A stretch of DNA of 64,000 nucleotides, from the NCBI RefSeq assembly GCF_001403635.1, contig NZ_LN879466.1, forward strand, positions 186,001 through 250,000, read 5' to 3'. Source of the DNA: Clostridium massiliamazoniense. Its GTDB lineage: Bacteria; Bacillota; Clostridia; Clostridiales; Clostridiaceae. Positions 1 through 64,000 of this stretch are shown in pieces; positions within the stretch are counted from its first letter, which is position 1, and each line of letters starts with the position of its first letter. The notes under the pieces are model-generated. The model made no database searches, was not told where the DNA came from, and was given only the letters and a program-made list of their open reading frames with translations. A program made the translations under genes and the position numbers.

Positions 1-1
1 A

Positions 2-346
2 GAAGAATATGAAATTGAAAAAATGAAAGTATTAGCTAAAGAAATAGAAGAGTTAATATTAAAAAAAGAAAACCACCTTCAAAAGGATATAGAATTTCAC
101 AAATTAATTGCAAAGGCTAGCCATAATTCAGTGGTTACTAAAATAATTCCTATAATAAATGATTCAATAAACTATGGCTATGATGCAACTAAAGATGATG
201 ACGGTGTAAATAAAGATGTAATGAGAGTACATAGAAATATAGTAGAAGCAATTTCAAAAAGAGATAAGGTTATGGCAAAAGAAGCTACTATAGAACATAT
301 TAAGATAGCTATTAATAAAATGAAACTTAATTTAATGGAAGAATAA
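2..346 (+). CDS. FadR/GntR-family regulator, C-terminal FCD domain (5' end outside window)
   Basis: The reading frame is open from the first bases of the window, so the start codon and the DNA-binding half lie upstream. The visible 115 residues are all-helical and charged. They carry the FHKLIAKASHN segment and a later His (VHRNIVEAISKRD) typical of FCD ligand-binding domains in the FadR subfamily of GntR regulators, where Asp/His residues often hold a metal next to a small carboxylate. It ends a transcription unit; a 560-bp gene-free stretch follows. A second FadR-type regulator is encoded at about 10.9 kb. The effector cannot be inferred from this fragment. Confidence 0.8.
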   Translation, partial: EEYEIEKMKVLAKEIEELILKKENHLQKDIEFHKLIAKASHNSVVTKIIPIINDSINYGYDATKDDDGVNKDVMRVHRNIVEAISKRDKVMAKEATIEHIKIAINKMKLNLMEE

Positions 347-909
347 AATTTTGTAGAATAAATATTATATTTAAGCAGTTAAAAATTAGATATATAAATA
401 TATGTAGGAAAGAAAGTAGAAAGAGGTAAATCTAAGTATTTAGAGATATCTCTTTTTATTTTTATAATTAAAAAATATGATAATAGATTATAAATTTAAT
501 AAAATTATTAATAATTAGTAAATAAGTTGATAAATTAATAAAAATATGTTATTATTAATTTAAGTTATTTCGTATTTTTATTATTAGATTAAATAAATAA
601 CAATTTAATTGAAAATAAATGTTTAAAACTTAGGACAATACTTAAAGTATTTCATTAATGGAGAATGAATTTTAGCCTAATGTATAATTAAACAAGATTT
701 TCTGGAATTGTTATAAACAGAATACTAAATTTATAATTATTTTTAATACTAAATTTTAGTTAAAATTATTTAATGGAAGATAGTTTTTAAATATTTATGT
801 AAACCTTTAAATAATATTTTAGATTATTTGAATATAAAGAGAATTTTAATTTACACAACTTAATAAAGAAAGTAACCAAAGAAAAAATGACTTGCAAAGG
901 AGAATGCTA
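347..909. other. AT-rich intergenic stretch with a possible weak terminator
   Basis: No credible reading frame with a ribosome binding site was seen. At about 427-460 a short AAAGAG/CTCTTT stem followed by a T-rich run could end the upstream regulator transcript. The rest is AT-rich and probably holds the promoter of the small gene at 910. Confidence 0.4.
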
Positions 910-1191
910 ATGAAGAAGAAAATACACAATTTTATACATAAGAAATTAATTATTATAGCTATATTGACTCAATTGATTATTGTTTTTGGAGGTACTGCAA
1001 TGTCTGCTGTTGTTGATGCACAAGAAAAAAATCAACAATATTTTGAATATACAGAGACAATGAGACACTTAGAAGAACATTTAGAAGAGCATAGTAGAAA
1101 TAAATTTGAGATGAATAGAGCTATGATTAGAACTAATCTTAGAGGTAAGATGAGAGAAGTTGATTACTATACTAATATTGTAAACGATTAA
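910..1191 (+). CDS. Small membrane-anchored or secreted protein, unknown function
   Basis: This 93-residue product starts with a Lys-rich segment followed by one hydrophobic stretch (about residues 12-34, ending in GGTAMSAVVDAQ), which could be a signal peptide or an anchor. The rest is hydrophilic and helical, rich in Glu, His and Arg (HLEEHLEEHSRNK). The ATG at 910 was chosen because AAAGGAG ends 7 nt before it; the upstream TTG at 892 and ATG at 904 lie within or touching that ribosome binding site. A terminator follows at once, so the gene is probably monocistronic. No family was recognised. Confidence 0.6.
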   Translation: MKKKIHNFIHKKLIIIAILTQLIIVFGGTAMSAVVDAQEKNQQYFEYTETMRHLEEHLEEHSRNKFEMNRAMIRTNLRGKMREVDYYTNIVND

Positions 1192-1205
1192 AAATATATT
1201 AAAGT

Positions 1206-1241
1206 GAGATATATCAAAATTATAGATATATCTCCTTTTTG
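1206..1241 (+). terminator. Rho-independent terminator
   Basis: Perfect 10-bp stem GAGATATATC/GATATATCTC followed by CTTTTT, just after the 93-residue small gene. Confidence 0.8.
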
Positions 1242-1356
1242 TTGTTAGTTAAATATATAAATATTTTAGTATATTAAAGAAAGAGAGTTATCTGAATTAA
1301 ATTTTAGTTTATGATAATATGATTATAAGATTAAGTAGAAAAAGGGGAATAGATAT

Positions 1357-1617
1357 TTGGTTTTAATAGGTACTTATTTAATTTTAATTAATTTAATAGG
1401 ATTTTTTATTATGTACTATGATAAGAAAAAGGCAATTAAGGGACAGTGGAGGATTAGTGAAGCTACTTTAATTACTATAGCAATTATAGGAGGAAGCATT
1501 GGAGTATACTTAGGAATGCAGAATTTTAGACATAAAACTAAACATTTAAAGTTTAAAGTTGGCATACCAATAATAATTATATTTCAAATTATTTTTCTAG
1601 GAACTTTATTCAAATAG
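1357..1617 (+). CDS. DUF1294-family small membrane protein
   Basis: The 86-residue product has two to three hydrophobic segments and the conserved signature of DUF1294 proteins: YYDKKKA followed by GQWRISE, then IGGSIGVYLGMQNFRHKTKHLKF. These proteins are small, integral and of unknown function. The start is a TTG with AAAAGGGGA about 9 nt upstream; no ATG fits. No partner gene is adjacent, and a MITE-like element follows about 70 bp downstream. The family assignment rests on motif recall and is fairly secure; the function is unknown. Confidence 0.8.
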   Translation: MVLIGTYLILINLIGFFIMYYDKKKAIKGQWRISEATLITIAIIGGSIGVYLGMQNFRHKTKHLKFKVGIPIIIIFQIIFLGTLFK

Positions 1618-1687
1618 AAGATAAGAACTAGTGTAAATAAAGTAGATAGATATTAACTAAAAAATAAATTATATAGGATTATAAAGT

Positions 1688-1989
1688 GGGGCTGTATCAA
1701 ATTACAGATACATCTTCTCTGCCTTTTATCTAGCTATATAGGTTCATCATTTGTGACCACTCACTTACGTAAAGAAGCTCTAATATTTTTTCTACAACAG
1801 TTTCTAAAATTTCCAAACTCACTTTGTTCAAACAGTGAAAATTTTTCACGAAACTATTATTCAAAAATAAAGAGCTTCTAGTACTAGTTCAATGGTCACA
1901 GCATTTTGTACCTATATAGCTATCTCGGCAGATAAAAAAATATATTTATAAAAGTAATATAAATTAAGGGGCTGATTTGATATATTCCT
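1688..1989 (+). repeat. MITE-like nested palindrome, copy 1
   Basis: The left end is GGGGCTGTATCAAAT; the right end is degraded (ATTTGATA, 1975-1982). The interior is a giant imperfect hairpin: CTAGCTATATAGGT near 1729 pairs with ACCTATATAGCTAT near 1910, AGAAGCTCT near 1777 pairs with AGAGCTTCT near 1870, and GTGACC pairs with GGTCAC. A second copy with almost the same sequence and orientation lies at 41572-41860. There is no coding capacity. This copy carries about 13 extra bases near its right end. Confidence 0.85.
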
Positions 1990-2010
1990 ATTTAATTTTT
2001 TTTAATAAAG

Positions 2011-2054
2011 GCTATTTTAAAGATGAGGAAACTCGACTTTGAAGTAGTTTTTTT
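2011..2054 (+). terminator. Hairpin with T-run
   Basis: An outer stem CTATTTTAAAG/CTTTGAAGTAG, paired with G-U wobbles, encloses GAG-GAAA-CTC and is followed by TTTTTTT. It could terminate transcripts entering from the MITE-like element. Confidence 0.6.
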
Positions 2055-2150
2055 ATGTTAGTTTATATAAAGTTATTTGCCATATATTTACATAAAATAT
2101 GAAATGAAATATAATGTTATTATAACTATATGATAAAAGTAGGTGAATTA

Positions 2151-2381
2151 ATGGGGGTAAAATTAGGAGCAATACTTTGTACTGCTATGGTAGCTTTAAC
2201 TTTAAATGGGGGTACACCTAATGAAAAAAAGCTTAGTAAAGAGGGACGTCAACATAATAATGAAAATGTAATCTTAAATAAAGAAGTTGTAAATGACATT
2301 GTAATAGGAAACTTAGAAAAGGGTTATAAAATAATTGATCTTATAAGAAAAGATAAAGCAAAATGGGGGAATAGTTTATGA
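2151..2381 (+). CDS. Small putative exported protein, unknown
   Basis: A 76-residue product with a hydrophobic N-terminus (GVKLGAILCTAMVALTLNGG) and a polar, Lys/Asn-rich remainder. An ATG at 2130 is in frame but has no ribosome binding site; the ATG at 2151 has AGGTGA about 5 nt upstream and gives a signal-peptide-like start. The last codons overlap the next gene (ATGA at 2378), implying translational coupling with the amine-oxidase-N-like protein. No family was recognised. Confidence 0.55.
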   Translation: MGVKLGAILCTAMVALTLNGGTPNEKKLSKEGRQHNNENVILNKEVVNDIVIGNLEKGYKIIDLIRKDKAKWGNSL

Positions 2382-2941
2382 GGGAATCAGTAGCTCGAGC
2401 TTTAGCCTTTAGTTTATCTTTAGGTCTTGCTGGAACTATAATAAATCCTGTTTCTGTCTTAGCAGAAAATAGAGAAATTGTTATGGACATAAATGATGAA
2501 GCTTATATTGAGGGCTATATTAATCTAAATGATTATTTAAAATTAACTTCGGGATCTTACGAAAAAAAAGTGATTTCAGAAAATAAGAGTGTCTATTTTA
2601 TAACTATAGAATCTTCTAAAACTGAAAATTCTTATATTATTGAATTAGCAAGTAGTAAAAATAATATGAAAATTGGAGATAAGTATATTCCTTATGGATA
2701 TAAAGAAATAGCAGGTTATAAAGTTCCTGATAATTCAAAAAAGGTAATTGAAAAGGATGGTTTTCTCTATGTACCATTTTCTTTTTTTGAAGGCTTATTT
2801 AATGAAGAAATAAAAATAGATAGAGAAAATAAGAAATTTATTTTTCCTAGAGACTTAGGAGAATATTTGGATGAAAATATAGAAAATTTATTTAGTAATA
2901 TTGATAATTTGAAAAAGGAAAAAGAGGACTTAGAAGAGTAA
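2378..2941 (+). CDS. Secreted protein with copper-amine-oxidase-N-like (stalk) domain
   Basis: The 187-residue product has a signal peptide (residues 1 to about 29, ending SVLA). The mature part resembles the copper amine oxidase N-terminal-like domain common in clostridial and Paenibacillus surface proteins: a beta-rich region and, near residues 118-155, the pattern DGFLYVPFSFFEGLFNEEIKIDRENKKFIF. In the family this reads as a 'we set the value, it is valid, it is in the matrix' beta-alpha-beta unit. The last 25 residues form a Lys/Glu-rich helix. Its start overlaps the previous gene by 4 nt. No catalytic residues of true amine oxidases are expected in this domain; a structural or wall-associated role is inferred. 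Confidence 0.7.
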   Translation: MRESVARALAFSLSLGLAGTIINPVSVLAENREIVMDINDEAYIEGYINLNDYLKLTSGSYEKKVISENKSVYFITIESSKTENSYIIELASSKNNMKIGDKYIPYGYKEIAGYKVPDNSKKVIEKDGFLYVPFSFFEGLFNEEIKIDRENKKFIFPRDLGEYLDENIENLFSNIDNLKKEKEDLEE

Positions 2942-3013
2942 TAGTTTTTCTTTTTTTTATTAGAAAGTATTATAATATAAAAGAAAAATAAATTTTGAAC
3001 GGAGGATAAAATT

Positions 3014-3157
3014 ATGATTTTTAAGGGATTTTTAATTTTAATTACTATAATAGTATTTATGATTTCATTTGTTGCTGTAGCTAAACCTAGTATAATTGAT
3101 GATATTGAAAAAAGAGAAAAAGCTGAAATGATGAAAAAGTCTAAGAAAAATAAATAA
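3014..3157 (+). CDS. Small single-pass membrane protein, 47 aa
   Basis: A short ORF with a strong ribosome binding site (GGAGGA, 8 nt before the ATG). One hydrophobic segment covers about residues 3-24, followed by a Lys-rich cytosolic tail. A strong terminator at 3191 ends the unit. The expression signals make it a credible gene, but no family was recognised. Confidence 0.6.
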   Translation: MIFKGFLILITIIVFMISFVAVAKPSIIDDIEKREKAEMMKKSKKNK

Positions 3158-3190
3158 GTTCTAAAAGAATAATTATAGATAGAAATATAT

Positions 3191-3236
3191 GGCTATATTA
3201 AGGAGGATTTTAAAATCACCTTTAATATAGCTATTT
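3191..3236 (+). terminator. Strong rho-independent terminator
   Basis: A long hairpin, GGCTATATTAAGG paired with CCTTTAATATAGCT and with GATTTT/AAAATC inside, followed by ATTTTTG. Confidence 0.85.
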
Positions 3237-3593
3237 TTGAATTAATTTTATTTTGTAAGTAAAAGCTTTTTAATACTTTGATTGTATTAACCATATATTT
3301 TTAATTTATTTTTATATTTGTATTTTTGAATAAGCTATTTATTGATAGTATAATTTAAAATGTAAAATATTTATTAATAAAAAATATAATTTAATTGATG
3401 TTAATTTTGTTAAAAGTAAAAGGTTTTAGGATAGTTTTATTTTAAATTGAAAGCTCCTTATTTATAAGAGAGCAATTATTTTTCAATTTAAATGTTTTAA
3501 TTTTAACAAAGTCTACAGTCAATAGCTTCTAATAAAGGATTAGAAGTAATATTAAAGTTTAAAAATTTGAATAAAGAGAAATGGGAGACTGAA

Positions 3594-6500
3594 ATGAATT
3601 TTTTCAAAGAAAAAAAGAATTTGAAGTGGGTTTCTTTAATTGCATGGGCTGTAATAATAGTAGTTCTAGCATTAGTTTCACCATCTCTTAGTAAATTAGT
3701 CACAGAAAAGGGAGCTATAACTCTACCTAGTAATTATCCAACAGAAGTTATTAAGCAATTAGCTATTGAAAATCAGCAAAGTGCAACAGATCAAACTGTA
3801 AGTAATAAAAATTCAAGGAGTACTTCTAATAATAAAGCTGCTAATAAGTCAAATAGTAATAATTCTAGTGGGCTTAATGCTAATCAGTATATTGCTGTGT
3901 TTAATGTACCAACGGGTTTAACTGAAAGTGATATAAAAAATATAAGCAATACATTAAGTAATGTTAGTAAGAATAAGAGTAAATTACATATTTCATCAAT
4001 AACAGATTGTTTTAGTAACACAGCTTTAAAACCTCAAATGATTTCTAAAAATAATAAAACTATATTAGCTATTTTTAATATCAATTCTAAGGGAGCAAAG
4101 GGTTCGGTTATTAGAAAAGAGGTTAATGACAGTATAAAGACACCAGGAGTTCAAACATATCTTACTGGAAATAATTTAATTGCATCAGATATAAATATAG
4201 CTTCTCAAAAAGGATTAGCTAGAATTGCCGTTATAACTGTAGCATTTATTTTAATAGTTTTATTTTTAGTATTTAGGTCTTTTATAGTTCCTTTTATACC
4301 ATTGTTAACTATAATCATAAGCTTTGGAGTATCTCAATTTATTGTAGCTATACTATCTAATAGTTTTAATTTCCCAGTTTCAAATTATACACAAGTATTT
4401 ATGATTTCTATTTTGTTTGGAATAGGAACGGATTATTCCATACTTTTAATTAGTAGATTTAGGGAAGAACTTGATAATGGAATTAATAAGTATGAAGCTA
4501 TAAAAGTTACGTATAAGACAGCTGGTAGAACTGTATTATTTAGTGCAATACCTGTATTTATTGTTTTTGCTTTATTATATTTTGTGAATTTTTCATTATA
4601 TAGAAGTGCAAGTGCAGTATCCATTAGTATAATTGTTTTAATTTTAGCTTTATTTAGTCTTTTACCATCAGCTATGGCTATTTTGGGAGATAAGTTATTT
4701 TGGCCATTTAACAAAAAGCATGAGCATAAAGAAAATAAATTTTGGACAATTCTTGGTAAGTTTGCATTAAATAGACCAATATTAGCTTTAATAGTGGTAG
4801 GAATAGTTTGCATACCTCCAATTTGTCTTAATAATGGTGTTGAATCCTTTAATTTGGTTAATGAAATAAGTAGTAAATATCAATCCATAGAAGGCTTTAA
4901 CATAATAGCAAAGAATTTTGGAATGGGTAAAATATCCCCAGTTACTATTTATATAGCTAATGATACTAATATGAAATCACCACAATATATTGAAACTATA
5001 GCTAAGATTTCGGACAATATATCAAAGGCACCAGGAATTCAAAGTGTAATGAGTATTTCTCAGCCATTAGGAACTAGATTAAATGATATATATGTAGATA
5101 CTCAAGCAGGAATGGTTAATAAGGGCTTAGATACTGGAACAAAAGATTTAGGTAAAATAGGGAATAGTTTAAATAGTACAAGTAAAGAGCTTAAAGGTTC
5201 AGAACCTCAGTTAGCTAGTGCAGTTGCTAATGTTAGTAAATTAAATGCAGGTACTTTAGCTACAAAGAACGGGGTGGAGCAACTACAAAGTGCTTTAGGT
5301 GAGCTTAGTAATAGTATTAATCTAGAAGCTAATGCTACTAATAAGCTTAAAAATGGAGTTGAGTCAGCAGAAAGTCAATTAAATGAATTGAAGAATGGTC
5401 AACAGGAAATTCAACATGGTTATAAAGAGGTAGGAGAAAATTTAAATTTAATTTCAAATAAAGTTAATTCAGCAACTAATAAGGCTAATACTATAGCAGA
5501 AGAGGCTAATCAATTAACAAGTAATATAAATACTAGTAAATTAAATAATATTTCTAATGCTATAAATAGTAATTTAGAAGCCTATATAAAAGCTAATCCA
5601 AAAGCTTTAAAGAATAAAAACTTTATGGAAGCTGTTAATGAGTTAAATGCTTTATCATCAGTAGCAAATAAAGATCAGAATCAGTTAATGGGAGCCATAA
5701 AAACAGAAACTGAAAATTCTTTAAATGAGTTAAATGCATTGAATTCAGGACTTAAGGATTTATCTATTGTTATGAATGAACTTAATTCTAAATCTACTTT
5801 GGTCACTAATGGTATTGGAGAATTCCAAAGTGGTATAGGTGAAGTAGCAAATGGATTGAATGAATTAAATAATGGATTAAATGAAACTAATAAAGGTGGA
5901 AAAGAAATTGTTTCTAAAGTACCAGAAATATCAGATGCTTTAGGACAAATTTCACAAGGACAATCAGAAATAAAATCTGGTTTCCAAGAGTTTTCAGGGA
6001 AAATAAAAGAATTATCAGGAGGCTTAGCGACTGGAGCTTCAGACATTAATAAGATTAAGAATGGAGTGAAGGAAGCTAATGGTTATATAGGAGAATGGTC
6101 AAAGTTACCTTATGGAAATACAGGAGTATATGTACCAGCATCTGTATTCAAGAATAAGGCGTTTAAAGAAGCTCTAAATAATTATATGAGCCCAAATGGA
6201 AAGTTAACAAAAATAAGTGTTACTTTAAAGGAAAATCCATATTCTAATGGTGCAATGGATGAAATACCAGCATTAAAGAATATTGTTGAGAGTAGTATTA
6301 GAGGAACTAATTTAAGTAATGCACAAGTAGGAATCGGTGGTTTAGTTAGTACTGATTACCAAGTTAGAACAATGGCAAATCATGATTATTATGAAGTTAT
6401 GTTCTTAGTTATTGTGGGAGTATTAATAACTTTAATAATACTTTTAAGAAGTATTATAATGCCAATGTATTTAGTAGGTTCAATTATTTTAACTTACTTT

Positions 6501-6968
6501 GCAGCACTTGGAATAGTTCAATTAATATTCCAAAAAATCTTAGGATATGTTGGATTAAGCTGGATTGCAGTATTCTTTGGTTTTGTTGTTCTAGTTGCTT
6601 TAGGAATTGATTATTCAATATTTATAATAACTAGATTTAAACAAAATAAGGGAATGCCAGTAAAAGAGAGAATGATGAGAACAATTCAAGTAATGGGTGG
6701 AGTTATAATGTCTGCAGCTCTAATTCTTGGAGGAACTTTTGCAGCATTAATGCCATCAGGCGTGCTAATACTAGGAGAAATAGCATCAGTAGTTATTATG
6801 GGATTAATATTATATGTTGTAATAGTATTACCAATGTTTATACCCGTAATGGCTAAGATGTTTAATGAGACAAACTTCTGGCCTTATGATGGAAATGGAA
6901 ATTTCATATTATTTAAGAAAAATAATAAGGCAGAGGAGAAAATTTCTAAAAAAAATAATAATAAATAA
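3594..6968 (+). CDS. MmpL/YdfJ-type RND-superfamily membrane protein
   Basis: The 1124-residue product has the two-fold MMPL architecture: one N-terminal TM (about 12-30), an extracytoplasmic loop, a TM bundle (about 205-385), another TM near 400, a very large extracytoplasmic region (about 415-925), then a second TM bundle (about 930-1090). Both bundles carry the Asp-Tyr pair used for proton relay in MmpL proteins (GIGTDYSI near 279, ALGIDYSI near 1003). The central region is longer than usual and built of Asn/Ser/Leu-rich heptad-like helical repeats (ELNNGLNE, VANGLNEL). The ATG at 3594 has GGGAGA 6 nt upstream; an in-frame TTG at 3567 has none. It is monocistronic. Family members export lipids or hydrophobic compounds, or feed type VII-like envelope processes; the substrate here is unknown. 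Confidence 0.9.
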   Translation: MNFFKEKKNLKWVSLIAWAVIIVVLALVSPSLSKLVTEKGAITLPSNYPTEVIKQLAIENQQSATDQTVSNKNSRSTSNNKAANKSNSNNSSGLNANQYIAVFNVPTGLTESDIKNISNTLSNVSKNKSKLHISSITDCFSNTALKPQMISKNNKTILAIFNINSKGAKGSVIRKEVNDSIKTPGVQTYLTGNNLIASDINIASQKGLARIAVITVAFILIVLFLVFRSFIVPFIPLLTIIISFGVSQFIVAILSNSFNFPVSNYTQVFMISILFGIGTDYSILLISRFREELDNGINKYEAIKVTYKTAGRTVLFSAIPVFIVFALLYFVNFSLYRSASAVSISIIVLILALFSLLPSAMAILGDKLFWPFNKKHEHKENKFWTILGKFALNRPILALIVVGIVCIPPICLNNGVESFNLVNEISSKYQSIEGFNIIAKNFGMGKISPVTIYIANDTNMKSPQYIETIAKISDNISKAPGIQSVMSISQPLGTRLNDIYVDTQAGMVNKGLDTGTKDLGKIGNSLNSTSKELKGSEPQLASAVANVSKLNAGTLATKNGVEQLQSALGELSNSINLEANATNKLKNGVESAESQLNELKNGQQEIQHGYKEVGENLNLISNKVNSATNKANTIAEEANQLTSNINTSKLNNISNAINSNLEAYIKANPKALKNKNFMEAVNELNALSSVANKDQNQLMGAIKTETENSLNELNALNSGLKDLSIVMNELNSKSTLVTNGIGEFQSGIGEVANGLNELNNGLNETNKGGKEIVSKVPEISDALGQISQGQSEIKSGFQEFSGKIKELSGGLATGASDINKIKNGVKEANGYIGEWSKLPYGNTGVYVPASVFKNKAFKEALNNYMSPNGKLTKISVTLKENPYSNGAMDEIPALKNIVESSIRGTNLSNAQVGIGGLVSTDYQVRTMANHDYYEVMFLVIVGVLITLIILLRSIIMPMYLVGSIILTYFAALGIVQLIFQKILGYVGLSWIAVFFGFVVLVALGIDYSIFIITRFKQNKGMPVKERMMRTIQVMGGVIMSAALILGGTFAALMPSGVLILGEIASVVIMGLILYVVIVLPMFIPVMAKMFNETNFWPYDGNGNFILFKKNNKAEEKISKKNNNK

Positions 6969-6978
6969 AAATGTAAAG

Positions 6979-7021
6979 AAGATTGTTTCTAATAATTTAA
7001 GAGTAGAAACAATCTTTTTAT
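6979..7021 (+). terminator. Rho-independent terminator
   Basis: A 12-bp stem AAGATTGTTTCT/AGAAACAATCTT followed by TTTTA, directly after the MmpL gene. Confidence 0.9.
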
Positions 7022-7150
7022 ATGTAGGTTTAATAGCTAATATAAAATTCTTAGTTCTAAGAACATAAAAAAATCATAGATTATAAAGAAGAAATTAAAA
7101 GGGAAGAAATTTAAAAATATAAAATAGGAGTGATTAAAAATAAAAGAAAA

Positions 7151-7254
7151 ATGTGTAAGCCTGTAGTAGAAAAAATACAATAAAGTATTATTATCATAAC
7201 CATGGACATGGTAATTGTGGTTATGGAGGTAATGAAGATATCATTAACTTATAA
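7151..7254 (+). pseudogene. Frameshifted His/Gly/Tyr-rich micro-peptide gene
   Basis: The ATG frame reads MCKPVVEKIQ and stops. In the next frame the same stretch reads on as KYYYHNHGHGNCGYGGNE and ends at TAA 7254. One extra A in the A6 run at about 7169-7174 would join the two parts into a 34-residue peptide with a Cys near each half and a Tyr/His/Gly-rich C-terminus, as in a ribosomal-peptide precursor or a metal-binding peptide. AGGAGTG lies about 20 nt upstream, further than ideal. It sits 120 bp before the HPr-kinase-like gene. It may be a decayed gene, a programmed frameshift, or a sequencing error in a homopolymer. Confidence 0.4.
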
Positions 7255-7375
7255 AGTTTTAAGTTATTAATAATAAGGGGAAAAGCAAGAAAGTATATGA
7301 AAAGTAGTGAATATAAGCTTCAATTTTGATATAGCTACTTTCTTTGTAATATTAAATTATAGTTGGGGGAAGTTA

Positions 7376-8269
7376 ATGTATTACTATAAAATATATGGAT
7401 TGAATGTTAAGTCAGAAAAGAAAATAGATGAATTAGTAGAGTCAAATAATACACTTAATATAGATGTTGAAATTAAAGTAGATAAAATACCAAAGGAAAA
7501 ATTAAAATATCTTAAGGATGATATTTGGTTATATGTTTCTAAAGATATTTCAGTGTTTAGAATAGATAATCATGTAACATATTTAATTGAAGATGGAAAT
7601 AAAATTACTATTGAAGAGAAGGAAGGCAGTGACTTGCAATTAGTAAAAACTTTTCTTTTAGGAACCTCTTTTGGGTTATTATTAAAACAAAGAAATATTA
7701 TTGCTATTCATGGAGGAGCTATTTTAATAAATAATAAGGCAGTTATTTTTACAGGGAATAGTGGTGTAGGAAAATCTACTATAACCAATGCTTTTCGATT
7801 AAATAATTTTAAATTTTTAGCAGATGATGTGTCTGTTATAGAAATAAATGAAAATAAGGTTATTGTTAATCCCGCATATCCTCAACAAAAAATCTGTAGA
7901 GATGCTATGGAGAAAATGGGATATAACATTAGTAATTTTGAGCTTATAGATGAGGGGAGAGGAAAGTATGTAATACCAGCTAAAGAAAGCTTTACATATT
8001 CATCGAAGGAACTTGGGGCTATTTGTGAAATAGAAGTAAGTGATTGTGATGATGTCTATATGGAAGAAGTGTTAGGTATAGAAAAGATAAAGCTTATAAT
8101 GAAAAGTATTTATAGAAGTGAGATATTCTTTAACATTGGTGTTGAAAAAGAGTATTTAAAAAAAATGGTTGAATTGGCTAAAAGCATAGAAGTTTATAAG
8201 ATACTTAGACCCAAAAATAAATTTAGTGTGGATGATCAAATTAAATTAATTTTAGAAAAATTTAAATGA
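7376..8269 (+). CDS. HPr-kinase-like P-loop protein
   Basis: The 297-residue product has an N-terminal beta-rich domain (1 to about 105) and a C-terminal kinase-like domain. The latter has IHGGAI (111-116), the P-loop GNSGVGKS (127-134) and FLADDVSVIE (148-156), which matches the LADD catalytic segment of HPr(Ser) kinase/phosphorylase. The true HprK N-terminal domain and the HprK C-terminal signature are absent, so this belongs to the stand-alone HPrK-like group found in peptide-modification loci (lasso-peptide kinases) and PqqD/radical-SAM neighbourhoods. The ATG at 7376 follows GGGGGA by 5 nt; an in-frame GTG at 7307 has no site. Target unknown; the adjacent micro-peptide is an obvious candidate. 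Confidence 0.75.
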   Translation: MYYYKIYGLNVKSEKKIDELVESNNTLNIDVEIKVDKIPKEKLKYLKDDIWLYVSKDISVFRIDNHVTYLIEDGNKITIEEKEGSDLQLVKTFLLGTSFGLLLKQRNIIAIHGGAILINNKAVIFTGNSGVGKSTITNAFRLNNFKFLADDVSVIEINENKVIVNPAYPQQKICRDAMEKMGYNISNFELIDEGRGKYVIPAKESFTYSSKELGAICEIEVSDCDDVYMEEVLGIEKIKLIMKSIYRSEIFFNIGVEKEYLKKMVELAKSIEVYKILRPKNKFSVDDQIKLILEKFK

Positions 8270-8370
8270 AATAAAAATTGAATTTGAAATAAAGTATGCA
8301 GGAATATATTCATAAATGGTTTGAGTGAAAAGAAGTGAGTTTTATAAAAAAATATAACTTAAAAATAATA

Positions 8371-8421
8371 AAACATGTAATCTTTTAACGAATTTCTACT
8401 AGTTAAAAGACACATGTTTCA
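8371..8421 (-). terminator. Terminator for the small minus-strand gene
   Basis: Two stacked stems, AAACATGT/ACATGTTT and CTTTTAAC/GTTAAAAG. Read on the minus strand they are followed by a T-rich run; on the plus strand the tail is weak. Confidence 0.65.
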
Positions 8422-8451
8422 TTACTTATATAAGTTTCTAAACTATGCAAA

Positions 8452-8568
8452 TTACTCATTTCCTTCATATCTTTCTGGTACAATTTGAACTTTATGTCTG
8501 GTTATGAAGTAAACGAAATCTGATAAAATATCTAAATCCATAATATATCTTTCACATGCTCTGTACAT
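8452..8568 (-). CDS. Small hypothetical protein, 38 aa
   Basis: On the minus strand a GAGGAGG site stands 8 nt before an ATG that opens a 38-codon frame. The product (start MYRACERYIMDLDILSDFVY) is soluble-looking and helical, with many charged and aromatic residues and no obvious TM segment. A hairpin with a T-tail follows it. The excellent ribosome binding site and own terminator support a real gene. No family was recognised. Confidence 0.6.
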   Translation of the reverse strand: MYRACERYIMDLDILSDFVYFITRHKVQIVPERYEGNE

Positions 8569-9084
8569 ACACTTGTCCTCCTCAGAATTACAAAATATTC
8601 AATAAATTTTATATTGTCATTGTAGCATAATAAATGAATGTTGTCTTGCGTTTTTTTATATTTTTTTTGCAAGTTTAAATTTGAAACTTGCAGCTTTGAG
8701 AGTTTATTTTTTTTAATAAATATAGAATAATAAAATAATAATAAAAAGTCTTTTTAAAAGAAAAAAGAATAATAAAAATGAAAAAAAATTATTATATTTA
8801 CTTTATAAATGGGAGAAAAAATGATTAAGTGCAAAAATGATAATTTATTCATTGAATTATGAATTATTATGCAGAATGTATAGTTGCTTTTTACTTTGTG
8901 TAAATTTTTATAAGTAAATTTTCACTATATTTATAAAGATAAAAATCTATAGAAATAATTTGTTTATATAGAAAGTATAAGGAGAAAAATTGAATAATAG
9001 TTAATGAAGAATGTATAATAAAAAGGTCTATATTGAAATATTTTTATTAAGTACATAGTTTTTATTTTGAATTAGATATTAACT
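8569..9084. other. AT-rich intergenic region
   Basis: No gene was seen. It must hold the divergent promoters of the 38-aa minus-strand gene and the TDT transporter. A short inverted repeat GCAAGTTT/AAACTTGC lies at about 8669-8691 next to a T-tract; it could be an operator or a remnant. Confidence 0.4.
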
Positions 9085-9097
9085 AAAGAGGAGGTGG

Positions 9098-9127
9098 ACT
9101 GTTATAATGATTAATTATTATAACAGT
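9098..9127 (+). promoter_or_regulatory. Perfect inverted repeat between ribosome binding site and start codon
   Basis: ACTGTTATAAT/ATTATAACAGT, an 11-bp perfect stem with an 8-nt loop. It lies between the strong site AAAGAGGAGGTG (9085-9096) and the ATG at 9135. Folding would bring the site to a workable distance from the start codon; unfolded, the distance is about 38 nt. It could be a protein operator or an RNA switch for translation. Confidence 0.6.
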
Positions 9128-9134
9128 GAAAAAA

Positions 9135-10097
9135 ATGAAAAAGTATATAAGTATGTTGGAGAATTATCCAATAGGAATGATGGGGACAGGATTAGGATTT
9201 GTAACTTTAGCTAATGTATATGCTAGTCAGCATGTGGGGTTTTTAAGAATTTATGCTATTTACTTTGAAATTATAGCTGCAATTTTAATGCTTTCAAGAT
9301 TCATTATTTTTCCCAAAAGCATTTGGAAAGATTTAAAGAATCCAGTGGCAGCTAGTTTTTATGGAACTATAGATATGGGATTATTTTTAGTTGCAGCTTA
9401 TTATCATGATAAATTTCCTAGTACAACTAGTGGACTATGGAGTTTCTGTGTATTATTACATTGCACTTTTATAGTTATATATAGCTTTTTTAGAATAAAA
9501 AATCATAATTTTTCTGAGGTTGTTCCAAGTTGGTTTGTAACTTATGTTGGAATTGCTACAGGGACTATGACTTATTTAGGCTTAGGAAATATGGAAGTAG
9601 CAAAAATAATAGCTTATTTTGCAACATTTTCTTATTTAGTTTTATATCCATTTATGCTCTATAAAATATTCTTTAAGAAGATAGAGACATCTAAAATAAC
9701 TACAGTAGGAATAATTGGAGCACCAGCAGCTCTTGTTTTAGGGGCATTAATGAGTATATGTAAAGATATAAATGTATATTTCTTCTGGTTTTTAGTTGTG
9801 ACTTTAATATTTAATATATTAATTGCATATTACTTTGCTGTTAAATTATTTATAAAGAAATTTAATCCGGGACTAGCAGCATTCACTTTTCCACTAGCTG
9901 TTAGTACCTTAGTAACATTTAAAATGGTGCTTTATTTAAAACATCATGGAATGTGGGGAATAGGATTATTTAAAACTATAGGTTATATTGAATTAATAAT
10001 AGCTACAATAATAATAGCCTATGTTATTATAAGTTTTTTTATTTTATTTTATCAGTCAGCTATTAAAAGAAATTTAGTTAATCGAGTAGATAAATAA
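9135..10097 (+). CDS. TDT-family (TehA-like) transporter
   Basis: The 320-residue product has about ten hydrophobic segments. The N-terminus ENYPIGMMGTGLGFVTLANVY matches the TDT (tellurite-resistance/dicarboxylate transporter) family, whose members are anion channels or exporters for dicarboxylates, sulfite or malate. The Phe-gated pore helix of TehA is at the equivalent C-terminal half. The GTG at 9126 is also in frame, but neither start has a site at normal distance; the nearest strong site is on the far side of the inverted repeat at 9098-9127. No neighbour reveals the substrate, though a sulfite-reductase gene lies 2.6 kb downstream. Monocistronic. Confidence 0.8.
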   Translation: MKKYISMLENYPIGMMGTGLGFVTLANVYASQHVGFLRIYAIYFEIIAAILMLSRFIIFPKSIWKDLKNPVAASFYGTIDMGLFLVAAYYHDKFPSTTSGLWSFCVLLHCTFIVIYSFFRIKNHNFSEVVPSWFVTYVGIATGTMTYLGLGNMEVAKIIAYFATFSYLVLYPFMLYKIFFKKIETSKITTVGIIGAPAALVLGALMSICKDINVYFFWFLVVTLIFNILIAYYFAVKLFIKKFNPGLAAFTFPLAVSTLVTFKMVLYLKHHGMWGIGLFKTIGYIELIIATIIIAYVIISFFILFYQSAIKRNLVNRVDK

Positions 10098-10142
10098 TAG
10101 ACAAATTTATAAAGAAAATATATAATATATAGAACTAAGATA

Positions 10143-10271
10143 AACGTAGACCTAAATCAGGTGGAGCTTTGATTCTATCTGAATGTTTAGTGGGTGTTAT
10201 CTAGAAGGATGAGGTTATTTCTCTCCTACTTATAGAAGATAGGAGTATTACAGCCTCTAGCTATCAGATGA
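10143..10271 (+). repeat. 130-nt structured repeat, copy A (complete)
   Basis: It starts TAAACGTAGACCTAAATCAG and ends AGCTATCAGATGAA. Stem 1 pairs CTAAATCAGGTGGAG with TTCTATCTGAATGTTTAG using several G-U pairs, and stem 2 pairs TCTCCTA with TAGGAG around ATAGAAGA-type sequence. It lies directly upstream of the yccF-like gene, whose ribosome binding site follows within 10 nt. Confidence 0.8.
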
Positions 10272-10288
10272 AAAGGGGGATTTTTTAA

Positions 10289-10651
10289 ATGTCATGCTTA
10301 GGCAATATACTTTGGTTTATATTTGGGGGGTTTTTTAATGCATTAGGTTGGTTTTTTATAGGAGTACTTTGGTGTATAACTATAATAGGAATTCCTATAG
10401 GTAAACAATGTTTTAAAATGGCTGGTTTACAACTTGCTCCTTTTGGGAAAGAAATAGTGACTGTTAATGACGGTACAGGGAGCTTAATTTTAAATATACT
10501 TTGGATAATATTTGGTGGATTTGGATTAGCTGTTGCTAACTTAATAAGTGCAGTATGTTTAGCAGTAACAATTATAGGAATACCATTTGCTATTCAAGCT
10601 TTAAAAATGGCATATTTATCTCTTATGCCTTTTGGTAAAGATGTGCAATAA
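10289..10651 (+). CDS. YccF-domain inner-membrane protein
   Basis: The 120-residue product is an internal duplication: GNILWFIFGGFFNALGWFF...GIPIGKQCFKMAGLQLAPFGKEI and later LNILWIIFGGFGLAVANL...GIPFAIQALKMAYLSLMPFGKDV. This two-fold YccF (DUF307) domain has about four TM helices. The family's function is unknown. The ATG follows AGGGGGA by 7-8 nt. The structured repeat just upstream would be part of its mRNA leader if transcription starts further up. A terminator follows. Confidence 0.9.
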   Translation: MSCLGNILWFIFGGFFNALGWFFIGVLWCITIIGIPIGKQCFKMAGLQLAPFGKEIVTVNDGTGSLILNILWIIFGGFGLAVANLISAVCLAVTIIGIPFAIQALKMAYLSLMPFGKDVQ

Positions 10652-10666
10652 AAATTAAAATTTTAG

Positions 10667-10725
10667 AAATAGGGCTAGTTTAAAGGATAGAATAATTAGT
10701 TATCTTTTAGACTAGTCTATTTTTA
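10667..10725 (+). terminator. Rho-independent terminator
   Basis: A long stem, AAATAGGGCTAGTTTAAAGGATA against TATCTTTTAGACTAGTCTATTTTT, with two small mismatches and a T-run. Confidence 0.75.
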
Positions 10726-10895
10726 TAGTCTCACAGAGGATGGCTCTTATTAATTGACGTTGTATTATAGTAGATATAAACTATAATTATAGAAGATAAG
10801 GGGAAGGTTAAATTTTAGGTAGGTTACATTAAATATACAAGTTCCTAAAAAGAAAAAAGGAGGAATTACCATCTCTGTAAAAGGAATATTGGTAA

Positions 10896-11606
10896 ATGCA
10901 TATGAAAAGTTTAAAAGAAGAAAAATTATATATAAAAGTTGTAGAAGAAGTAAAAAAAGAAATAATGGATGGAAAATTAAAGCCTGGAGATAAGCTTCCC
11001 CCAGAGAGAGAAATGGCTGAAATGCTTGAAGTTAGTAGAGCATCGGTGAGAGAGGCAATGAGAGCACTAGAAGTAGGTGGGCTTGTTGAAAGTAAGCATG
11101 GTTCTGGTAATTTTATAAGAACAGATTTTTCTGAATCTTTACTTGAACCTTTATCATTAATATTTTTATTAAATGATTATAGTAAAAATGAAATTCGTGA
11201 AATGAGAAGTGCACTTGCAATTCAAGCTGCCTTAATTGCTAGTGAAAAAATTACAACAGAAGAAATTGATAAATTAGATAAAATTATTGATATAATGAGA
11301 GATAGTGAAGATGAGGAATTAAATAGAGAGCTAGATAATGAATTTCATAGGACTATAATCTTAGCCACAGATAATGTATTTATAAATATAATTTTTAGTA
11401 GTATATCTTCTTTATTTAAGAAATCTATAAAGGAAACAAGACGAGGTATTTTATTGTGTGCAGAAAATAAAGAAAAGCTTAATGATATTCATAAAGAAAT
11501 AGTAGAAGCTTTTAAAGAAAAGAATAGGTCTAGACTATATGATGCTATGGCAAAACATTCAGATATAGTTTGTAATGTTATAGGAGCAGAAGGGTATCCT
11601 TTGTAG
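10896..11606 (+). CDS. FadR-subfamily GntR transcriptional regulator
   Basis: The 236-residue product has an N-terminal winged helix (about 8-75, with GDKLPPEREMAEMLEVSRASVREAMRALEVGGLVESKHGSGNFI, here split by function into recognition helix and wing) and a C-terminal FCD domain (about 97-220, with EFHRTIILATDN and KHSDIVCNVI). FadR-type regulators respond to small carboxylates such as lactate, pyruvate or gluconate. The start is the ATG at 10896 with AAAGGA about 10 nt upstream; a stronger AGGAGG at 10859 serves no good start. A TTGGT-N10-ACCAA site that fits this class lies about 300 bp downstream, next to decayed coding sequence, so the regulator may have lost its main target. Confidence 0.85.
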   Translation: MHMKSLKEEKLYIKVVEEVKKEIMDGKLKPGDKLPPEREMAEMLEVSRASVREAMRALEVGGLVESKHGSGNFIRTDFSESLLEPLSLIFLLNDYSKNEIREMRSALAIQAALIASEKITTEEIDKLDKIIDIMRDSEDEELNRELDNEFHRTIILATDNVFINIIFSSISSLFKKSIKETRRGILLCAENKEKLNDIHKEIVEAFKEKNRSRLYDAMAKHSDIVCNVIGAEGYPL

Positions 11607-11908
11607 CCTTAAAAAGTTTAGCGCCTTTATTAAATATAAAAAATAAAAATTAATATAAAAAAATATTGATTTTTATTTTTTTATTTTTTAAATAATAAAT
11701 AAAAATTTTAGAGAATTAGATTAAATTTAAAATATAGTTAAAAAAAAAACAATTATAGATAGAAAAAATGAACAAAAAGTTAAAAATATATAGATTAAAA
11801 TTAAAGAAAAACTTAAAAATAAGGATATTAGTTATATTTATTAAAGTTAAAAAAATAACAATAGTAGATATTTTTTTATAAAAAGAATAAACTATAGATG
11901 TTGGCAAA

Positions 11909-11944
11909 TTGGTCTGACATCTTACCAAAAGATGATGGTATAAT
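11909..11944 (+). promoter_or_regulatory. Probable FadR-type operator with -10 box
   Basis: TTGGT-N10-ACCAA (11909-11928) overlaps a CTGACA -35-like hexamer and is followed by the extended -10 TGGTATAAT ending at 11944. The spacing is a little long (19 nt). This is the arrangement expected for a promoter repressed by a FadR/LldR-type protein such as the one encoded at 10896. Confidence 0.5.
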
Positions 11945-12008
11945 AAATTGTATACAACCTATTTATTGTAGATTCTAATTTAATATATTCTTTAACAAAA
12001 TAAACTAA

Positions 12009-12182
12009 ATTTTTCAAGTCACTGCAAAGCCCTCTTTTATAGAGAGCACTATGTTTGTAAAAGTAATTATTAAATTATCATGATTATCTAAAAAAATTTA
12101 CAGTAATGAAATTTTTAAACCTATCCCTAGAGTATTTAATTTATTAGAACTATCAAAGGTAAGAAATTTGATTTCTAAATGA
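12009..12182 (+). pseudogene. Possible decayed reading frame
   Basis: One frame reads 58 codons with a single internal TGA and no good start. The second part reads LSKKIYSNEIFKPIPRVFNL and onward and looks protein-like (amphipathic, no low complexity). It lies downstream of the operator-promoter at 11909 and upstream of the terminator at 12264. It may be the last trace of a gene once controlled by the FadR-type regulator. No family was recognised. Confidence 0.35.
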
Positions 12183-12263
12183 AATAAATTATATTTAATC
12201 CTAAGTACTTAATTTAACCTGTTTTTCCCCTTAATTCAGGTCGAAATAGCTACGTTACACAAA

Positions 12264-12318
12264 CAAGAGAGTATAATAAGATGATTTAAGAAAAATCATT
12301 TTATTATGCTCTTTTTTT
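12264..12318 (+). terminator. Very strong terminator with no intact gene upstream
   Basis: GAGAGTATAATAAGATGATTT pairs almost perfectly with AAATCATTTTATTATGCTC and is followed by TTTTTTT. The nearest plausible promoter is at 11944; no intact gene lies between. Confidence 0.85.
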
Positions 12319-12512
12319 GATAAAAATAGAGGATTATTATTTTTAATTTACCTTTTGAACCAGTTAAGAGTATTAGGATAATGTTAGAGAAAATGAGATT
12401 TGTTTCAGGTGCAATTAAAGCTACAGTAGAAGTTATTTAGAATAGTTGTATTTAGTTATTTATGGTTCACAGGATATTGAAATATTGTAGATATTAGTGA
12501 TTTAATAAGCAA
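12319..12512 (+). other. Coding remnant and partial structured repeat
   Basis: At about 12340-12440 an open frame without a normal start reads FNLPFEPVKSIRIMLEKMRF and onward to a TAG; it may be the end of a lost gene. From about 12440 to 12512 the sequence resembles the right half of the 130-nt repeat family (GATATTAGTGATTTAATAAGC, as in the copy at 33 kb). Confidence 0.35.
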
Positions 12513-12555
12513 TTATAGGGGGAATATAGTTGACACCTAATTTTTCTAAGTTTAA

Positions 12556-12635
12556 ATTATAAACATAGACTTAATTCAGATAGAGTTTTGACTATATCTG
12601 AATGCTTAGTCAAAGTTATCTAGCTAAAGCAAGGA
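12556..12635 (+). repeat. 130-nt structured repeat, copy B (left half intact)
   Basis: It contains GACTTAATTCAGATAGAG/CTATATCTGAATGCTTAGTC as a strong stem and then AAAGTTATCTAGC; the right half has diverged. It lies upstream of the sulfite-reductase-like gene. Confidence 0.75.
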
Positions 12636-12730
12636 TTAATTTGAGGTATATTGAAATTTTATTTTAAGCTAAAAAAGCGCAATTATTGCCGTAGTTGCTG
12701 AGAAAATAACCATATAATAGAGGTGTTAAT

Positions 12731-13378
12731 ATGAAATACGGAAATCTTCAAAAAGTCAGAGATGGTAGAAGAACTTACGGTGTAACTCCACATATTCCAG
12801 GTGGATTTATAACTGTAGATAATATGCAAAAGATAGTTGATGTGGCAAGAAAGTATGATGGAGTTTTAAAAATAACTTCAGGACAAAGAATTCTTATAAC
12901 CAATTTGAAAGAAGAAGTTTTAGAGGATGTTTGGAAAGATCTTGGAATGGAACCAGCTGTTAAGACACAAAATTCTATGAAAAATATTGAGATGTGTCCA
13001 GCTGGGTTTTGTAAGAGATCAAAATATAATACTATAGGAACAGGAATGAAGCTATCAAAAAAATATCAGTGGATGGAAATGCCCTGTAGAACTAAAATAG
13101 GAGTAGCAGGGTGTAAAAATGCTTGTGGAAGTGTTTATGCTAAAGATATTGGTATAATAGCTGATAAAACAGGATTTATTGTTACTGCAGGAGGTTCAGC
13201 AGGATATAATCCAAGAATGGCTGATATTTTAATTACAGAGATAACAGAGAAAGAAGCTTTAAGTTTAGTTGATAAAATAGTTGAAGTATATCAAGAACAT
13301 GGAGAAGAGGGAGAAAAATTAGGATTTTTAATTGATAGAATAGGCATAGAAAGATTTAGAGAACTTTTAAATCTATAA
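12731..13378 (+). CDS. Small siroheme/4Fe-4S sulfite or nitrite reductase
   Basis: The 215-residue product is one nitrite/sulfite reductase half-repeat, with the ferredoxin-like N-terminus GGFITVDNMQKIVDVARKY and then the siroheme-[4Fe-4S] domain. Candidate cluster ligands are C89 and C94 (MCPAGFC) and C128 and C132 (GCKNAC); C119 is extra. Its size matches the low-molecular-weight assimilatory-type sulfite reductases of anaerobes (about 215-220 aa), which reduce sulfite to sulfide with an external electron donor. AGAGGTG lies 5-6 nt before the ATG. It is monocistronic, with no redox partner adjacent. Sulfite versus nitrite as the physiological substrate cannot be decided from sequence. Confidence 0.88.
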   Translation: MKYGNLQKVRDGRRTYGVTPHIPGGFITVDNMQKIVDVARKYDGVLKITSGQRILITNLKEEVLEDVWKDLGMEPAVKTQNSMKNIEMCPAGFCKRSKYNTIGTGMKLSKKYQWMEMPCRTKIGVAGCKNACGSVYAKDIGIIADKTGFIVTAGGSAGYNPRMADILITEITEKEALSLVDKIVEVYQEHGEEGEKLGFLIDRIGIERFRELLNL

Positions 13379-13402
13379 GGATATATATTTTTTTTGAATA
13401 AG

Positions 13403-13472
13403 GAATATTTTTATTAAATATAGTGATTGGTAGTATATACTATATTTATGTATAAAAATATTCTTTTTTTGT
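13403..13472 (+). terminator. Long composite terminator hairpin
   Basis: GAATATTTTTAT pairs with ATAAAAATATTC, and inside it TAAATATAGT pairs with ACTATATTTA; a TTTTTTT run follows. At about 60 nt it is longer than the neighbouring terminators. Confidence 0.85.
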
Positions 13473-13616
13473 AAATATTAAATAATGCTTTAGAACATTG
13501 TAATTATTATTAATACCTTTGGTTTTCAATTTGTAATAATAAAGAAAAGATTTTTACTGAATAAAGCATTATAATTTTTATATTAAAATAGTTTTAGAAA
13601 GGCTAAGGATAAATAT

Positions 13617-14675
13617 ATGAAAAAAGTTACTATTATAGCTGTTATTCTAATAATATTAGGTGTAGGTGCTTATATTATTGGTAGTTATGTGGTTTCAAAT
13701 AATTTAAATAGTAATGCATCCATAATAAATAAACCTGGTACTACTGAAACAAATCAGGATATAATTAATGCATCTACATCAATTGATGCAAAAGTGGCAT
13801 TAAATACTACACCAACCACTAGTATAGCGGCACCGATAGTAGAGAATAAAGAAAGTATAGTATCTAATAATTCCAGTATAGTTAATCCAGAAGGGGTAGA
13901 TTTAAGCAGTATATTAAGTACTCAGTCACCAGCAGGATATAATATAAATTCAATACAAGTGGTGGGAAATTTAAATGTAGAGCCTTATCAGTTGAAGGTT
14001 TATAGTAAGCCTGATGCTAACTCAAAGTATGGATACTTACATAGTAATAGTAGATATGTAACAATAACAGGAGAATATAAAGATTGGTATAGAATAAGTA
14101 TAGGAAATTATGTTGGATTTATAGATAAAAATAAAGTTGAGATATCTGCAGTAGTTAATGCAGGGAACTCATTTATGAAATGTAATCTTATTGGTTGTGT
14201 AAATGGAGTTAATAGTAGTAATGTTCTTTTAAATGTAAGACAGAGTCCAAATTCAAATTCAGAAATAATATATAGATTAAGTAATGTGGGAAACTTTAAT
14301 ATTATAGGAGCTATTGGAAACTGGTATGAAGTTGACGTTCAAGGAAGTTTAGGTTATGTAGATTCTAAATATGTAGGTACTATATTACCATCAATATTAG
14401 AAAATAATTTTAGAATAATGGATAATATAACTCCAGCTATAGGGGATTTACAAAGTACAGCAAGTTATATTATAAAATCACAACCAGTTAGTGCATATCT
14501 TAAATGCAATACAAATGTTCCTGTGTATAGTAAACCATCTTCTAGCAGTAATCTAGAATATTATCTATCAAATAATTATGCTTTTAAATGTGTTGAGTTA
14601 GGTCCAAATTGGATTAAGATAATTTACAATGGGAAAATTGGATATATTTTAGAGCAATCAATTAATAACTTGTAA
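13617..14675 (+). CDS. Secreted/membrane-anchored protein with three SH3b-like repeats
   Basis: The 352-residue product has an N-terminal TM or signal anchor (about 5-26), a Thr/Ser/Asn-rich linker (about 30-115) and three bacterial SH3-like units: about 120-172 (YSKPDANSKYGYL...DWYRISIGNYVGFIDKNKV), 200-253 (LNVRQSPNSNSEIIYRL...NWYEVDVQGSLGYVDSKYV) and 295-348 (VYSKPSSSSNLEYYL...NWIKIIYNGKIGYI). SH3b modules bind peptidoglycan or act as surface spacers. No hydrolase domain is present, so this is not an amidase by itself. The start is the ATG at 13617 with AAGGA upstream. Confidence 0.85.
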   Translation: MKKVTIIAVILIILGVGAYIIGSYVVSNNLNSNASIINKPGTTETNQDIINASTSIDAKVALNTTPTTSIAAPIVENKESIVSNNSSIVNPEGVDLSSILSTQSPAGYNINSIQVVGNLNVEPYQLKVYSKPDANSKYGYLHSNSRYVTITGEYKDWYRISIGNYVGFIDKNKVEISAVVNAGNSFMKCNLIGCVNGVNSSNVLLNVRQSPNSNSEIIYRLSNVGNFNIIGAIGNWYEVDVQGSLGYVDSKYVGTILPSILENNFRIMDNITPAIGDLQSTASYIIKSQPVSAYLKCNTNVPVYSKPSSSSNLEYYLSNNYAFKCVELGPNWIKIIYNGKIGYILEQSINNL

Positions 14676-14816
14676 AAAGGTTATAGATAATATATAATAA
14701 ATAAAGTTAACAGTAAGTTATCAAAAAATTCAAAAAATATAAAGCTTTTTTATTAATGTATTAATAGAGAAAAGAAATAGGAGAGGCCAATCATCTTTCC
14801 TTTATATAGCCAAAAG

Positions 14817-14858
14817 AAAAAATGAGATGTGTTAAATTTAACACATCTCATTTTTTGT
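14817..14858. terminator. Bidirectional terminator, 40-nt perfect palindrome
   Basis: AAAAAATGAGATGTGTTAAA followed directly by its exact reverse complement: a stem of up to 20 bp with A- and T-runs on both sides. It can serve the SH3 gene and the convergent small gene. Confidence 0.9.
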
Positions 14859-14872
14859 TCCGTTCTCTTCAA

Positions 14873-15151
14873 TTAAGCAATGCTACTATATTCCTTTATT
14901 ATAGTGTCAAAACCTTCTTTTATGAATTCTTCTTTTATGTGATTATGACAATTAGTAAATTTGTCACCCAAAAGATTGATAAGTTCATAAGGGCTAACTC
15001 CTAAGATCTCAGAGTTTGTTTTTATAAACTTTAAAGCCATTATTTTTCCTTCAGTTTTGTCTCTTTGAATTATTTCGCTTACTGAAACTAATAATACTTC
15101 CAATAAACTAATTCTTTCTTCAATTTCCTTAAGTAAAACTTCCTTATTCAT
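14873..15151 (-). CDS. Hypothetical helical cytosolic protein, 92 aa
   Basis: A minus-strand frame with TAAGGAGGA 6-7 nt before the ATG. The product is helical and acidic (EVLLKEIEERISLLEVLLVSVSE), with a Cys-His-Asn-His patch (NCHNHIKEEF) near residue 70 that could hold a metal. No family was recognised. The shared palindromic terminator lies 15 nt downstream. Strong translation signals make it a real gene. Confidence 0.65.
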   Translation of the reverse strand: MNKEVLLKEIEERISLLEVLLVSVSEIIQRDKTEGKIMALKFIKTNSEILGVSPYELINLLGDKFTNCHNHIKEEFIKEGFDTIIKEYSSIA

Positions 15152-15251
15152 AAAACATCCTCCTTAATCTTAAATACAAATTATTATTTTATGTAGCTTA
15201 ATTGATTCTTTATTAATATAGTAATAAAAATTTGGAATATAATAAAGAACC

Positions 15252-15290
15252 ACTAACATATGTATGTACATATATAGTGGTTGTTAATAT
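15252..15290 (-). terminator. Inverted repeat, probable terminator
   Basis: AACCACTA/TAGTGGTT with CATATGTA/TACATATA inside. It lies just downstream of the small minus-strand gene; the T-run is weak, so it may also be a palindromic protein site. Confidence 0.5.
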
Positions 15291-15314
15291 TGAGACAAGG
15301 TATTTAATTTTAAT

Positions 15315-15515
15315 TTATCCAATTTGACTTTCATTATTCACTTGCTCTAGAAAAAGTTCTCTTTCATTTATAAGAGCTCTTAATTCATCGATATCTGATG
15401 AAGTAGCTTTATTTCTAACAAAACTTCTAGCTGTACTTCTACTCTTTAAATAGTTAGAGTATTCCTTATTTTTAGCTTGCCATCTTTTATTTGCTTGAGT
15501 TTGACTGCTAGGCAT
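15315..15515 (-). CDS. Small basic protein, 66 aa, possible DNA-binding
   Basis: The product starts MPSSQTQANKRWQAKNKEYS, an N-terminus typical of short basic clostridial proteins of the type MPxSxxQxxAxxRWxxKNKE, often compared with Arc-like or phage-linked DNA-binding peptides. The remainder is charged and helical. I chose the ATG at 15515 because GGAGATGA ends about 6 nt before it; two upstream in-frame ATGs overlap or precede the site. It is monocistronic. The DNA-binding role is inferred only from charge and likeness. Confidence 0.6.
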   Translation of the reverse strand: MPSSQTQANKRWQAKNKEYSNYLKSRSTARSFVRNKATSSDIDELRALINERELFLEQVNNESQIG

Positions 15516-15835
15516 ATTGGTCATCTCCATTCATATAATATTTATTATTAATTATATTTGGTTAAGATTTACATTATAAATTATAAAATAAGTAGAATTT
15601 ATTTTCAAAAAAACTAAAAGAGGTTTTATATAAAATTTTATAATATTTTTATAAAGATATACTACTATACAAGTAAATTTTTTCAATAATGGAGTGGAGT
15701 TATAAATAATGGTTACTATGTCATAATTCATGTACTATAATTTAAAATAGAATTTTATAGTGTGATTGAATAAAAAGTATAAATTATGTATATAAATTTA
15801 AAGAGAAAAATATACTAAGGTAAGGGGAACGGGTT

Positions 15836-16333
15836 ATGAGATATTTAAAAACCTATAGAGGCAATATTAAAGCTGTTGAAAATAAAGTAAATTTACTTTA
15901 TAAATCAGAAATTGCTGATATTATAGCTATAAAAGATACAAAATTATCTATTAATAAAAATAGAGCTACAGCTGCTATTTCTTTAGAAATTAAAGTGGAT
16001 AATGAGTTTATGGATTGTTCCCATATCAATACTGTAAGATTAGAAAAGTATAAACGAAGTAGAATATTATATTTCACAATAGATGACGGTAGGGAATTTA
16101 AATTAGTTATGAGTAATAGATTTTTATTTTCTAAGACAACAGGAATTTATTATAATAATCTTAAAGTAGGGAAGTTAACTTTTAAAAATAATTTATCCAT
16201 AACTAATTTGAAAAATATAGTAATAGATTTTTTTAGAGCAACAGGAATTTTAATAAGTGTTATGGAATTACAAACTAGTTTGAAAAGTAATATGGATAAT
16301 ATAAATGATGTACCTAAAAGATTGGTATATTAG
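15836..16333 (+). CDS. Hypothetical protein, 165 aa
   Basis: A soluble product with no signal peptide or clear TM segment except a weakly hydrophobic helix near residues 120-145. The middle is beta-rich (ISLEIKVDNEFMDCSHINTV, RILYFTIDDGREFKLVMSN), and DDGREFKLVMSNR resembles pleckstrin-like or DUF-type short beta modules without a secure match. AAGGTAAGGGGAAC precedes the ATG. A terminator follows. No function can be stated. Confidence 0.6.
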   Translation: MRYLKTYRGNIKAVENKVNLLYKSEIADIIAIKDTKLSINKNRATAAISLEIKVDNEFMDCSHINTVRLEKYKRSRILYFTIDDGREFKLVMSNRFLFSKTTGIYYNNLKVGKLTFKNNLSITNLKNIVIDFFRATGILISVMELQTSLKSNMDNINDVPKRLVY

Positions 16334-16378
16334 GACTAAGGGTTTTAACGAGGGCTTGAAATTCTTAGTCCTTATTAC
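16332..16378 (+). terminator. Rho-independent terminator
   Basis: AGGACTAAG/CTTAGTCCT stem with a 23-nt loop and TTATT tail; the stop codon of the 165-aa gene touches the stem. Confidence 0.65.
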
Positions 16379-16512
16379 TAAAGAAAAAATTAAGATTTAA
16401 TTTACATAGAGTTTTCACTTTATCCAAATTTTAGCAGATTATATAGAGATAGTTTTTGTTTATTTTCAATTTATAGAAAGCGGATTATACACATATTAGT
16501 AAAAGATAAAAA

Positions 16513-16549
16513 AGAGTGAGAGTGGGGGATTATTCCAATAACTCACTCT
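16513..16549 (-). terminator. Terminator-like hairpin on the minus strand
   Basis: AGAGTGAG/CTCACTCT. On the minus strand the stem is followed by TTTTTTATC; no minus-strand gene lies upstream, so it may end an antisense or small RNA. Confidence 0.45.
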
Positions 16550-16757
16550 AAAAATAATAAATAATATAAGTGTAATTTGCAATTATATTATTGGCAAAAT
16601 GAATAAATAATATTCAAAATAATATAAAATTAAATATATTTAAAATAAATTTAATTTTAAGTTATTGTAAAAAAAGTATAAATTTTGTTCATCATAAGAG
16701 ATTATTAAGTAATTATAGTATAAAATTATTTTAACTAAGGTCTTTAATTTCTATAAA

Positions 16758-16812
16758 TTGTAGCTTAATTCAGATGGAGTTAAAACTCCACATGAATTGA
16801 GTTTACGTTTAC
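16758..16812 (-). repeat. 130-nt structured repeat, copy C (left stem only, reversed)
   Basis: On the minus strand it reads TAAACGTAAACTCAATTCAT and forms the family's stem 1, AATTCATGTGGAGT against ACTCCATCTGAATT. The right part is missing. It lies about 50 nt before the next gene's start. Confidence 0.7.
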
Positions 16813-16864
16813 CTGAAGTTACATTAAATATTTAAAAATAGTGCTCTAATTAAGGGGGATATCT

Positions 16865-17911
16865 ATGAAAGAAGATATAGATAAGGTTAATAAGGAAAAA
16901 GAGCAAATAGATAAAAAAGCTCCTTACAGCTATGAAGAGTATTGCAGGAGATTTAAAACTTCAAAAAGAGATAATAAGAAAAATTTTAAGATAATATTAT
17001 TACTTATATTTTTGATAGTTATAGGCATATTAATATATTTTTTAATAAATAGCATGAAAGAAACTTCTAATAAAATAGATGAAGATGTACTTGTTATTAA
17101 TGAAAATAGTGAAACACCAGTTTTAAAGGAAGCTTGGGATAAGGGTATTAAGTTAGAACTAAATGAAGTAAATTTAGATGGAAATCATTTAAATATTAAA
17201 ATGATGTTAGATTATAGAAACTTAGATAAGGATTTAATTAATGAGGATGAAAATAAGTTTGAAATATCCACTAAAGGGCATTTTGAAATATTTATTGGGG
17301 ATAGAAAAATGAAAACATTTTCTCCAACTATACAGAGTGTTTTTTTAGATAAGAAAACAGAAATAACTGTAAAGGCAGAAGTTCCTATAAGTGAAATAAA
17401 AGCGCCTATTAGATTAGATTATGTTTGTAATAAATTAGATGTAATTTATTCATCTACTAAAACCTATTCTATAGATGGAAATTGGGGATTTTCATATAAT
17501 ATAAATGATATATCAAACATTGAACAAGGAGATATTTTAAAGGTTAATAAATCTAGCTCTTTAGTTAATGAGAATTTCAATGTTAAAGTTGATGTAGATA
17601 ATATAATTATTAAAGGAGACACAATGGATATTTCCTATATGTATGGGGGAAAGTCAAAAAGAAAAATAAATAATAAATATAGTTTAGAAGTTAAGGTACT
17701 TAATAGTTTTGGTGGAGAAATAGTGAATTTAACTAATAAGTTAAATGATAATGGACAGGTTAAGAGAATAACGTCTTTAAAGGTAGGTAAAGAAACAGAG
17801 AAAATTACATTAGTACCAAGATTAACTGAGAATACTTTTTTTTCAAACTCAAATGTTATTATAGAAGGTGTGCCAATAGAAATAGAATTAAAAAAATTAA
17901 TTAATAAATAG
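16865..17911 (+). CDS. Membrane-anchored protein with extracytoplasmic beta-rich domains
   Basis: The 348-residue product has a charged cytosolic N-terminus (1-40), one TM helix (about 41-61) and a long extracytoplasmic part that seems to hold two immunoglobulin-like beta domains (about 90-205 and 215-345; LKLELNEVNLDGNHLNIKMM and VDVDNIIIKGDTMDISYMYG repeat the same pattern). This topology resembles the DUF4179/DUF5643 anti-sigma-like proteins of Firmicutes, but the cytosolic zinc anti-sigma motif is missing and no sigma factor is adjacent, so I do not assign that role. GGGGGA lies 5-6 nt before the ATG. It is followed at 22 nt by another unknown gene, likely co-transcribed. Confidence 0.65.
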   Translation: MKEDIDKVNKEKEQIDKKAPYSYEEYCRRFKTSKRDNKKNFKIILLLIFLIVIGILIYFLINSMKETSNKIDEDVLVINENSETPVLKEAWDKGIKLELNEVNLDGNHLNIKMMLDYRNLDKDLINEDENKFEISTKGHFEIFIGDRKMKTFSPTIQSVFLDKKTEITVKAEVPISEIKAPIRLDYVCNKLDVIYSSTKTYSIDGNWGFSYNINDISNIEQGDILKVNKSSSLVNENFNVKVDVDNIIIKGDTMDISYMYGGKSKRKINNKYSLEVKVLNSFGGEIVNLTNKLNDNGQVKRITSLKVGKETEKITLVPRLTENTFFSNSNVIIEGVPIEIELKKLINK

Positions 17912-17933
17912 TTGATAATAAGGGTGAGGGGTA

Positions 17934-18248
17934 ATGATTAATTCAAAAAAAGCTTTAGCTACTGTAAGGGTAAAAAATAATAGTAATAAATATATGGATA
18001 AGTTAGGTTTTACTTATGATGGAGTAGGAATTCAATTATTTAATTTAAAAAATCTAGGTATAAAAGAGATTAAGGAAATAGAAATACCAACGGAATATTT
18101 TAGGGATAGAACTATAATAAGAATGTACACAGAAGATGGACGTATATATAGTATTAAAGAGGACGTAAGCAAAAATGAAAATATTACAATTGAGATTTCT
18201 ATAAATGAAATTAAAGAAGATGGAAGTTTAGAATTTGACATATTGTAA
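17934..18248 (+). CDS. Hypothetical cytosolic protein, 104 aa
   Basis: A small soluble protein with alternating beta strands and charged residues and no signal peptide. It starts 22 nt after the membrane-anchored protein and is preceded by GTGAGGGG about 5 nt before the ATG; the shared terminator at 18261 shows a two-gene operon. The product may work with its membrane partner. No family was recognised. Confidence 0.6.
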   Translation: MINSKKALATVRVKNNSNKYMDKLGFTYDGVGIQLFNLKNLGIKEIKEIEIPTEYFRDRTIIRMYTEDGRIYSIKEDVSKNENITIEISINEIKEDGSLEFDIL

Positions 18249-18260
18249 ATTAAAAGGTAA

Positions 18261-18296
18261 GAGGATGTATGGAATTTATAGATACATCCTTTTTCT
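18261..18296 (+). terminator. Rho-independent terminator
   Basis: GGATGTAT/ATACATCC stem and TTTTTC. The stem sequence is close to the GAGGATGTATC stem at the left end of the MITE-like copy at 41.57 kb. Confidence 0.8.
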
Positions 18297-18410
18297 TATA
18301 TAGGTTCATTATTAAGATAAGTAATTTAATAATTTGAGTGATATAATATAAGTATATTTAAGGTTTATATTATATTAAAAGCAATAAAATTTGGCTTAAG
18401 GAGGATTTCT

Positions 18411-19274
18411 ATGAAGAAAAAAACAAAGCTTTTATTAGGGCTTGGATTGATAACAGCTCCAGTAATATATAATGTAATAGATAATAATAGAATAAGGGTT
18501 GTTAGAGAAGAGATATTAATAAAGGATCTACCTGTAGAGTTTGAAAATTTTAAAATACTTCAAATAAGTGATTTGCATTGTAAAAGCTTTGGATATAAAC
18601 AAAAGAGATTACTAAATAAAATAAATTCATTAGATTATGATATTTTAGCATTAACAGGGGACATGGCGAATTATAGATTTACAGATGATATTAAGGAATT
18701 TATATGGATGTTAGATGGAATAGAAAATAAAGAGCATATGTTTTATGTAGCTGGAAACAATGGACCAGTGGCAATAGATAGAGAAAGTAGAAAAAAGACT
18801 AAAATGGGATGCTTTTTAGAGGAAAAAGGTTGTAATATTTTAGAAAAACCTTTTTTAATAGAGAAAAATAATAAGAAAATATGGATTTCAAAATATTTAG
18901 ATAAGGAAGTTTACTATAGTTATGGTTTAGATATAAAAGAAGAGGATTTAAAAATAGCTATATGTCATTATCCTAGGAATAAAAAATTTTTTGAAAGGAT
19001 AGCACATACTAAAATTCCTCATTATGATTTAATATTAGCAGGACATTATCATGGAGGACAATTTAGAATTCCTTTTATGGGAGCTTTTTATGTTCCTGAT
19101 ATAACAGGAGATTGTTTTTTTCCTAGTGAGGAAAAGGTTAGTGGCTTAACTACTTGGGCTGGATATAATCAATATGTATCGAGAGGATTAGGTTCTGGTG
19201 GGAGAATTAAAGAGTTACAATTTAGAACTTTTAATACACCTGAAATAAATTTATTAACATTAAAAAGAAAGTAA
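18411..19274 (+). CDS. Metallophosphoesterase (YkuE-like), with altered GNH motif
   Basis: The 287-residue product has an N-terminal hydrophobic segment (7-23) and the calcineurin-like phosphoesterase motifs ISDLH (D54, H56), TGD (G83, D84), a His in ICHYPRN, and GHYHGGQ near the C-terminus. The third motif, normally GNH(D/E), reads GNNG (115-118), so the usual catalytic His is missing. Membrane-bound relatives hydrolyse phosphodiesters or UDP-lipid intermediates. AAGGAGGA lies 8 nt before the ATG. Monocistronic. It could be a metal-binding but weakly active enzyme. Confidence 0.85.
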   Translation: MKKKTKLLLGLGLITAPVIYNVIDNNRIRVVREEILIKDLPVEFENFKILQISDLHCKSFGYKQKRLLNKINSLDYDILALTGDMANYRFTDDIKEFIWMLDGIENKEHMFYVAGNNGPVAIDRESRKKTKMGCFLEEKGCNILEKPFLIEKNNKKIWISKYLDKEVYYSYGLDIKEEDLKIAICHYPRNKKFFERIAHTKIPHYDLILAGHYHGGQFRIPFMGAFYVPDITGDCFFPSEEKVSGLTTWAGYNQYVSRGLGSGGRIKELQFRTFNTPEINLLTLKRK

Positions 19275-19280
19275 CATAAT

Positions 19281-19320
19281 AAATCAACCTGAGGTATATT
19301 TTATCACAGGTTGATTTTTT
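19281..19320 (+). terminator. Rho-independent terminator
   Basis: AATCAACCTG/CAGGTTGATT stem followed by TTTTC. Confidence 0.85.
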
Positions 19321-19334
19321 CTCGTAGATAAAAG

Positions 19335-19493
19335 TTATTTGCTTTGAGTTGTAGCAGTTGCTGGAGCTTTTGATTTTTGATTTAAAATTTCATTTTTGTT
19401 ATGTATAAACATTCCTATTTCTGCAATGGCAACTATTATACAGATACAAACAACTAATATAATTGATTTTTTCTTAGAATTTGTTGTACTCAA
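19335..19493 (-). CDS. Small single-pass membrane protein, 52 aa
   Basis: A minus-strand frame that begins with TTG; AAGAGGTGA stands about 5-6 nt upstream and no ATG fits. A Lys-rich N-terminus (TTNSKKKS) precedes one TM helix (about 10-30), and the tail is polar (KAPATATTQSK). It overlaps the tail of the convergent metallophosphoesterase terminator region. Plausible small membrane gene; no family known. Confidence 0.5.
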   Translation of the reverse strand: MSTTNSKKKSIILVVCICIIVAIAEIGMFIHNKNEILNQKSKAPATATTQSK

Positions 19494-20141
19494 AAAATCA
19501 CCTCTTAAGTTTATTTTTATTATATTATTTATTTTTAAAATACAATTTATCTGATAATTAGTATTTGTAATATTCCACTTTTTTATAAATTAGAGATAAA
19601 CAGACACTAATCTCAGTTTATGCTAATAAAATAAGAATCAATTTAAATAGAATCTTTATAAAAATCTTGATTATTGATTTAATTATTTTTATCTTAGTAA
19701 GTTTAAAAGTTAAATAATATTAAAATTAGAGAACTAGAATGCTAAATCCTCCTAATTTATATTAATATATTAATGGATTAATGAGATAAAATCAAAGGAT
19801 ATATAAGGAATTAATTACCTGAAGTCACTAATAAACTTAAATATAGGAGAAAATATTATAGATTACTATGGAATTTATTCTAGAAATGAAGATGTATTTA
19901 TAAAAAGTTTTATTAAAATATATATAAATTATGGTATTAAATAAGAAAAAGGTGAATTAAAATTCATAGTAATTTCATATAAAGTTTTTTTTAAATACAC
20001 CTTATCATATTAAAATGTAGTAAATAATTAAAATAAATTTCAAGTTATACTTAGAAAAAGAGGATTAAGATGCAATAAAGATAAGATTTATTTGTTTCTT
20101 TTAAATTCTCTTTTTAATATATTAAGCTACGGAGAAATTGT
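19494..20141. other. AT-rich gap with a possible coding remnant
   Basis: No complete gene was seen. At about 19817-19944 a frame without a standard start reads LKSLINLNIGENIIDYYGIY and onward to a TAA; its composition is protein-like and it may be a broken gene. A CCTGAAGTCACTAATAAAC segment at its start weakly recalls the flank of repeat copy C. Confidence 0.3.
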
Positions 20142-20297
20142 ATGAATATTAAGGATGAAAAGAAAATTAAAAATGTAGAATCTAGTGAAAAGAAATTACA
20201 GCAAGGCAGTAGACAAGAGCATTCAGCAGCTTCTTTTTCCATTGCAGAAAAAATATTTATTCTTTCAATGAGAGAAAAGATAAGTAACTATAATTGA
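20142..20297 (+). CDS. Small hydrophilic protein, 51 aa
   Basis: The ATG follows GGAGAAATTGT and opens a 51-codon frame (start MNIKDEKKIKNVESSEKKLQ). The product is charged, Lys/Glu/Gln-rich and probably cytosolic. A strong terminator starts 4 nt after the stop. The matched site, frame and terminator support a real small gene. No family was recognised. Confidence 0.55.
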   Translation: MNIKDEKKIKNVESSEKKLQQGSRQEHSAASFSIAEKIFILSMREKISNYN

Positions 20298-20301
20298 TAT
20301 A

Positions 20302-20356
20302 AAAAAAGGACTTAATTCAGTAAAAGAAAAATTTTATTTGGATTAAGTCCTTTTTT
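20302..20356 (+). terminator. Rho-independent terminator
   Basis: AAAAAAGGACTTAAT/ATTAAGTCCTTTTTT. The 5' arm GGACTTAATTCAG is close to the left end of the 130-nt repeat family. Confidence 0.85.
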
Positions 20357-21233
20357 GGGGTTAAAAAATACTTAAATTTAGCCTTTTTTTCTTCAATTTT
20401 TATACAAATTACAGCTTTTTAAAAAAAATTAGGTATTTTAAGATATATAATAAAGGCTATTATTAAAAGTGTAGAAAATAAATTGAATTATTAATAAATT
20501 AATATATCAAAAATTTTATGAAGGTAAAAATTTAAGAAGAAAAATTAAAAGAAAATGCTTCAAAAAAGCCAATTGAACTATAGGAAAAAAATGTTTTTTT
20601 AATAATATTATGATTTTGTTAAAAAAGTATGATAAAATGTATAAATATTAATTAGTTGTTAATGAAAAATATTAATTTTAATTTTTAGGTGCTTATAATA
20701 ATATCGAGTTTCAATATTGAAATTTATAAAAAAAAAGAATTTTATTATTAATTTTAATAATAATTTTTCCTTTTACTGTGATTATAGAAAAATTTATAAT
20801 ATGCAATTTTATGGAAAATAATTTACAATTTCTTTAAAAAAGTAGTTTAATTAACAAAAATAATTTTAAATTACCTTTTGATTTTGAATTTATTAACATA
20901 TTTTTATCTTATTATTATGATTTTTCAATAAAAAAACCTTTTTTTTGAAAATATATAGGATATAGCTTTTTTGATTTAATAAATTAAAGTGGCTATTCTA
21001 TAGATGTGCCGCAAAACAAATAAAAAACGGCGAAAAAATTAAGAATTTAATAAATAAAAAATACTTTTTATTTATAAAAATTAATTTAAACTGTATTTTT
21101 ATTAACTTTAAATTTATTAATATAAATTATTATTTAAAATATATAATAATTTAAAGTTAATAAAGGGCGGAAATAACATTAATTTTTCAAAGTAATAAGG
21201 TTAAAAATAATAAGACAGAGGAGGAGATATATT
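20357..21233. other. AT-rich leader/promoter region of the arginase operon
   Basis: About 880 bp with no credible gene. It is extremely AT-rich with many A- and T-tracts, and contains a short GCCG/CGGC hairpin near 21008-21034. Promoters for the arginase genes are expected here, and the region's length suggests regulation, but I cannot mark a certain promoter or ArgR box. Confidence 0.4.
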
Positions 21234-22136
21234 ATGAATATTAATATATTAGGAGTGCCACTATACTATGGATGTGACAGATATGGAGTTCAATTTGGTC
21301 CAGAAAAATTAAGAGAAAAGGGATTAGTTGATATATTTAGAAACGAAGGTCACAAAGTTTATGATTTAGGAAACCTTTATGTGAAAGAAGTAACTGCTTT
21401 TGAAAAATATGAAGTTGGAACAACAATGAAGTATTTATCTCCAGTTGTTAACACTAATAACAACTTAGCACAATCAGTATATTCAACAATTAAAGCTGGA
21501 AACTTCCCATTTTCAGTAGGAGGAGACCATGCAATGGGTCTTGGAACACTAGCAGGAGCTGCTAAAGCTTTTGGAGAAGACTACGGAGTAGTTTGGATAG
21601 ATGCACATGGTGATATAAACACAGAAGCATCAAGCCCATCAGGAAATACTCATGGAATGCCACTTGGAGCATCAATGGGATTTGGAAGCGATAAATTAAA
21701 AAATATATTCTTTGAAGGCAAAAAAGTTGATCCAAGCAAGGTATTCTTAATTTGTCAAAGAGATCTTGATGAAGGTGAAGTTGAATTAATAAAAGAATAC
21801 AACATTAATTTATGGACAAGTGCTGACATAAAGGAAAAAGGTATGGAAGCAATAATGAAAGAAGTAATTGCTAAAATGGAAGGAACTAAAGTTAATAACT
21901 TCCATATAAGCTTTGATATTGACTGTATGGATGCAAGCTTAGTTCCAGGAACAGGTACACCAGTAGATAACGGAATATCAGTTGAAGATGCAGAATTTAT
22001 GTTAGAGCAATTATTCAAAACTGGAAAAATAAAAGCTATGGATTTTGCTGAGTATAATCCAGGATTAGAATACAATAAAACAACTGATAGTTGTATAAAA
22101 GTATTAAATCATTTAGCTAAAAACTGTATGAAATAA
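21234..22136 (+). CDS. rocF: Arginase, copy 1
   Basis: The 300-residue ureohydrolase hydrolyses L-arginine to L-ornithine and urea with two Mn ions. Ligands are all present: H99 (GGDH), D123, H125, D127 (DAHGD), D228 and D230 (SFDIDCMD). The arginase-specific substrate loop INTEASSPSGNTHGMPL (N129, S136, N138, catalytic-type H140) separates it from agmatinase and formimidoylglutamase. The C-terminal PGTGTPV is typical. GAGGAGGA precedes the ATG. It is followed at 85 bp by a close paralogue and then by an ArcD-like antiporter, making an arginine-use operon likely. Gene symbol by analogy with bacterial arginases. Confidence 0.92.
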   Translation: MNINILGVPLYYGCDRYGVQFGPEKLREKGLVDIFRNEGHKVYDLGNLYVKEVTAFEKYEVGTTMKYLSPVVNTNNNLAQSVYSTIKAGNFPFSVGGDHAMGLGTLAGAAKAFGEDYGVVWIDAHGDINTEASSPSGNTHGMPLGASMGFGSDKLKNIFFEGKKVDPSKVFLICQRDLDEGEVELIKEYNINLWTSADIKEKGMEAIMKEVIAKMEGTKVNNFHISFDIDCMDASLVPGTGTPVDNGISVEDAEFMLEQLFKTGKIKAMDFAEYNPGLEYNKTTDSCIKVLNHLAKNCMK

Positions 22137-22221
22137 TTGAAATATAGAAAATTTAAACAAGTACGTTAAGGAAACATTAAAGATAAAATTCACTTTTTTA
22201 ATTTGCAGGAGGTAATTTACT

Positions 22222-23130
22222 ATGAAAATGAATATAGTAGGAATTCCATTACATTATGGATGTGATAGATTCGGAGTAGAAAAGGGACCAAATAAACTAA
22301 GAGAAAACGGATTAATTGAAATATTTGAAAAGAATGGAAATGAAGTTTATGATTTAGGTAACTTAATTGTTCCTGAAAGACCAGCTTCAGAAAAATATGA
22401 AGAAGGAACTCATATGAAATGGGTAACTCCAATTGTAAAATGTAATGAAGAATTAGCAGAAGTAGTTTATTCTTCACATAAAGCAGGAGCTTTTCCATTT
22501 TCAGTAGGTGGAGACCATGCAATGGGACTTGGAACAGTAGCAGGATCATCTAAAGCTTTCGGAGAAGACTTTGGAGTAGTTTGGATAGACGCACATGGAG
22601 ATATAAATACAGAAGAATCAAGTCCATCAGGTAATATTCATGGTATGCCATTAGCATCATCAATGGGATTTGGAAGTGAAAGACTTAAAAATATATTCTT
22701 TGAAGGTAAAAAAGTTGATCCAAGTAAAGTATTCTTAATTTGTCAAAGAGATTTAGATCCAGGCGAAGTTGATATGATAAAAGAATACAATATAAACTAC
22801 TGGTCAAGTGCTGATATAAGAGAAAGAGGCATGGATGTAATTATGAAGGAAGTAGTTGCAAGAATGGAGAAAGTAGGGGTTAACAACTTCCATTTAAGTT
22901 TTGATATAGACTCTATGGATGCGAACTTAGTTCCAGGAACAGGTACTCCAGTATATGATGGAATAAATGTGCATGATACAGAATATATGTTACAACAATT
23001 ATTCAAAACAGGAAAAATAAAAGCTATGGATTTCTCAGAATATAATCCAGGACTTGAATATACAGTAACTACAGATAACTGTATTAAAATATTAAATGCT
23101 GTATCAAGATGTTTAGCAGAGATTAAGTAG
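22222..23130 (+). CDS. Arginase, copy 2
   Basis: The 302-residue paralogue of the preceding gene is alike over its full length and keeps every Mn ligand (GGDH, DAHGD, SFDIDSMD) and the loop NTEESSPSGNIHGMPL. The N-terminal third (residues about 35-75) differs most, with a WVTPIVKCNEELAEVVY segment, so substrate use or regulation may have shifted. It is preceded by GCAGGAGG about 10 nt before the ATG. The 85-bp spacer has no terminator, so both are probably on one mRNA. The pair arose by tandem duplication; whether the second copy has the same specificity is open. Confidence 0.9.
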   Translation: MKMNIVGIPLHYGCDRFGVEKGPNKLRENGLIEIFEKNGNEVYDLGNLIVPERPASEKYEEGTHMKWVTPIVKCNEELAEVVYSSHKAGAFPFSVGGDHAMGLGTVAGSSKAFGEDFGVVWIDAHGDINTEESSPSGNIHGMPLASSMGFGSERLKNIFFEGKKVDPSKVFLICQRDLDPGEVDMIKEYNINYWSSADIRERGMDVIMKEVVARMEKVGVNNFHLSFDIDSMDANLVPGTGTPVYDGINVHDTEYMLQQLFKTGKIKAMDFSEYNPGLEYTVTTDNCIKILNAVSRCLAEIK

Positions 23131-23153
23131 TTTTTACTAATTAAATCTTATAA

Positions 23154-23198
23154 ATGTTATTAAGCTTAGGTTTTCTACTTAAGCTTAATAACAATTTT
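23154..23198 (+). terminator. Terminator-like hairpin after the arginases
   Basis: TGTTATTAAGCTTA/TAAGCTTAATAACA stem with a short TTTT tail. The tail is weak, so it may attenuate rather than fully stop transcription into the antiporter gene. Confidence 0.6.
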
Positions 23199-23362
23199 AA
23201 AAAGCTTTTAAAAGAAATAGTTTAAAAAATATTTATTTATAGAATAAAAAGATTTATATCTTAAATCCGCGAAATAATAGCAATTAAAAATAGTTTATTT
23301 TAGAATTTATCCTATTTAAAAAAAGCTTTTACATGTACAAAAGATTAGAGGAGGATAACTCA

Positions 23363-24778
23363 ATGGAAAAGAAAGTGGGACTTATTGGACTTATTGCGCT
23401 TGTTGTAGGCTCAATGATTGGTGGAGGTATATTCCAATTACCTTCAGAGATGGCTCAAGCAGGTGGTCCTATAGCAGCAATGATTGCTTGGGTAATTACT
23501 GGTATAGGTATGTTTTTCTTAGGAAAAGTATTCCAAATACTTAATGAAAAAAGACCTGATTTATCAGGAGGGATATATACATATGCTAGAGAAGGATTTG
23601 GTAAATATGTAGGATTTAACTCTGCTTGGGGATATTGGTTAAGCCAAACTTTAGGGAATGTATCCTATGCAGTACTATTTATATATGCCCTTAAATCATT
23701 TTTCCCTGAAATGGGTGGTGTTGATAGCTGGACTGGTTTAATAATTGCTACAATAATGATTTGGGGAGCAATAGTAATATTAGTTAAAAGTATGGCTGTT
23801 GCAGAAAAATTAAATACTATAGCAACTGTATGTAAAATATTACCAGTTATTATGGCTATAATTTTATTAATTATTTCATTTAAGTTACACATATTTACAT
23901 CAGACCTTTGGGCAGCAAATACAGCTTTACAAGGTGGACAAAACTTAGGTGGAATTGGAACACAAGTTCAAAATGGATTATTACAAACTGTATGGGTATT
24001 CATTGGTATAGAAAGTGCAGTTGTTATATCAGGTAGAGCTAAAAAAGCTAGTGATGTTGGTAAGGCTACAATTATCGGTTACCTATTCACATTTATCTGT
24101 TATGTATTAATAGTTCTTTTAAGCTTTGGTGCTCTTCCACAAGATACTTTAATAAACTTACAAAACCCAGCTTTAGGTGGAGTTTTACAAAAAACTTGGG
24201 GTACATGGGCTGCAGTTATCATTAACTTAGGTGTTCTTATATCAGTTGCTGGTGCTTGGATTGCATGGACAATTATTAATGCAGAGGTTCCAATGACTGT
24301 TGCTCAAGATAAGGTGTTCCCTAAAGGTCTTGCAAAAACAGTTAAGAGCGGAGCTGCTATAAACTCATTAATTCTTAATGGTGTAATAATGGAAATTGGT
24401 TTCATATTTGCTATGTTTGCAAGTAATGCATTTACAGCTATTACCAATATAGCAACTGCAATGGTTCTTTTACCTTATATACTTTCAGCTGCATTCTTAA
24501 TCAAATTATGCTGGAAAGAAGAAAAAAGATCATGGGCTCCAATTATTTACTCAGTTATAAGTATGTTATTTGCACTTTATGCATTATCAACTTCAGGAAT
24601 AACAGGTATATTAGAATTGTTTATATTATATGCTTTTGGTTGGATATTTGTATTCATCAGAGCAAAAGAACAAAAGAACAAAATGTTCGATACAAAATGG
24701 GAATTAGGCCTATGTATAGGTATAATGGTAATAGCTTGTTGTGCTATAGCATATCTTGTTGTACCAATGATTAAATAA
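23363..24778 (+). CDS. Arginine/ornithine antiporter (APC family, ArcD-like)
   Basis: The 471-residue product has about 12-13 TM helices and the APC/ArcD N-terminus GLIALVVGSMIGGGIFQLPSEMA, with the Gly-rich GSMIGGG in TM1 that binds the amino-acid backbone. In this family an electroneutral arginine-ornithine exchange supplies substrate and removes product. Placed behind two arginases, it would import arginine and export the ornithine they make, leaving urea as waste. The ATG at 23363 follows AGAGGAGGA; an ATG at 23333 is in frame but overlaps the site. It could also accept lysine or another basic amino acid. Confidence 0.85.
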   Translation: MEKKVGLIGLIALVVGSMIGGGIFQLPSEMAQAGGPIAAMIAWVITGIGMFFLGKVFQILNEKRPDLSGGIYTYAREGFGKYVGFNSAWGYWLSQTLGNVSYAVLFIYALKSFFPEMGGVDSWTGLIIATIMIWGAIVILVKSMAVAEKLNTIATVCKILPVIMAIILLIISFKLHIFTSDLWAANTALQGGQNLGGIGTQVQNGLLQTVWVFIGIESAVVISGRAKKASDVGKATIIGYLFTFICYVLIVLLSFGALPQDTLINLQNPALGGVLQKTWGTWAAVIINLGVLISVAGAWIAWTIINAEVPMTVAQDKVFPKGLAKTVKSGAAINSLILNGVIMEIGFIFAMFASNAFTAITNIATAMVLLPYILSAAFLIKLCWKEEKRSWAPIIYSVISMLFALYALSTSGITGILELFILYAFGWIFVFIRAKEQKNKMFDTKWELGLCIGIMVIACCAIAYLVVPMIK

Positions 24779-24880
24779 ATTATATTTTACGATAGTAAAA
24801 TTATAAATGTAACTAGAGAAAAGATTCTATTGATTTAGAAGATTATAACTTTAAATATTATTTTAGTAATATTTATTTTG

Positions 24881-24911
24881 AGGTTCTAGTTCTACTAGAA
24901 CCTTTTTAGCT
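24881..24911 (+). terminator. Rho-independent terminator
   Basis: AGGTTCTAG/CTAGAACCT stem with a 5-nt loop and TTTTTAG tail. Confidence 0.85.
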
Positions 24912-24952
24912 ATTGTAAGAAATTTCAATTACATTTTAAATAAATTAATTAG

Positions 24953-25087
24953 TTTACATAAACTAAGGATTAATTCGGGTAGAGTGTTGACGCTAGCTGG
25001 ATTTTAGTGGAGGTTATCAAGGATATGTGTCTGTTTAGCTTTAGGTTATAGGAGAGTAGAGTGTTACAGATACTGGCCATCAGATAA
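24953..25087 (+). repeat. 130-nt structured repeat, copy D (diverged)
   Basis: It begins CATAAACTAAGGATTAATTC and ends TACTGGCCATCAGATAAATA. The hairpin bases have drifted more than in other copies, with part of stem 1 mispaired. It is placed between the antiporter terminator and the lysP-like gene. Confidence 0.65.
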
Positions 25088-25185
25088 ATAATATTTTAAA
25101 AACATTATGGAGTTTTAAATCATAATTATCAAATTTACTTTAAGGAGTAATAGTTATGGTTAAATATCTAACAGGAGGAATAAAA

Positions 25186-26631
25186 ATGAGTAAGAAAAAT
25201 GAATCCAATGGACCACAACTTAAAAGAACCTTAAAACCTAGACATCTTAGTATGATAGCAATGGGGGGAGCCATAGGAACAGGGATATTCTTGGCAATGG
25301 GAGATAGTATACACCAAGCTGGTGTAGGTGGAGCTTTCACTGCTTACGGAATAATAGGAGTAATGGTATATTTTATATGTACGAGTCTTGGAGAAATGGC
25401 AACTTACTTACCAGAATCAGGGTCATTCGGATCTTACGCTACTAAATTCATAGACCCAGCAATGGGATTTGCTTTAGGGTGGAATTACTGGTATAGTTGG
25501 GCAGTAACTATAGCAGCTGAGCTTGTTGCGGGGTCTCTTGTAATGAAATTTTGGTTTCCTCATGTGCCAGCAATAGTTTGGAGTGTCTTTTTTCTAGCAA
25601 TAATAGTAGCATTAAACTTATTATCAGCTAAAGCATATGGTGAGGGCGAATTTTGGTTTTCTACTGTTAAAGTAGCAACTATTATAATTTTCTTAATATT
25701 AGGTGGCGCAATGATATTTATATCATTTAATGGTCATACAGCTACTGGATTTAAAAATTACTTTTTAAATGGAGGTCCATTTAATGGTGGATTTAAATCA
25801 ATATTTGCTATATTCTTAATAGCTGGGTATTCATTTCAAGGAACAGAACTTGTAGGTCTTGCTGCTGGAGAAAGTGAAAATCCAGAAAGAGATGTACCAA
25901 AGGCTGTTAAAGCTATATTTTGGAGAATTTTATTATTCTATTTATTAACAATACTTGTTATAGGTGCTATAGTACCTTATGCTAGCTCAGGTGTTCAAAC
26001 AAGTGCATTTACTATAGTTTTTGAAAAAATAGGTATAGCGGGAGCAGCATCAATAATGAATTTAGTTATCCTAACAGCTATATTATCAGCAGGAAATTCT
26101 GGAATGTATGCATCAAGTAGAATGCTATATGCTATGGCTATGGAAGGAAAAGCACCAAAAATATTTAAGAAAACAAATAAAGGTGGAACTCCAGTAAATG
26201 CTATAATATTAACTACTTTAGTGGCATCTGTTTGTTTTCTAACAGGTATATTCTCACAAAGTACAGTGTATTTATGGTTAGTTGCAGCAGCTGGATTATC
26301 TGGATTCATAGCATGGCTAGGAATAGCAATGTGTCATTATAGATTTAGAAAAGCCTATGTTCATCAAAAAGGTACATTGGAAGGATTAAAGTATAAAGCT
26401 ACATTATATCCATTTGGACCTATATTAGCTTTTCTTCTATGTTTTATAGTAATAGTAGGACAAGGATATGCGTACTTCTCACCACTAAATTGGGGGGGAT
26501 TGATATCTTCTTATATAGCAATTCCTATATTTTTAGGATTATTTTTATATTATAAAATTAAATATAAGACAAAGTTATTAACATTAGATGAAGTTGACTT
26601 AAGAAGATTAGATGAAATAGATAAAGAATAA
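25186..26631 (+). CDS. lysP: Amino-acid permease of the lysine-permease (LysP) type
   Basis: The 481-residue product has 12 TM helices and the AAT/LysP signature LKRTLKPRHLSMIAMGGAIGTGIFLAMGDSI, followed by YLPESGSF and GWNYWYSWAVTIAAEL. LysP imports lysine by proton symport; relatives take other amino acids. Two start sites compete in one frame: ATG 25156 with AAGGAG 8 nt before it and ATG 25186 with AGGAGG about 7 nt before it. I take 25186 because family members begin shortly before the LKR motif. The upstream start would add ten residues. It follows the repeat and ends at a bidirectional terminator. Confidence 0.85.
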   Translation: MSKKNESNGPQLKRTLKPRHLSMIAMGGAIGTGIFLAMGDSIHQAGVGGAFTAYGIIGVMVYFICTSLGEMATYLPESGSFGSYATKFIDPAMGFALGWNYWYSWAVTIAAELVAGSLVMKFWFPHVPAIVWSVFFLAIIVALNLLSAKAYGEGEFWFSTVKVATIIIFLILGGAMIFISFNGHTATGFKNYFLNGGPFNGGFKSIFAIFLIAGYSFQGTELVGLAAGESENPERDVPKAVKAIFWRILLFYLLTILVIGAIVPYASSGVQTSAFTIVFEKIGIAGAASIMNLVILTAILSAGNSGMYASSRMLYAMAMEGKAPKIFKKTNKGGTPVNAIILTTLVASVCFLTGIFSQSTVYLWLVAAAGLSGFIAWLGIAMCHYRFRKAYVHQKGTLEGLKYKATLYPFGPILAFLLCFIVIVGQGYAYFSPLNWGGLISSYIAIPIFLGLFLYYKIKYKTKLLTLDEVDLRRLDEIDKE

Positions 26632-26673
26632 AAAGTAAGGAATAAGCTAAAGTAGCTTATTCCTTACTTTTTT
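26630..26673. terminator. Bidirectional terminator
   Basis: A 19-bp perfect stem AAAAGTAAGGAATAAGCTA/TAGCTTATTCCTTACTTTT with a 3-nt loop. It serves the lysP-like gene and the convergent brnQ gene. Confidence 0.92.
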
Positions 26674-26707
26674 AGTTTTAAAAACAAAATTCATAAATTT
26701 ATTTTTT

Positions 26708-28000
26708 TTAACTAAGTTTATCTGTGCTTAATTTATTATTAGTAACTAAATTTTCTTTTGGCATAAAGTAGTTACATATTAAGAAAACTATTACGAATGG
26801 AATTACCCAGCCAAAACCTGCTTTGGTTAATGGAATATAATTCATATATTTTTGTAGTAGTGGTATGGCATCAAGTAAACTTATTAATAGTGTTATGTAA
26901 GTACATAGTTTAAATACATAATTGTTGTTTATATATTTTTTTATTAGGTTTAATAGTATTAGCACCATTGTAGTCGGATAGACTATATTTAATAGTACGG
27001 TTGAAATAGAAATTATTCTAGTAAGTCCTATACTAGCTATTAATCCAGTTATTATAATCATAAATATTATAGCTACATTGTATTTTATTTTATTGTTTGA
27101 TATTCTTACAAAAAATTCACCGCTTGCTGATAATACTCCAATAGATGTAGCTATACAACCTAAGGCTAGTACTATTTCTATACCTATAGTTCCTGCATTT
27201 CCAAGAAGAGAATGAGCTAGGAATAGAAGTAATGATGAATCAGAAAGGTTATGTCCAAGAACTCCTGTTCTAGAGCCAAGGTAAATAAGCCCTCCATAAA
27301 CAGAGCAAAGCCCAAGAATTGCTACTATAGATGATTTTAATATAACTTTTATCTTTTCTTTATGTTTATATCCTTTTGATTTTACTGTTCCCATTATTAG
27401 ACATGCAAATATTATTGAAGCTATGGTATCCATAGTTTCATAACCATCTGTTAAAGCCTTAGGGAAGCTATCAACAGGAACTGTTGTTGAATAAGAACTT
27501 ATAGGTGCTATTATTCCTTTTATTATTAAAGTAAAGAGTATTAATAATAATATTGGTGTTAAGTATGTTCCAACTACATCTATTAATTTTGATGGTCTTA
27601 TAACTAAGAAAAAATCTATTAATAGAAATACTATTAAAAACTCTATTATATTTAAATGATGGAAATTTGGTTGAACAGCTAAAGAAAATGTGGTAGCTGC
27701 TGTTCTTGGAATAGCCACTATAGGACCTATTAATAAAACTAATATTATAGAGAATATTTTTGAAAAATTTTTTCCTACTCTTTCAAATAATTCTTCGAAG
27801 TTACCATGAGTTTTAGTACATGCCATAAGACCTAGCACAGGGAATATAACACCTGTTAAGCAAAAGCCTATAATTCCTAAATAAAATTGATTGCCCACTG
27901 CTTCTCCGAGTTTTGGTGGAAATATTAGATTTCCAGACCCAAAAAACAAAGAGAAGATAGCAAAACCTATAACTATATAATCTTTAGTTTTTTTATTCAT
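26708..28000 (-). CDS. brnQ: Branched-chain amino-acid carrier protein
   Basis: The 430-residue product has about 12 TM helices and the LIVCS-family start KDYIVIGFAIFSLFFGSGNLIFPPKLGEAVG. Members import leucine, isoleucine and valine using Na+ or H+. GGAGAG stands about 8 nt before the ATG on the minus strand. The gene is convergent with the lysP-like gene and divergent from the MarR unit; the 130-bp divergent spacer holds the MarR promoter and presumably its own. No leader peptide or T-box was seen upstream. Confidence 0.9.
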   Translation of the reverse strand: MNKKTKDYIVIGFAIFSLFFGSGNLIFPPKLGEAVGNQFYLGIIGFCLTGVIFPVLGLMACTKTHGNFEELFERVGKNFSKIFSIILVLLIGPIVAIPRTAATTFSLAVQPNFHHLNIIEFLIVFLLIDFFLVIRPSKLIDVVGTYLTPILLLILFTLIIKGIIAPISSYSTTVPVDSFPKALTDGYETMDTIASIIFACLIMGTVKSKGYKHKEKIKVILKSSIVAILGLCSVYGGLIYLGSRTGVLGHNLSDSSLLLFLAHSLLGNAGTIGIEIVLALGCIATSIGVLSASGEFFVRISNNKIKYNVAIIFMIIITGLIASIGLTRIISISTVLLNIVYPTTMVLILLNLIKKYINNNYVFKLCTYITLLISLLDAIPLLQKYMNYIPLTKAGFGWVIPFVIVFLICNYFMPKENLVTNNKLSTDKLS

Positions 28001-28129
28001 AACTTTATCTCTCCATATGATTTTAAATCCACGTTACGTAATAGCATATATATCATAACAAAAATACTATCGGAATACAAAGAATATTGTAATTTAATTT
28101 GGAAATAATGAATAATAATTATAAATTAG

Positions 28130-28158
28130 TTGACAAAATACAACAAAAAATTTACTAT
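28130..28158 (+). promoter_or_regulatory. Sigma-A-type promoter of the MarR-ABC operon
   Basis: TTGACA (28130-28135), a 17-nt spacer, then TACTAT (28153-28158): an almost consensus promoter. It drives marR and the two ABC genes and overlaps the operator just downstream. Confidence 0.85.
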
Positions 28159-28159
28159 A

Positions 28160-28179
28160 TTAATTAGCCGACTAATTAA
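28160..28179 (+). promoter_or_regulatory. MarR-type palindromic operator
   Basis: TTAATTAG-CCGA-CTAATTAA, a perfect 8-bp inverted repeat placed across the expected transcription start. MarR proteins bind such AT-rich palindromes of about 16-20 bp, so autoregulation by the product of the next gene is a direct inference. Confidence 0.75.
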
Positions 28180-28198
28180 ATTCAAAGAGGTGATTAAA

Positions 28199-28645
28199 AT
28201 TAACAATACTTCAGAAGTAAGTTCTTATGATATTTTTTTAAAAACTATGAAATTACATTATAAATGTAGTAAAAAAATATTAGAAAGCAAAGGTTTGTAT
28301 TCTGGACAACCAGCTATGTTATTTATTTTGTTAAAGCAAGGGATGCAAAGTCAACGAGAACTTGCAAAAAAGCTTAATGTGAGTCCTGCAACAGTTAATG
28401 TCATGGTAAAAAGATTAGAAAAATCAGGCTTTGTTGAAAGAGTGAAAGACAAGGATGATTTAAGAATTTCAAGAGTGAGTTTAACTGAAAAAGGAAAAGC
28501 TATTGCTAAAGAAGCTTTTTATGGAATGAATGAAGTTAGTGAAAAAGTATTTAAAAATTTAAGTCCAGAAGAAGAAAAAGATCTCAATTTTCTATTAAAC
28601 AAAATAAATGATGGTTTAATGGAAGTTTTAGATAATAAGAATTAA
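28199..28645 (+). CDS. MarR-family transcriptional regulator (probable AUU start)
   Basis: About 148 residues, with a winged helix (QSQRELAKKLNVSPATVNVMVKRLEKSGFVERVKDKDDLR) in which DxR of the wing is kept. The open frame runs upstream to TTG 28130, but that codon is the first base of the -35 box, so it cannot be the start. After the transcription start there is no ATG in the right place: AAAGAGG (28184-28190) stands 8 nt before an ATT at 28199, and a GTG at 28190 overlaps the site. ATT is therefore the likely initiator; the first in-frame ATG (about 28247) would remove part of the first helix. It leads an operon with a heterodimeric exporter 17 nt downstream and probably represses it until a ligand binds. 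Confidence 0.85.
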   Translation: MNNTSEVSSYDIFLKTMKLHYKCSKKILESKGLYSGQPAMLFILLKQGMQSQRELAKKLNVSPATVNVMVKRLEKSGFVERVKDKDDLRISRVSLTEKGKAIAKEAFYGMNEVSEKVFKNLSPEEEKDLNFLLNKINDGLMEVLDNKN

Positions 28646-28662
28646 AGACGGGGTGATGATTA

Positions 28663-30408
28663 ATGCTTAAATTATTAAAGCATTTGAAGGCATATACCCT
28701 TCAAGTTATAGTTATAGTTATTTTACTATTTATACAAGCGTTATCTAATTTATATTTACCTAATTTAATGTCTAAAATTGTAGACAAAGGTATTATAGCA
28801 GGTAATATAGACGCTATATATAAATTTGGTGGAAAAATGATTCTTATAACTATAATCGGTATGATTGCCATGATAATTGCTTTTTATCTTATTGCGAAGG
28901 TAGGAGATGCTTTTGCTAGAGATATTAGGGAAAAGGTGTTTATTAAAGTGGAAAGTTTTTCACAAGCTGATATTGATAAGTTTGGTACTTCTTCTTTAAT
29001 AAATAGAACTACTAATGATATTAGTCAGGTTCAAAGAGTTACTATAATTATATTTAAAATGATGATAACAGCACCACTTGTATGTATTGGTGGAATTGTA
29101 ATGGCTGTAAGTAGTAACCCAAAATTATCTTTAGTGTTAGTAGTTGCTCTTCCAGTTTTAATAGTAGCTATTACAATTATAGGGAAAAAAGGAATCCCTT
29201 TATTTAGGGCTATGCAAGGGAAGTTAGATAGAATAAATCTTATAATGAGAGAAAAACTTACTGGTGTAAGGGTTATTAGAGCTTTTAATAAAGACGATTT
29301 TGAAAGAGAAAGATTTTCTAAAGGAAATGATGATTTAACAAATACATCAATAAGAGTAAATCAAATAATGGCAACTTTAAGACCTTCAATGATGTTAATT
29401 ATGAACTTAACTTCAGTGGCTATAATATGGTTTGGTGCTAAGCTTATTAATGTTAATGGGCTTCAAATAGGAGATTTAATGGCATTTTTACAATATGCAA
29501 TGCAAATAATGTTCTCATTATTAATGTTAGCAATGATGTTTGTTATGGTACCTAGAGCATCAGCTTCAGCTGCTAGAATAAATGAAGTATTAGCAGTAGA
29601 ACCTTCTATAGTTGATGGAAAAAAAGAAGTTAAAGAAGAAAATAATAAAAAAGGAAAAATTGAATTTAGAAATGTTAGTTTTTCTTATGAAGGAGCAGAA
29701 AATCCAGTTATAAGTAACGTAAGTTTTGTAACTAGACCAGGCGAAACAACTGCTATAATTGGTGGTACTGGAAGTGGTAAATCAACACTTGTTAACTTAA
29801 TACCTAGATTTTATGATGTTACAGAAGGTCAAATTTTAATTAATGATATTGATATAAGAACTATGTCACAAATGGATTTAAGAAATAAAATAGGTTTTGT
29901 ACCACAAAAGGCTGTACTATTTAGTGGAACTATTGAAGAAAATATTAAGTATGGTAAAAGGGATGCTACAATGGATGAAGTTAAGCATGCAGCAGAAATT
30001 GCTCAAGCAACAGAATTCATAAATAATATGGAAGAAAAATATAAGCATCCAATAGAACAGGGTGGTAACAATGTATCTGGTGGACAAAAACAACGTTTAT
30101 CTATAGCAAGAGCTTTAGTAAAAAAGCCAGAAGTTTATGTATTTGATGATAGTTTTTCAGCTTTAGATTTTAAAACAGATGCAAAGTTAAGAGCTGCTTT
30201 AAAAGATGAAACTAAGGAAGCTGCTGTAATTATAGTTGGTCAAAGAATTAGTAGTGTTAGAGATTCTGATAGAATAATAGTGTTAGACGAAGGTAAGATA
30301 GAGGGAATAGGAACTCACCAAGAATTATTAGAAAACTGTTCACTATATAAAGAAATAGCTTTATCTCAACTTTCAGAAGAGGAGGTAGAAAATGAGTATG
30401 CAAAATAA
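28663..30408 (+). CDS. ABC exporter half-transporter A (degenerate ATP site)
   Basis: The 581-residue product has a six-TM domain (about 15-300) and an ATP-binding domain with Walker A GGTGSGKS (367-374), Q-loop, signature VSGGQ (471-475) and Walker B VYVFDD (491-496). The residue after the Walker B Asp is Asp instead of the catalytic Glu, and the switch His is replaced (GQRISS). These are the hallmarks of the degenerate-site half in heterodimeric exporters such as BmrC or LmrC. It overlaps the next gene by 17 nt. MarR linkage suggests export of drugs or other toxic compounds. Confidence 0.92.
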   Translation: MLKLLKHLKAYTLQVIVIVILLFIQALSNLYLPNLMSKIVDKGIIAGNIDAIYKFGGKMILITIIGMIAMIIAFYLIAKVGDAFARDIREKVFIKVESFSQADIDKFGTSSLINRTTNDISQVQRVTIIIFKMMITAPLVCIGGIVMAVSSNPKLSLVLVVALPVLIVAITIIGKKGIPLFRAMQGKLDRINLIMREKLTGVRVIRAFNKDDFERERFSKGNDDLTNTSIRVNQIMATLRPSMMLIMNLTSVAIIWFGAKLINVNGLQIGDLMAFLQYAMQIMFSLLMLAMMFVMVPRASASAARINEVLAVEPSIVDGKKEVKEENNKKGKIEFRNVSFSYEGAENPVISNVSFVTRPGETTAIIGGTGSGKSTLVNLIPRFYDVTEGQILINDIDIRTMSQMDLRNKIGFVPQKAVLFSGTIEENIKYGKRDATMDEVKHAAEIAQATEFINNMEEKYKHPIEQGGNNVSGGQKQRLSIARALVKKPEVYVFDDSFSALDFKTDAKLRAALKDETKEAAVIIVGQRISSVRDSDRIIVLDEGKIEGIGTHQELLENCSLYKEIALSQLSEEEVENEYAK

Positions 30409-32239
30409 AAAAGGCGGCATGGGCATGGGCCCTGGTAGAGGGATGAGACCTGGTTCTGGAGCTAAGGCAAAGGACTTTAAGGGCTCTTCTAAAAGACTTT
30501 TTAGTTATTTATTACCTCATAAAGGAAAACTTGTGCTTATTTTTATAATGGCAATATTGAGTACTATATTTTCTATATTAAGTCCTTATATTTTAGGTAA
30601 AGCAATTACTAAAATTGGTGAAGGTGTAATGATGAAATATAAGGGTGTTCCAGGGGCAACTATTGATTTTAAATATGTTGGAATCATAGTCCTAACTCTT
30701 ATTGCATTATATATATTTAGTTCTATATTTTCTTACGTACAGCAATATTATATGGCCGGTGTTGCTCAAAATACAGTTAAGGTGTTACGTAATGATATAG
30801 ATGAAAAATTAGCTAAATTACCTTTAAAATACTTTGATTCTCATTCAAAGGGAGATATTTTAAGTAGGGTAACAAATGACTTAGATAATATAAGTACTAC
30901 TTTACAACAAAGTTTAAACCAATTAATAACATCAATAATTACAATAATAGGTGTAACTATAATGATGCTTACTATAAATATTTGGTTAACACTTATATGC
31001 TTAGTAACACTTCCAATATGTATGTTTGTTATTGCACCTTTCATGAAAAAAGCTCAAATTCACTTTGGAAGACAACAAAGAGAACTTGGAGTTATAAATG
31101 GACATATTGAGGAATACTATGGTGGACATAAAGTAGTAAAAGCTTTTAATAGAGAAGAAATAGTAATCAATGAATTTAAGGAAATAAATGAAAGATTATA
31201 TGATGCTGGATGGAGAGCTCAATTTGTTTCAGGTATAATAATGCCTTTAATGAATTTTATAAACAATGTAGCTTATGTAGCTATTGCAGTGGCTGGTGCT
31301 ATTTTTGTAACAAAGAGATTAATAACTCTTGGAGATATTCAAGCATTTATCCAATATACAAGACAATTTAGTCAGCCAATAAGTCAAACAGCCAATATAG
31401 TTAATATTCTTCAATCAACTATGGCTTCTGCTGAAAGAGTTTTTGAAATTTTAGATGAGGAAGAAGAAGTTCCAGAACCAAAAGAAACAAAGGCTATAGA
31501 AGGTAAAGGTAATGTTACTTTTGAACATGTTAAATTTGGATATAGTGAAGAGAAAATTCTTATTACAGATATGAATATAGAAGCTAAACCAGGAGAGACT
31601 GTAGCTATTGTAGGACCAACTGGAGCAGGAAAAACAACACTTATAAATCTATTAATGAGATTCTATGATGTAAATGATGGAGCTATAAAGGTTGATGGTG
31701 TTGATATAAGAGATTTATCAAGATTTGATTTAAGAAGTACTTTTGGAATGGTTCTTCAAGATACATGGTTATTTAATGGAAGTATAAAAGATAATATAGC
31801 TTATGGAAGAGAGGGAGCAACCTTTGAAGAAGTTGTAGAAGCAGCTAAGGCAGCACATGCAGACTACTTTATAAGAACTCTTCCAGAGGGATATGATACT
31901 ATATTAAATGAGGAGGCTTCAAATATATCTCAAGGACAAAAACAATTATTAACAATAGCAAGAGCTATTTTAGCAAATCCTAAAATACTTATTCTTGATG
32001 AAGCAACAAGTAGTGTAGATACAAGAACAGAAGGCTATATACAAAAAGCTATGAATAAGTTAATGGAAGGAAGAACAAGCTTTGTAATAGCTCATAGATT
32101 ATCAACAATTAAAGATGCTGATTTAATATTGGTTATGAAGCAAGGAAATGTTATAGAAAAAGGAACTCATGATGAGTTACTAGCTCAAGATGGTCTTTAT
32201 GCAGATCTTTATAATAGTCAATTTGATGAAACTGCTTAA
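30392..32239 (+). CDS. ABC exporter half-transporter B (canonical Walker B)
   Basis: The 615-residue partner has a Gly/Met/Arg-rich N-terminus (about 8-25), a six-TM domain (about 45-330) and an ATP-binding domain with Walker A GPTGAGKT (408-415), signature NISQGQ (511-516, Gln for Gly) and Walker B ILILDE (532-537) with the catalytic Glu, and a switch His in IAHRLS. Together with the upstream half it makes one canonical and one degenerate ATP site. It starts inside the previous gene behind GAGGAGG. The N-terminal Gly/Met segment is usual in BmrD/YheH-type subunits. Monocistronic end with a terminator. Confidence 0.92.
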   Translation: MSMQNKKGGMGMGPGRGMRPGSGAKAKDFKGSSKRLFSYLLPHKGKLVLIFIMAILSTIFSILSPYILGKAITKIGEGVMMKYKGVPGATIDFKYVGIIVLTLIALYIFSSIFSYVQQYYMAGVAQNTVKVLRNDIDEKLAKLPLKYFDSHSKGDILSRVTNDLDNISTTLQQSLNQLITSIITIIGVTIMMLTINIWLTLICLVTLPICMFVIAPFMKKAQIHFGRQQRELGVINGHIEEYYGGHKVVKAFNREEIVINEFKEINERLYDAGWRAQFVSGIIMPLMNFINNVAYVAIAVAGAIFVTKRLITLGDIQAFIQYTRQFSQPISQTANIVNILQSTMASAERVFEILDEEEEVPEPKETKAIEGKGNVTFEHVKFGYSEEKILITDMNIEAKPGETVAIVGPTGAGKTTLINLLMRFYDVNDGAIKVDGVDIRDLSRFDLRSTFGMVLQDTWLFNGSIKDNIAYGREGATFEEVVEAAKAAHADYFIRTLPEGYDTILNEEASNISQGQKQLLTIARAILANPKILILDEATSSVDTRTEGYIQKAMNKLMEGRTSFVIAHRLSTIKDADLILVMKQGNVIEKGTHDELLAQDGLYADLYNSQFDETA

Positions 32240-32246
32240 TTTTTTT

Positions 32247-32292
32247 AGAGGAATGTATTAAAGTAAGAGATATGTTCCTCTTATTTTTTTGT
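32247..32292 (+). terminator. Rho-independent terminator
   Basis: AGAGGAATGTA/TATGTTCCTCT-type stem followed by TATTTTTTT, after the exporter operon. Confidence 0.85.
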
Positions 32293-32594
32293 TAAGAAAT
32301 TAATTATTTGCAACTATTTATATATACAGATGTTTTAATAATAATAAACATAAGTTAGAAGAATGAATAAAAAAATGAATATTTTTTTATTGATATTGCA
32401 TAAATATAGAAAATCAAAAGAGATTATAATAGGTTAACTTTGAATAAATAGCAATATATGTAGTTTTAAACTATTTTTTTTATTATTGATTAAATAATAG
32501 ATGAATAATTAAAAAAATTTCATAAGGAAAATATATCTAATATTTTTTTAATAAATTATGAATAAAAAAATGCTAAATTATGAATTAAACCTTT

Positions 32595-32626
32595 TTGACT
32601 TAAAAAAGGAATGAATGTATTATAAT
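32595..32626 (+). promoter_or_regulatory. Promoter upstream of the RNA candidate
   Basis: TTGACT at 32595 and TATTAT at 32618 (17-nt spacer), with an overlapping TATAAT at 32621. It would start transcription near 32632. Confidence 0.6.
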
Positions 32627-32631
32627 GACAT

Positions 32632-32805
32632 AGAGATTATTTAAGTTTTTACACAAAAAAAGGTATGAGTATTTAGCTAATATTTATAGGAGCTAAGCTA
32701 CTGTTGCTATAAATATTAGGTGGGTAATTTTTAGCAGATTTTAAGAATGGATGAGGAGTATATATGCTTAAAGGTTTTGGGTATATATGCTCCTCACACT
32801 TTTCT
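32632..32805 (+). ncRNA. Candidate structured small RNA
   Basis: Between the promoter at 32595 and a T-rich end near 32805 lie two strong stems. CTAATATTTATAG (32677) pairs perfectly with CTATAAATATTAG (32707), and a 16-bp terminal stem pairs TGAGGAGTATATATGC (32752) with GTATATATGCTCCTCA (32781). The terminal stem holds GAGGAG followed by an ATG that would code a 14-residue peptide (MLKGFGYICSSHFS), so a very short ORF is also possible. No known riboswitch or RNA family was recognised. No gene follows for 880 bp. Confidence 0.5.
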
Positions 32806-33014
32806 TAGATAATTTTATAATTTTGTAGTATTTAAATATATATAAATATGAATTAGTAATAATAATATGGTAAATTTCAAATAAATGTTATAAATTAGTA
32901 TTTCTTTTAAGAAAAATATTTTTGAACTTCCTTGATTTAAGATAAGAATAGGAATAATGTTAAAGTAACCATTATATTTCTCCTTAAAAAAGTTAAGGAA
33001 TAGATGATTTAATT

Positions 33015-33146
33015 TATAAACTAAGACTTAATTCAGATAGAGTTCTGACTCTAGCTGAATTTTAGTCGAAGTTATCTAGGGGCATGTATTTGTTTGGTTC
33101 CACCTTATAAAGAGCTGGAATGATATAGATATTAGTGATTAAGCAA
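33015..33146 (+). repeat. 130-nt structured repeat, copy E (complete)
   Basis: It begins ATAAACTAAGACTTAATTCA and has stem 1 GACTTAATTCAG.../...CTGAATTTTAGTC, then GAAGTTATCTAG and a right part ending AGTGATTAAGCA. It lies in the middle of a long gap, about 500 bp from the nearest gene. Confidence 0.8.
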
Positions 33147-33640
33147 ATATTTATTTTAAAGAATAATATTTTATTTTTAGTTAGGTACTAAGAATAAAAT
33201 ATTTTTTTATAATTCTTTTTAATGAAAATATTAAGAAGGATAATTTTATTCATTACAAATAATAAAATAAAAAATATTAAATAATATAGATTAATTGGTA
33301 TTGTTAAAGGTGGTTAAAATAATTTTAATAGTCAGATAAATATAGTAATTTTTAATTTACCTTATTTCCTCAAAAATAACTTGTAGTATAATTTAAAATT
33401 CCTAAATGAAAACCTATTAAATTTATGATTTTGTTAATTTAACTTTATTTAAATTAACGATAATAAATAAGTTTAAAAAAATATGGAAATTAAACATTTT
33501 TTTTAATCTTGTACTTAAATATAGGAATTGAGTTGTATATTTCTATGTATAAATATGAATTATTGTAAAATGCATCAAAAAACCTATTTTTTATCTATAA
33601 GATTGAATTGTAGAATTTAAAAAAATGTAAATAGATATGT
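33147..33640. other. AT-rich intergenic region
   Basis: No gene was seen. The last bases contain an extended -10, TGTTATAAT (33638-33646), for the next gene; no clear -35 box fits it. Confidence 0.45.
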
Positions 33641-33686
33641 TATAATTCTCATGGTTGGGAATTACTACAAGAAAAAGGTGATAGGT

Positions 33687-34895
33687 ATGGATTTGAAAAA
33701 TTATGTTATAGAAAAGTTTGAAAAATATTACTATGAAAATGATAGAGCAATAAATATTCAAGAGGCATGTTATCTATACATGGATAAGCAAAATCTATTA
33801 GAAATACTTAAAGAGAAGGAATTTTTTAAAGTAGCAGATAAGGATTATGGATTGGTTAAATGGATTTTACAGGATATCTGTAAAATATTTAATGCTACAG
33901 GTTTCTTTGAGGTCATAAATATAAAGGAAGTAGCTCAAAAAACCTATGGGATTGAAATAGAAGATGTGAGTGAATTATTAAAAAAACTTAGGATATTAGG
34001 GGAACAATGGAAATTTGAAAAATCAAGTTTTAAAGACTTATTAAGAGAATACAATATAGTATATGATTTAGAGTTAATAAGTGAAGAAAAAGAAGAAAAG
34101 AGTATAATTGATGAATTAGAAGAAGAACTAATTTGTGAAAAGAAAACAATAAAAAGATTAGAAGAAAAGTTAAGAGAGCAAGAATTATTTAAAATAAATA
34201 TAGAAATTGAAGAAATAATGAAATACTATAAAAATATTAACAAGATTTCATTAAGTACAAAAATAGGTAGATTTTTAGGAAGCAGTGATAAGGGGATGTC
34301 CTTTGATGAACTATATTATAATATATCTATATTAGAAGACATTACAAAAGATGAATTATATAGAGAGCTTGAAAGTTCTAGATTGCTTGAAGAAAATAAT
34401 GAAGGAATTTGGATTTTAAGAAATAATAATATATCTGAGAAAGAAATAGATATGAAGAAATTAATAGAAATAGTAGAGAACTATGTTAATTCATCTAGTA
34501 GTAAAACCTTAAAAGAATCTTGGAATATATTTAAAGAATATAATTTCACAAAAGAAGAAGTTTCGTTGCAGAAAATTGGCAATAAATATGGTTATACAAG
34601 AGATTATACATTTCAGCTTCATAATATGTCCATAGAAATGTTTGAGTATAAAAAAATAAAAAGATATTTAGATTTATATCTTGTAGAAATTGAACAAATA
34701 ATAAAAGAAGAAAAATTCATAAAAATTAAAAGTGAAAGTTATAAAAAAATATTTGGACAATGGAATACAAAGAAATTTATAAATTTTATAAATAAATTAG
34801 GATTAGATTTAATATTAACAGATAATAAATATATTATGAGTAAAAATTTATATGAAGAATACTTTTTTAGTAAGAAAGAAATTTTAAATCTCTAA
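33687..34895 (+). CDS. Large hypothetical protein, Glu/Lys-rich
   Basis: The 402-residue product is soluble, acidic and mostly helical, with a predicted coiled coil near 140-180 (EKEEKSIIDELEEELICEKKTIKRLEEKLREQELFK) that is broken by function into two strands. No enzyme motif, P-loop, zinc knuckle or TM segment is visible. I prefer the ATG at 33687 with AAAAAGGTGA upstream, because an extended -10 at 33638-33646 puts the transcription start at about the earlier ATG (33651). A terminator follows. Not recognised; it looks like an orphan, monocistronic gene. Confidence 0.65.
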   Translation: MDLKNYVIEKFEKYYYENDRAINIQEACYLYMDKQNLLEILKEKEFFKVADKDYGLVKWILQDICKIFNATGFFEVINIKEVAQKTYGIEIEDVSELLKKLRILGEQWKFEKSSFKDLLREYNIVYDLELISEEKEEKSIIDELEEELICEKKTIKRLEEKLREQELFKINIEIEEIMKYYKNINKISLSTKIGRFLGSSDKGMSFDELYYNISILEDITKDELYRELESSRLLEENNEGIWILRNNNISEKEIDMKKLIEIVENYVNSSSSKTLKESWNIFKEYNFTKEEVSLQKIGNKYGYTRDYTFQLHNMSIEMFEYKKIKRYLDLYLVEIEQIIKEEKFIKIKSESYKKIFGQWNTKKFINFINKLGLDLILTDNKYIMSKNLYEEYFFSKKEILNL

Positions 34896-34950
34896 AAAAA
34901 AGTACTCTTAAGCAGTATGCTAATTAAAAAATAAAAATATAAGATTTTAT

Positions 34951-35016
34951 AAACTATATACATTATATATGGGTATTAGAAATAGTACTTATACCTAATG
35001 TATATAGTTTTTTTTA
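34951..35016 (+). terminator. Rho-independent terminator
   Basis: AAACTATATACATT/AATGTATATAGTTT with GGTAT/ATACC inside and a TTTTTTTT tail. The structured repeat (copy F) starts within a few bases of its tail. Confidence 0.9.
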
Positions 35017-35142
35017 ATCTGATAGCTTATTAATGCTTCTATCTTCTATAAGTAGGAGATAAATAACCTCACGCTTTTAGATAAGTTTGACTAAGCATTC
35101 AGATGAAGTCAAAATTCCACCTGAATTAAGTCTACGTTTATT
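35017..35142 (-). repeat. 130-nt structured repeat, copy F (complete, reversed)
   Basis: On the minus strand it runs TAAACGTAGACTTAATTCAG to AGCTATCAGATT. Stem 1 pairs TTCAGGTGGAATT-type bases with GACTTCATCTGAATG, and stem 2 pairs TATCTCCTACTT with AGAAGATAGAAG. It lies between a terminator and the CpsB-like gene, facing away from that gene. Confidence 0.8.
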
Positions 35143-35267
35143 TGCAATAATATATGTGAAAATATTATTAATTTAGTTAATTATATTTAGTTTAGTAAAA
35201 AAATGCATAATAAAATGATAAAATTATAAGTGTTGAAGTAATGTATTTTTAAGAGTGGGGGATTTTA

Positions 35268-36041
35268 GTGGTAGATTTACATAGTCACGTTATGTATGGA
35301 GTTGATGATGGAGCGAGAAGCAAAGAAATGGCAATTAATATGCTTAAACTTGCTGAGTCTGGGGGAACTAGAAAGCTTATCTGTACTCCACATTATTTTA
35401 GGGGAAGATTTGAAAAAACTTTTTCAGAGGTTAAGGATGAATTAGAAAATTTAAAAAAAATAGCTGAAGACAATAATATTTCTTTAGAACTATATTGTGG
35501 ACAAGAAATTTATTTAACTAATTACTTATTGGAAGACTTAGAAGAAGGTAGAATAGGAACTATAAATAATAGTAAATATATGCTCATTGAAATGAATATG
35601 AATGAAATTCCTAAAAGAGCCTTAGATATTATTTATGAACTAAGATTAAAGGGAATAGTTCCAATAATAGCTCACCCAGAAAGATATGTACCTTTTATGG
35701 ATAATCCTGAGTTAATAAATGATTTTATTGAGGAAGGATGCCTCTTTCAGTTAAATGGAGGAAGTATAAGTGGAAAATTTGGAAGCTTAGTTAAAAAAAC
35801 AGCAAAGCTTTTTTTAGAAAATAATTTATATAGTTTTTTAGGATCTGATGGGCATTTTGATGAACAAAGAAATACTAATTTAAGTGATGCAATGGATAAT
35901 ATAAGAAATATAGATGAAGAACTATTAAATATTTATAAGGAAAATGGAGAAAAAGTCATATTAAATGAACATGTAGCTTTTAAAGGTAAAGCAATAGAAA
36001 GAAAAAAAATAAGCTTTTTTAGATTTTTTAAGAAAAAATAG
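35268..36041 (+). CDS. CpsB/CapC-type PHP-domain tyrosine phosphatase
   Basis: The 257-residue product has PHP motifs DLHSHVMYGVDDGARS (H5, H7, D12/D13), a CTPHYFRGRF His, EIYL, and the C-terminal GSDGH (about residues 193-197), which bind the Mn ions. In Gram-positive capsule loci this enzyme dephosphorylates the CpsD tyrosine kinase and controls chain length. Here it lies 11 kb from the Wzz-like gene, and no CpsD kinase is seen in the window. Start is a GTG with GTGGGGGA upstream. It could act on a kinase encoded elsewhere. Confidence 0.88.
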   Translation: MVDLHSHVMYGVDDGARSKEMAINMLKLAESGGTRKLICTPHYFRGRFEKTFSEVKDELENLKKIAEDNNISLELYCGQEIYLTNYLLEDLEEGRIGTINNSKYMLIEMNMNEIPKRALDIIYELRLKGIVPIIAHPERYVPFMDNPELINDFIEEGCLFQLNGGSISGKFGSLVKKTAKLFLENNLYSFLGSDGHFDEQRNTNLSDAMDNIRNIDEELLNIYKENGEKVILNEHVAFKGKAIERKKISFFRFFKKK

Positions 36042-36124
36042 TATAATATATGATAATTAAAGATAATGTTTACAAATAATTCGTCAATTGAAAAAACTTT
36101 GTTAAAATCTCTATGTTAATATAT

Positions 36125-36252
36125 ACTTAAGGCAGTCGTTAGTAAGGGGAAAACAACTTCGTAAGGGATTTTGGGGAAAATCAAAAATTAGTGAATTAGT
36201 TATAAAATTGAGCGGACTAAAGTCATTGTAGTAATACAATGGCTTTTTTTTA
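36125..36252 (+). ncRNA. Candidate structured RNA with terminator
   Basis: GC content rises and structure is compact: GTCGTT (36135) pairs with AGCGGAC (36211) leaving one bulged G; GATTTT/AAAATC forms a small hairpin (36167-36182). A perfect AGTCATTGTA-gtaa-TACAATGGCT stem with TTTTTTTT ends it (36221-36252). No ORF or known riboswitch core was recognised. The next gene starts 250 nt later, so a stand-alone RNA is likelier than a leader. Confidence 0.5.
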
Positions 36253-36505
36253 TTGTGAATTTTAGTTGAAGTTCATTGTAGGAAAAATAATATTATTTAA
36301 AAATTTAAGTTAGTAAATATTTTGAAGTATTTTAGATTCAAATCAAATAGATGGTTAAAAGAATTTTAGGAAAAAATTGATAATTACTACGAATTTTCAT
36401 AATAATATTTTTTATATTAAAGTGAAATAATAATAATGTATTTTAATATAGTTATTGAAATACACAGAAATAAAATTTCAAATAAATTATTAAGGAGTGA
36501 AAGTT

Positions 36506-36898
36506 ATGGGAAATAAAACACCTATAGACCTTTTAGCGGGAGGAATAAATATAGTAATGTGTTTACTATCATTCTTAGTTCCATTTGCCGTTATAAATGA
36601 AGTTTTATATAGTAATTTTGCAAATTTTTCATATTTTTGGGCAGCTGGACAATATGAATACGCCTCTATAACTTTATTTATATTAGGATTGGCAGCATTA
36701 GTTTTAAATGTAATGGCACTAATTGAAGCTAGAAGAAGAGATTTTTCTATGGTAGGCTCAATAATTGGGATAATAGCTAGTTTAATAACTATATTCTCAG
36801 GAATAGCATTTAGTCTTGTAACAATGGTCCTTTATGTTTTAGCAGCGATATTTGTTTTAAGAGAAAAACATGTTGTAAGGAAAGCAAAATTTAGTTAG
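36506..36898 (+). CDS. Four-helix membrane protein, unknown
   Basis: The 130-residue product is strongly hydrophobic, with four TM helices and a short basic tail (REKHVVRKAKFS). The ATG at 36506 follows AAGGAG by 9 nt; an in-frame GTG at 36497 touches that site. It is followed 3 nt later by a shorter homologous membrane protein (similar DxxAGxxxIxMxLL/DIIMFLF layout), suggesting local duplication and joint function. No family was identified with certainty; DUF4064-type small membrane proteins look similar. Confidence 0.6.
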   Translation: MGNKTPIDLLAGGINIVMCLLSFLVPFAVINEVLYSNFANFSYFWAAGQYEYASITLFILGLAALVLNVMALIEARRRDFSMVGSIIGIIASLITIFSGIAFSLVTMVLYVLAAIFVLREKHVVRKAKFS

Positions 36899-36901
36899 AT
36901 A

Positions 36902-37261
36902 ATGAGAAAAACTCTGTGGCTAAATGTTATTGCAGGAATTATTGATATAATTATGTTTTTATTTGGAATTGGAAAAATAATAATTACTTATAAAAATATA
37001 AATATGAAATTTCAAGTTTTATATTATAATTTGTCAATAATTCAAATAGTGGCTATGGTTTTAGCAATGATATCCTTAATAATGCATATAATTGCATTTG
37101 TGGAGGCGAATAATAATGGTGTATACAATGTAGGAAACGTACTTGGAATAGTAGCATCGGGGATAATAATTTTAAAGTTAGGTGTGTTTAAAGTGTTTTC
37201 TATTGTAGTATATTTTATAGCGGCTTTATTTAGTATGATTCAAAAAGAATCTTATCTATAA
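36902..37261 (+). CDS. Four-helix membrane protein, paralogue of the previous gene
   Basis: A 119-residue, four-TM product starting 3 nt after the preceding stop. It has no separate strong ribosome binding site, so translational coupling is likely. The helix order and the position of charged residues (EANNNG versus EARRRD, between TM 3 and 4) follow the upstream gene, so it is a diverged tandem copy. Function unknown. Confidence 0.55.
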   Translation: MRKTLWLNVIAGIIDIIMFLFGIGKIIITYKNINMKFQVLYYNLSIIQIVAMVLAMISLIMHIIAFVEANNNGVYNVGNVLGIVASGIIILKLGVFKVFSIVVYFIAALFSMIQKESYL

Positions 37262-37454
37262 TAAATTAATATTAGTAAAATTTCCTTTAATATTTAAACA
37301 AAATGTCAATAATTTAGAGTTTAAAAGTGATAGAATTTAGAAAAAAGAAAGTCTAATTATTCTAAATCTATTTAAGAAGTTATTTCTTGGCTATATTTTA
37401 CAAATGTTATATAGAAATATTAAGTAAAGATTAAAAAATAAAGGAGAAATCGCT

Positions 37455-37763
37455 ATGAAAAAATCAGTTAAATTTATAAGAATTTCGTCTAAATGTTTAG
37501 GAAAAGGTGCTGAATATAGCCTAAAGTGTACTGGGAAAATAATAGGCACTGCGGCTAGAATAGCTAGTTGTGATAAGTTAGCTAATAATACAGAAAAAAC
37601 TTTTAATGTTATAGGTGAAGGTTTGGGAAAAGGAACTGAAATTACAGGTATGGGATTAGGTTATGTAGTAGATAAAGCCTTTGACGTTAATGCAAAAAGA
37701 AAAGCAAAAAATCATAAAAAAAATAACCTTATAGTGGTTTCTCGTAGAAGCTTAAATGATTAA
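37455..37763 (+). CDS. Small Gly/Lys-rich protein, 102 aa
   Basis: The product is basic with repeated Gly-rich helices (GKGAEYSLKCTGKIIGTAARIAS and GEGLGKGTEITGMGLGYVVDKAF), an apparent internal two-fold repeat, and a Lys/Arg tail. No signal peptide is clear; the mildly hydrophobic Gly helices may lie on the membrane. AAGGAGA precedes the ATG. A terminator follows 10 nt downstream. Not recognised. Confidence 0.55.
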   Translation: MKKSVKFIRISSKCLGKGAEYSLKCTGKIIGTAARIASCDKLANNTEKTFNVIGEGLGKGTEITGMGLGYVVDKAFDVNAKRKAKNHKKNNLIVVSRRSLND

Positions 37764-37773
37764 ATTTATATAA

Positions 37774-37808
37774 AAAAGAACTATTTCTTTATGGAATAGT
37801 TCTTTTTC
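37774..37808 (+). terminator. Rho-independent terminator
   Basis: AAAGAACTATT/AATAGTTCTTT stem with TTTTC tail. Confidence 0.85.
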
Positions 37809-37856
37809 AGTTTGAGTATGTTACTCTATTAAGTTTCCAATAATTCATAAGTCACC

Positions 37857-37973
37857 TTACTTTTCAAATGAGTTATCATAAAAATTAAATTTTTTATCCT
37901 TTGGTACTATTGAAGCTACCACTACAGACATAACTACAAATGAAATTGCTAAAATTGCGAATGCGTTAAACAT
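37857..37973 (-). CDS. Small single-pass membrane protein, 38 aa
   Basis: A minus-strand frame behind TAGGGGGAA (7-8 nt before the ATG). The N-terminal 23 residues are hydrophobic (MFNAFAILAISFVVMSVVVA), followed by a polar tail (PKDKKFNFYDNSFEK). Similar short proteins occur elsewhere in this window. No family is known. Confidence 0.55.
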   Translation of the reverse strand: MFNAFAILAISFVVMSVVVASIVPKDKKFNFYDNSFEK

Positions 37974-38340
37974 AAATAATTCCCCCTAATCTTTCTTTAA
38001 TTAATTCTTATTCAAATATTTATTACCTCTATATTTTTATTATAAAACCAAATAGTTACAAAAAAGTAATTTTAAAATTAATAATTGATTTAATTTTTAG
38101 ATTATTTTTATTACAGTTTTAAATAGTAATTATAACTATTAATATGGTTATATATACAGTTTTAAGTTTTTTTGAAACTGTTTATTTTTTACAAAATATT
38201 ATGGTAAAATGATATAGAAAATATTAAATTTGAAGGATTTAAGAGGAGGTGACTATTGCTATAAATTATTCTTTATTACATAGGAATAAAGCTAATAAGA
38301 GGACAAGCTATAAAATAAATAATTTATGGGCAATGGAAGT

Positions 38341-39213
38341 ATGAAAAAGAAAATAAGAAAAGCTATTATACCAGCTGCTGGTTTAGGAACAAGATTTTTA
38401 CCAGCAACAAAAGCACAACCTAAAGAGATGTCACCCATCGTTGATAAACCAACAATTCAATATATAATAGAGGAAGCCATTGCTTCAGGAATAGAAGAAA
38501 TTTTAATTATCACTGGGAGAAATAAAAAGTGTATAGAAGATCATTTTGATAAATCGATAGAACTTGAGTTAGAGCTTGAGAAAAGTGGAAAAGAAGAACT
38601 TTTAGAACTTGTTAGAGATATATCAGAAATGGTTGATATTCATTTTATAAGACAAAAAGAGCCAAAAGGATTAGGGCATGCCATATATTGTGCAAAAACT
38701 TTTGTTGGCAATGAACCTTTTGCAGTACTTTTAGGTGATGATATTGTTTATAATAATGAATATCCATGTTTAAAACAATTAATGGATTGTTATAATGAGT
38801 ATGGAACTACTATATTAGGAGTTCAAAGTGTAAAAAAAGAAGATGTGAACAAATACGGAATAGTAGATGGAATTCATATAGAAAATAGAGTACATAAAGT
38901 AAAAGGATTAATTGAAAAGCCTTCAATAGATGAAGCTCCAACTAATGTTGCCATTTTAGGTAGATATATAATAACACCTAAAATATTTGAAATATTAGAA
39001 AATACTGCTCCGGGAAAAGGTGGAGAAATTCAGTTAACAGATGCACTTTTAGAACTTATAGGACAAGAAGCTATGTATGCTTATGATTTTGTAGGAAGAA
39101 GATATGATGTTGGTTCAAAACAAGGCTTTTTAGAAGCAACAATTGAATATGCTTTAAGAAGACCAGAATTAAGAGGTGATTTAATAGAATATTTAAAAAA
39201 AATAGAGTTATAA
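38341..39213 (+). CDS. gtaB: UTP-glucose-1-phosphate uridylyltransferase
   Basis: The 290-residue enzyme makes UDP-glucose from UTP and glucose-1-phosphate. The nucleotide-binding loop AAGLGTRFLPATKAQPKEM (about 12-30), the metal site LGDDIV, and the GVVEKP-type IEKP segment followed by GKGGEIQLTDAL are those of GalU/GtaB. UDP-glucose feeds the capsule locus, via GalE and Glf, to galactose and galactofuranose. No site precedes the ATG at 38326; the ATG at 38341 overlaps the stop (ATGA) of a short upstream frame that has a strong ribosome binding site, so coupled translation may start it. A terminator-like hairpin follows. Confidence 0.92.
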   Translation: MKKKIRKAIIPAAGLGTRFLPATKAQPKEMSPIVDKPTIQYIIEEAIASGIEEILIITGRNKKCIEDHFDKSIELELELEKSGKEELLELVRDISEMVDIHFIRQKEPKGLGHAIYCAKTFVGNEPFAVLLGDDIVYNNEYPCLKQLMDCYNEYGTTILGVQSVKKEDVNKYGIVDGIHIENRVHKVKGLIEKPSIDEAPTNVAILGRYIITPKIFEILENTAPGKGGEIQLTDALLELIGQEAMYAYDFVGRRYDVGSKQGFLEATIEYALRRPELRGDLIEYLKKIEL

Positions 39214-39222
39214 TTTTAAATT

Positions 39223-39308
39223 GGCGATTTAATAGAATTTTATTATTTTTAGAAATTTATAATTTCTTATAATATAAGTAATAATTTTCTGTAAATCGCC
39301 TTATTTTG
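39223..39308 (+). terminator. Long terminator hairpin
   Basis: GGCGATTTA/TAAATCGCC with AATTTTATTA/TAATAATTTT inside and TTATTTTG tail. Confidence 0.7.
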
Positions 39309-39422
39309 TTTCAAATTAACTTTTCCGTATTTTACAAACTGGGAAAAAAGTGATAAAATTAAATGTAGTTCACAAAAAATTAATATATTAGAATTAATTT
39401 GTTAACAAAGGGGGCTTTTTTT

Positions 39423-40166
39423 ATGAAAAAGCTAGCGGGGGTTTTGATTATAGCAGTTATGGTAGTTGGAGGGATTATTTATAAAGAGTCTATAGATAGG
39501 ACAGCGACTTTGAATTCCTTAAACAAAAATACCGTTGTTATGAGTAGTACTAAAAATGATATTGTAAGAAATTTCACTAATAATGATGTTTTAAGTGCAG
39601 CAAATAAGAATAATAGTTATAACTTTAATAAAGTTTTAAATAAAGAAGTTTCAGGGGATATAATGAGTGCAAAACTAGAAAATGCTAAAGGAGATAACTA
39701 TATTGTAGACTTAGAGATTATTGGAGGTAAGTTATATCCAACAGGTAAAGTTATAGACTTAAAAAATAAAGAAAAGGAAAACTTACTTTTAAATAATAAG
39801 GAAAATTCAAGCAGTGGAAGTATTATTGTTACAGAGAACAATGGAAATTCAGAGAAACAAAGTGATTATATAGAAGGAACTTTAGGAAGTAATAGTAATA
39901 GTAAAAAGAATAATTATAATGTAGATAATGGAAATGATGCTATAAAATTTGTATTAAATTATTATAAAAATAAGGATAAATCCTTAGAGGTTAAAAATTT
40001 ACAAAGTACTGTTTTAGCAAATCAAAATATAGATGGTGAAGCTGGGTACTTAGTTCAAGTTTATGATAATGAGAATAATCATAATAAAAATATAGGTGTA
40101 CTTTTAGTAACTAAGAATGGAAATCTATATAATGCTAATACAGATCCTTTAGAAAAATTAAACTAA
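39423..40166 (+). CDS. Exported hypothetical protein, 247 aa
   Basis: A Lys start and one TM or signal anchor (residues 4-20) precede a Ser/Asn/Lys-rich, low-complexity extracytoplasmic part with two more ordered stretches (about 70-110 and 185-240, with GEAGYLVQVYDNENNHNKN and IGVLLVTKNGNLYNANT). The pattern recalls small lipoprotein-like or PepSY-like proteins, but no lipobox is present. AAAGGGGG lies 8-9 nt before the ATG at 39423. Monocistronic. Confidence 0.6.
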   Translation: MKKLAGVLIIAVMVVGGIIYKESIDRTATLNSLNKNTVVMSSTKNDIVRNFTNNDVLSAANKNNSYNFNKVLNKEVSGDIMSAKLENAKGDNYIVDLEIIGGKLYPTGKVIDLKNKEKENLLLNNKENSSSGSIIVTENNGNSEKQSDYIEGTLGSNSNSKKNNYNVDNGNDAIKFVLNYYKNKDKSLEVKNLQSTVLANQNIDGEAGYLVQVYDNENNHNKNIGVLLVTKNGNLYNANTDPLEKLN

Positions 40167-40190
40167 ATTTAAGTACTTATCTAGGATAGA

Positions 40191-40240
40191 AAAACTTTTT
40201 GAGCTATAATTAATGTGATAGTTCAAAAAGTTTTATTTTA
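40191..40240 (+). terminator. Rho-independent terminator
   Basis: AAAACTTTTTGA/TCAAAAAGTTTT with CTAT/ATAG inside and TATTTTA tail. Confidence 0.85.
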
Positions 40241-40356
40241 TATAATTAATAAATATCTCTATTTAATTTTTTGAAACTTCAATTTAATAAATTAAAAATT
40301 AAAGAGGATACCTTTAACTATTAGATGAATCTCTTTAAATGAGGAGGAGTATACTG

Positions 40357-41388
40357 ATGAATATTAATAGTATTTTAGTTTTAGGAAAAAAGGAATCAAA
40401 TAAAGATTATTTTATAGACTATATATATGATGGAAATTATCTTGAAAAAAAGAAAGATAACTATAATGATGAAGTATTATATAAAGATGTTGTTTATGTT
40501 AATGATGTAAAAATAAATGTAATGGAACTTGCTGATTTAACAGAAGAAAATGCAAATGATATAAGAAAAAAAGTTACTGATGAAATTGTAAAAGGTGAGG
40601 CTTATTCAAATATAAACAATAGAATTCATTCAATAATTTATTGTGTTTCAGTTAGAAATTTTAGTGAATTTGAATTAGAAGAAGTAATAAGACCTATATC
40701 TATAGCAGCTCAAAAAATGGTTGTTGCTATAACAGATTGTAATGAAGCTACAATGGAAGAAATAGATGAAATAGATAAAAAATTAAGTGGTGTAGTACAT
40801 CATGATGAGATAATAAGATTAAATGTAAAAGAAGAAAAATTTGAAGATGAAAATGTCTTTGTAGCAGAGAGAAAAGATGCTATGAGAGCAATTACAATAA
40901 ATATGTGGGAAAGACTTAAAATAAGATCATTAGGTGAAGCTTATGTAGAGTTAAATCAAATAGTAGATGATTGGAAAAAATACTGTTATGATTATGTAAA
41001 TAATAATGTTAATATACTAAATGTAAAGAAGACAAAAATTAATTCAGAAAAAATCTTCACAGATATGTTAAATGAACAGTTTGCTAAAGAAAGAGTAAAT
41101 ATTGAAAAATCAATAAAAGAAAGTGTAGATTATTTTACAAAAGTAGATGAAGTATTAAATACACTTGTAGATGATGAATATCAATTACATCATAAAAATA
41201 TAGAAATTGTATATCCTGAAGATCTTACAAAAAATTGGACAGGTGATTATGAAGCTGACATGATAGAAACAAAATTTGAAGGAAAGGCTACTAAGGAGAA
41301 GATAATAGAGGACATAGATGAATTTTATGCTGTAGCTAAAAGACAAATAGCTATTATAATGGAAACATATAAAAATGTATTACATTAA
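40357..41388 (+). CDS. Hypothetical protein resembling a degenerate small GTPase
   Basis: The 343-residue product starts with a beta strand and a P-loop-like segment ILVLGKKESNKDYFIDYIYDG, where GxxxxGK(S/T) has become GxxxxNKD. A DVKINVMELADL segment and IIYCVSVRNFSEF and MVVAITDCNEA segments follow in the order expected for the later motifs of a Ras-like or dynamin-like GTPase (the last like NKxD). The C-terminal half is a long charged helical region. The ATG at 40357 has GAGGAGGAG in front. The resemblance is in fold order only; nucleotide binding is doubtful. Confidence 0.55.
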   Translation: MNINSILVLGKKESNKDYFIDYIYDGNYLEKKKDNYNDEVLYKDVVYVNDVKINVMELADLTEENANDIRKKVTDEIVKGEAYSNINNRIHSIIYCVSVRNFSEFELEEVIRPISIAAQKMVVAITDCNEATMEEIDEIDKKLSGVVHHDEIIRLNVKEEKFEDENVFVAERKDAMRAITINMWERLKIRSLGEAYVELNQIVDDWKKYCYDYVNNNVNILNVKKTKINSEKIFTDMLNEQFAKERVNIEKSIKESVDYFTKVDEVLNTLVDDEYQLHHKNIEIVYPEDLTKNWTGDYEADMIETKFEGKATKEKIIEDIDEFYAVAKRQIAIIMETYKNVLH

Positions 41389-41447
41389 TTGAATAGAAAT
41401 CAGAATGCAGTCAATAATTTAACTAAATTGGTTAAAGAGGTGATTGT

Positions 41448-41564
41448 ATGTATTGTATTTTGCATTCAACAATAATAATAGTGGGGTTAGCTTTTTATTT
41501 AAGTGATATAATTCAAGAAAAAATAGATAGAAAAGCAATTAAGGTTAGAAATATTCAAGAATAA
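41448..41564 (+). CDS. Small single-pass membrane protein, 38 aa
   Basis: A short ORF with AAAGAGGTGATT about 5 nt before the ATG. The product starts MYCILHSTIIIVGLAFYLSD (one TM helix) and ends in a charged tail. It ends 7 nt before the second copy of the MITE-like element. No family is known. Confidence 0.55.
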   Translation: MYCILHSTIIIVGLAFYLSDIIQEKIDRKAIKVRNIQE

Positions 41565-41571
41565 AGTAAAA

Positions 41572-41860
41572 GAGGATGTATCAAATTACAGATACATCCT
41601 CTCTGCCTTTTATCTAGCTATATAGGTTCATCATTTGTGACTACTCACCTACGTAAAGAAGCTCTAATATTTTTTCTACAACAGTTTCTAAAATTCCCAA
41701 ACTCACTTTGTTCAAACAATGGAAATTTTTTAACGAAACTATTGTTCAAAAATAAAGAGCTTCTAGTACTAGTTCAATGGTCACAGCATTTTGTACCTAT
41801 ATAGCTATCTCGGCAGATGAAAAAGTAATGTAAATTAAGGAGCTGATTTGATACAGCCCC
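41572..41860 (+). repeat. MITE-like nested palindrome, copy 2
   Basis: 289 bp. The right terminal repeat ATTTGATACAGCCCC is the exact reverse complement of the left end of copy 1 (GGGGCTGTATCAAAT). The left end here is GAGGATGTATCAAAT, which also forms a hairpin with GATACATCCTC. The interior is nearly identical to copy 1 (TCTAGCTATATAGGTTCATC, AAAGAAGCTCTAATATTTTT, GTTCAATGGTCACAGCATTT). It lies between a small gene and the end of galE. Confidence 0.88.
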
Positions 41861-41889
41861 TTTTTGCTTTAAGAAATATTATATTCAAA

Positions 41890-42876
41890 TTAATCTTCAT
41901 ATCCATTAGGGTGATTTTTATGCCAATTCCAAGCAGTTTCAATTATTGTTTCTAATGAATTAAATTTAGGTTTCCAGTTTAGTTCTTCCATTGCCTTTTG
42001 TGAAGAAGCTATTAATGTTGCAGGGTCTCCAGCTCTTCTTTCTGCAACTACTGCTGGAATAGGATGTCTAGTAACTTTTCTTGCAACTTCTATAACTTCT
42101 TTAACAGAGAAACCTGTCCCATTTCCTAAGTTATATATTCTGCTTTCTCCACCATTCATTAATCTTTCTACAGCAAGTGAATGAGCTGATGCAAGGTCAC
42201 TTACATGAATATAATCTCTTATGCAAGAACCATCTTTAGTGTTATAGTCATCTCCAAAAATCATTATATGTTCTCTTTTACCAAGAGGTACTTGAAGAAT
42301 AAGTGGAATTAAGTGACTTTCTGGACTATGGTCTTCTCCTATTTTTCCATTTATATGAGCACCAGCTGCATTAAAATATCTTAAAGCTGTGTATTTTATG
42401 CCATAAGCATAATCAGCCCAAGCTAATATTTTTTCAACTAATAGCTTAGATTCACCATAAGCATTTGTTGGAACTGTTTTATCACTTTCTAATATAGGGA
42501 TACTTTCAGGTTCTCCATAAGTGGCAGCTGTTGATGAGAAAACTATTTTTTTTATATCATGATCTCTCATGGCTTCTAATAGAGAAATTGTTCCAGATAC
42601 ATTGTTATTAAAGTATTTTAAAGGTTCTGTCATACTTTCTCCTACAAGAGAATAGGCTGCAAAATCTATAACAGCATCTATTTTATTTTCTGTAAAGATT
42701 TTGTCCAATATAGAACGATCTCTTAAGTCTCCCTCATAGAATTTTCCACCAAGTATAGCACCTTTATGTCCTTTTTCTAGGTTATCAAGAATAACTACTT
42801 CATGGTTATTTTCTAGTAGTTCTGCTACCATATGACTTCCTATGTAACCAGCACCACCACAAACAAGTATTTTCAT
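41890..42876 (-). CDS. galE: UDP-glucose 4-epimerase
   Basis: The 328-residue SDR-family enzyme interconverts UDP-glucose and UDP-galactose with bound NAD. The Rossmann motif GGAGYIG (7-13), the Ser/Thr in FSSTAATYG (114-121), and the catalytic Tyr-Lys of NAYGESK (Y140, K144) are present. AGGAGGCTTAACTT precedes the ATG on the minus strand. It faces the capsule locus and provides UDP-galactose, the substrate of Glf. A MITE-like element lies directly downstream, ending in a hairpin that may also terminate galE transcripts. Confidence 0.95.
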   Translation of the reverse strand: MKILVCGGAGYIGSHMVAELLENNHEVVILDNLEKGHKGAILGGKFYEGDLRDRSILDKIFTENKIDAVIDFAAYSLVGESMTEPLKYFNNNVSGTISLLEAMRDHDIKKIVFSSTAATYGEPESIPILESDKTVPTNAYGESKLLVEKILAWADYAYGIKYTALRYFNAAGAHINGKIGEDHSPESHLIPLILQVPLGKREHIMIFGDDYNTKDGSCIRDYIHVSDLASAHSLAVERLMNGGESRIYNLGNGTGFSVKEVIEVARKVTRHPIPAVVAERRAGDPATLIASSQKAMEELNWKPKFNSLETIIETAWNWHKNHPNGYED

Positions 42877-43009
42877 AAGTTAAGCCTCCTATTTGCTTTC
42901 TATCAATTCTAGTATACCAAAATTATGTATATTTTTTACTTATAAAGAAAATTTTATTTGTTAATATTTTTTATTTTCTAAATTGTTAGGGTTATATAAA
43001 GAAGAGTAT

Positions 43010-43131
43010 TTATAAACACAGACTACACATTTAGGTATCTGAATGTGTAGTCGAAGTTATCTATAAGCATGAGGCTGTTATCTTCTACTTATGAAAGTAG
43101 AAGTATTACAGCCTCTAGCTATGAGATGAAT
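43010..43131 (+). repeat. 130-nt structured repeat, copy G (complete)
   Basis: Stem 1 here is GACTACACATT/AATGTGTAGTC, a base sequence different from other copies yet still fully paired. Stem 2 is GAGGCTGT.../...ACAGCCTC with TTCTACTT/AAGTAGAA, the strongest in the window. Its right end stops at about 6 bp before the stop codon of the minus-strand glycosyltransferase. Confidence 0.85.
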
Positions 43132-43136
43132 AAGAT

Positions 43137-44069
43137 TTATTTTAGTAATGGTCTGCTCAAGAATGGTGATATTCTAAATAAATCAATTAATATTCTTCTT
43201 TTAGTTGTAAGATGTCTTGAATCTATATTAAATAATTTTGATTTTATCTCTTTGCATATTTGTTTTTTATATTTTATATTAGAAGATCTAACCTTATAAA
43301 AATTGTACATAAGTTCATAAGCATACTGATCCTCAACTTTAGGAATTAAAAAAGATAAATCATTTTTCATACAAAAGAGTAATCTATCTTCAATAGCTTC
43401 AATAAAATGAAGGTGTTTTTCATCAAATTTATTAAAGCTTGATGTATCTTTAATATCCTTGCAATATAAAAGTGGAGTATCAGTATAAACAATTTTATCT
43501 GCTTCAAATAATATTTTATGAATCATATATTCATCTTCATAGACTTTACCTATAGGAAACTTTAAATTTTTAAAAATCTCTTTTTTATATAATTTCCCAT
43601 AAATAACAACCATGTTAGTGTATTTATCAGTGTATATTTTATTGAGGCTTTCTTCTTTAGATAAAAGTTCAACATTTGGAGTTATTTCTTCATTAATGAT
43701 ATTTTCTTCATTAGTCAATAAATAGTTACAAATAGCTATATCTGCCGAATTATCTAATATAAGATCACGAAGTGTTTGAAGATAATTAATATAAATAAAA
43801 TGATTACAATCAATGAAAGTAATATATTTACCACAACAGATCTCTAATCCAGCATTTCTGCAGGAAGAACTATCATTATTTTTTCTATGTATAACCTTTA
43901 TATTATCGTATTTAGCTGCATAAGCATCACAAATTTCTGCTGAACCATCAGTAGATCCATCATCAATTAGGATTATTTCAAATTTTTGAAAGCTTTGAGC
44001 TAGTATAGATTCTATACATTTAATAAGATATTTATTTGCGTTATATACAGGAATTATTATACTTATCAT
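43137..44069 (-). CDS. GT2-like glycosyltransferase lacking the DXD motif
   Basis: The 310-residue product has the GT-A start MISIIIPVYNANKYLIKCIE and LIDDGSTDGS, and is alike over its whole length to the plus-distant gene at 51816-52754. The metal- and sugar-nucleotide-binding DXD (FIDSDDW at 86-91 in the other) reads FIDCNHF here (87-90 DCNH), and the preceding ARN segment reads SCRN. It is probably inactive or altered in chemistry. It is the last of three minus-strand glycosyltransferase genes, diverging from the capsule operon. A repeat copy lies directly past its stop codon. Confidence 0.85.
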   Translation of the reverse strand: MISIIIPVYNANKYLIKCIESILAQSFQKFEIILIDDGSTDGSAEICDAYAAKYDNIKVIHRKNNDSSSCRNAGLEICCGKYITFIDCNHFIYINYLQTLRDLILDNSADIAICNYLLTNEENIINEEITPNVELLSKEESLNKIYTDKYTNMVVIYGKLYKKEIFKNLKFPIGKVYEDEYMIHKILFEADKIVYTDTPLLYCKDIKDTSSFNKFDEKHLHFIEAIEDRLLFCMKNDLSFLIPKVEDQYAYELMYNFYKVRSSNIKYKKQICKEIKSKLFNIDSRHLTTKRRILIDLFRISPFLSRPLLK

Positions 44070-44097
44070 TGCTTTGTCTCCCTCAATAATTTAAGTT

Positions 44098-44868
44098 TTA
44101 ATTTAATAGTTTTTTTCTATATTTAATAATTCCTTTTATGATATAGAAAAAAGAATACCATAGGGATCTAAATAAACCTAAATGTTCTATTTCGTAATAT
44201 ATAAAAAATCTTTTGATTATACCATCTAATTTATTTGAAGATCTAGATTTAGCAGATAATCTATATATAGCAAGTGGTTTATTAATACCTATAGCAGTTT
44301 TTGCTTCTTTCATTATTTTAAGCCAAGTAACATAATCTTCATGTTTTTCGTTAGTAACCATTGTTATGTCCTTAACTTTCGTTTTATCTATAATAACCGT
44401 GTCACAGGAAAAATAATTCATTTTTAATAATGATTTATAGTCTATATGATCAGGAACTTCAAAAGTACCATATTTAGTAGATAAATCATGAGAAAATAAA
44501 TCATAAGCTGTACAAGAAATAGGTACATTAGCTTTTTTCATTGCATCAAGTTGCAATGATAATTTATCTTCCATCCATGTATCATCACTATCAAGAAAAG
44601 CTATAAATTGTCCTTTTGATTCTCTTATGGCGGTATTTCTAGCTTCAGCAGGACCCTTATTATTAATATGTTTGATTAATTTTATTCTTCCATCAATAGC
44701 TGAAAAGTCTTGAACTATATTACAAGAATTATCTTTAGAGCAATCATCTACTATTAATAATTCCCAATTTTCATAGCTTTGTTTTATTACACTTTCAATC
44801 ATCTCTGTGATAAAATTTTCGCTATTGTACATAGGAGTAATTATAGAAACAAGATTATTTATAATCAT
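44098..44868 (-). CDS. GT2 glycosyltransferase
   Basis: A 256-residue GT-A enzyme with VSIITPMYNSENFI, IVDDCSKDNS (about 39-48), the acceptor/metal motif FLDSDDTW (91-98, DSDD 93-96) and EARNTAI. The C-terminal part has an amphipathic hydrophobic segment (YYEIEHLGLFRSLWYSFFYIIKGI) that may bind the membrane. It lies 28 bp from the degenerate homologue and 2 bp from the third gene. It probably adds a sugar to a lipid-linked capsule unit. Confidence 0.88.
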   Translation of the reverse strand: MIINNLVSIITPMYNSENFITEMIESVIKQSYENWELLIVDDCSKDNSCNIVQDFSAIDGRIKLIKHINNKGPAEARNTAIRESKGQFIAFLDSDDTWMEDKLSLQLDAMKKANVPISCTAYDLFSHDLSTKYGTFEVPDHIDYKSLLKMNYFSCDTVIIDKTKVKDITMVTNEKHEDYVTWLKIMKEAKTAIGINKPLAIYRLSAKSRSSNKLDGIIKRFFIYYEIEHLGLFRSLWYSFFYIIKGIIKYRKKLLN

Positions 44869-44870
44869 TG

Positions 44871-45692
44871 TTATCTCACGTCCTTATCATTAGTTTTTGA
44901 TGCAATACAAAAATTTTTATAATTTTTACGTCCATCAAACATAGAGGTTATAGCTGAAAGAAAAGTGAGATTACTCTTATAAAGCTTATGTTTTCTAATA
45001 GAGTATTGAAGTATTAAAAGGGTAGAGAGCTTAGATGACATTTCATAGTATATGGCTCCCATATCATTAAAAAATTTATTATCAAATCCAGTAAACCAAG
45101 TAGATTCTTCATGGTTTACAATCCCTATTTTATCTTTACAATAAACTAAATTTAAATTCTTTCTTAAACACTCAAATAGAAGAATATTTTCTTCTCCCAT
45201 TTTATATTTTGAACCTGCACCAAATAGTTCGTTAAAATTAATATTATTTTCTATAAAACTTTTTCTTTTAAAAGTTAATTGAAAAGAAGCAAGCTTCATG
45301 CTTTTTAAATAACCTAATTTACCTTCTTTATCAATAACTGTAGTAGGTCTTTCTAAATTAGAACTAGGGACATCAAAAGCAATTATATCAGCCTCAGGAT
45401 ACTTTAAATAGGCTTGTCTAACTATTTCTATATAATTATCATTATAAATGATATCATCATCAGCTATTATACATATGTCTCCAGTTGCATTGGTTATGGC
45501 TTTATTTCTGCTTTTACTTAGTCCTTTTTCATTACAAGAAATGAATTTTATTTTGTGATTATTGTTATCAATCTCAGTATATTCATCTTTTTTACACTGA
45601 TTTATAATCACAGCATCTCCACGTAAATTCATTTTCTTTATTAGGCTGAAATCCTTTTGGTTCATTGTAGCCACTAAAACTTCAACGTTCAT
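44871..45692 (-). CDS. GT2-type glycosyltransferase
   Basis: The 273-residue product begins VEVLVATMNQKDFS and has the GLSKSRNKAITNATGDICIIADDD segment (ADDD, about 77-80) of GT-A enzymes. The MNQKD and NQCKKDEY motifs resemble the glycosyltransferases that open short capsule cassettes. AGGAGG stands about 8 nt upstream on the minus strand. The three minus-strand genes form an operon divergent from the Wzz-like gene, with a 380-bp shared spacer. Confidence 0.8.
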   Translation of the reverse strand: MNVEVLVATMNQKDFSLIKKMNLRGDAVIINQCKKDEYTEIDNNNHKIKFISCNEKGLSKSRNKAITNATGDICIIADDDIIYNDNYIEIVRQAYLKYPEADIIAFDVPSSNLERPTTVIDKEGKLGYLKSMKLASFQLTFKRKSFIENNINFNELFGAGSKYKMGEENILLFECLRKNLNLVYCKDKIGIVNHEESTWFTGFDNKFFNDMGAIYYEMSSKLSTLLILQYSIRKHKLYKSNLTFLSAITSMFDGRKNYKNFCIASKTNDKDVR

Positions 45693-46019
45693 TAAAACCT
45701 CCTAAATTTATCTTTTGTATTACATACAGGAATTTTTCTTTATTTATTATATCATTAAATAAGTGTAAAAAAAACAAGCTATAATGTTTTTAAAAGGGGA
45801 GAAGTTTACATTAACAATGAAAAAATGATTAAGTATGTTTAAAGAACAGTACAAAATTATTTATATTAAAAGATACTTTCACAAAATTTTAATATAAAAG
45901 GTAAAAGAATCACATTAAGAAAAATATTTGAATTATAGATATGGATAAGGACTTAAGTTATTAGTTAAGAAATTGGATATTAATTAGGTAGAGTAAATCT
46001 TTAATAAAAAATTTAAAAA
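45693..46019. other. Divergent intergenic region of the capsule locus
   Basis: AT-rich, without a gene. It must carry promoters for the minus-strand glycosyltransferase operon and the capsule operon. No JUMPstart-like element was recognised. Confidence 0.4.
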
Positions 46020-46028
46020 TGCTATAAT
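46020..46028 (+). promoter_or_regulatory. Extended -10 of the capsule operon
   Basis: TGCTATAAT about 43 nt before the start codon of the Wzz-like gene; the -35 region (TTTAAT at about 46000) is poor, which suits an extended -10 promoter. Confidence 0.6.
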
Positions 46029-46070
46029 TAACTTCGGAAACTTAAGAAAAAATAAAAGAGGAGAAACTTA

Positions 46071-46667
46071 ATGAAAGATAATTCGATGAGATTTAGTGAA
46101 TTAGTTTGGTTGCTTCGAAAGAGATGGTATATTGTAATAGTTTGTGTGATAATTGCAGTTTTATGTACAAATCATTTTGTTAAAAATAAGTACGTAATTA
46201 CAGATGTAGTTAATGTAACTGAGTCACCAGCTATGCAAAAGGAATCAAGGCTTTCACAATTAGTTAACTATAATTCAGGATTAAATAAGGCTAGTTCAGT
46301 AGTTGATGAAAAAGTAATTAAAGCTGCATTAGACGATATTAATTCGAATTTGGATCCAAGTAAAGTTCTGAAGAATCTAAGAATTCTTGTTAGACCAGAT
46401 AAGAAACAATTAATATTTCAGTATACTACTGATGATGATTCAAATTGGTTTAATGTAATGAGATCTGTAACATATAAATCAATGGGAACCATTAGTTTAT
46501 ACACACCTGGTTTAGATTATAAAAGAGATGGAAACATCGTTATAAAACAAGTTAATTCTATGAAGCAAAGAATAGCTTATGATGTAGAAGGCGGTTTTAT
46601 AGGGATATTTTTAGGATTGGGAGTAATATTTTTTATAGAAAGTATCTTAGATTTTAGAAGAAAGTAG
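46071..46667 (+). CDS. Wzz/CpsC-like chain-length or polymerisation-control protein
   Basis: The 198-residue product has the Wzz topology: TM1 (about 18-36, after LVWLLRKRWYIV), an extracytoplasmic domain and TM2 (about 172-190) with a short Arg/Lys tail. It is smaller than CpsC and lacks the C-terminal tyrosine-rich activator motif, so kinase activation is uncertain. AAAGAGGAGAAACTTA precedes the ATG. It heads the operon, 9 nt before the polymerase-like gene, as is typical for chain-length proteins. Confidence 0.75.
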   Translation: MKDNSMRFSELVWLLRKRWYIVIVCVIIAVLCTNHFVKNKYVITDVVNVTESPAMQKESRLSQLVNYNSGLNKASSVVDEKVIKAALDDINSNLDPSKVLKNLRILVRPDKKQLIFQYTTDDDSNWFNVMRSVTYKSMGTISLYTPGLDYKRDGNIVIKQVNSMKQRIAYDVEGGFIGIFLGLGVIFFIESILDFRRK

Positions 46668-46676
46668 GAGAAATAA

Positions 46677-47900
46677 GTGAATAGTTATTTAGGACATTTG
46701 AACGTAGTAGATATATGTGTATTACCTATATATTTAGTTGTAGTTTTTTTTATATTGTATTATGCAATGAGAACTTTACTTCTAGAGGATAGAAAATATA
46801 ATAAAATATATCTTATACTACTAATTATATTTAATTTTGCTGTATTATTAGCAAGTACTGTTATTAAGCTTATTCCAGATTTTCCAGATGCAAATATGTA
46901 TTCTGGGATTGTTCGAACGGGAATAATGCCACCAAATCAAACTATGGCCGTAGCTGTAGGATTTAAATATGGATCTTTAATATTTAGATATTTGAGTTTT
47001 CATAATGTACTTTGGTATATAACTTTTAACTTTTTAATAAATCAATTAGGAATAATATTGATTTGGAAAGCTTGGATAAAATATAAAAAAGGCGATGTAA
47101 TGCTAATACAACAGAGAATTTATTTTATTTTAACAGCTTTTTATCCAATGGCATTACTTATGGGAATAGTTCCTTTTAGAGGTTCATACTTCTTAATATT
47201 TTTTGCAATATTCCTTTATGGAGCTGTATCAAAATGGGTAATTAATGTTCCTTTTATAATTGGAAGTATTGGAATGATAATTTTAAGAAAAGAATATGTA
47301 ATGGTTGTTGGTGTAATATTTTTAGTTAAACTATATAATTCAATTAAGATTAAAAGTAAATGGCTAAAAGCTGTTCTAGTAATAATAGCAATAATAATAT
47401 GCTATATAGTTGGCTCTTATGCAGCTAAAAAATTATTTAACTTATCAATAACTCCACAAGGGTTAAGTCATTTTAGAAATGGTCAAACAATTCAATATAT
47501 AAACACAAGGTATTCTTATCCTTTAATACATTGGAAGAATTGGCTACAAGTAATAGCTTATTCACCACTTTTATTATTACAATTTTTATTTGCACCATTA
47601 CCAATAGTAAGCCATATAGATCCTTTTAAAGGACTAGCTTATTTAGCAGATGCTTTATATGTTGTATTCTTAACATTATTATTCATAGTAAGAATACATA
47701 AGAATATTAAAGGGAATGGATTCTGGATTGTGAATATACTTGTTCTTTGGGTGTTAAATGGAATGTTTGAATATTATATAAATGCAGCAGTTAGACATAG
47801 GTATTATATGATAATAATGCTTATAGCATTAATAACAGAAGGGTTTAAGTATATAAAAATAGGAAAAGAAAAAGAAAGAGAACCTATGAAGTATTACTAA
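46677..47900 (+). CDS. EpsG/Wzy-like polysaccharide polymerase
   Basis: The 407-residue polytopic product has about ten TM helices, and a position between the Wzz-like gene and a glycosyltransferase as in Wzy-dependent loci. An extracytoplasmic loop with DFPDANMYSGIVRTG, and VPFRGSYFLIFFAIFLYG, match the layout of EpsG-type polymerases, though the GLRYxxGxDYxxY signature seen in the other polymerase of this window is absent. Start is a GTG with AGGAGA in front. It could be a polymerase or another polysaccharide membrane protein. Confidence 0.65.
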   Translation: MNSYLGHLNVVDICVLPIYLVVVFFILYYAMRTLLLEDRKYNKIYLILLIIFNFAVLLASTVIKLIPDFPDANMYSGIVRTGIMPPNQTMAVAVGFKYGSLIFRYLSFHNVLWYITFNFLINQLGIILIWKAWIKYKKGDVMLIQQRIYFILTAFYPMALLMGIVPFRGSYFLIFFAIFLYGAVSKWVINVPFIIGSIGMIILRKEYVMVVGVIFLVKLYNSIKIKSKWLKAVLVIIAIIICYIVGSYAAKKLFNLSITPQGLSHFRNGQTIQYINTRYSYPLIHWKNWLQVIAYSPLLLLQFLFAPLPIVSHIDPFKGLAYLADALYVVFLTLLFIVRIHKNIKGNGFWIVNILVLWVLNGMFEYYINAAVRHRYYMIIMLIALITEGFKYIKIGKEKEREPMKYY

Positions 47901-47958
47901 AATATGATGAATTATTTGGTGTTTTGTAACACTATATATTTAGAGGAAGGTTAAACTA

Positions 47959-49014
47959 ATGAAAAATATTGTTATTTCTAGCATAGAGCAATATGGATAT
48001 TTAATTGATACCTATAAATATTGTGAAAAATTAAAGAAAAATAATAAAATAACATACGTTTGTTTTGATTATGGTTTTGAAAAAATCGAAGATGAATTAG
48101 TAGATGTTATTTACTTACCAAAAGAAGGTTCATTGATAAAACGTATGGTAAACTTAAATAGAACTGTAGCAAAGGTTGCTAAAAGAAATAAGTGTGATTT
48201 AATATTTAATGTATATAATCCTTTAGTTTTCATAACAAAGTTATTGACTTTAGGAAAAAGAAATATATTAGATATAAGAACAGGGAGTATAGATCCTGTT
48301 AAAGAAAATAGAGATAAAGCAAATAAAAGGATATTATTTAATAGTAAATTTTTTAGTGAAGTAACTATTATATCTCAATCTTTAGCAGAGTTATTAAAAA
48401 TAAAGGATTACACTATTATTCCACTTGGTGGGGATAGAGTATCAAAAAATACAACTAAAAATTTAGATAAAATAAGATTACTTTATGTTGGAGTTTTAGC
48501 AGATAGAAAAATAATAGACACAGTAATTGCTTTTAATAAGTTCGTAGAAAAATATTCTGATTTAGATATTGAGTATGATATAATTGGATATTTTATGGAT
48601 GAAAATTCTAAGGAAGCTAAAGAATTTTTTTCTGAAGTAAATAAAAATCAAAAAATAAATTATTTAGGTAGAAAAAAGCATGAAGAATTAGAAGAATACT
48701 TTAATAAAGCTAATGTAGGAGTTAGTTATATTCCTATGACAGAATATTATGATGTACAGCCACCAACAAAAACATTTGAATATTTAAGTCAAGGGTTAAT
48801 AACTATAGCTACTAATACCAGTGAAAATAAGAGAGTAGTTAATAAAAATAACGGGATATTATGTGATGATAATAGTGATTCCTTTTATGATGCTTTAGAA
48901 ATCTTATTAAAAGAAAGATTTAATTTTAAAACAGATTACTTAAGAGAATCTGTTAAAGAATATAGTTGGGATTATATTATAGATAATAAGCTTATTCCAA
49001 TTATAGAAAAATAG
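47959..49014 (+). CDS. GT4-type glycosyltransferase
   Basis: The 351-residue product has a GT-B fold: N-terminal domain with VVISSIEQYGYLIDTYKYCEKL and a C-terminal domain with LLYVGVLADRK, YLGRKKHEELEEYFNKANVGVSYIPMTEYYDVQPPTKTFEYLSQGL, including the E-x7-E-like donor site (about 265-285). Retaining enzymes of this type use UDP- or GDP-sugars. It follows the polymerase gene by 58 bp. Its stop codon is overlapped by repeat copy H. Confidence 0.8.
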   Translation: MKNIVISSIEQYGYLIDTYKYCEKLKKNNKITYVCFDYGFEKIEDELVDVIYLPKEGSLIKRMVNLNRTVAKVAKRNKCDLIFNVYNPLVFITKLLTLGKRNILDIRTGSIDPVKENRDKANKRILFNSKFFSEVTIISQSLAELLKIKDYTIIPLGGDRVSKNTTKNLDKIRLLYVGVLADRKIIDTVIAFNKFVEKYSDLDIEYDIIGYFMDENSKEAKEFFSEVNKNQKINYLGRKKHEELEEYFNKANVGVSYIPMTEYYDVQPPTKTFEYLSQGLITIATNTSENKRVVNKNNGILCDDNSDSFYDALEILLKERFNFKTDYLRESVKEYSWDYIIDNKLIPIIEK

Positions 49015-49142
49015 ACATAGACTCAATTCAGATGGAATTTTGGTTTATCTGAATGCTTAGTTACAGTTATCTAGAAGAATAAGTCTGTTTATCTACTGCT
49101 TATAGAAGTGAGGAGCATTACAGCTTTTAACTATCAGATAAA
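49013..49142 (+). repeat. 130-nt structured repeat, copy H (complete)
   Basis: It begins at the stop codon of the glycosyltransferase gene. Stem 1 pairs ATTCAGAT/ATCTGAAT. The right arm has TCTACTGCTTATAGAAGTGAGGA and ends CTATCAGATAAA. It leads into the flippase gene after about 110 bp. Confidence 0.8.
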
Positions 49143-49255
49143 ATTAAGTATGAGTTAATGGTGTCTTTTAGTGTCTAAAAGATAAAATTTAGGTAGAGAA
49201 ATCTTCCTAAATTTTTCTATATACAAAAGAAGATTAAGATAAATAAGGAGTTAAC

Positions 49256-50785
49256 ATGAGAGTAAAAAATTCTATAAAAAATGCTAAGGTGGGTGTTATT
49301 TTTAACTTTACAAATTTAATCTTGAGCTTTGTATCTAGGTCTATATTTATTTATTATTTAGGGGTAAACTTACTTGGATTAAATACTGTTTTAGTAAACC
49401 TTATAGGAATATTAAATTTAATAGAGCTTGGTATAGGGACAGCTGTAAATTATGAATTATACAAGCCTTTAGAGGAAAAAAATTATAAAAAAATAAATGA
49501 AATAATGGCTATATTTAGGAAAATATATAAGTATGTTGGAGTACTTGTTTTTCTTATAGGTTTAATATTAATACCATTTTTAAAGTACTTTGTAAAGGGT
49601 GTTATACCATATAATGAAGTTATAGTTTATTACATGGTTCTTTTAGTAAGTACTGCAGGTACATATTTCTTTTCATATAAACAAACATTAATTTATGCGG
49701 ATCAGAAGAATTATATAGCAACTTCAATTTCTGGTATTAGCAGTATAATAAAGGTAATAGCTCAAATTATATTTGTAGTCTTATTTAAGAGCTATTTATC
49801 TTGGGTAGTATTAGGTCTTATATTTAATTTTATCTTTTTAATTATGACTAACAGAAGAATAGATGCTTTGTATAAAGATAGAATTGACTTAAAATATGAT
49901 AAAAGTATAAAAGAATTAACTGCCAATAATCCATCTTTGATAAAAAATATAAAAAATATATTTTGTCATCAGCTTGCTACTATAATATTTCAAAAAACTG
50001 ACCCATTAATTATAGCGGCATATTCAACTTTGAAAGAATCAGGGATTTATTCAAACTACCTGTTAATACTAACAGGGGTTAGTACTATAACAGCAACTAT
50101 ATTAACAGCTATGGAAGCTAGTATTGGTAATTTAATTGTTAGCGAATCAATAGAAAAGACTTTTGATATTTTTAAAGAGTTATGTTTTGGAACTAATATT
50201 TTTTCCATTGTTATTTGTTTTCCATTATATATGGTAATAAATAAATTTATAGAATTTTGGGTTGGACCTAATTATCTTTTTGGAAATGCCATTGTTATAG
50301 TTTTGATAATAAATTTCTATATTGGAATGAATAGAGTAGTAATACAAAATTTCAAAAGTTGTTATGGAATATATTGGGATGTGTGGGCTCCGGTAGTAGA
50401 GTCAATAATAAATATTGTTTTTTCAATATTAATAGCATCTAAGTATGGGATAATTGGTATTTTTATAGGTACTCTAATAAGTAATATTTTAATTGTTTTA
50501 ATATGGCAGCCATTAGCTGTATTCAAGTATGGTTTTAAAAAGAATGTATTTGAATATTATTTTTGGTATATAAAATCAGCTATAATAGCATTCATATTAT
50601 CTTATATTGGATTTATATTAACAGACAATGTAATTAATCATTTAAATATAAAAAGTATGATAGTAAACTTTTTTGTAACAGGAGTTATATCTACAATAGT
50701 AATTTTAATACTTCTATTAATCGTTAATATAAAAAATAAGCATATGAGAAAACTTTTTAATAGAATTAAAGGGATGAGGAGATAA
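49256..50785 (+). CDS. Wzx-type oligosaccharide flippase
   Basis: The 509-residue protein has about 14 TM helices and the polysaccharide-synthesis MATE/MOP layout, with NAKVGVIFNFTNLILSFVSRSIFIYYLG at the start and a central NIKNIFCHQLATIIFQKTDPLIIAAYS loop. It would flip the lipid-linked repeat unit of the first module across the membrane. AAGGAG precedes the ATG by about 6 nt. It is 5 nt from the next glycosyltransferase gene. The repeat copy upstream separates it from the preceding gene but no terminator is seen. Confidence 0.88.
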   Translation: MRVKNSIKNAKVGVIFNFTNLILSFVSRSIFIYYLGVNLLGLNTVLVNLIGILNLIELGIGTAVNYELYKPLEEKNYKKINEIMAIFRKIYKYVGVLVFLIGLILIPFLKYFVKGVIPYNEVIVYYMVLLVSTAGTYFFSYKQTLIYADQKNYIATSISGISSIIKVIAQIIFVVLFKSYLSWVVLGLIFNFIFLIMTNRRIDALYKDRIDLKYDKSIKELTANNPSLIKNIKNIFCHQLATIIFQKTDPLIIAAYSTLKESGIYSNYLLILTGVSTITATILTAMEASIGNLIVSESIEKTFDIFKELCFGTNIFSIVICFPLYMVINKFIEFWVGPNYLFGNAIVIVLIINFYIGMNRVVIQNFKSCYGIYWDVWAPVVESIINIVFSILIASKYGIIGIFIGTLISNILIVLIWQPLAVFKYGFKKNVFEYYFWYIKSAIIAFILSYIGFILTDNVINHLNIKSMIVNFFVTGVISTIVILILLLIVNIKNKHMRKLFNRIKGMRR

Positions 50786-50790
50786 GTTAA

Positions 50791-51759
50791 ATGACTAAGA
50801 TAAGTGTTGTTATAGCAGCTTATAATATAGAAAGGTATATTGATAGATGTGTGGATTCAGTAGTAAACCAAAGCTATAAGGAGTTAGAAATAATTGTTGT
50901 TAATGATGGTTCAACAGATAGCACATTAGAAAAATTAAAAAAAAGAGCTGTTGAGGATAATAGAATAATAATAGTAGATAAGGAAAATCAAGGAGTAATA
51001 GAAGCAAGAAAAAGTGGATATATAAAGGCTACAGGTGAATATATTTTATTCCTAGATGGTGATGATTGGATTGATTTAGACGCTATAAGAAAGCTTAAAG
51101 ATAAAATTGAAGAAAATGATTCAGATATTGTATGCTTTGAATATTATGAAATTTTTGATAATGGTAAAAAAATCGAGGGTATTAAATCAAAGGAGTTTAA
51201 TATTTTACAAGGAAAAGAATTTTTAAAGTATGTATTAATAGGAGATATATTACCAACTATGTGTGGGAAGTTCTTCAGAGTAGGTTTTTTTAAGGATAAT
51301 AATATAGAATTTCCAAGCAATATAAGTTATGCAGAGGATTTAGCATTTGTTGCATCGCTTGGTTGTAATAATCCTAAGGTGCAGTATTTAAATGAAAGTT
51401 TATATATGTATTATCAAAGAGATGAGTCAATAACTAAAAAAATTTCCCCTAAGCTTTTAGAAATAAGTGAAGCAATGAAATTTATAAAGAAAAAATTAGA
51501 GGAAAAAGGTATTTATAATGAGTTTAAAAATGAATTTGAATATACAGTATATCTTCATTGCTTAGTAGGAAAAAAGAATATTATATATGATAAAAATAAT
51601 TCTTATGGAAAAGAAATGTTTAATAGATGGAAGAGCTTTAATATAGATATAAGAAAAAATAGTTATATAAGAGAGCAAATGAAAGAAGCATCTTTTATAG
51701 GAAGATATTTAACTATATTATCAGCAAAATTTTATTTTATAGGGAATATTTTAAATTAA
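50791..51759 (+). CDS. GT2 glycosyltransferase
   Basis: The 322-residue GT-A enzyme has ISVVIAAYNIERYIDRC, VNDGSTDST, and the motif FLDGDDWID (about 88-95, DGDD 89-92), with the ARKSGYIKATGEY segment. The C-terminal 200 residues form a CpsI/EpsJ-type helical domain. It closes the first module; a bidirectional terminator follows. AGGAGA precedes the ATG. Confidence 0.88.
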   Translation: MTKISVVIAAYNIERYIDRCVDSVVNQSYKELEIIVVNDGSTDSTLEKLKKRAVEDNRIIIVDKENQGVIEARKSGYIKATGEYILFLDGDDWIDLDAIRKLKDKIEENDSDIVCFEYYEIFDNGKKIEGIKSKEFNILQGKEFLKYVLIGDILPTMCGKFFRVGFFKDNNIEFPSNISYAEDLAFVASLGCNNPKVQYLNESLYMYYQRDESITKKISPKLLEISEAMKFIKKKLEEKGIYNEFKNEFEYTVYLHCLVGKKNIIYDKNNSYGKEMFNRWKSFNIDIRKNSYIREQMKEASFIGRYLTILSAKFYFIGNILN

Positions 51760-51764
51760 AAATA

Positions 51765-51815
51765 TATGGATAGTGCAGTAAGATTCTAATCTTATTGAAC
51801 TATCCATTTTTATTT
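51765..51815. terminator. Bidirectional terminator
   Basis: ATGGATAGT/ACTATCCAT with TAAGAT/ATCTTA inside and T-runs on both sides; it ends the first module and the convergent glycosyltransferase gene. Confidence 0.88.
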
Positions 51816-52754
51816 TTAATTTTGTATTACTTTATATAATTTAGGTGAAAATTTAAATAGGTTTATAAGTAATTTAGATTTTAAACTTAAAGCGCTTATA
51901 TTCAAAGAACTTATTTTTTCACTTAACTCCCTTAATAAATTTTCTTTATTAGAAATATTGGAATCCTTTATCATATAATAAAGATTTATTGTTTCAAAAG
52001 ATAATTGATAGAGACATTTATCATAAATAGCATTTAAATGATGTTCAGTTATAAAGTTTAAACGATTTTCAATAGCTTCAAGGAAGCTTAAATTAGCAAT
52101 ATTAAATTCTCTATTCATTATACTATTTGGAGTTTGTCTATAGTAATAAAGAGCCTCATCAATAATGGCAATTTTATTACTTTCAAATAAAACTTTTGGT
52201 GTTGTAAATTCATCTTCATGTATTTTTCCTACAGGAAATTTTATATCTTTAAATAGAATAGTTTTATATAATTTATTACAAGCAATTATACAGTTAACAT
52301 AATTATCACTATACAAATCATTTAAAACTTCTAAGTTGCTTAAAGTTTCAACAGTTGGATTAGTATTTATAATCTTGTCTTTTATATCATTATTTGAAAC
52401 TTTTAAGAAATTACAAATTGCGATATCAGAATTACTACTAGATAATGCGTTAAATAGTGTTAAGTAGAAATCTTTATGAATCCAGTCATCACTATCAATA
52501 AAAGAGATGTATTCCCCTTTAGCAGCTTCTATACCAACATTTCGAGCATCAGATAAGCCACCATTTTTTTTATGAATAACTTTTATTCTAGAATCTTTTT
52601 TTGCATAGTCATCACAAATTTTTCCGCAATTATCAGGGGAGCCATCATCTACTAATATTAATTCAAAGTCTTTATAACTTTGATTTAGTATTGAATTTAT
52701 ACAATTTTCTAGATATTTTTCTACATTATATATAGGTACTATAACACTTATCAT
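51816..52754 (-). CDS. GT2 glycosyltransferase
   Basis: The 312-residue GT-A enzyme has MISVIVPIYNVEKYLENCI, VDDGSPDNC, and SFIDSDDWIHK (DSDD 87-90). It is a paralogue of the gene at 43137-44069 along its full length, and here all catalytic residues are kept. TAGGAGG stands about 6 nt upstream on the minus strand. It sits convergent between the two capsule modules, and looks like an inserted cassette gene with its own promoter. Confidence 0.88.
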   Translation of the reverse strand: MISVIVPIYNVEKYLENCINSILNQSYKDFELILVDDGSPDNCGKICDDYAKKDSRIKVIHKKNGGLSDARNVGIEAAKGEYISFIDSDDWIHKDFYLTLFNALSSSNSDIAICNFLKVSNNDIKDKIINTNPTVETLSNLEVLNDLYSDNYVNCIIACNKLYKTILFKDIKFPVGKIHEDEFTTPKVLFESNKIAIIDEALYYYRQTPNSIMNREFNIANLSFLEAIENRLNFITEHHLNAIYDKCLYQLSFETINLYYMIKDSNISNKENLLRELSEKISSLNISALSLKSKLLINLFKFSPKLYKVIQN

Positions 52755-52974
52755 TTTTCCTCCTAAGTAGATTATAAAATTATTAATTGTTTTGTATTTA
52801 AAAAAGTACTTTAGTTTATTTTGAAATAATAGTATTAATATTTAAAAAAATAAAATATTGAATAAATATTTTGCTCTGGTTACATTGTTTTATTATATCA
52901 TTAAAATATATTAAAAAAAATGTAATATATAGTGTTAAAAGAAAATTTATAGTTTTTTTAAAATTTATTTATTT

Positions 52975-53003
52975 TTGAATTAGGTTTTTGTAAGTGTTAT
53001 AAT
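52975..53003 (+). promoter_or_regulatory. Promoter of the second capsule module
   Basis: TTGAAT (52975-52980), a 17-nt spacer and TATAAT (52998-53003), itself preceded by TGT as an extended -10. The predicted 5' leader is about 105 nt. It makes the second module a separate transcription unit. Confidence 0.75.
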
Positions 53004-53115
53004 AGTTTTTGGATATTTTAAAAGAAGTTTAAGAAGTTTATTTTTAATTAACAAAAAAATAAAAAATTCAAAAGTCGACAGAAAAATGTTATAAATTAAG
53101 TGTAGGAGGTACAAA

Positions 53116-54258
53116 GTGGCATACATATTTATACTCATTGTATTAGCTATCTTTGCTTTTTCAGACTACTTAATATTTACTAATGAGGAAAATGGATATA
53201 ATAAATATTCTGTTGGTATATTAGGTAGAAAAATTAATTTTGGTATTAAAAATATAATTGCATGGTTATTAATAGTAGGATTAATATTATTTGCAGGGCT
53301 TAGATACTATTCAGGATTTGACTATGGAAATTATTCCATAATGTTTTATAAGGCATTAGTTGCCTATAGAAGTCAACATGTTGAATACGGGTATTATTTT
53401 CTAAATAGGATTTTAGGAATGGTAACTGAAAATCCACAATGGATATTCTTTATAATGGCAGCAGTTACATTGTTTATAAAAGGAACTGCTATTAGTAAAT
53501 TAAGCAAAAAAATTTGGTTCTCTATATTTATATATTATTCAATGTTCTTTTTAGTATATGATATGGGACAAATAAGAAGTTCATTAGCTCAAGCATTAGG
53601 ATTATTTGCAATGTACTTGTTTACTAAAAATAGAAAGAAAACAGCATTTATTTGTATATTAATAGCAGCATGTTTCCATACATCATCTATAATTTTAATG
53701 CTTTTATTTTTCATTAAGGACAAAAGATATAGTGCTAAACAAATAATAATAACCTATATTGTATTTATAATATTAGGACAACTTATGGATTTACATTTTG
53801 TAGGTATGTTTGCTAAGGAGCATATACATGGAAACTTAGGAATAAAAATTTATAGATATACTGCATCAAGTTTATTTGCTCAAAAAATAGGATTAAGTGC
53901 TAATGTAATATTTGATTTTATTATATTAGTGATGTTCTTATTAATAAGATGGTATAACAATGTAAATGATAAGAAATTTGATTATTTCTTCAATATATAT
54001 TTTACAGGTATATGTATTTATTTATTATTTAATAGATATTTTGTTTTAGGAACAAGATTTTCAGATTATTTCAAAATATCAATAGTAATATTGCTACCAA
54101 TGTTAATAGGATATATAAAAAATAAAAATAGAAGAATGCTTTTCTTATTATTTTTCATGGCAATGTTAGGTATTATGGTATTTAGACAAGTACATGTTAA
54201 CAGTAATATGTATACTCCATATGCTATAAATTGGTTTGGACATATAATAACAAGATGA
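53116..54258 (+). CDS. EpsG-type polysaccharide polymerase
   Basis: The 380-residue polytopic product has about ten TM helices and the EpsG family signature GLRYYSGFDYGNY (about 61-73), followed by the second-loop pattern YDMGQIRSSLAQALGLFAMYL. EpsG proteins act in polymerisation of exopolysaccharide repeat units. The start is a GTG with TAGGAGG in front, 110 nt after the promoter. It opens the second module. A terminator-like hairpin follows, so read-through to the rest may be partial. Confidence 0.88.
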   Translation: MAYIFILIVLAIFAFSDYLIFTNEENGYNKYSVGILGRKINFGIKNIIAWLLIVGLILFAGLRYYSGFDYGNYSIMFYKALVAYRSQHVEYGYYFLNRILGMVTENPQWIFFIMAAVTLFIKGTAISKLSKKIWFSIFIYYSMFFLVYDMGQIRSSLAQALGLFAMYLFTKNRKKTAFICILIAACFHTSSIILMLLFFIKDKRYSAKQIIITYIVFIILGQLMDLHFVGMFAKEHIHGNLGIKIYRYTASSLFAQKIGLSANVIFDFIILVMFLLIRWYNNVNDKKFDYFFNIYFTGICIYLLFNRYFVLGTRFSDYFKISIVILLPMLIGYIKNKNRRMLFLLFFMAMLGIMVFRQVHVNSNMYTPYAINWFGHIITR

Positions 54259-54265
54259 TTTTAAA

Positions 54266-54308
54266 AATAGAGATGCTTTAAACCTATGGTTTAGGTATCT
54301 CTATATTA
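54266..54308 (+). terminator. Hairpin after the EpsG-like gene
   Basis: TAGAGATGCTTTAAACC/GGTTTAGGTATCTCTA with a weak ATATTAAT tail; it may only lower read-through. Confidence 0.6.
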
Positions 54309-54335
54309 ATATTATATATAAAGGGAGTGTTATGG

Positions 54336-55202
54336 ATGAAGGTGGCTATAGGAATTTTATGTCACAGGAGAACAAAGTCAATAGATAAAGTTATAGAACT
54401 TTTAGGACATGAATTTGATATTTATATTCATGTTGATAAAAAGTCAAATTTAAATGAATTTGATGATATTTTAGATAAGGTTAATTTTATAGAGGAAAGA
54501 GTTGATGTTAGATGGGGATCATACTCTCTAGTAGAAGGAACCTTACGTTTAATGGAAGCTTTCAATAAAAAAAATTATGATTATGTATCAATTATATCTG
54601 GTGAATGTCTGCCTTTAAAAAGTGCTGAAAATATAATAAATTTTCTCCAGGAAAATAAAGGAAAAGAATTTATAGGTGTAGATTTAAATGCTAAAGAAAA
54701 GGAAATAGAGGAAAGAATTAAATATAAATATTCAAATAGTTACTATAAAAAAGAGCAAGGAAGAATCAGTAGCAAACTTTTAAATATGAAAGAAAAGTTT
54801 TTAGGGAAACCAATAAATGAATATTATACTAGGTTACCTAAATTATATAAGGGATGTAATTGGTTTACTATATCAGGAGAGTTAAATAATTATATTTTAA
54901 TGTTCTTAAAGAAAAATGTAGAATTTGAAAATGCGTTTAAAAATGCTTTATGTAGTGATGAAATAATTTTTCAAACGATAGTAATGAATTCTAAATATAA
55001 AGATAAAATTTATAAATTTGATACAGAATATAATGATACGCATATGGCATTAAGATATATTGATTGGGAAAGTGGTCCTGATTATCCTAAATTGTTAGAT
55101 GAGAGTGATTTTTCTAAAATGAGAGAAAGGGATTTCATTTTTGGAAGAAAATTTAATGATAACTTAGATTTTGAAGTTTACAATGATTTTTTTTATAATT
55201 AA
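54336..55202 (+). CDS. Core-2/I-branching-type glycosyltransferase (GT14-like)
   Basis: The 288-residue product has VAIGILCHRR, IYIHVDKKSN and RVDVRWGSYSLVEGTLRLMEAF, the run of segments that marks bacterial members of the GT14 core-2/I-branching family, followed by YVSIISGECLPL. Some bacterial homologues are xylosyl- or glucosaminyl-like transferases. The ATG at 54336 has GGGAG about 8 nt before it; an in-frame GTG at 54327 lies within the site. The donor sugar is unknown. Confidence 0.85.
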   Translation: MKVAIGILCHRRTKSIDKVIELLGHEFDIYIHVDKKSNLNEFDDILDKVNFIEERVDVRWGSYSLVEGTLRLMEAFNKKNYDYVSIISGECLPLKSAENIINFLQENKGKEFIGVDLNAKEKEIEERIKYKYSNSYYKKEQGRISSKLLNMKEKFLGKPINEYYTRLPKLYKGCNWFTISGELNNYILMFLKKNVEFENAFKNALCSDEIIFQTIVMNSKYKDKIYKFDTEYNDTHMALRYIDWESGPDYPKLLDESDFSKMRERDFIFGRKFNDNLDFEVYNDFFYN

Positions 55203-55231
55203 TATATTTTAAATTGAAAGGAAAACAAAAG

Positions 55232-56293
55232 ATGAGGATTTCTAAAAAACTAATAATCAAGGCTAGATTAAGTAAAATGTGTGGTTTTACAAAATTTTGT
55301 TATTTTTTAAATAGAAATAAGAAAAGAATTATAGGGTATCACAATGTTATTCCAGATGAATATTTTGATGAAAGTATTCATTTAGAATGTTCTCATAGAG
55401 AAAGTGTTTTTAAGAATCAGCTAAAAGTTATAAACAATAGATTTAAGGTTAATTTAGAAATAAAAGAAGAGGGAACTGCAACATTAACCTTTGATGATGG
55501 ATATTTAAATCAATATTCCATTGCATCTAAAATAATGGATGAAATGAATAATCAGGGATACTTTTTTTGTGCAGTTAATTTAATTGATGATAAGAAAATA
55601 TTAGAAATAGATAAACTTATGTATTGGATGAGTTATGTTCCACTTGGTGAATATAATTTAGATGAAATAAATTATAAGTTGGAAATTAAAGAACAATGGC
55701 AAAGGAAAGAACAATGGTCTGTTCTTTATAATATGATAAGTAAATCATTTACTTTTGAAGATTTATCAAGAATTTTAGATAAGGCTTATGCTTTTGAGAA
55801 TATAAAAATAAATGATGAATTTTATAATATTAGATTTAAAGGTATAACAAGAGAAAATTTAAATGAAATGAAAAAGAAAAACCATAAGATAGGTGCCCAT
55901 TCAGTAACACATAGTATCTTTTCAAGGATGAAAATTGAAGATTTAGAAGAGGAAATAAAATGCTGTAGTGAGCTTTTAGGTGATGTATACAATACAAAGT
56001 TATTTGCCTATCCTTATGGTGGTAAAAGTGATATACCAGCTGAAGCTGAAAGAATACTAAGTAGAAGTGGTTTTAGTAGTGCTTTAGCTTATGGAAATTC
56101 TGATGTAGAGGGGGGATATAATGAATATTATATTCCAAGAATAATTTTACCTGATACAGATGATGTTGATGTAATAGATTTTATTTTGTCAGGGGCTATT
56201 AACATGATAAGTTATAGAAAATTACTTCCAGATTGGATTAATAAAGAGGGGGTTAATTATGGAAAGCGTAACAGTTATAGTGCCGGTATATAA
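55232..56293 (+). CDS. NodB-type polysaccharide deacetylase
   Basis: The 353-residue product has the NodB motifs TFDDGY (86-91), the metal-binding H-x3-H of AHSVTHS (H223 and H227) and FAYPYGG (about 260), separated by a long insertion (about 120-205) that is unusual in chitin deacetylases but normal in capsule-linked ones. It lacks a signal peptide, so cytosolic or membrane-peripheral action on lipid-linked intermediates is possible. The ATG at 55232 follows GAAAGGA. It overlaps the next gene by 35 nt. Confidence 0.85.
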   Translation: MRISKKLIIKARLSKMCGFTKFCYFLNRNKKRIIGYHNVIPDEYFDESIHLECSHRESVFKNQLKVINNRFKVNLEIKEEGTATLTFDDGYLNQYSIASKIMDEMNNQGYFFCAVNLIDDKKILEIDKLMYWMSYVPLGEYNLDEINYKLEIKEQWQRKEQWSVLYNMISKSFTFEDLSRILDKAYAFENIKINDEFYNIRFKGITRENLNEMKKKNHKIGAHSVTHSIFSRMKIEDLEEEIKCCSELLGDVYNTKLFAYPYGGKSDIPAEAERILSRSGFSSALAYGNSDVEGGYNEYYIPRIILPDTDDVDVIDFILSGAINMISYRKLLPDWINKEGVNYGKRNSYSAGI

Positions 56294-57287
56294 AGCAGAA
56301 AAGTTTTTGTATAAGTGTTTGGAAACTATAGTTAATCAAAGTTATAAGAATCTAGAAATAATTTTAGTTAATGATGGATCACCGGATAATTCATTAAAAA
56401 TAGCTGAGGAATTTGCAAAGAATGATAAAAGAATAAAGATAATAAATAAGAAAAATGAAGGTGTATCAGTTGCAAGAAATACAGCTTTAAATATTGCTAG
56501 TGGAGAATATATTTGTTTCATAGATTCAGATGACTATGTTGAGTTAAATATGGTTGAAGAAATGTATGAAAAAATAAAAAAATTTGATGCTGATTTAGTT
56601 CTATCAGATTATAATAGAGTATTTCCAAATAGAATTAAAGAAGAAGGTATGGTAATAGAAGAAGGATTTTATTCTGATAAAAAATTATTAGAAGAATTTT
56701 TTGAGGACTATATTTCTTTAACAGATAAATTTGGAACTAATCAATTTGCATGCACTAAATTATTCAAAAAAAGTATAATAGATACGTATAATTTAAGATT
56801 TAATAAGAGTTTAAAAATAGGGGAAGATCATCTTTTTACAGCTCAATATATAAGTCATATAAATAGTTTTTATGCCTTAACCGGCAGAAGATTTTATAAC
56901 TATGTTTATCAAGATGAATCTGCTATGGTTGCATATAGAGACGATTTGTATGATAATATAAAATTATTTTTTCTAGAACTACATAATATAAATTATGAAG
57001 GTTTAGAGAGAAAAGAGTTAGACAAAAAGATATATTCTGGATTTATTCTACATTTATATAGAGCTTTATTAAATGAAAATAAACCAGAAAATAAAAGAAA
57101 CAAAAAAGAAAAAGTTGAAAAAATACATTCAATAATAAGTGATGATTATTGCCAAAGAGCTTTAAATTTAATGGATAAGCGTTATATACCTACAAAATTA
57201 AAGCCATATTACATGTTTAGCAAAAGAAAAATGGCTAGTTTAGTTTACTTAGGATTGAAGGCTGAATATAAGATTTTCTCAAGATAA
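56259..57287 (+). CDS. GT2 glycosyltransferase
   Basis: The 342-residue GT-A enzyme has VTVIVPVYKAEKFLYKC, VNDGSPDNS and FIDSDDYVE (about 88-95, DSDD 89-92). The C-terminal half is helical and ends in a charged tail. It starts 35 nt inside the deacetylase gene behind AGAGGGGG. Its stop codon is overlapped by a truncated structured repeat (copy I). Confidence 0.88.
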   Translation: MESVTVIVPVYKAEKFLYKCLETIVNQSYKNLEIILVNDGSPDNSLKIAEEFAKNDKRIKIINKKNEGVSVARNTALNIASGEYICFIDSDDYVELNMVEEMYEKIKKFDADLVLSDYNRVFPNRIKEEGMVIEEGFYSDKKLLEEFFEDYISLTDKFGTNQFACTKLFKKSIIDTYNLRFNKSLKIGEDHLFTAQYISHINSFYALTGRRFYNYVYQDESAMVAYRDDLYDNIKLFFLELHNINYEGLERKELDKKIYSGFILHLYRALLNENKPENKRNKKEKVEKIHSIISDDYCQRALNLMDKRYIPTKLKPYYMFSKRKMASLVYLGLKAEYKIFSR

Positions 57288-57320
57288 ACTGAGACTTAAT
57301 TCAGATAAATTTTAGTTATT
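57284..57320 (+). repeat. 130-nt structured repeat, copy I (truncated)
   Basis: GATAAACTGAGACTTAATTC, then AGATAAATTTTAG, is the left end of the family; the rest is missing. It spans the stop codon of the preceding glycosyltransferase and runs up to the ribosome binding site of the next. Confidence 0.6.
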
Positions 57321-57333
57321 AGGAGAGTGTACA

Positions 57334-58353
57334 TTGAATATTTATTATTTGAGTGAAACAAAGGGAAACAAAAGAGATGCAGGAAGTAAGGCTAGAAATG
57401 ATGTTGATGACATTTTAAAGGAGCAAGGTTATGAACCTATCTATATGCTTAATAAAGATGAGTCAGGAAAGGTGAAAACAGGAGCAATGATATCTTCTTT
57501 TTTAAAGCAGTTATCATCAGTACCAAAGGGTTCAATAATAATAAGTCAATATCCCATATATGAAAAAAGTGTCTTTGTAAGATTTTATTTAAAATGGATG
57601 AAGAATCATAGGGCTATAAAGCATGTAGCAATAATCCATGATATAAATTCACTTAGGGCACAAAATAAAGAAAAAATGATAGAGGAAATAAAAAGATTAA
57701 ATGTTTTTGATGTGTGCATATCACATAACCCTAAAATGACAAAATGGCTTTTAGACAATGGATTGAAATCAAAAATAGTTAATTTGGGAATATTTGATTA
57801 TTTAATTGATAGTAAAGAAAAAAAGCAGTATAAAAAGCAAGAAGAAGATTATACTGTGTGCTTTGCAGGAAATTTAGCTGAGGATAAAAGTGGATTCATT
57901 TATAAATTAGATAAGAGAATTAAGCTTAATTTATATGGACCTTATTATTCAGGGGAGGATAAGTCACGTTATAAAGGATGTTTAAAACCAGAAGAATTAC
58001 CAAGTGTCTTAAATGAAGATTTTGGATTGATTTGGGATGGAGTAAGTTCGAAGGAGTGTGTTGGTGAAACAGGACAATATTTAAAGTATAACAATCCTCA
58101 TAAAACTTCATTATATATAGCAAGTAATTTACCTATAATAATTTGGAGTAAAGCTGCAGTAGCTGATTTTGTTAAAGAACATAATATAGGAATTGTTATT
58201 GATTCTTTAGATGAATTATATAGTAAGATATTTGTTATTGGAACTGATGAATATATGGTTATGAGAAAAAATATAGAAAAATTAAGAGAAGAATTAATTA
58301 GAGGTAACTTTACTAAAAAAGCTCTTAAGGAGGCTATAGAAGCTTTAAAATAA
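57334..58353 (+). CDS. Galactofuranosyltransferase-like protein
   Basis: The 339-residue product has the start NIYYLSETKGNKRDAGSKARNDVDDILKEQGYEP and the later HVAIIHDINSLR, and is like the beta-1,6-galactofuranosyltransferase group in capsule loci of streptococci and lactobacilli. The C-terminal part holds FAGNLAEDKSGFIYKL and YLKYNNPHKTSLYIASNLPIIIWSKAA, which fit GT-B folds. Start is TTG with GGAGAG in front. Glf lies in the same operon and would supply UDP-galactofuranose, supporting this call. Specificity is inferred from context. Confidence 0.72.
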   Translation: MNIYYLSETKGNKRDAGSKARNDVDDILKEQGYEPIYMLNKDESGKVKTGAMISSFLKQLSSVPKGSIIISQYPIYEKSVFVRFYLKWMKNHRAIKHVAIIHDINSLRAQNKEKMIEEIKRLNVFDVCISHNPKMTKWLLDNGLKSKIVNLGIFDYLIDSKEKKQYKKQEEDYTVCFAGNLAEDKSGFIYKLDKRIKLNLYGPYYSGEDKSRYKGCLKPEELPSVLNEDFGLIWDGVSSKECVGETGQYLKYNNPHKTSLYIASNLPIIIWSKAAVADFVKEHNIGIVIDSLDELYSKIFVIGTDEYMVMRKNIEKLREELIRGNFTKKALKEAIEALK

Positions 58354-58367
58354 GCTTTTATTAAGAT

Positions 58368-59801
58368 ATGAAATTATTAAAAAATTTTTTATATAACCAA
58401 ATTTATCAGTTGTTTTTAGTATTAGCACCTTTAATAACAGTTCCATACATATCTAGAGTTTTAGGAACTGATGGAGTAGGGCTTTTTTCCTATTCATCAT
58501 CCTATGCACAGTACTTCGTACTTTTAGGAATGATAGGAATTGACCTTTATGGAAGTAGACAAATAGCTCGTTCTAAAAATAGTGAAGAAAAATATGGGCG
58601 AGATTTTACTAATATATATACTCTTCAGTTTATAACCACTGCAACAGCTTTGATTATATATTTAATAATATTTGTAGGGATTAATAAAGACCATAGAATG
58701 TTATATTTAGCACAAGGTACTGTTGTGGTAGCATCAATGTTTGATATATCATGGCTATTTATTGGTCTAGAAGATATGAAGAGCGTAGTATTAAGAAATG
58801 CATTCGTTAAAATAGTAGGAATAATTTTAATATTTATTTTAGTAAAAAAACCTTCAGATATAATTTTATATGCTTTAATAATGGGTGGAAGTTCAGTTAT
58901 TGGTCAAGGAATAATGTGGGCTGGATTTAGAAAGGTAGTAAAAGTGTACAAGCCAACTCCTAAGGAGGTATTTACTCACTTAACTCCAGCCTTAGGGTTG
59001 TTTGTATCACAGCTTGCAATTCAAATCTATGTATTATTAGATAGAAGTATGCTAGGATTTATGTCTGATATGTCACAGGTAGGACTTTATGCTAATGCAC
59101 AGAAAACTATAAGATTAGCACTTACTTTAATAACATCCTTAGGAGTGGTTATGCTTCCAAGAATGAGTGCTCTATATTCAGAGGGAAAAATGGATGAGTT
59201 TAAAACAATGATATATAAAGCCTTCAATTTTGTTAACTTCATGGCTTTTCCAATGGTTTTTGGGTTAATTGCTATTGCTGATGGTTTTTCTCTTTGGTTT
59301 TATGGAGCTAGCTTTGCTGGAGTAGGAGTTTTATTACAAGTTGGAGTACTTATAATTATAGCTATAAGTTGGAGTAATATTTTAGGAATACAAGTAATGC
59401 TACCAATGGATAGAGAAAGAGGTTTTACTATATCTGTAGTTGGGGGAGCAGTAGTAAATGTTATTTTCAACTTTATTTTGATAATTCATTACAAGGCAAT
59501 GGGAACAACCATAGCTTCTGTCATAGCTGAATTTACAGTAACAGCTATTCAAATATACTTATTAAGAGACGTTGTTAAGTTAGGAAAAATAATAAAGACA
59601 GCTATAAAGCCATTAGTAGGGTCTGTAGTGATGTTTTTAGCAATTAAAATTGTTGAAAGATTTGTTTCAAAGGGTATAATTGCTACTGTTATTGAGGTGG
59701 CAGTTGGAGTAATAGTCTACATAGTGGTTATGATAATTATAAAAGATCAATTCATAAAAGAGGCTAATTCTATAATTAAAACAAAGATTCTAAAGAGATA
59801 G
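58368..59801 (+). CDS. Wzx-type oligosaccharide flippase (second module)
   Basis: The 477-residue protein has about 12-14 TM helices and the MOP flippase start FLYNQIYQLFLVLAPLITVPYISRVLGTDGVGLFSYSSSYAQYF. It is not closely like the first flippase. It exports the second module's repeat unit. It starts 14 nt after the preceding stop without a strong ribosome binding site, so translation is probably coupled. It is 11 nt from glf. Confidence 0.9.
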   Translation: MKLLKNFLYNQIYQLFLVLAPLITVPYISRVLGTDGVGLFSYSSSYAQYFVLLGMIGIDLYGSRQIARSKNSEEKYGRDFTNIYTLQFITTATALIIYLIIFVGINKDHRMLYLAQGTVVVASMFDISWLFIGLEDMKSVVLRNAFVKIVGIILIFILVKKPSDIILYALIMGGSSVIGQGIMWAGFRKVVKVYKPTPKEVFTHLTPALGLFVSQLAIQIYVLLDRSMLGFMSDMSQVGLYANAQKTIRLALTLITSLGVVMLPRMSALYSEGKMDEFKTMIYKAFNFVNFMAFPMVFGLIAIADGFSLWFYGASFAGVGVLLQVGVLIIIAISWSNILGIQVMLPMDRERGFTISVVGGAVVNVIFNFILIIHYKAMGTTIASVIAEFTVTAIQIYLLRDVVKLGKIIKTAIKPLVGSVVMFLAIKIVERFVSKGIIATVIEVAVGVIVYIVVMIIIKDQFIKEANSIIKTKILKR

Positions 59802-59812
59802 GAGATAAACTT

Positions 59813-60913
59813 ATGAAAAAGTATGATTATTTAATAGTAGGAGCAGGGATTTTTGGTTCAATATTTGCTCATGAAGCAAAGAAAAAAGGAAAAAAGTGTT
59901 TAGTAATAGATAAAAGAAATCACATAGGTGGTAATATTTATTGTGAAAATATAGAAGGAATTAATGTTCATAAATATGGTGCTCACATATTCCATACAAG
60001 CAATAAGGAAGTTTGGGATTACATAAATCAATTTGTTGATTTTAATAGATATACTAATTCACCTGTAGCTAATTATAAAGGTGAGCTATATAACTTACCT
60101 TTTAATATGAATACTTTTTATGGTCTATGGAAAGTTAAAACTCCAGAAGAAGCTAAGGCTAAAATTGAAGAGCAAGTGAGAGAAGCTAATATAGAAACAC
60201 CTAAAAACTTAGAAGAACAAGCTATAAAGTTAGTGGGTAAAGATATTTATGAAAAACTTATAAAGGGATATACAGAAAAGCAATGGGGACAAAGAGCAAC
60301 AGAGTTACCTTCCTTTATAATAAAAAGACTTCCTGTAAGATTTACTTTCGATAATAATTACTTCAATGATATGTATCAAGGAATACCAATAGGTGGATAT
60401 AATAAATTTATTGAAAGTTTATTAGAAGGAATAGAAATTAAGTTAAATACAGATTTCTTTGAAAATAGAGAAGAATTAAGTGCTATGGCTGATAAAATAG
60501 TATTTACAGGAATGATAGATGAATTTTATGATTATAAATTTGGAACTTTAGAGTATAGAAGTTTAAGATTTGAACATGAAATTTTAGATATGGAAAATTA
60601 TCAAGGAAATGCTGTAGTGAATTATACAGAATATGAAATACCTTACACAAGAATAATAGAACATAAGCATTTTGAATATGGTACAAGTGAAAAGACAGTT
60701 ATAACAAAGGAATATCCTGCAACTTGGAAAAAAGGTGATGAGCCTTATTATCCAGTAAATAATGATAAAAATAATGAAATATATAAGAAATATAGAGAGC
60801 TAGCAGATAAAGAAAATAATATTATATTTGGAGGAAGACTAGCTGAGTATAAATATTATGATATGCATCATGTTATAGAAAATGCCTTAAAAGTAGTTAA
60901 AGAAAGATTATAG
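59813..60913 (+). CDS. glf: UDP-galactopyranose mutase
   Basis: The 366-residue FAD enzyme converts UDP-galactopyranose to UDP-galactofuranose. Visible features are the dinucleotide-binding GAGIFG (10-15), the DKRNHIGGN segment, YGAHIFHT (about 56-63), the PFNMNTFY loop and the C-terminal FGGRLAEYKYYDMH that contacts flavin and substrate. AGGAGATAAACTT precedes the ATG. It provides galactofuranose for the transferase at 57334. It ends a tight run of genes; a 165-bp gap follows. Confidence 0.95.
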   Translation: MKKYDYLIVGAGIFGSIFAHEAKKKGKKCLVIDKRNHIGGNIYCENIEGINVHKYGAHIFHTSNKEVWDYINQFVDFNRYTNSPVANYKGELYNLPFNMNTFYGLWKVKTPEEAKAKIEEQVREANIETPKNLEEQAIKLVGKDIYEKLIKGYTEKQWGQRATELPSFIIKRLPVRFTFDNNYFNDMYQGIPIGGYNKFIESLLEGIEIKLNTDFFENREELSAMADKIVFTGMIDEFYDYKFGTLEYRSLRFEHEILDMENYQGNAVVNYTEYEIPYTRIIEHKHFEYGTSEKTVITKEYPATWKKGDEPYYPVNNDKNNEIYKKYRELADKENNIIFGGRLAEYKYYDMHHVIENALKVVKERL

Positions 60914-61077
60914 AACAATGTAAGGGGATGTGAAGTGTTAAGAATAAGTATAAAGTATGATAGCAACTAAAGAAAGTGTTATAATATTGACTAGAATGTA
61001 AGATGGAAAAGCTATTTTAGCTAAATTAAAAATTACTATAATTAAAGTAGTTAATAGTCTTATATAGGAGGAAGTTT

Positions 61078-62259
61078 ATGAAACAAAAGAAGATAGGAAT
61101 ACTTGTGCCTTCTTTATCGGATGGAGGAGCTGAGAAGGTTGCTGCTAATTTATCAATTATTTATGATGAATTAGGTTATGATGTTTATTTATTGCTTTAT
61201 GAAAATAGAGTAACTTTTGATTATAAAGGTAAGATAATCGATCTAGGTATAAGAAAAAGGTCAGGGGCAGGAAAGCTTTTAAAGGATTATGAAATATATA
61301 AAAAATTAAAGGCTATAAAAAAGCAATATAACTTTGATGTTGTTATAAGTCATTTACCTAAAACTGATTTAATGAATTGTTTAACTAAAAAAAATGATAA
61401 GGTTATTACTACAATTCATAATAATATAGACATAGATTATCCAAGCTATATGAAAAAATTATTACCTTATATAATAAAGAAATCTGATTTGATAGCTTCT
61501 GTTTCTATGATTGGCGAAAACTATTTAAAAAATAATTATAGTGCAAAAAATGTAAAGACTTTATATAATCCACAAATGACAGAGGACATAATAAATAAAT
61601 CTAAAGAAGCTGTGGAGGAGTTACCAAGAGAATTCTTTAATGGGACAACTTTAATAAATGTAGGCAGATTGGATACACAAAAGGGACAGTGGCATTTAAT
61701 AAGAGCATTTAAAAGAGTTGTTGAATTTGAGAATGATGCAAAATTAATAATTGTTGGTAGAGGACCCTATGAGGATAAGTTAAAAGCTTTATCTAAAAAG
61801 TTAGGTTTAGAAAAAAATATTCACTTTACAGGCTTTAATAGTAATCCATATAAATTTATGAAAAACTCTACAATATATGTTGGAACATCCCTTTATGAAG
61901 GATTTGGAATGACTTTAATAGAAGGGATGTCTCTAGGACTTCCTGTTATATCAACAGATTGCATTTCAGGACCAAGAGAAATTATAGAGCCAAAGAGAGT
62001 AATTGGAGATATAGAATATGGTGAAGAGCTACAATATGGTATACTTACAAAGCCTTTTGATAGTAGTGAAGACTTAGAAAGTTTAGAACTTACAGAGAGC
62101 GAAGAGGAATTAGGAAGAGTTATAATAAAATTAATTAAGGATAAAGAATTATATAGTAGATTAAAAGAAAAATCCTTGAAGAGATGTAATAATTTTGATT
62201 ATAAAGAAATCAAAAAGATATGGAATCGAGAGTTAAAAGCTTTAGTAGGGGAGAGTTAA
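61078..62259 (+). CDS. GT4-type glycosyltransferase
   Basis: The 393-residue GT-B enzyme begins KIGILVPSLSDGGAEKVAANLS, a GT4 N-terminal loop, and has the C-terminal LINVGRLDTQKGQWHLIRAFK and the donor-binding EGFGMTLIEGMSLGLPVIS (about 280-298). GGAGGAAGTTT precedes the ATG. Gap of 165 bp before it contains nothing recognised. It may add a hexose to the growing repeat unit. Confidence 0.9.
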   Translation: MKQKKIGILVPSLSDGGAEKVAANLSIIYDELGYDVYLLLYENRVTFDYKGKIIDLGIRKRSGAGKLLKDYEIYKKLKAIKKQYNFDVVISHLPKTDLMNCLTKKNDKVITTIHNNIDIDYPSYMKKLLPYIIKKSDLIASVSMIGENYLKNNYSAKNVKTLYNPQMTEDIINKSKEAVEELPREFFNGTTLINVGRLDTQKGQWHLIRAFKRVVEFENDAKLIIVGRGPYEDKLKALSKKLGLEKNIHFTGFNSNPYKFMKNSTIYVGTSLYEGFGMTLIEGMSLGLPVISTDCISGPREIIEPKRVIGDIEYGEELQYGILTKPFDSSEDLESLELTESEEELGRVIIKLIKDKELYSRLKEKSLKRCNNFDYKEIKKIWNRELKALVGES

Positions 62260-62262
62260 CAA

Positions 62263-62913
62263 ATGAAAAAAATTCTAGCTGTAGATTTATGTAATACGCT
62301 TTATAAATCTAACACAACACAAGATTTTTTTGAATATAGCTTTAAAGACTTTGATGATTACAAGACTTTAAAGGCAAAAAATAAAAATATAAATTTTAAA
62401 GTTATAAATAAGTTATCAAATAAAATATTAAAAAATGATATGAGTAAAAAGCTAATAACTAATGTTTTAAAGGATAGAGATGTTGAAGAAATTAATAATC
62501 TTGTTGAAAAATTTATAGATAACTTTCTAGAAGAAAAGAAAATTTCGAAAGCTCAAGAAATAATACGGGATTATAAAGAAAAAGGATACTATATTATAAT
62601 GATATCAGCTTCTTATGATTTTATAGCTAAAGCTGTAGCCAAGAGACTTAATATAGATGAAGTTATAGCTTCTTCAGCATATGTAGAAAATAATAAATTT
62701 ACTGGAAGGGTAAAGGAGGATATATTATATACCAAATTTGCAAAGTTTCTAGATAAGTTTAAGGATTATGATGATTTAGTAATGATAACAGATAATGAAA
62801 CAGATTATGATTTTGTAAAAAATACAACAAAGTCCTTTATTGTAATACATGAAAAAAATAAGAGATTTTGGGAAGATAGAAAAAGCGAAAGATTAATATT
62901 TATAGAGGAGTAA
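62263..62913 (+). CDS. HAD-superfamily hydrolase-like protein
   Basis: The 216-residue product has HAD motif I AVDLCNT (D8, then Cys10 where most phosphatases have the second Asp), motif II MISAS, a Lys between (KAVAKR) and motif IV MITDNETDYDFV. The cap region (about 18-100) is helical, as in the phosphoserine-phosphatase type. It begins 3 nt after the previous stop and ends 11 nt before a UbiA-like gene. HAD-UbiA pairs or fusions are known in polysaccharide and lipid-carrier pathways, so it may act on an isoprenyl-phosphate sugar. Confidence 0.78.
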   Translation: MKKILAVDLCNTLYKSNTTQDFFEYSFKDFDDYKTLKAKNKNINFKVINKLSNKILKNDMSKKLITNVLKDRDVEEINNLVEKFIDNFLEEKKISKAQEIIRDYKEKGYYIIMISASYDFIAKAVAKRLNIDEVIASSAYVENNKFTGRVKEDILYTKFAKFLDKFKDYDDLVMITDNETDYDFVKNTTKSFIVIHEKNKRFWEDRKSERLIFIEE

Positions 62914-62924
62914 CTTAAAATAAT

Positions 62925-63737
62925 ATGAATAAATTTATAATCCCCTTTTATTATACTTTTTATACTAGAATAAAAGGGAAAAGCAAAAGAATAGCTTATA
63001 TATTCACTTTCATATTACCTATATATATTTATATTATAGCTTTTAATAGAAGTTTTACCTTAGTTGACTTTATAGCTTCTATTTTAGGGTTCATAGGTCT
63101 GATGTCAGTATATGAAGTAGGGTATATAAATAATGATGTAATAACTATACAGTATGAAAAAAATCCAACCTTAAGATTAAAAGAGGATGAAATACTTTAT
63201 GCAAGAGAGCGTATAGGAAAAATAAGATTTATAAAATATATAATATCACTTATAGTAATAGGAATATTAGGAGCATTAAATTGTAATTATATTTACTATA
63301 CTGTAGGTTTAATACTTATATATATTGTTTACTTAGCTCATAATAAAGTGAGAGATAAAAAATCAATTATAACCTTTTTCTTCTTAAGTATATTAAGATA
63401 TATAACAGTACCTTTAATGTTTTCTTATAGTTTAAATATGAAAGTAGATAAAGGATTAAATTTATATATTTCCATAGTATTGTTTATACTTATAATTGCA
63501 CTTCCAAGAACTATAGAAAAAGCAGCAGAGAAAAAGTATAATATATCTTCTCTTGAGATAATAAAGAAAAAAACAACTGAATTCAGAGTTATTTATTATA
63601 TATTAGGATCTTTAGTAGGAGTAGGACTAGCAATAGGTGGATTTGGATATAGCTATTTAGTATTAAGCTTGTACTATTTATCTTATAGATTATTAATATG
63701 GATAGGCTTTGTGGTGAAAGAAAGGAAAAGTGTGTAA
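62925..63737 (+). CDS. Polytopic membrane protein, possibly UbiA-like prenyltransferase
   Basis: The 270-residue product has about eight TM helices. After TM2 it has YEVGYINNDVITIQYEKNPTLRL (about 63-85), which has the position and feel of the UbiA NDxxDxxxD motif but keeps only the Asn-Asp; a second Asp-rich loop between later helices is weak. If UbiA-like, it would attach a prenyl group to, or hand a sugar phosphate to, a polyprenyl acceptor. The upstream HAD gene fits this reading. It overlaps the next gene by 1 nt (TAATG). Confidence 0.5.
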   Translation: MNKFIIPFYYTFYTRIKGKSKRIAYIFTFILPIYIYIIAFNRSFTLVDFIASILGFIGLMSVYEVGYINNDVITIQYEKNPTLRLKEDEILYARERIGKIRFIKYIISLIVIGILGALNCNYIYYTVGLILIYIVYLAHNKVRDKKSIITFFFLSILRYITVPLMFSYSLNMKVDKGLNLYISIVLFILIIALPRTIEKAAEKKYNISSLEIIKKKTTEFRVIYYILGSLVGVGLAIGGFGYSYLVLSLYYLSYRLLIWIGFVVKERKSV

Positions 63738-64000
63738 TGAAGTTTTCAGTTCTTATGTCTGTATATTATAAAGAAAATCCTAATTATTTAAGGGATGCCA
63801 TAGAGAGTGTCTTAAATCAAACAGTTAAAGCAGATGAAATAGTAGTTATAAAGGATGGAAAACTAACTGTTGAGCTTGATATGATTTTAAAGGAATACAA
63901 TGATAAATATGAAGGTTTGTTCAAGATAATTGAGTTTAAAAGTAATAGAGGACTTGGAGTAGCACTTAGAGAAGGTGTTTTAAGATGTTCTAATGAAATA
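63737..64000 (+). CDS. GT2 glycosyltransferase, 3' end outside window
   Basis: The first 88 residues are visible: FSVLMSVYYKENPNYLRDAIESVLNQTVKADEIVVIKDG, split here into the GT-A strand, helix and nucleotide-binding loop, then VALREGVLRC. It matches the start of the GT2 enzymes used for rhamnose or amino-sugar transfer. AAAGGAAAAG precedes the ATG, which overlaps the previous stop codon. The DXD site lies beyond the window end. Confidence 0.85.
   Translation, partial: MKFSVLMSVYYKENPNYLRDAIESVLNQTVKADEIVVIKDGKLTVELDMILKEYNDKYEGLFKIIEFKSNRGLGVALREGVLRCSNEI

Follow-up and report, generated by a model that had tools for sequence, protein, structure and literature searches.

Gene-less repeats with two hairpins in Clostridium massiliamazoniense belong to a family of small mobile DNA inserted at a short fixed site

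The 64-kb stretch of Clostridium massiliamazoniense DNA analysed here (the window) is strewn with short repeats, which raise the question of whether they are mobile DNA or structured RNA and, if mobile, of how they move. A first-pass annotation of the window had counted nine or more copies and left both readings standing. The repeats are tiny gene-less mobile DNA with two hairpins, which inserts at a short fixed site.

Copies in the window and the wider family

The window contains six near-complete copies and four partial or decayed ones, all scoring above simulated chance; they are given below together with two candidates that stay within chance.

10140..10274, plus strand: near-complete copy (covariance model, 112 bits, and profile), ending 14 nt short of the ORF start codon at 10289
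12388..12511, plus strand: possible decayed right part, near 12440 (covariance model E 0.16, within chance)
12559..12650 (12559-12624 by profile), plus strand: left half; the right part is missing or degenerate (covariance model, 57.8 bits, and profile)
16385..16512, plus strand: strongly decayed copy, absent from the earlier list (covariance model E 0.0037; window profile 19.3 bits)
16768..16811, minus strand: hairpin 1 alone (17.3 bits by the profile without window copies; best score on the minus strand)
19546..19614, minus strand: right half, with hairpin 2 and the right end, absent from the earlier list (covariance model E 0.0014; window profile 24.7 bits)
24957..25090, plus strand: near-complete copy (covariance model and profile)
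33016..33149, plus strand: near-complete copy with a degenerate right end (covariance model and profile)
35012..35141, minus strand: near-complete copy, reversed (covariance model and profile)
43012..43132, plus strand: near-complete copy with hairpin 1 shortened and a strong DNA fold, z -8.8 (covariance model and profile)
49011..49144, plus strand: near-complete copy, its left edge overlapping TAG, the stop codon of the ORF that ends at 49014 (covariance model and profile)
57284..57311, plus strand: possible remnant of a left end, located where an ORF closes with its stop codon at 57287 (window profile 10.2 bits against 11.9 simulated, within chance)

Chance was gauged on 50 simulated windows (first-order Markov chain), the best simulated score of each profile serving as its cut-off: 7.3 bits for a profile of 59 copies from outside the window and 11.9 bits for a profile of the window's own six. 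The non-window profile, whose 59 copies were gathered with a covariance model (R1) that itself holds six window copies, recovers all six full copies at 20-48 bits and two of the four partial ones, the left half (22 bits) and the lone hairpin at 16768 (17 bits). The copies at 16385 and 19546 are not reported by this profile and are supported by the window profile. Pairwise identity among the six full copies is 62-82%.

The earlier count thus stands for the six near-complete copies, for the left half listed at 12556 and for the reversed stem listed at 16758, which is hairpin 1 alone (16811-16768), but not for the copy at 57284 or the fragment near 12440. Every copy had been placed between genes, which is correct except that the left edge of the 49013 copy reaches into the stop codon of the ORF on its upstream side, as would that of 57284 if it is a copy. 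No ORF was seen to accompany the repeat family, in line with the statement that none of the copies codes for a protein, and one mechanical ORF of 76 codons (43069-43299) overlaps the copy at 43010.

Members of the family are mostly 120-160 bp long, lack a gene and carry two conserved but unlike hairpins, one near each end, the aligned ends reading AT-NAA and GG-AT. The proposal of a conserved two-hairpin fold is borne out by strong covariation (score 0.634, against 0.188 when shuffled and at most 0.089 when slid), and 93.9% of 1989 alignment cells are paired. Helix-tip expansions are present, as in structured RNA; G-T cells outnumber A-C cells by 79 to 48, but a single pair contributes 21 of the 79, so that the RNA-type wobble excess is weak and not decisive. 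Tandem arrays also exist, in which the units share the junction of TTTAT/TTAT target and TTNAT end described below.

The family was found in 31 of 299 genomes sampled from one phylum and in 70 of 299 sampled from one order. A GalE search led from the window to genome G385 at 72% identity, but R1 had no match in 10 genomes from its genus or in 20 from its family. Phages and plasmids gave no match to a window copy, nor did phages to the copy from locus L007 or plasmids to that from L051; the copy from L175 likewise had no match, and pattern searches of viral contigs matched 0, 0 and 2 contigs. A literature string search with element sequences returned unrelated matches only, none carrying them. 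The relatives across many Bacillota genomes point to a widespread, poorly known mobile element rather than to a gene-control RNA.

Insertion sites, ends and orientation

Two empty sites that show precise insertion, both outside the window, were found by comparison of relatives: one locus is filled in G013 and empty in G099, and another is filled in G133 and empty in G013. On the strand opposite to that of the first-pass annotation, the copy is preceded on its 5' side by TTTAT at 38 of 70 sites and by TTAT at 46, the remaining 24 differing. The element end, on the reverse strand, reads TTTAT at 42 and TTNAT at 57 of the 70 sites, counts that lean to TTNAT because some letters were preset by the parsing rule, namely T, then N, A and A/G at the left border and G ahead of the right one; the target flank letters were free. 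The 70 distinct sites are what remains of 83 copies after removal of 7 unparsed ones and 6 duplicates. The conserved site is one-sided and longer than an AT dinucleotide. The dinucleotide itself occurs once in the empty site and, in the filled site, once at either end, which can be read either as the element end TTNAT or as a 2-bp target duplication.

Comparison of the left end with the reverse complement of the right end in the 83 copies gave 1-8 matches of 15, mostly 2-5, and thus no terminal inverted repeat. The earlier label "MITE-like" is therefore apt as to mobility, which is evident from the empty sites, precise ends, tandem arrays and wide spread, but the element is not a classical MITE. 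No IS200/IS605-style guide was recognised by eye 5' of the hairpin foot on the target strand. The forward-strand TTATCC linker before hairpin 2, complementary to the right end together with its flank (GGAT-AA), was considered as a guide and rejected: the flank reads AA in 33 of 45 copies with the TT and in 16 of 21 without it, 13 further copies having no readable linker.

With respect to genes, 118 copies could be classed: 37 lie in sense and 43 in antisense between co-directional genes, 23 between divergent and 15 between convergent genes. This count does not support an initial impression that copies tend to lie in sense just 5' of ribosome-binding sites. Rfam yielded no match in the window at gathering score, and a permissive search of 12 loci and of 42900-49300 in the window gave no at-threshold match over the element. 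With neither an orientation preference nor an Rfam match, the suggestion of a functional RNA module is unsupported.

With respect to replication, at least 24 copies are present in the complete genome G578 (150 of 2492 candidates scored), and 23 of these 24 fit a split into two arcs, a fit equalled in none of 5000 permutations; the arc borders coincide with the GC-skew switches. In the complete genome G452, 39 of at least 55 copies (150 of 1360 candidates scored) agree with skew-defined arcs (Fisher 0.002). If the leading strand is the one with positive skew, TTTAT followed by the element lies on the lagging-strand template in both genomes. When clostridial copies are pooled, no strand bias relative to local GC skew appears (44 of 84), and pooled Bacillales-like copies agree in only 25 of 39 (p 0.11). 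Single clostridial genomes are mixed, with 10 of 11 in G017 and G136, where some loci are orthologous, and 0 of 3 in G013; in the window, four of five copies are oriented opposite to the trend in G578 and G452.

The enzyme and the mode of movement

Y1 transposase genes are present in 15 of the 18 genomes examined, in which 75 loci were fetched of 90 matches. Among seven copy-rich genomes examined from the order of G195, six have Y1 proteins of 182-201 aa, G452 being the one without. None of the Y1 genes at the 75 loci is bounded by both element ends. A Bacillales-like profile matched three of the loci, always as partial or separate copies: in L252 a truncated left end lies some 430-470 bp 5' of a Y1 gene and the right end is missing, L246 contains a separate, nearly whole copy, and L248 contains only fragments of the two ends. 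A mainly clostridial profile, run on 45 of the loci, yielded one decayed remnant and one match at chance level; L142, where an IS605-like tnpA adjoins a decayed remnant, was rejected as an autonomous element. Three copy-rich genomes, G133, G110 and G281, all multi-contig assemblies, have no PF01797 gene at E 0.001. One of them, G133, bears an insertion that is absent in a relative.

The explanation that we favour, and hold to be somewhat probable, is that the window's repeats form a local subfamily, old and for the most part decayed, of a non-autonomous structured element that is spread across the Bacillota and moves as a single strand by means of an HUH/Y1-type enzyme supplied in trans. A transposase resembling TnpA or TnpA_REP would bind the hairpins and cut after the TTNAT motifs, releasing a single-stranded DNA circle in the manner of IS200/IS605, and where the lagging-strand template exposes a TTTAT, the circle would be pasted 3' of it. 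Judging by the letters, a TAA stop codon hit by an insertion could be restored, since on the forward strand AT-AA is read both at the site and at the usual left end of the element; insertion at gene ends would therefore cost little. Precise insertion at the empty sites, the TTTAT/TTAT target, the lack of a terminal inverted repeat, covarying hairpins and the replichore-linked orientation in G578 and G452 support single-strand movement; the pooled clostridial orientation, the copy-rich genomes without PF01797, the missing partner and guide, and the AT duplication reading count against it.

Retrohoming also shows fork-linked orientation, and an RNA-mediated element, whose folded transcript an enzyme in trans would reverse-splice or reverse-transcribe at TTTAT sites, could account for this trait as well as for the strong covariation and the helix-tip expansions; given the feeble wobble excess and the window's lack of an RNA family match at gathering score, it is held to be improbable. 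Somewhat better placed, yet still unlikely, is a double-strand mechanism, in which a trans-acting DDE transposase or serine recombinase makes a 2-bp AT duplication or uses AT as its crossover core. Such a mechanism would fit the AT found once in the empty site and at both ends when filled, the lack of PF01797 in three copy-rich genomes and the unbiased strands of pooled clostridial copies. It is at odds with the lack of a terminal inverted repeat, the replichore-linked orientation in G578 and G452, the one-sided site longer than a dinucleotide and the conserved covarying hairpins, which DDE and serine enzymes do not need.

A special case of single-strand movement, and compatible with it, is that the family is a canonical palindrome-associated element (PATE) of one IS200/IS605 insertion sequence, the autonomous form of which survives in some species but was missed. 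It shares the traits of the general model, and trans-acting TnpA on elements consisting of ends only has been described (PMC7290912), but no insertion sequence with the element ends occurs among the Y1 loci examined and the canonical guide position holds no recognised guide; the case is a possible one, though doubtful. A regulatory RNA acting in cis, be it a riboswitch, an attenuator or a module for mRNA stability, is contradicted as a general reading and has next to no probability. Some copies do lie directly 5' of a likely ribosome-binding site, as at 10140-10274, and bcr1-bcr3 are described as common in UTRs and intergenic parts of operons (PMC3446304), but the gene-orientation counts, the empty sites and the window's lack of an Rfam match speak against it. 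Beyond single-strand movement by a Y1-type enzyme, there is a small chance that the repeats represent a class of mobile DNA of Bacilli and Clostridia that has at no time encoded a transposase, in which the folded single strand would exploit a host or replication-fork enzyme, HUH-like or other, and of which bcr1 is perhaps the sole named member. If so, copy-rich genomes without a Y1 gene would use an enzyme not yet tied to transposition.

Relation to known repeats and significance

Compared by description rather than by sequence, the closest described kind appears to be bcr1 of the Bacillus cereus group, TTTAT being associated with both. In the original bcr1 paper, each end of the repeat is reportedly flanked by TTTAT, and the length is said to be near 155 bp. 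According to PMC6542083, bcr1 and the other group A B. cereus repeats are 100-400 bp long, number tens of copies, are mostly chromosomal and combine traits of mobile elements with the TTTAT motif; bcr1-bcr3 are called MITE-like in PMC3446304. The bcr1 repeats are reported from the B. cereus group only, whereas the present family has hosts outside it: Geosporobacter, a Clostridia MAG, and plasmids of Pseudalkalibacillus and Peribacillus. BLAST searches of 72,556 plasmids with family members had no B. cereus-group plasmid among their matches.

IS200/IS605 elements are described as inserting 3' of a tetra- or pentanucleotide, without terminal inverted repeats or target duplication, and as having hairpins and using the lagging strand (PMC6006769, PMC7290912). 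The present family resembles them and PATEs in its hairpins near both ends, the lack of terminal inverted repeats, insertion 3' of a fixed penta- or tetranucleotide and the lagging-strand orientation in two genomes, and perhaps also in the absence of a target duplication, depending on how the AT at both ends is read; it differs in that no tnpA with the element ends was found at the loci examined, no guide was recognised and clostridial copies have no general strand bias. Many intergenic hairpin copies, tandem arrays and a suspected Y1 enzyme in trans recall the REP/BIME and RAYT systems. However, REPs are described as 21-65 nt long with a canonical GTAG/GTGG foot (PMC6006769), while the present family, at 120-160 nt, has two unlike hairpins and the defined ends AT-NAA/GG-AT instead of a single GTAG/GTGG hairpin. 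The intergenic stem-loop repeats Efa-1, Clop-1, Clot-1 and Bhal-1 of other Bacillota, given as 74-163 bp (PMC2267715), are similar in placement, stem-loops and size, again by description and not by sequence; the EFAR repeat named in PMC3733652 is perhaps the same as Efa-1.

While bcr1 is reportedly limited to a single species group, about a tenth and about a quarter of the genomes sampled from two large groups contain the present family. Because its ends are defined, empty sites exist and orientation follows the fork in some genomes, the identity of the moving enzyme can be tested directly. At gene ends, the element can supply both stop codons and hairpins.

Copies and fold of the repeat

The window (64,000 bases, 25.9% G+C) contains six near-complete copies of a 120–135-nt repeat, with pairwise identities of 62–82%. 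Against a profile of 59 copies from other genomes, for which chance reached at most 7.3 bits across 50 simulated windows, the six score 20–48 bits, although this test is not wholly independent because the model that collected the 59 copies contained six window copies.

Copies of the repeat in the window
10140, forward: near-complete copy
24957, forward: near-complete copy
33016, forward: near-complete copy
35012, reversed: near-complete copy
43012, forward: near-complete copy
49011, forward: near-complete copy
12559: left half (22 bits, profile of other genomes' copies)
16768: lone hairpin (17 bits, same profile)
16385: additional copy (19.3 bits, window profile; E 0.0037, covariance model)
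19546: additional copy (24.7 bits, window profile; E 0.0014, covariance model)

The repeat family described in the first-pass annotation stands for the six full copies, 12559 and 16768, all above simulated chance, but not for 57284 and a fragment near 12440, which score within chance with the window profile and the covariance model, respectively. Its list was also incomplete, lacking 16385 and 19546, for which the two backing models are the window profile (at most 11.9 bits in simulations) and the covariance model.

On the forward strand the element runs from AT-NAA through hairpin 1, a linker and hairpin 2 to GG-AT-AA. It contains six helices, with changes on both sides in 27 of 28 pairs. Paired cells amount to 93.9%, and the covariation score is 0.634 versus 0.188 for shuffled and at most 0.089 for slid controls, which are biased towards the structure because the alignment had been fitted to it. 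Fitting alone hardly accounts for the 487 double changes in 1989 cells. Loops and helix tips are variable and expanding, up to roughly 100 nt in genome G110, four loci of which (L131, L133, L134 and L135) carry large extra hairpins inside helix tips or the linker, as if helices were growing through insertion.

The window also holds a second intergenic repeat pair of ~300 bp (1690–1993 and 41574–41864; 84–96% identical by segment). The 1690–1993 copy folds into a single long hairpin. One copy retains the left end GGGGCTGTATCAAAT and the other the right end ATTTGATACAGCCCC, and the pair probably represents a MITE derived from an IS that has these ends, which we take to be IS1182-like. Two tandem duplicated genes, presumably agmatinase/arginase-like, lie at 21234–22136 and 22222–23130, in DNA stretches 72 and 82% identical.

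Distribution and nearest described repeats

In a pattern scan of genome contigs, Geosporobacter ferrireducens and a Clostridia MAG together gave three matching stretches; the MAG has 46 matching places at E ≤0.01, some being parts of a single copy. Of 299 genomes sampled in the phylum of G001, 31 are hit by the covariance model R1 (16 sequences, 28 pairs) at E ≤0.001; the 31 include both search seeds, G001 and G002. In eleven of the 31, 10 or 11 of the 11 candidates scored per genome match. R1 found no match in one genus (10 genomes) and one family (20 genomes). A BLAST search with a single 161-nt copy has hits (E ≤1e-6) in 70 of 299 genomes from the order of G195, with G195 and G269 known beforehand; judging from the named plasmid hosts, this order would be Bacillales. 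Plasmids of Pseudalkalibacillus hwajinpoensis and Peribacillus asahii match by BLAST, and one of Peribacillus sp. R9-11 matches weakly (E 0.01, 60 bases). That the copies across these genomes form one repeat family is nearly certain.

An internally deleted copy is carried by plasmid pNY3A (L169), recorded from the Gram-negative host Klebsiella grimontii, and may reflect transfer or contamination. At L075 (genome G058; 1501–1618), a family member stops no more than ~10 nt from the 5' end of what we take to be a 16S rRNA gene.

Among described repeats, bcr1 of the Bacillus cereus group has by description the most traits in common with the element. It is TTTAT-associated, structured and mobile, and is reported in PMC6542083 as confined to that group; its secondary structure is also described in PMC8725734. 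Plasmid searches gave no match to family members on B. cereus-group plasmids.

Insertion sites and gene context

The first-pass annotation offered two readings, a mobile element or a functional RNA module. The former is borne out by two precise empty sites, one in each of two alignments (G013 versus G099 and G133 versus G013), and by a head-to-tail array of ~5 units in the Clostridia MAG, where the right end of a unit abuts the left end of the next. BLAST coordinates suggest that the G013/G099 insertion is absent from G133 too. There is very little doubt that the element is mobile. Two dispersed repeat families unrelated to it occur at locus L082 of G013 (query positions 3070–3176 and 7021–7330); both are present in numerous copies in G099 and G133.

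Reverse-strand reading places TTTAT just 5' of the element in 38 of 70 sites and TTAT in 46, with the element terminating in TTTAT in 42 and TTNAT in 57; these end counts are inflated, as the parsing rule fixed certain border letters, leaving free the flank AA of the forward site AT-AA. Left ends frequently lie where the upstream gene stops, as at 49011 in the window, and from the sequence an insertion into TAA could rebuild TAA.

The RNA reading fails on gene context. Distinct copies, defined as profile hits reaching from the left end to model position 75 or beyond with one taken per 400 bp, number 125; seven at locus edges were excluded, and the remaining 118 fall into ++ (37), −− (43), −+ (23) and +− (15) contexts, 37 ++ standing against 43 −−. 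The element is not a regulatory RNA. This count lends no support to the initial idea that copies lie ahead of ribosome-binding sites. Overlap of >60 bp with an ORF of >300 bp, called mechanically, occurs in 4 of the 118.

Strand orientation and candidate transposase

On the single 5.5-Mb contig of G578, a two-arc strand split accommodates 23 of 24 copies, a fit matched by none of 5000 permutations, and the arc borders (1.24–1.67 and 3.69–3.98 Mb) coincide with switches in GC skew and coding strand, as read from 20 sampled 10-kb pieces. In G452, 45 of 55 copies fit the best split (a fit reached in 4 of 5000 permutations), and 39 of 55 agree with arcs set by GC skew (Fisher 0.002) at the contig start and at 1.795 Mb, the latter positioned by hand between two samples. 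Copy numbers are at least 24 and at least 55, respectively, with 150 candidates scored per genome. In both genomes, the lagging-strand template would be the strand on which TTTAT precedes the element; use of this template is described for IS200/IS605 in PMC6006769. By local skew, copies antiparallel to the leading strand number 44 of 84 in clostridial and 25 of 39 in Bacillales-like loci (our own grouping, by locus), 1 of 5 in the window, 10 of 11 in G017 and G136 together and 0 of 3 in G013. Replication-linked orientation is not general.

Of the 18 genomes surveyed, 15 have genes for PF01797, the HUH-type Y1 transposase considered as a mover in trans, and G133, G110 and G281 have none. None of the 75 Y1 loci fetched, of 90 matches, is bounded by both element ends. 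Y1 proteins of 182–201 aa recur in G195, G444, G570, G578, G634 and G657; of the seven copy-rich genomes examined from the order of G195, these six have them and G452 does not. Their link to the element is conjecture. The element works like an ends-only derivative of IS200/IS605, and movement by a single-strand mechanism is slightly favoured. Membership in IS200/IS605 is not claimed, because no guide of that style was recognised in the element and no autonomous partner was found.

The element is known in kind, with no description in Clostridia found in the literature searched. It is a real, widely distributed, non-autonomous mobile element.
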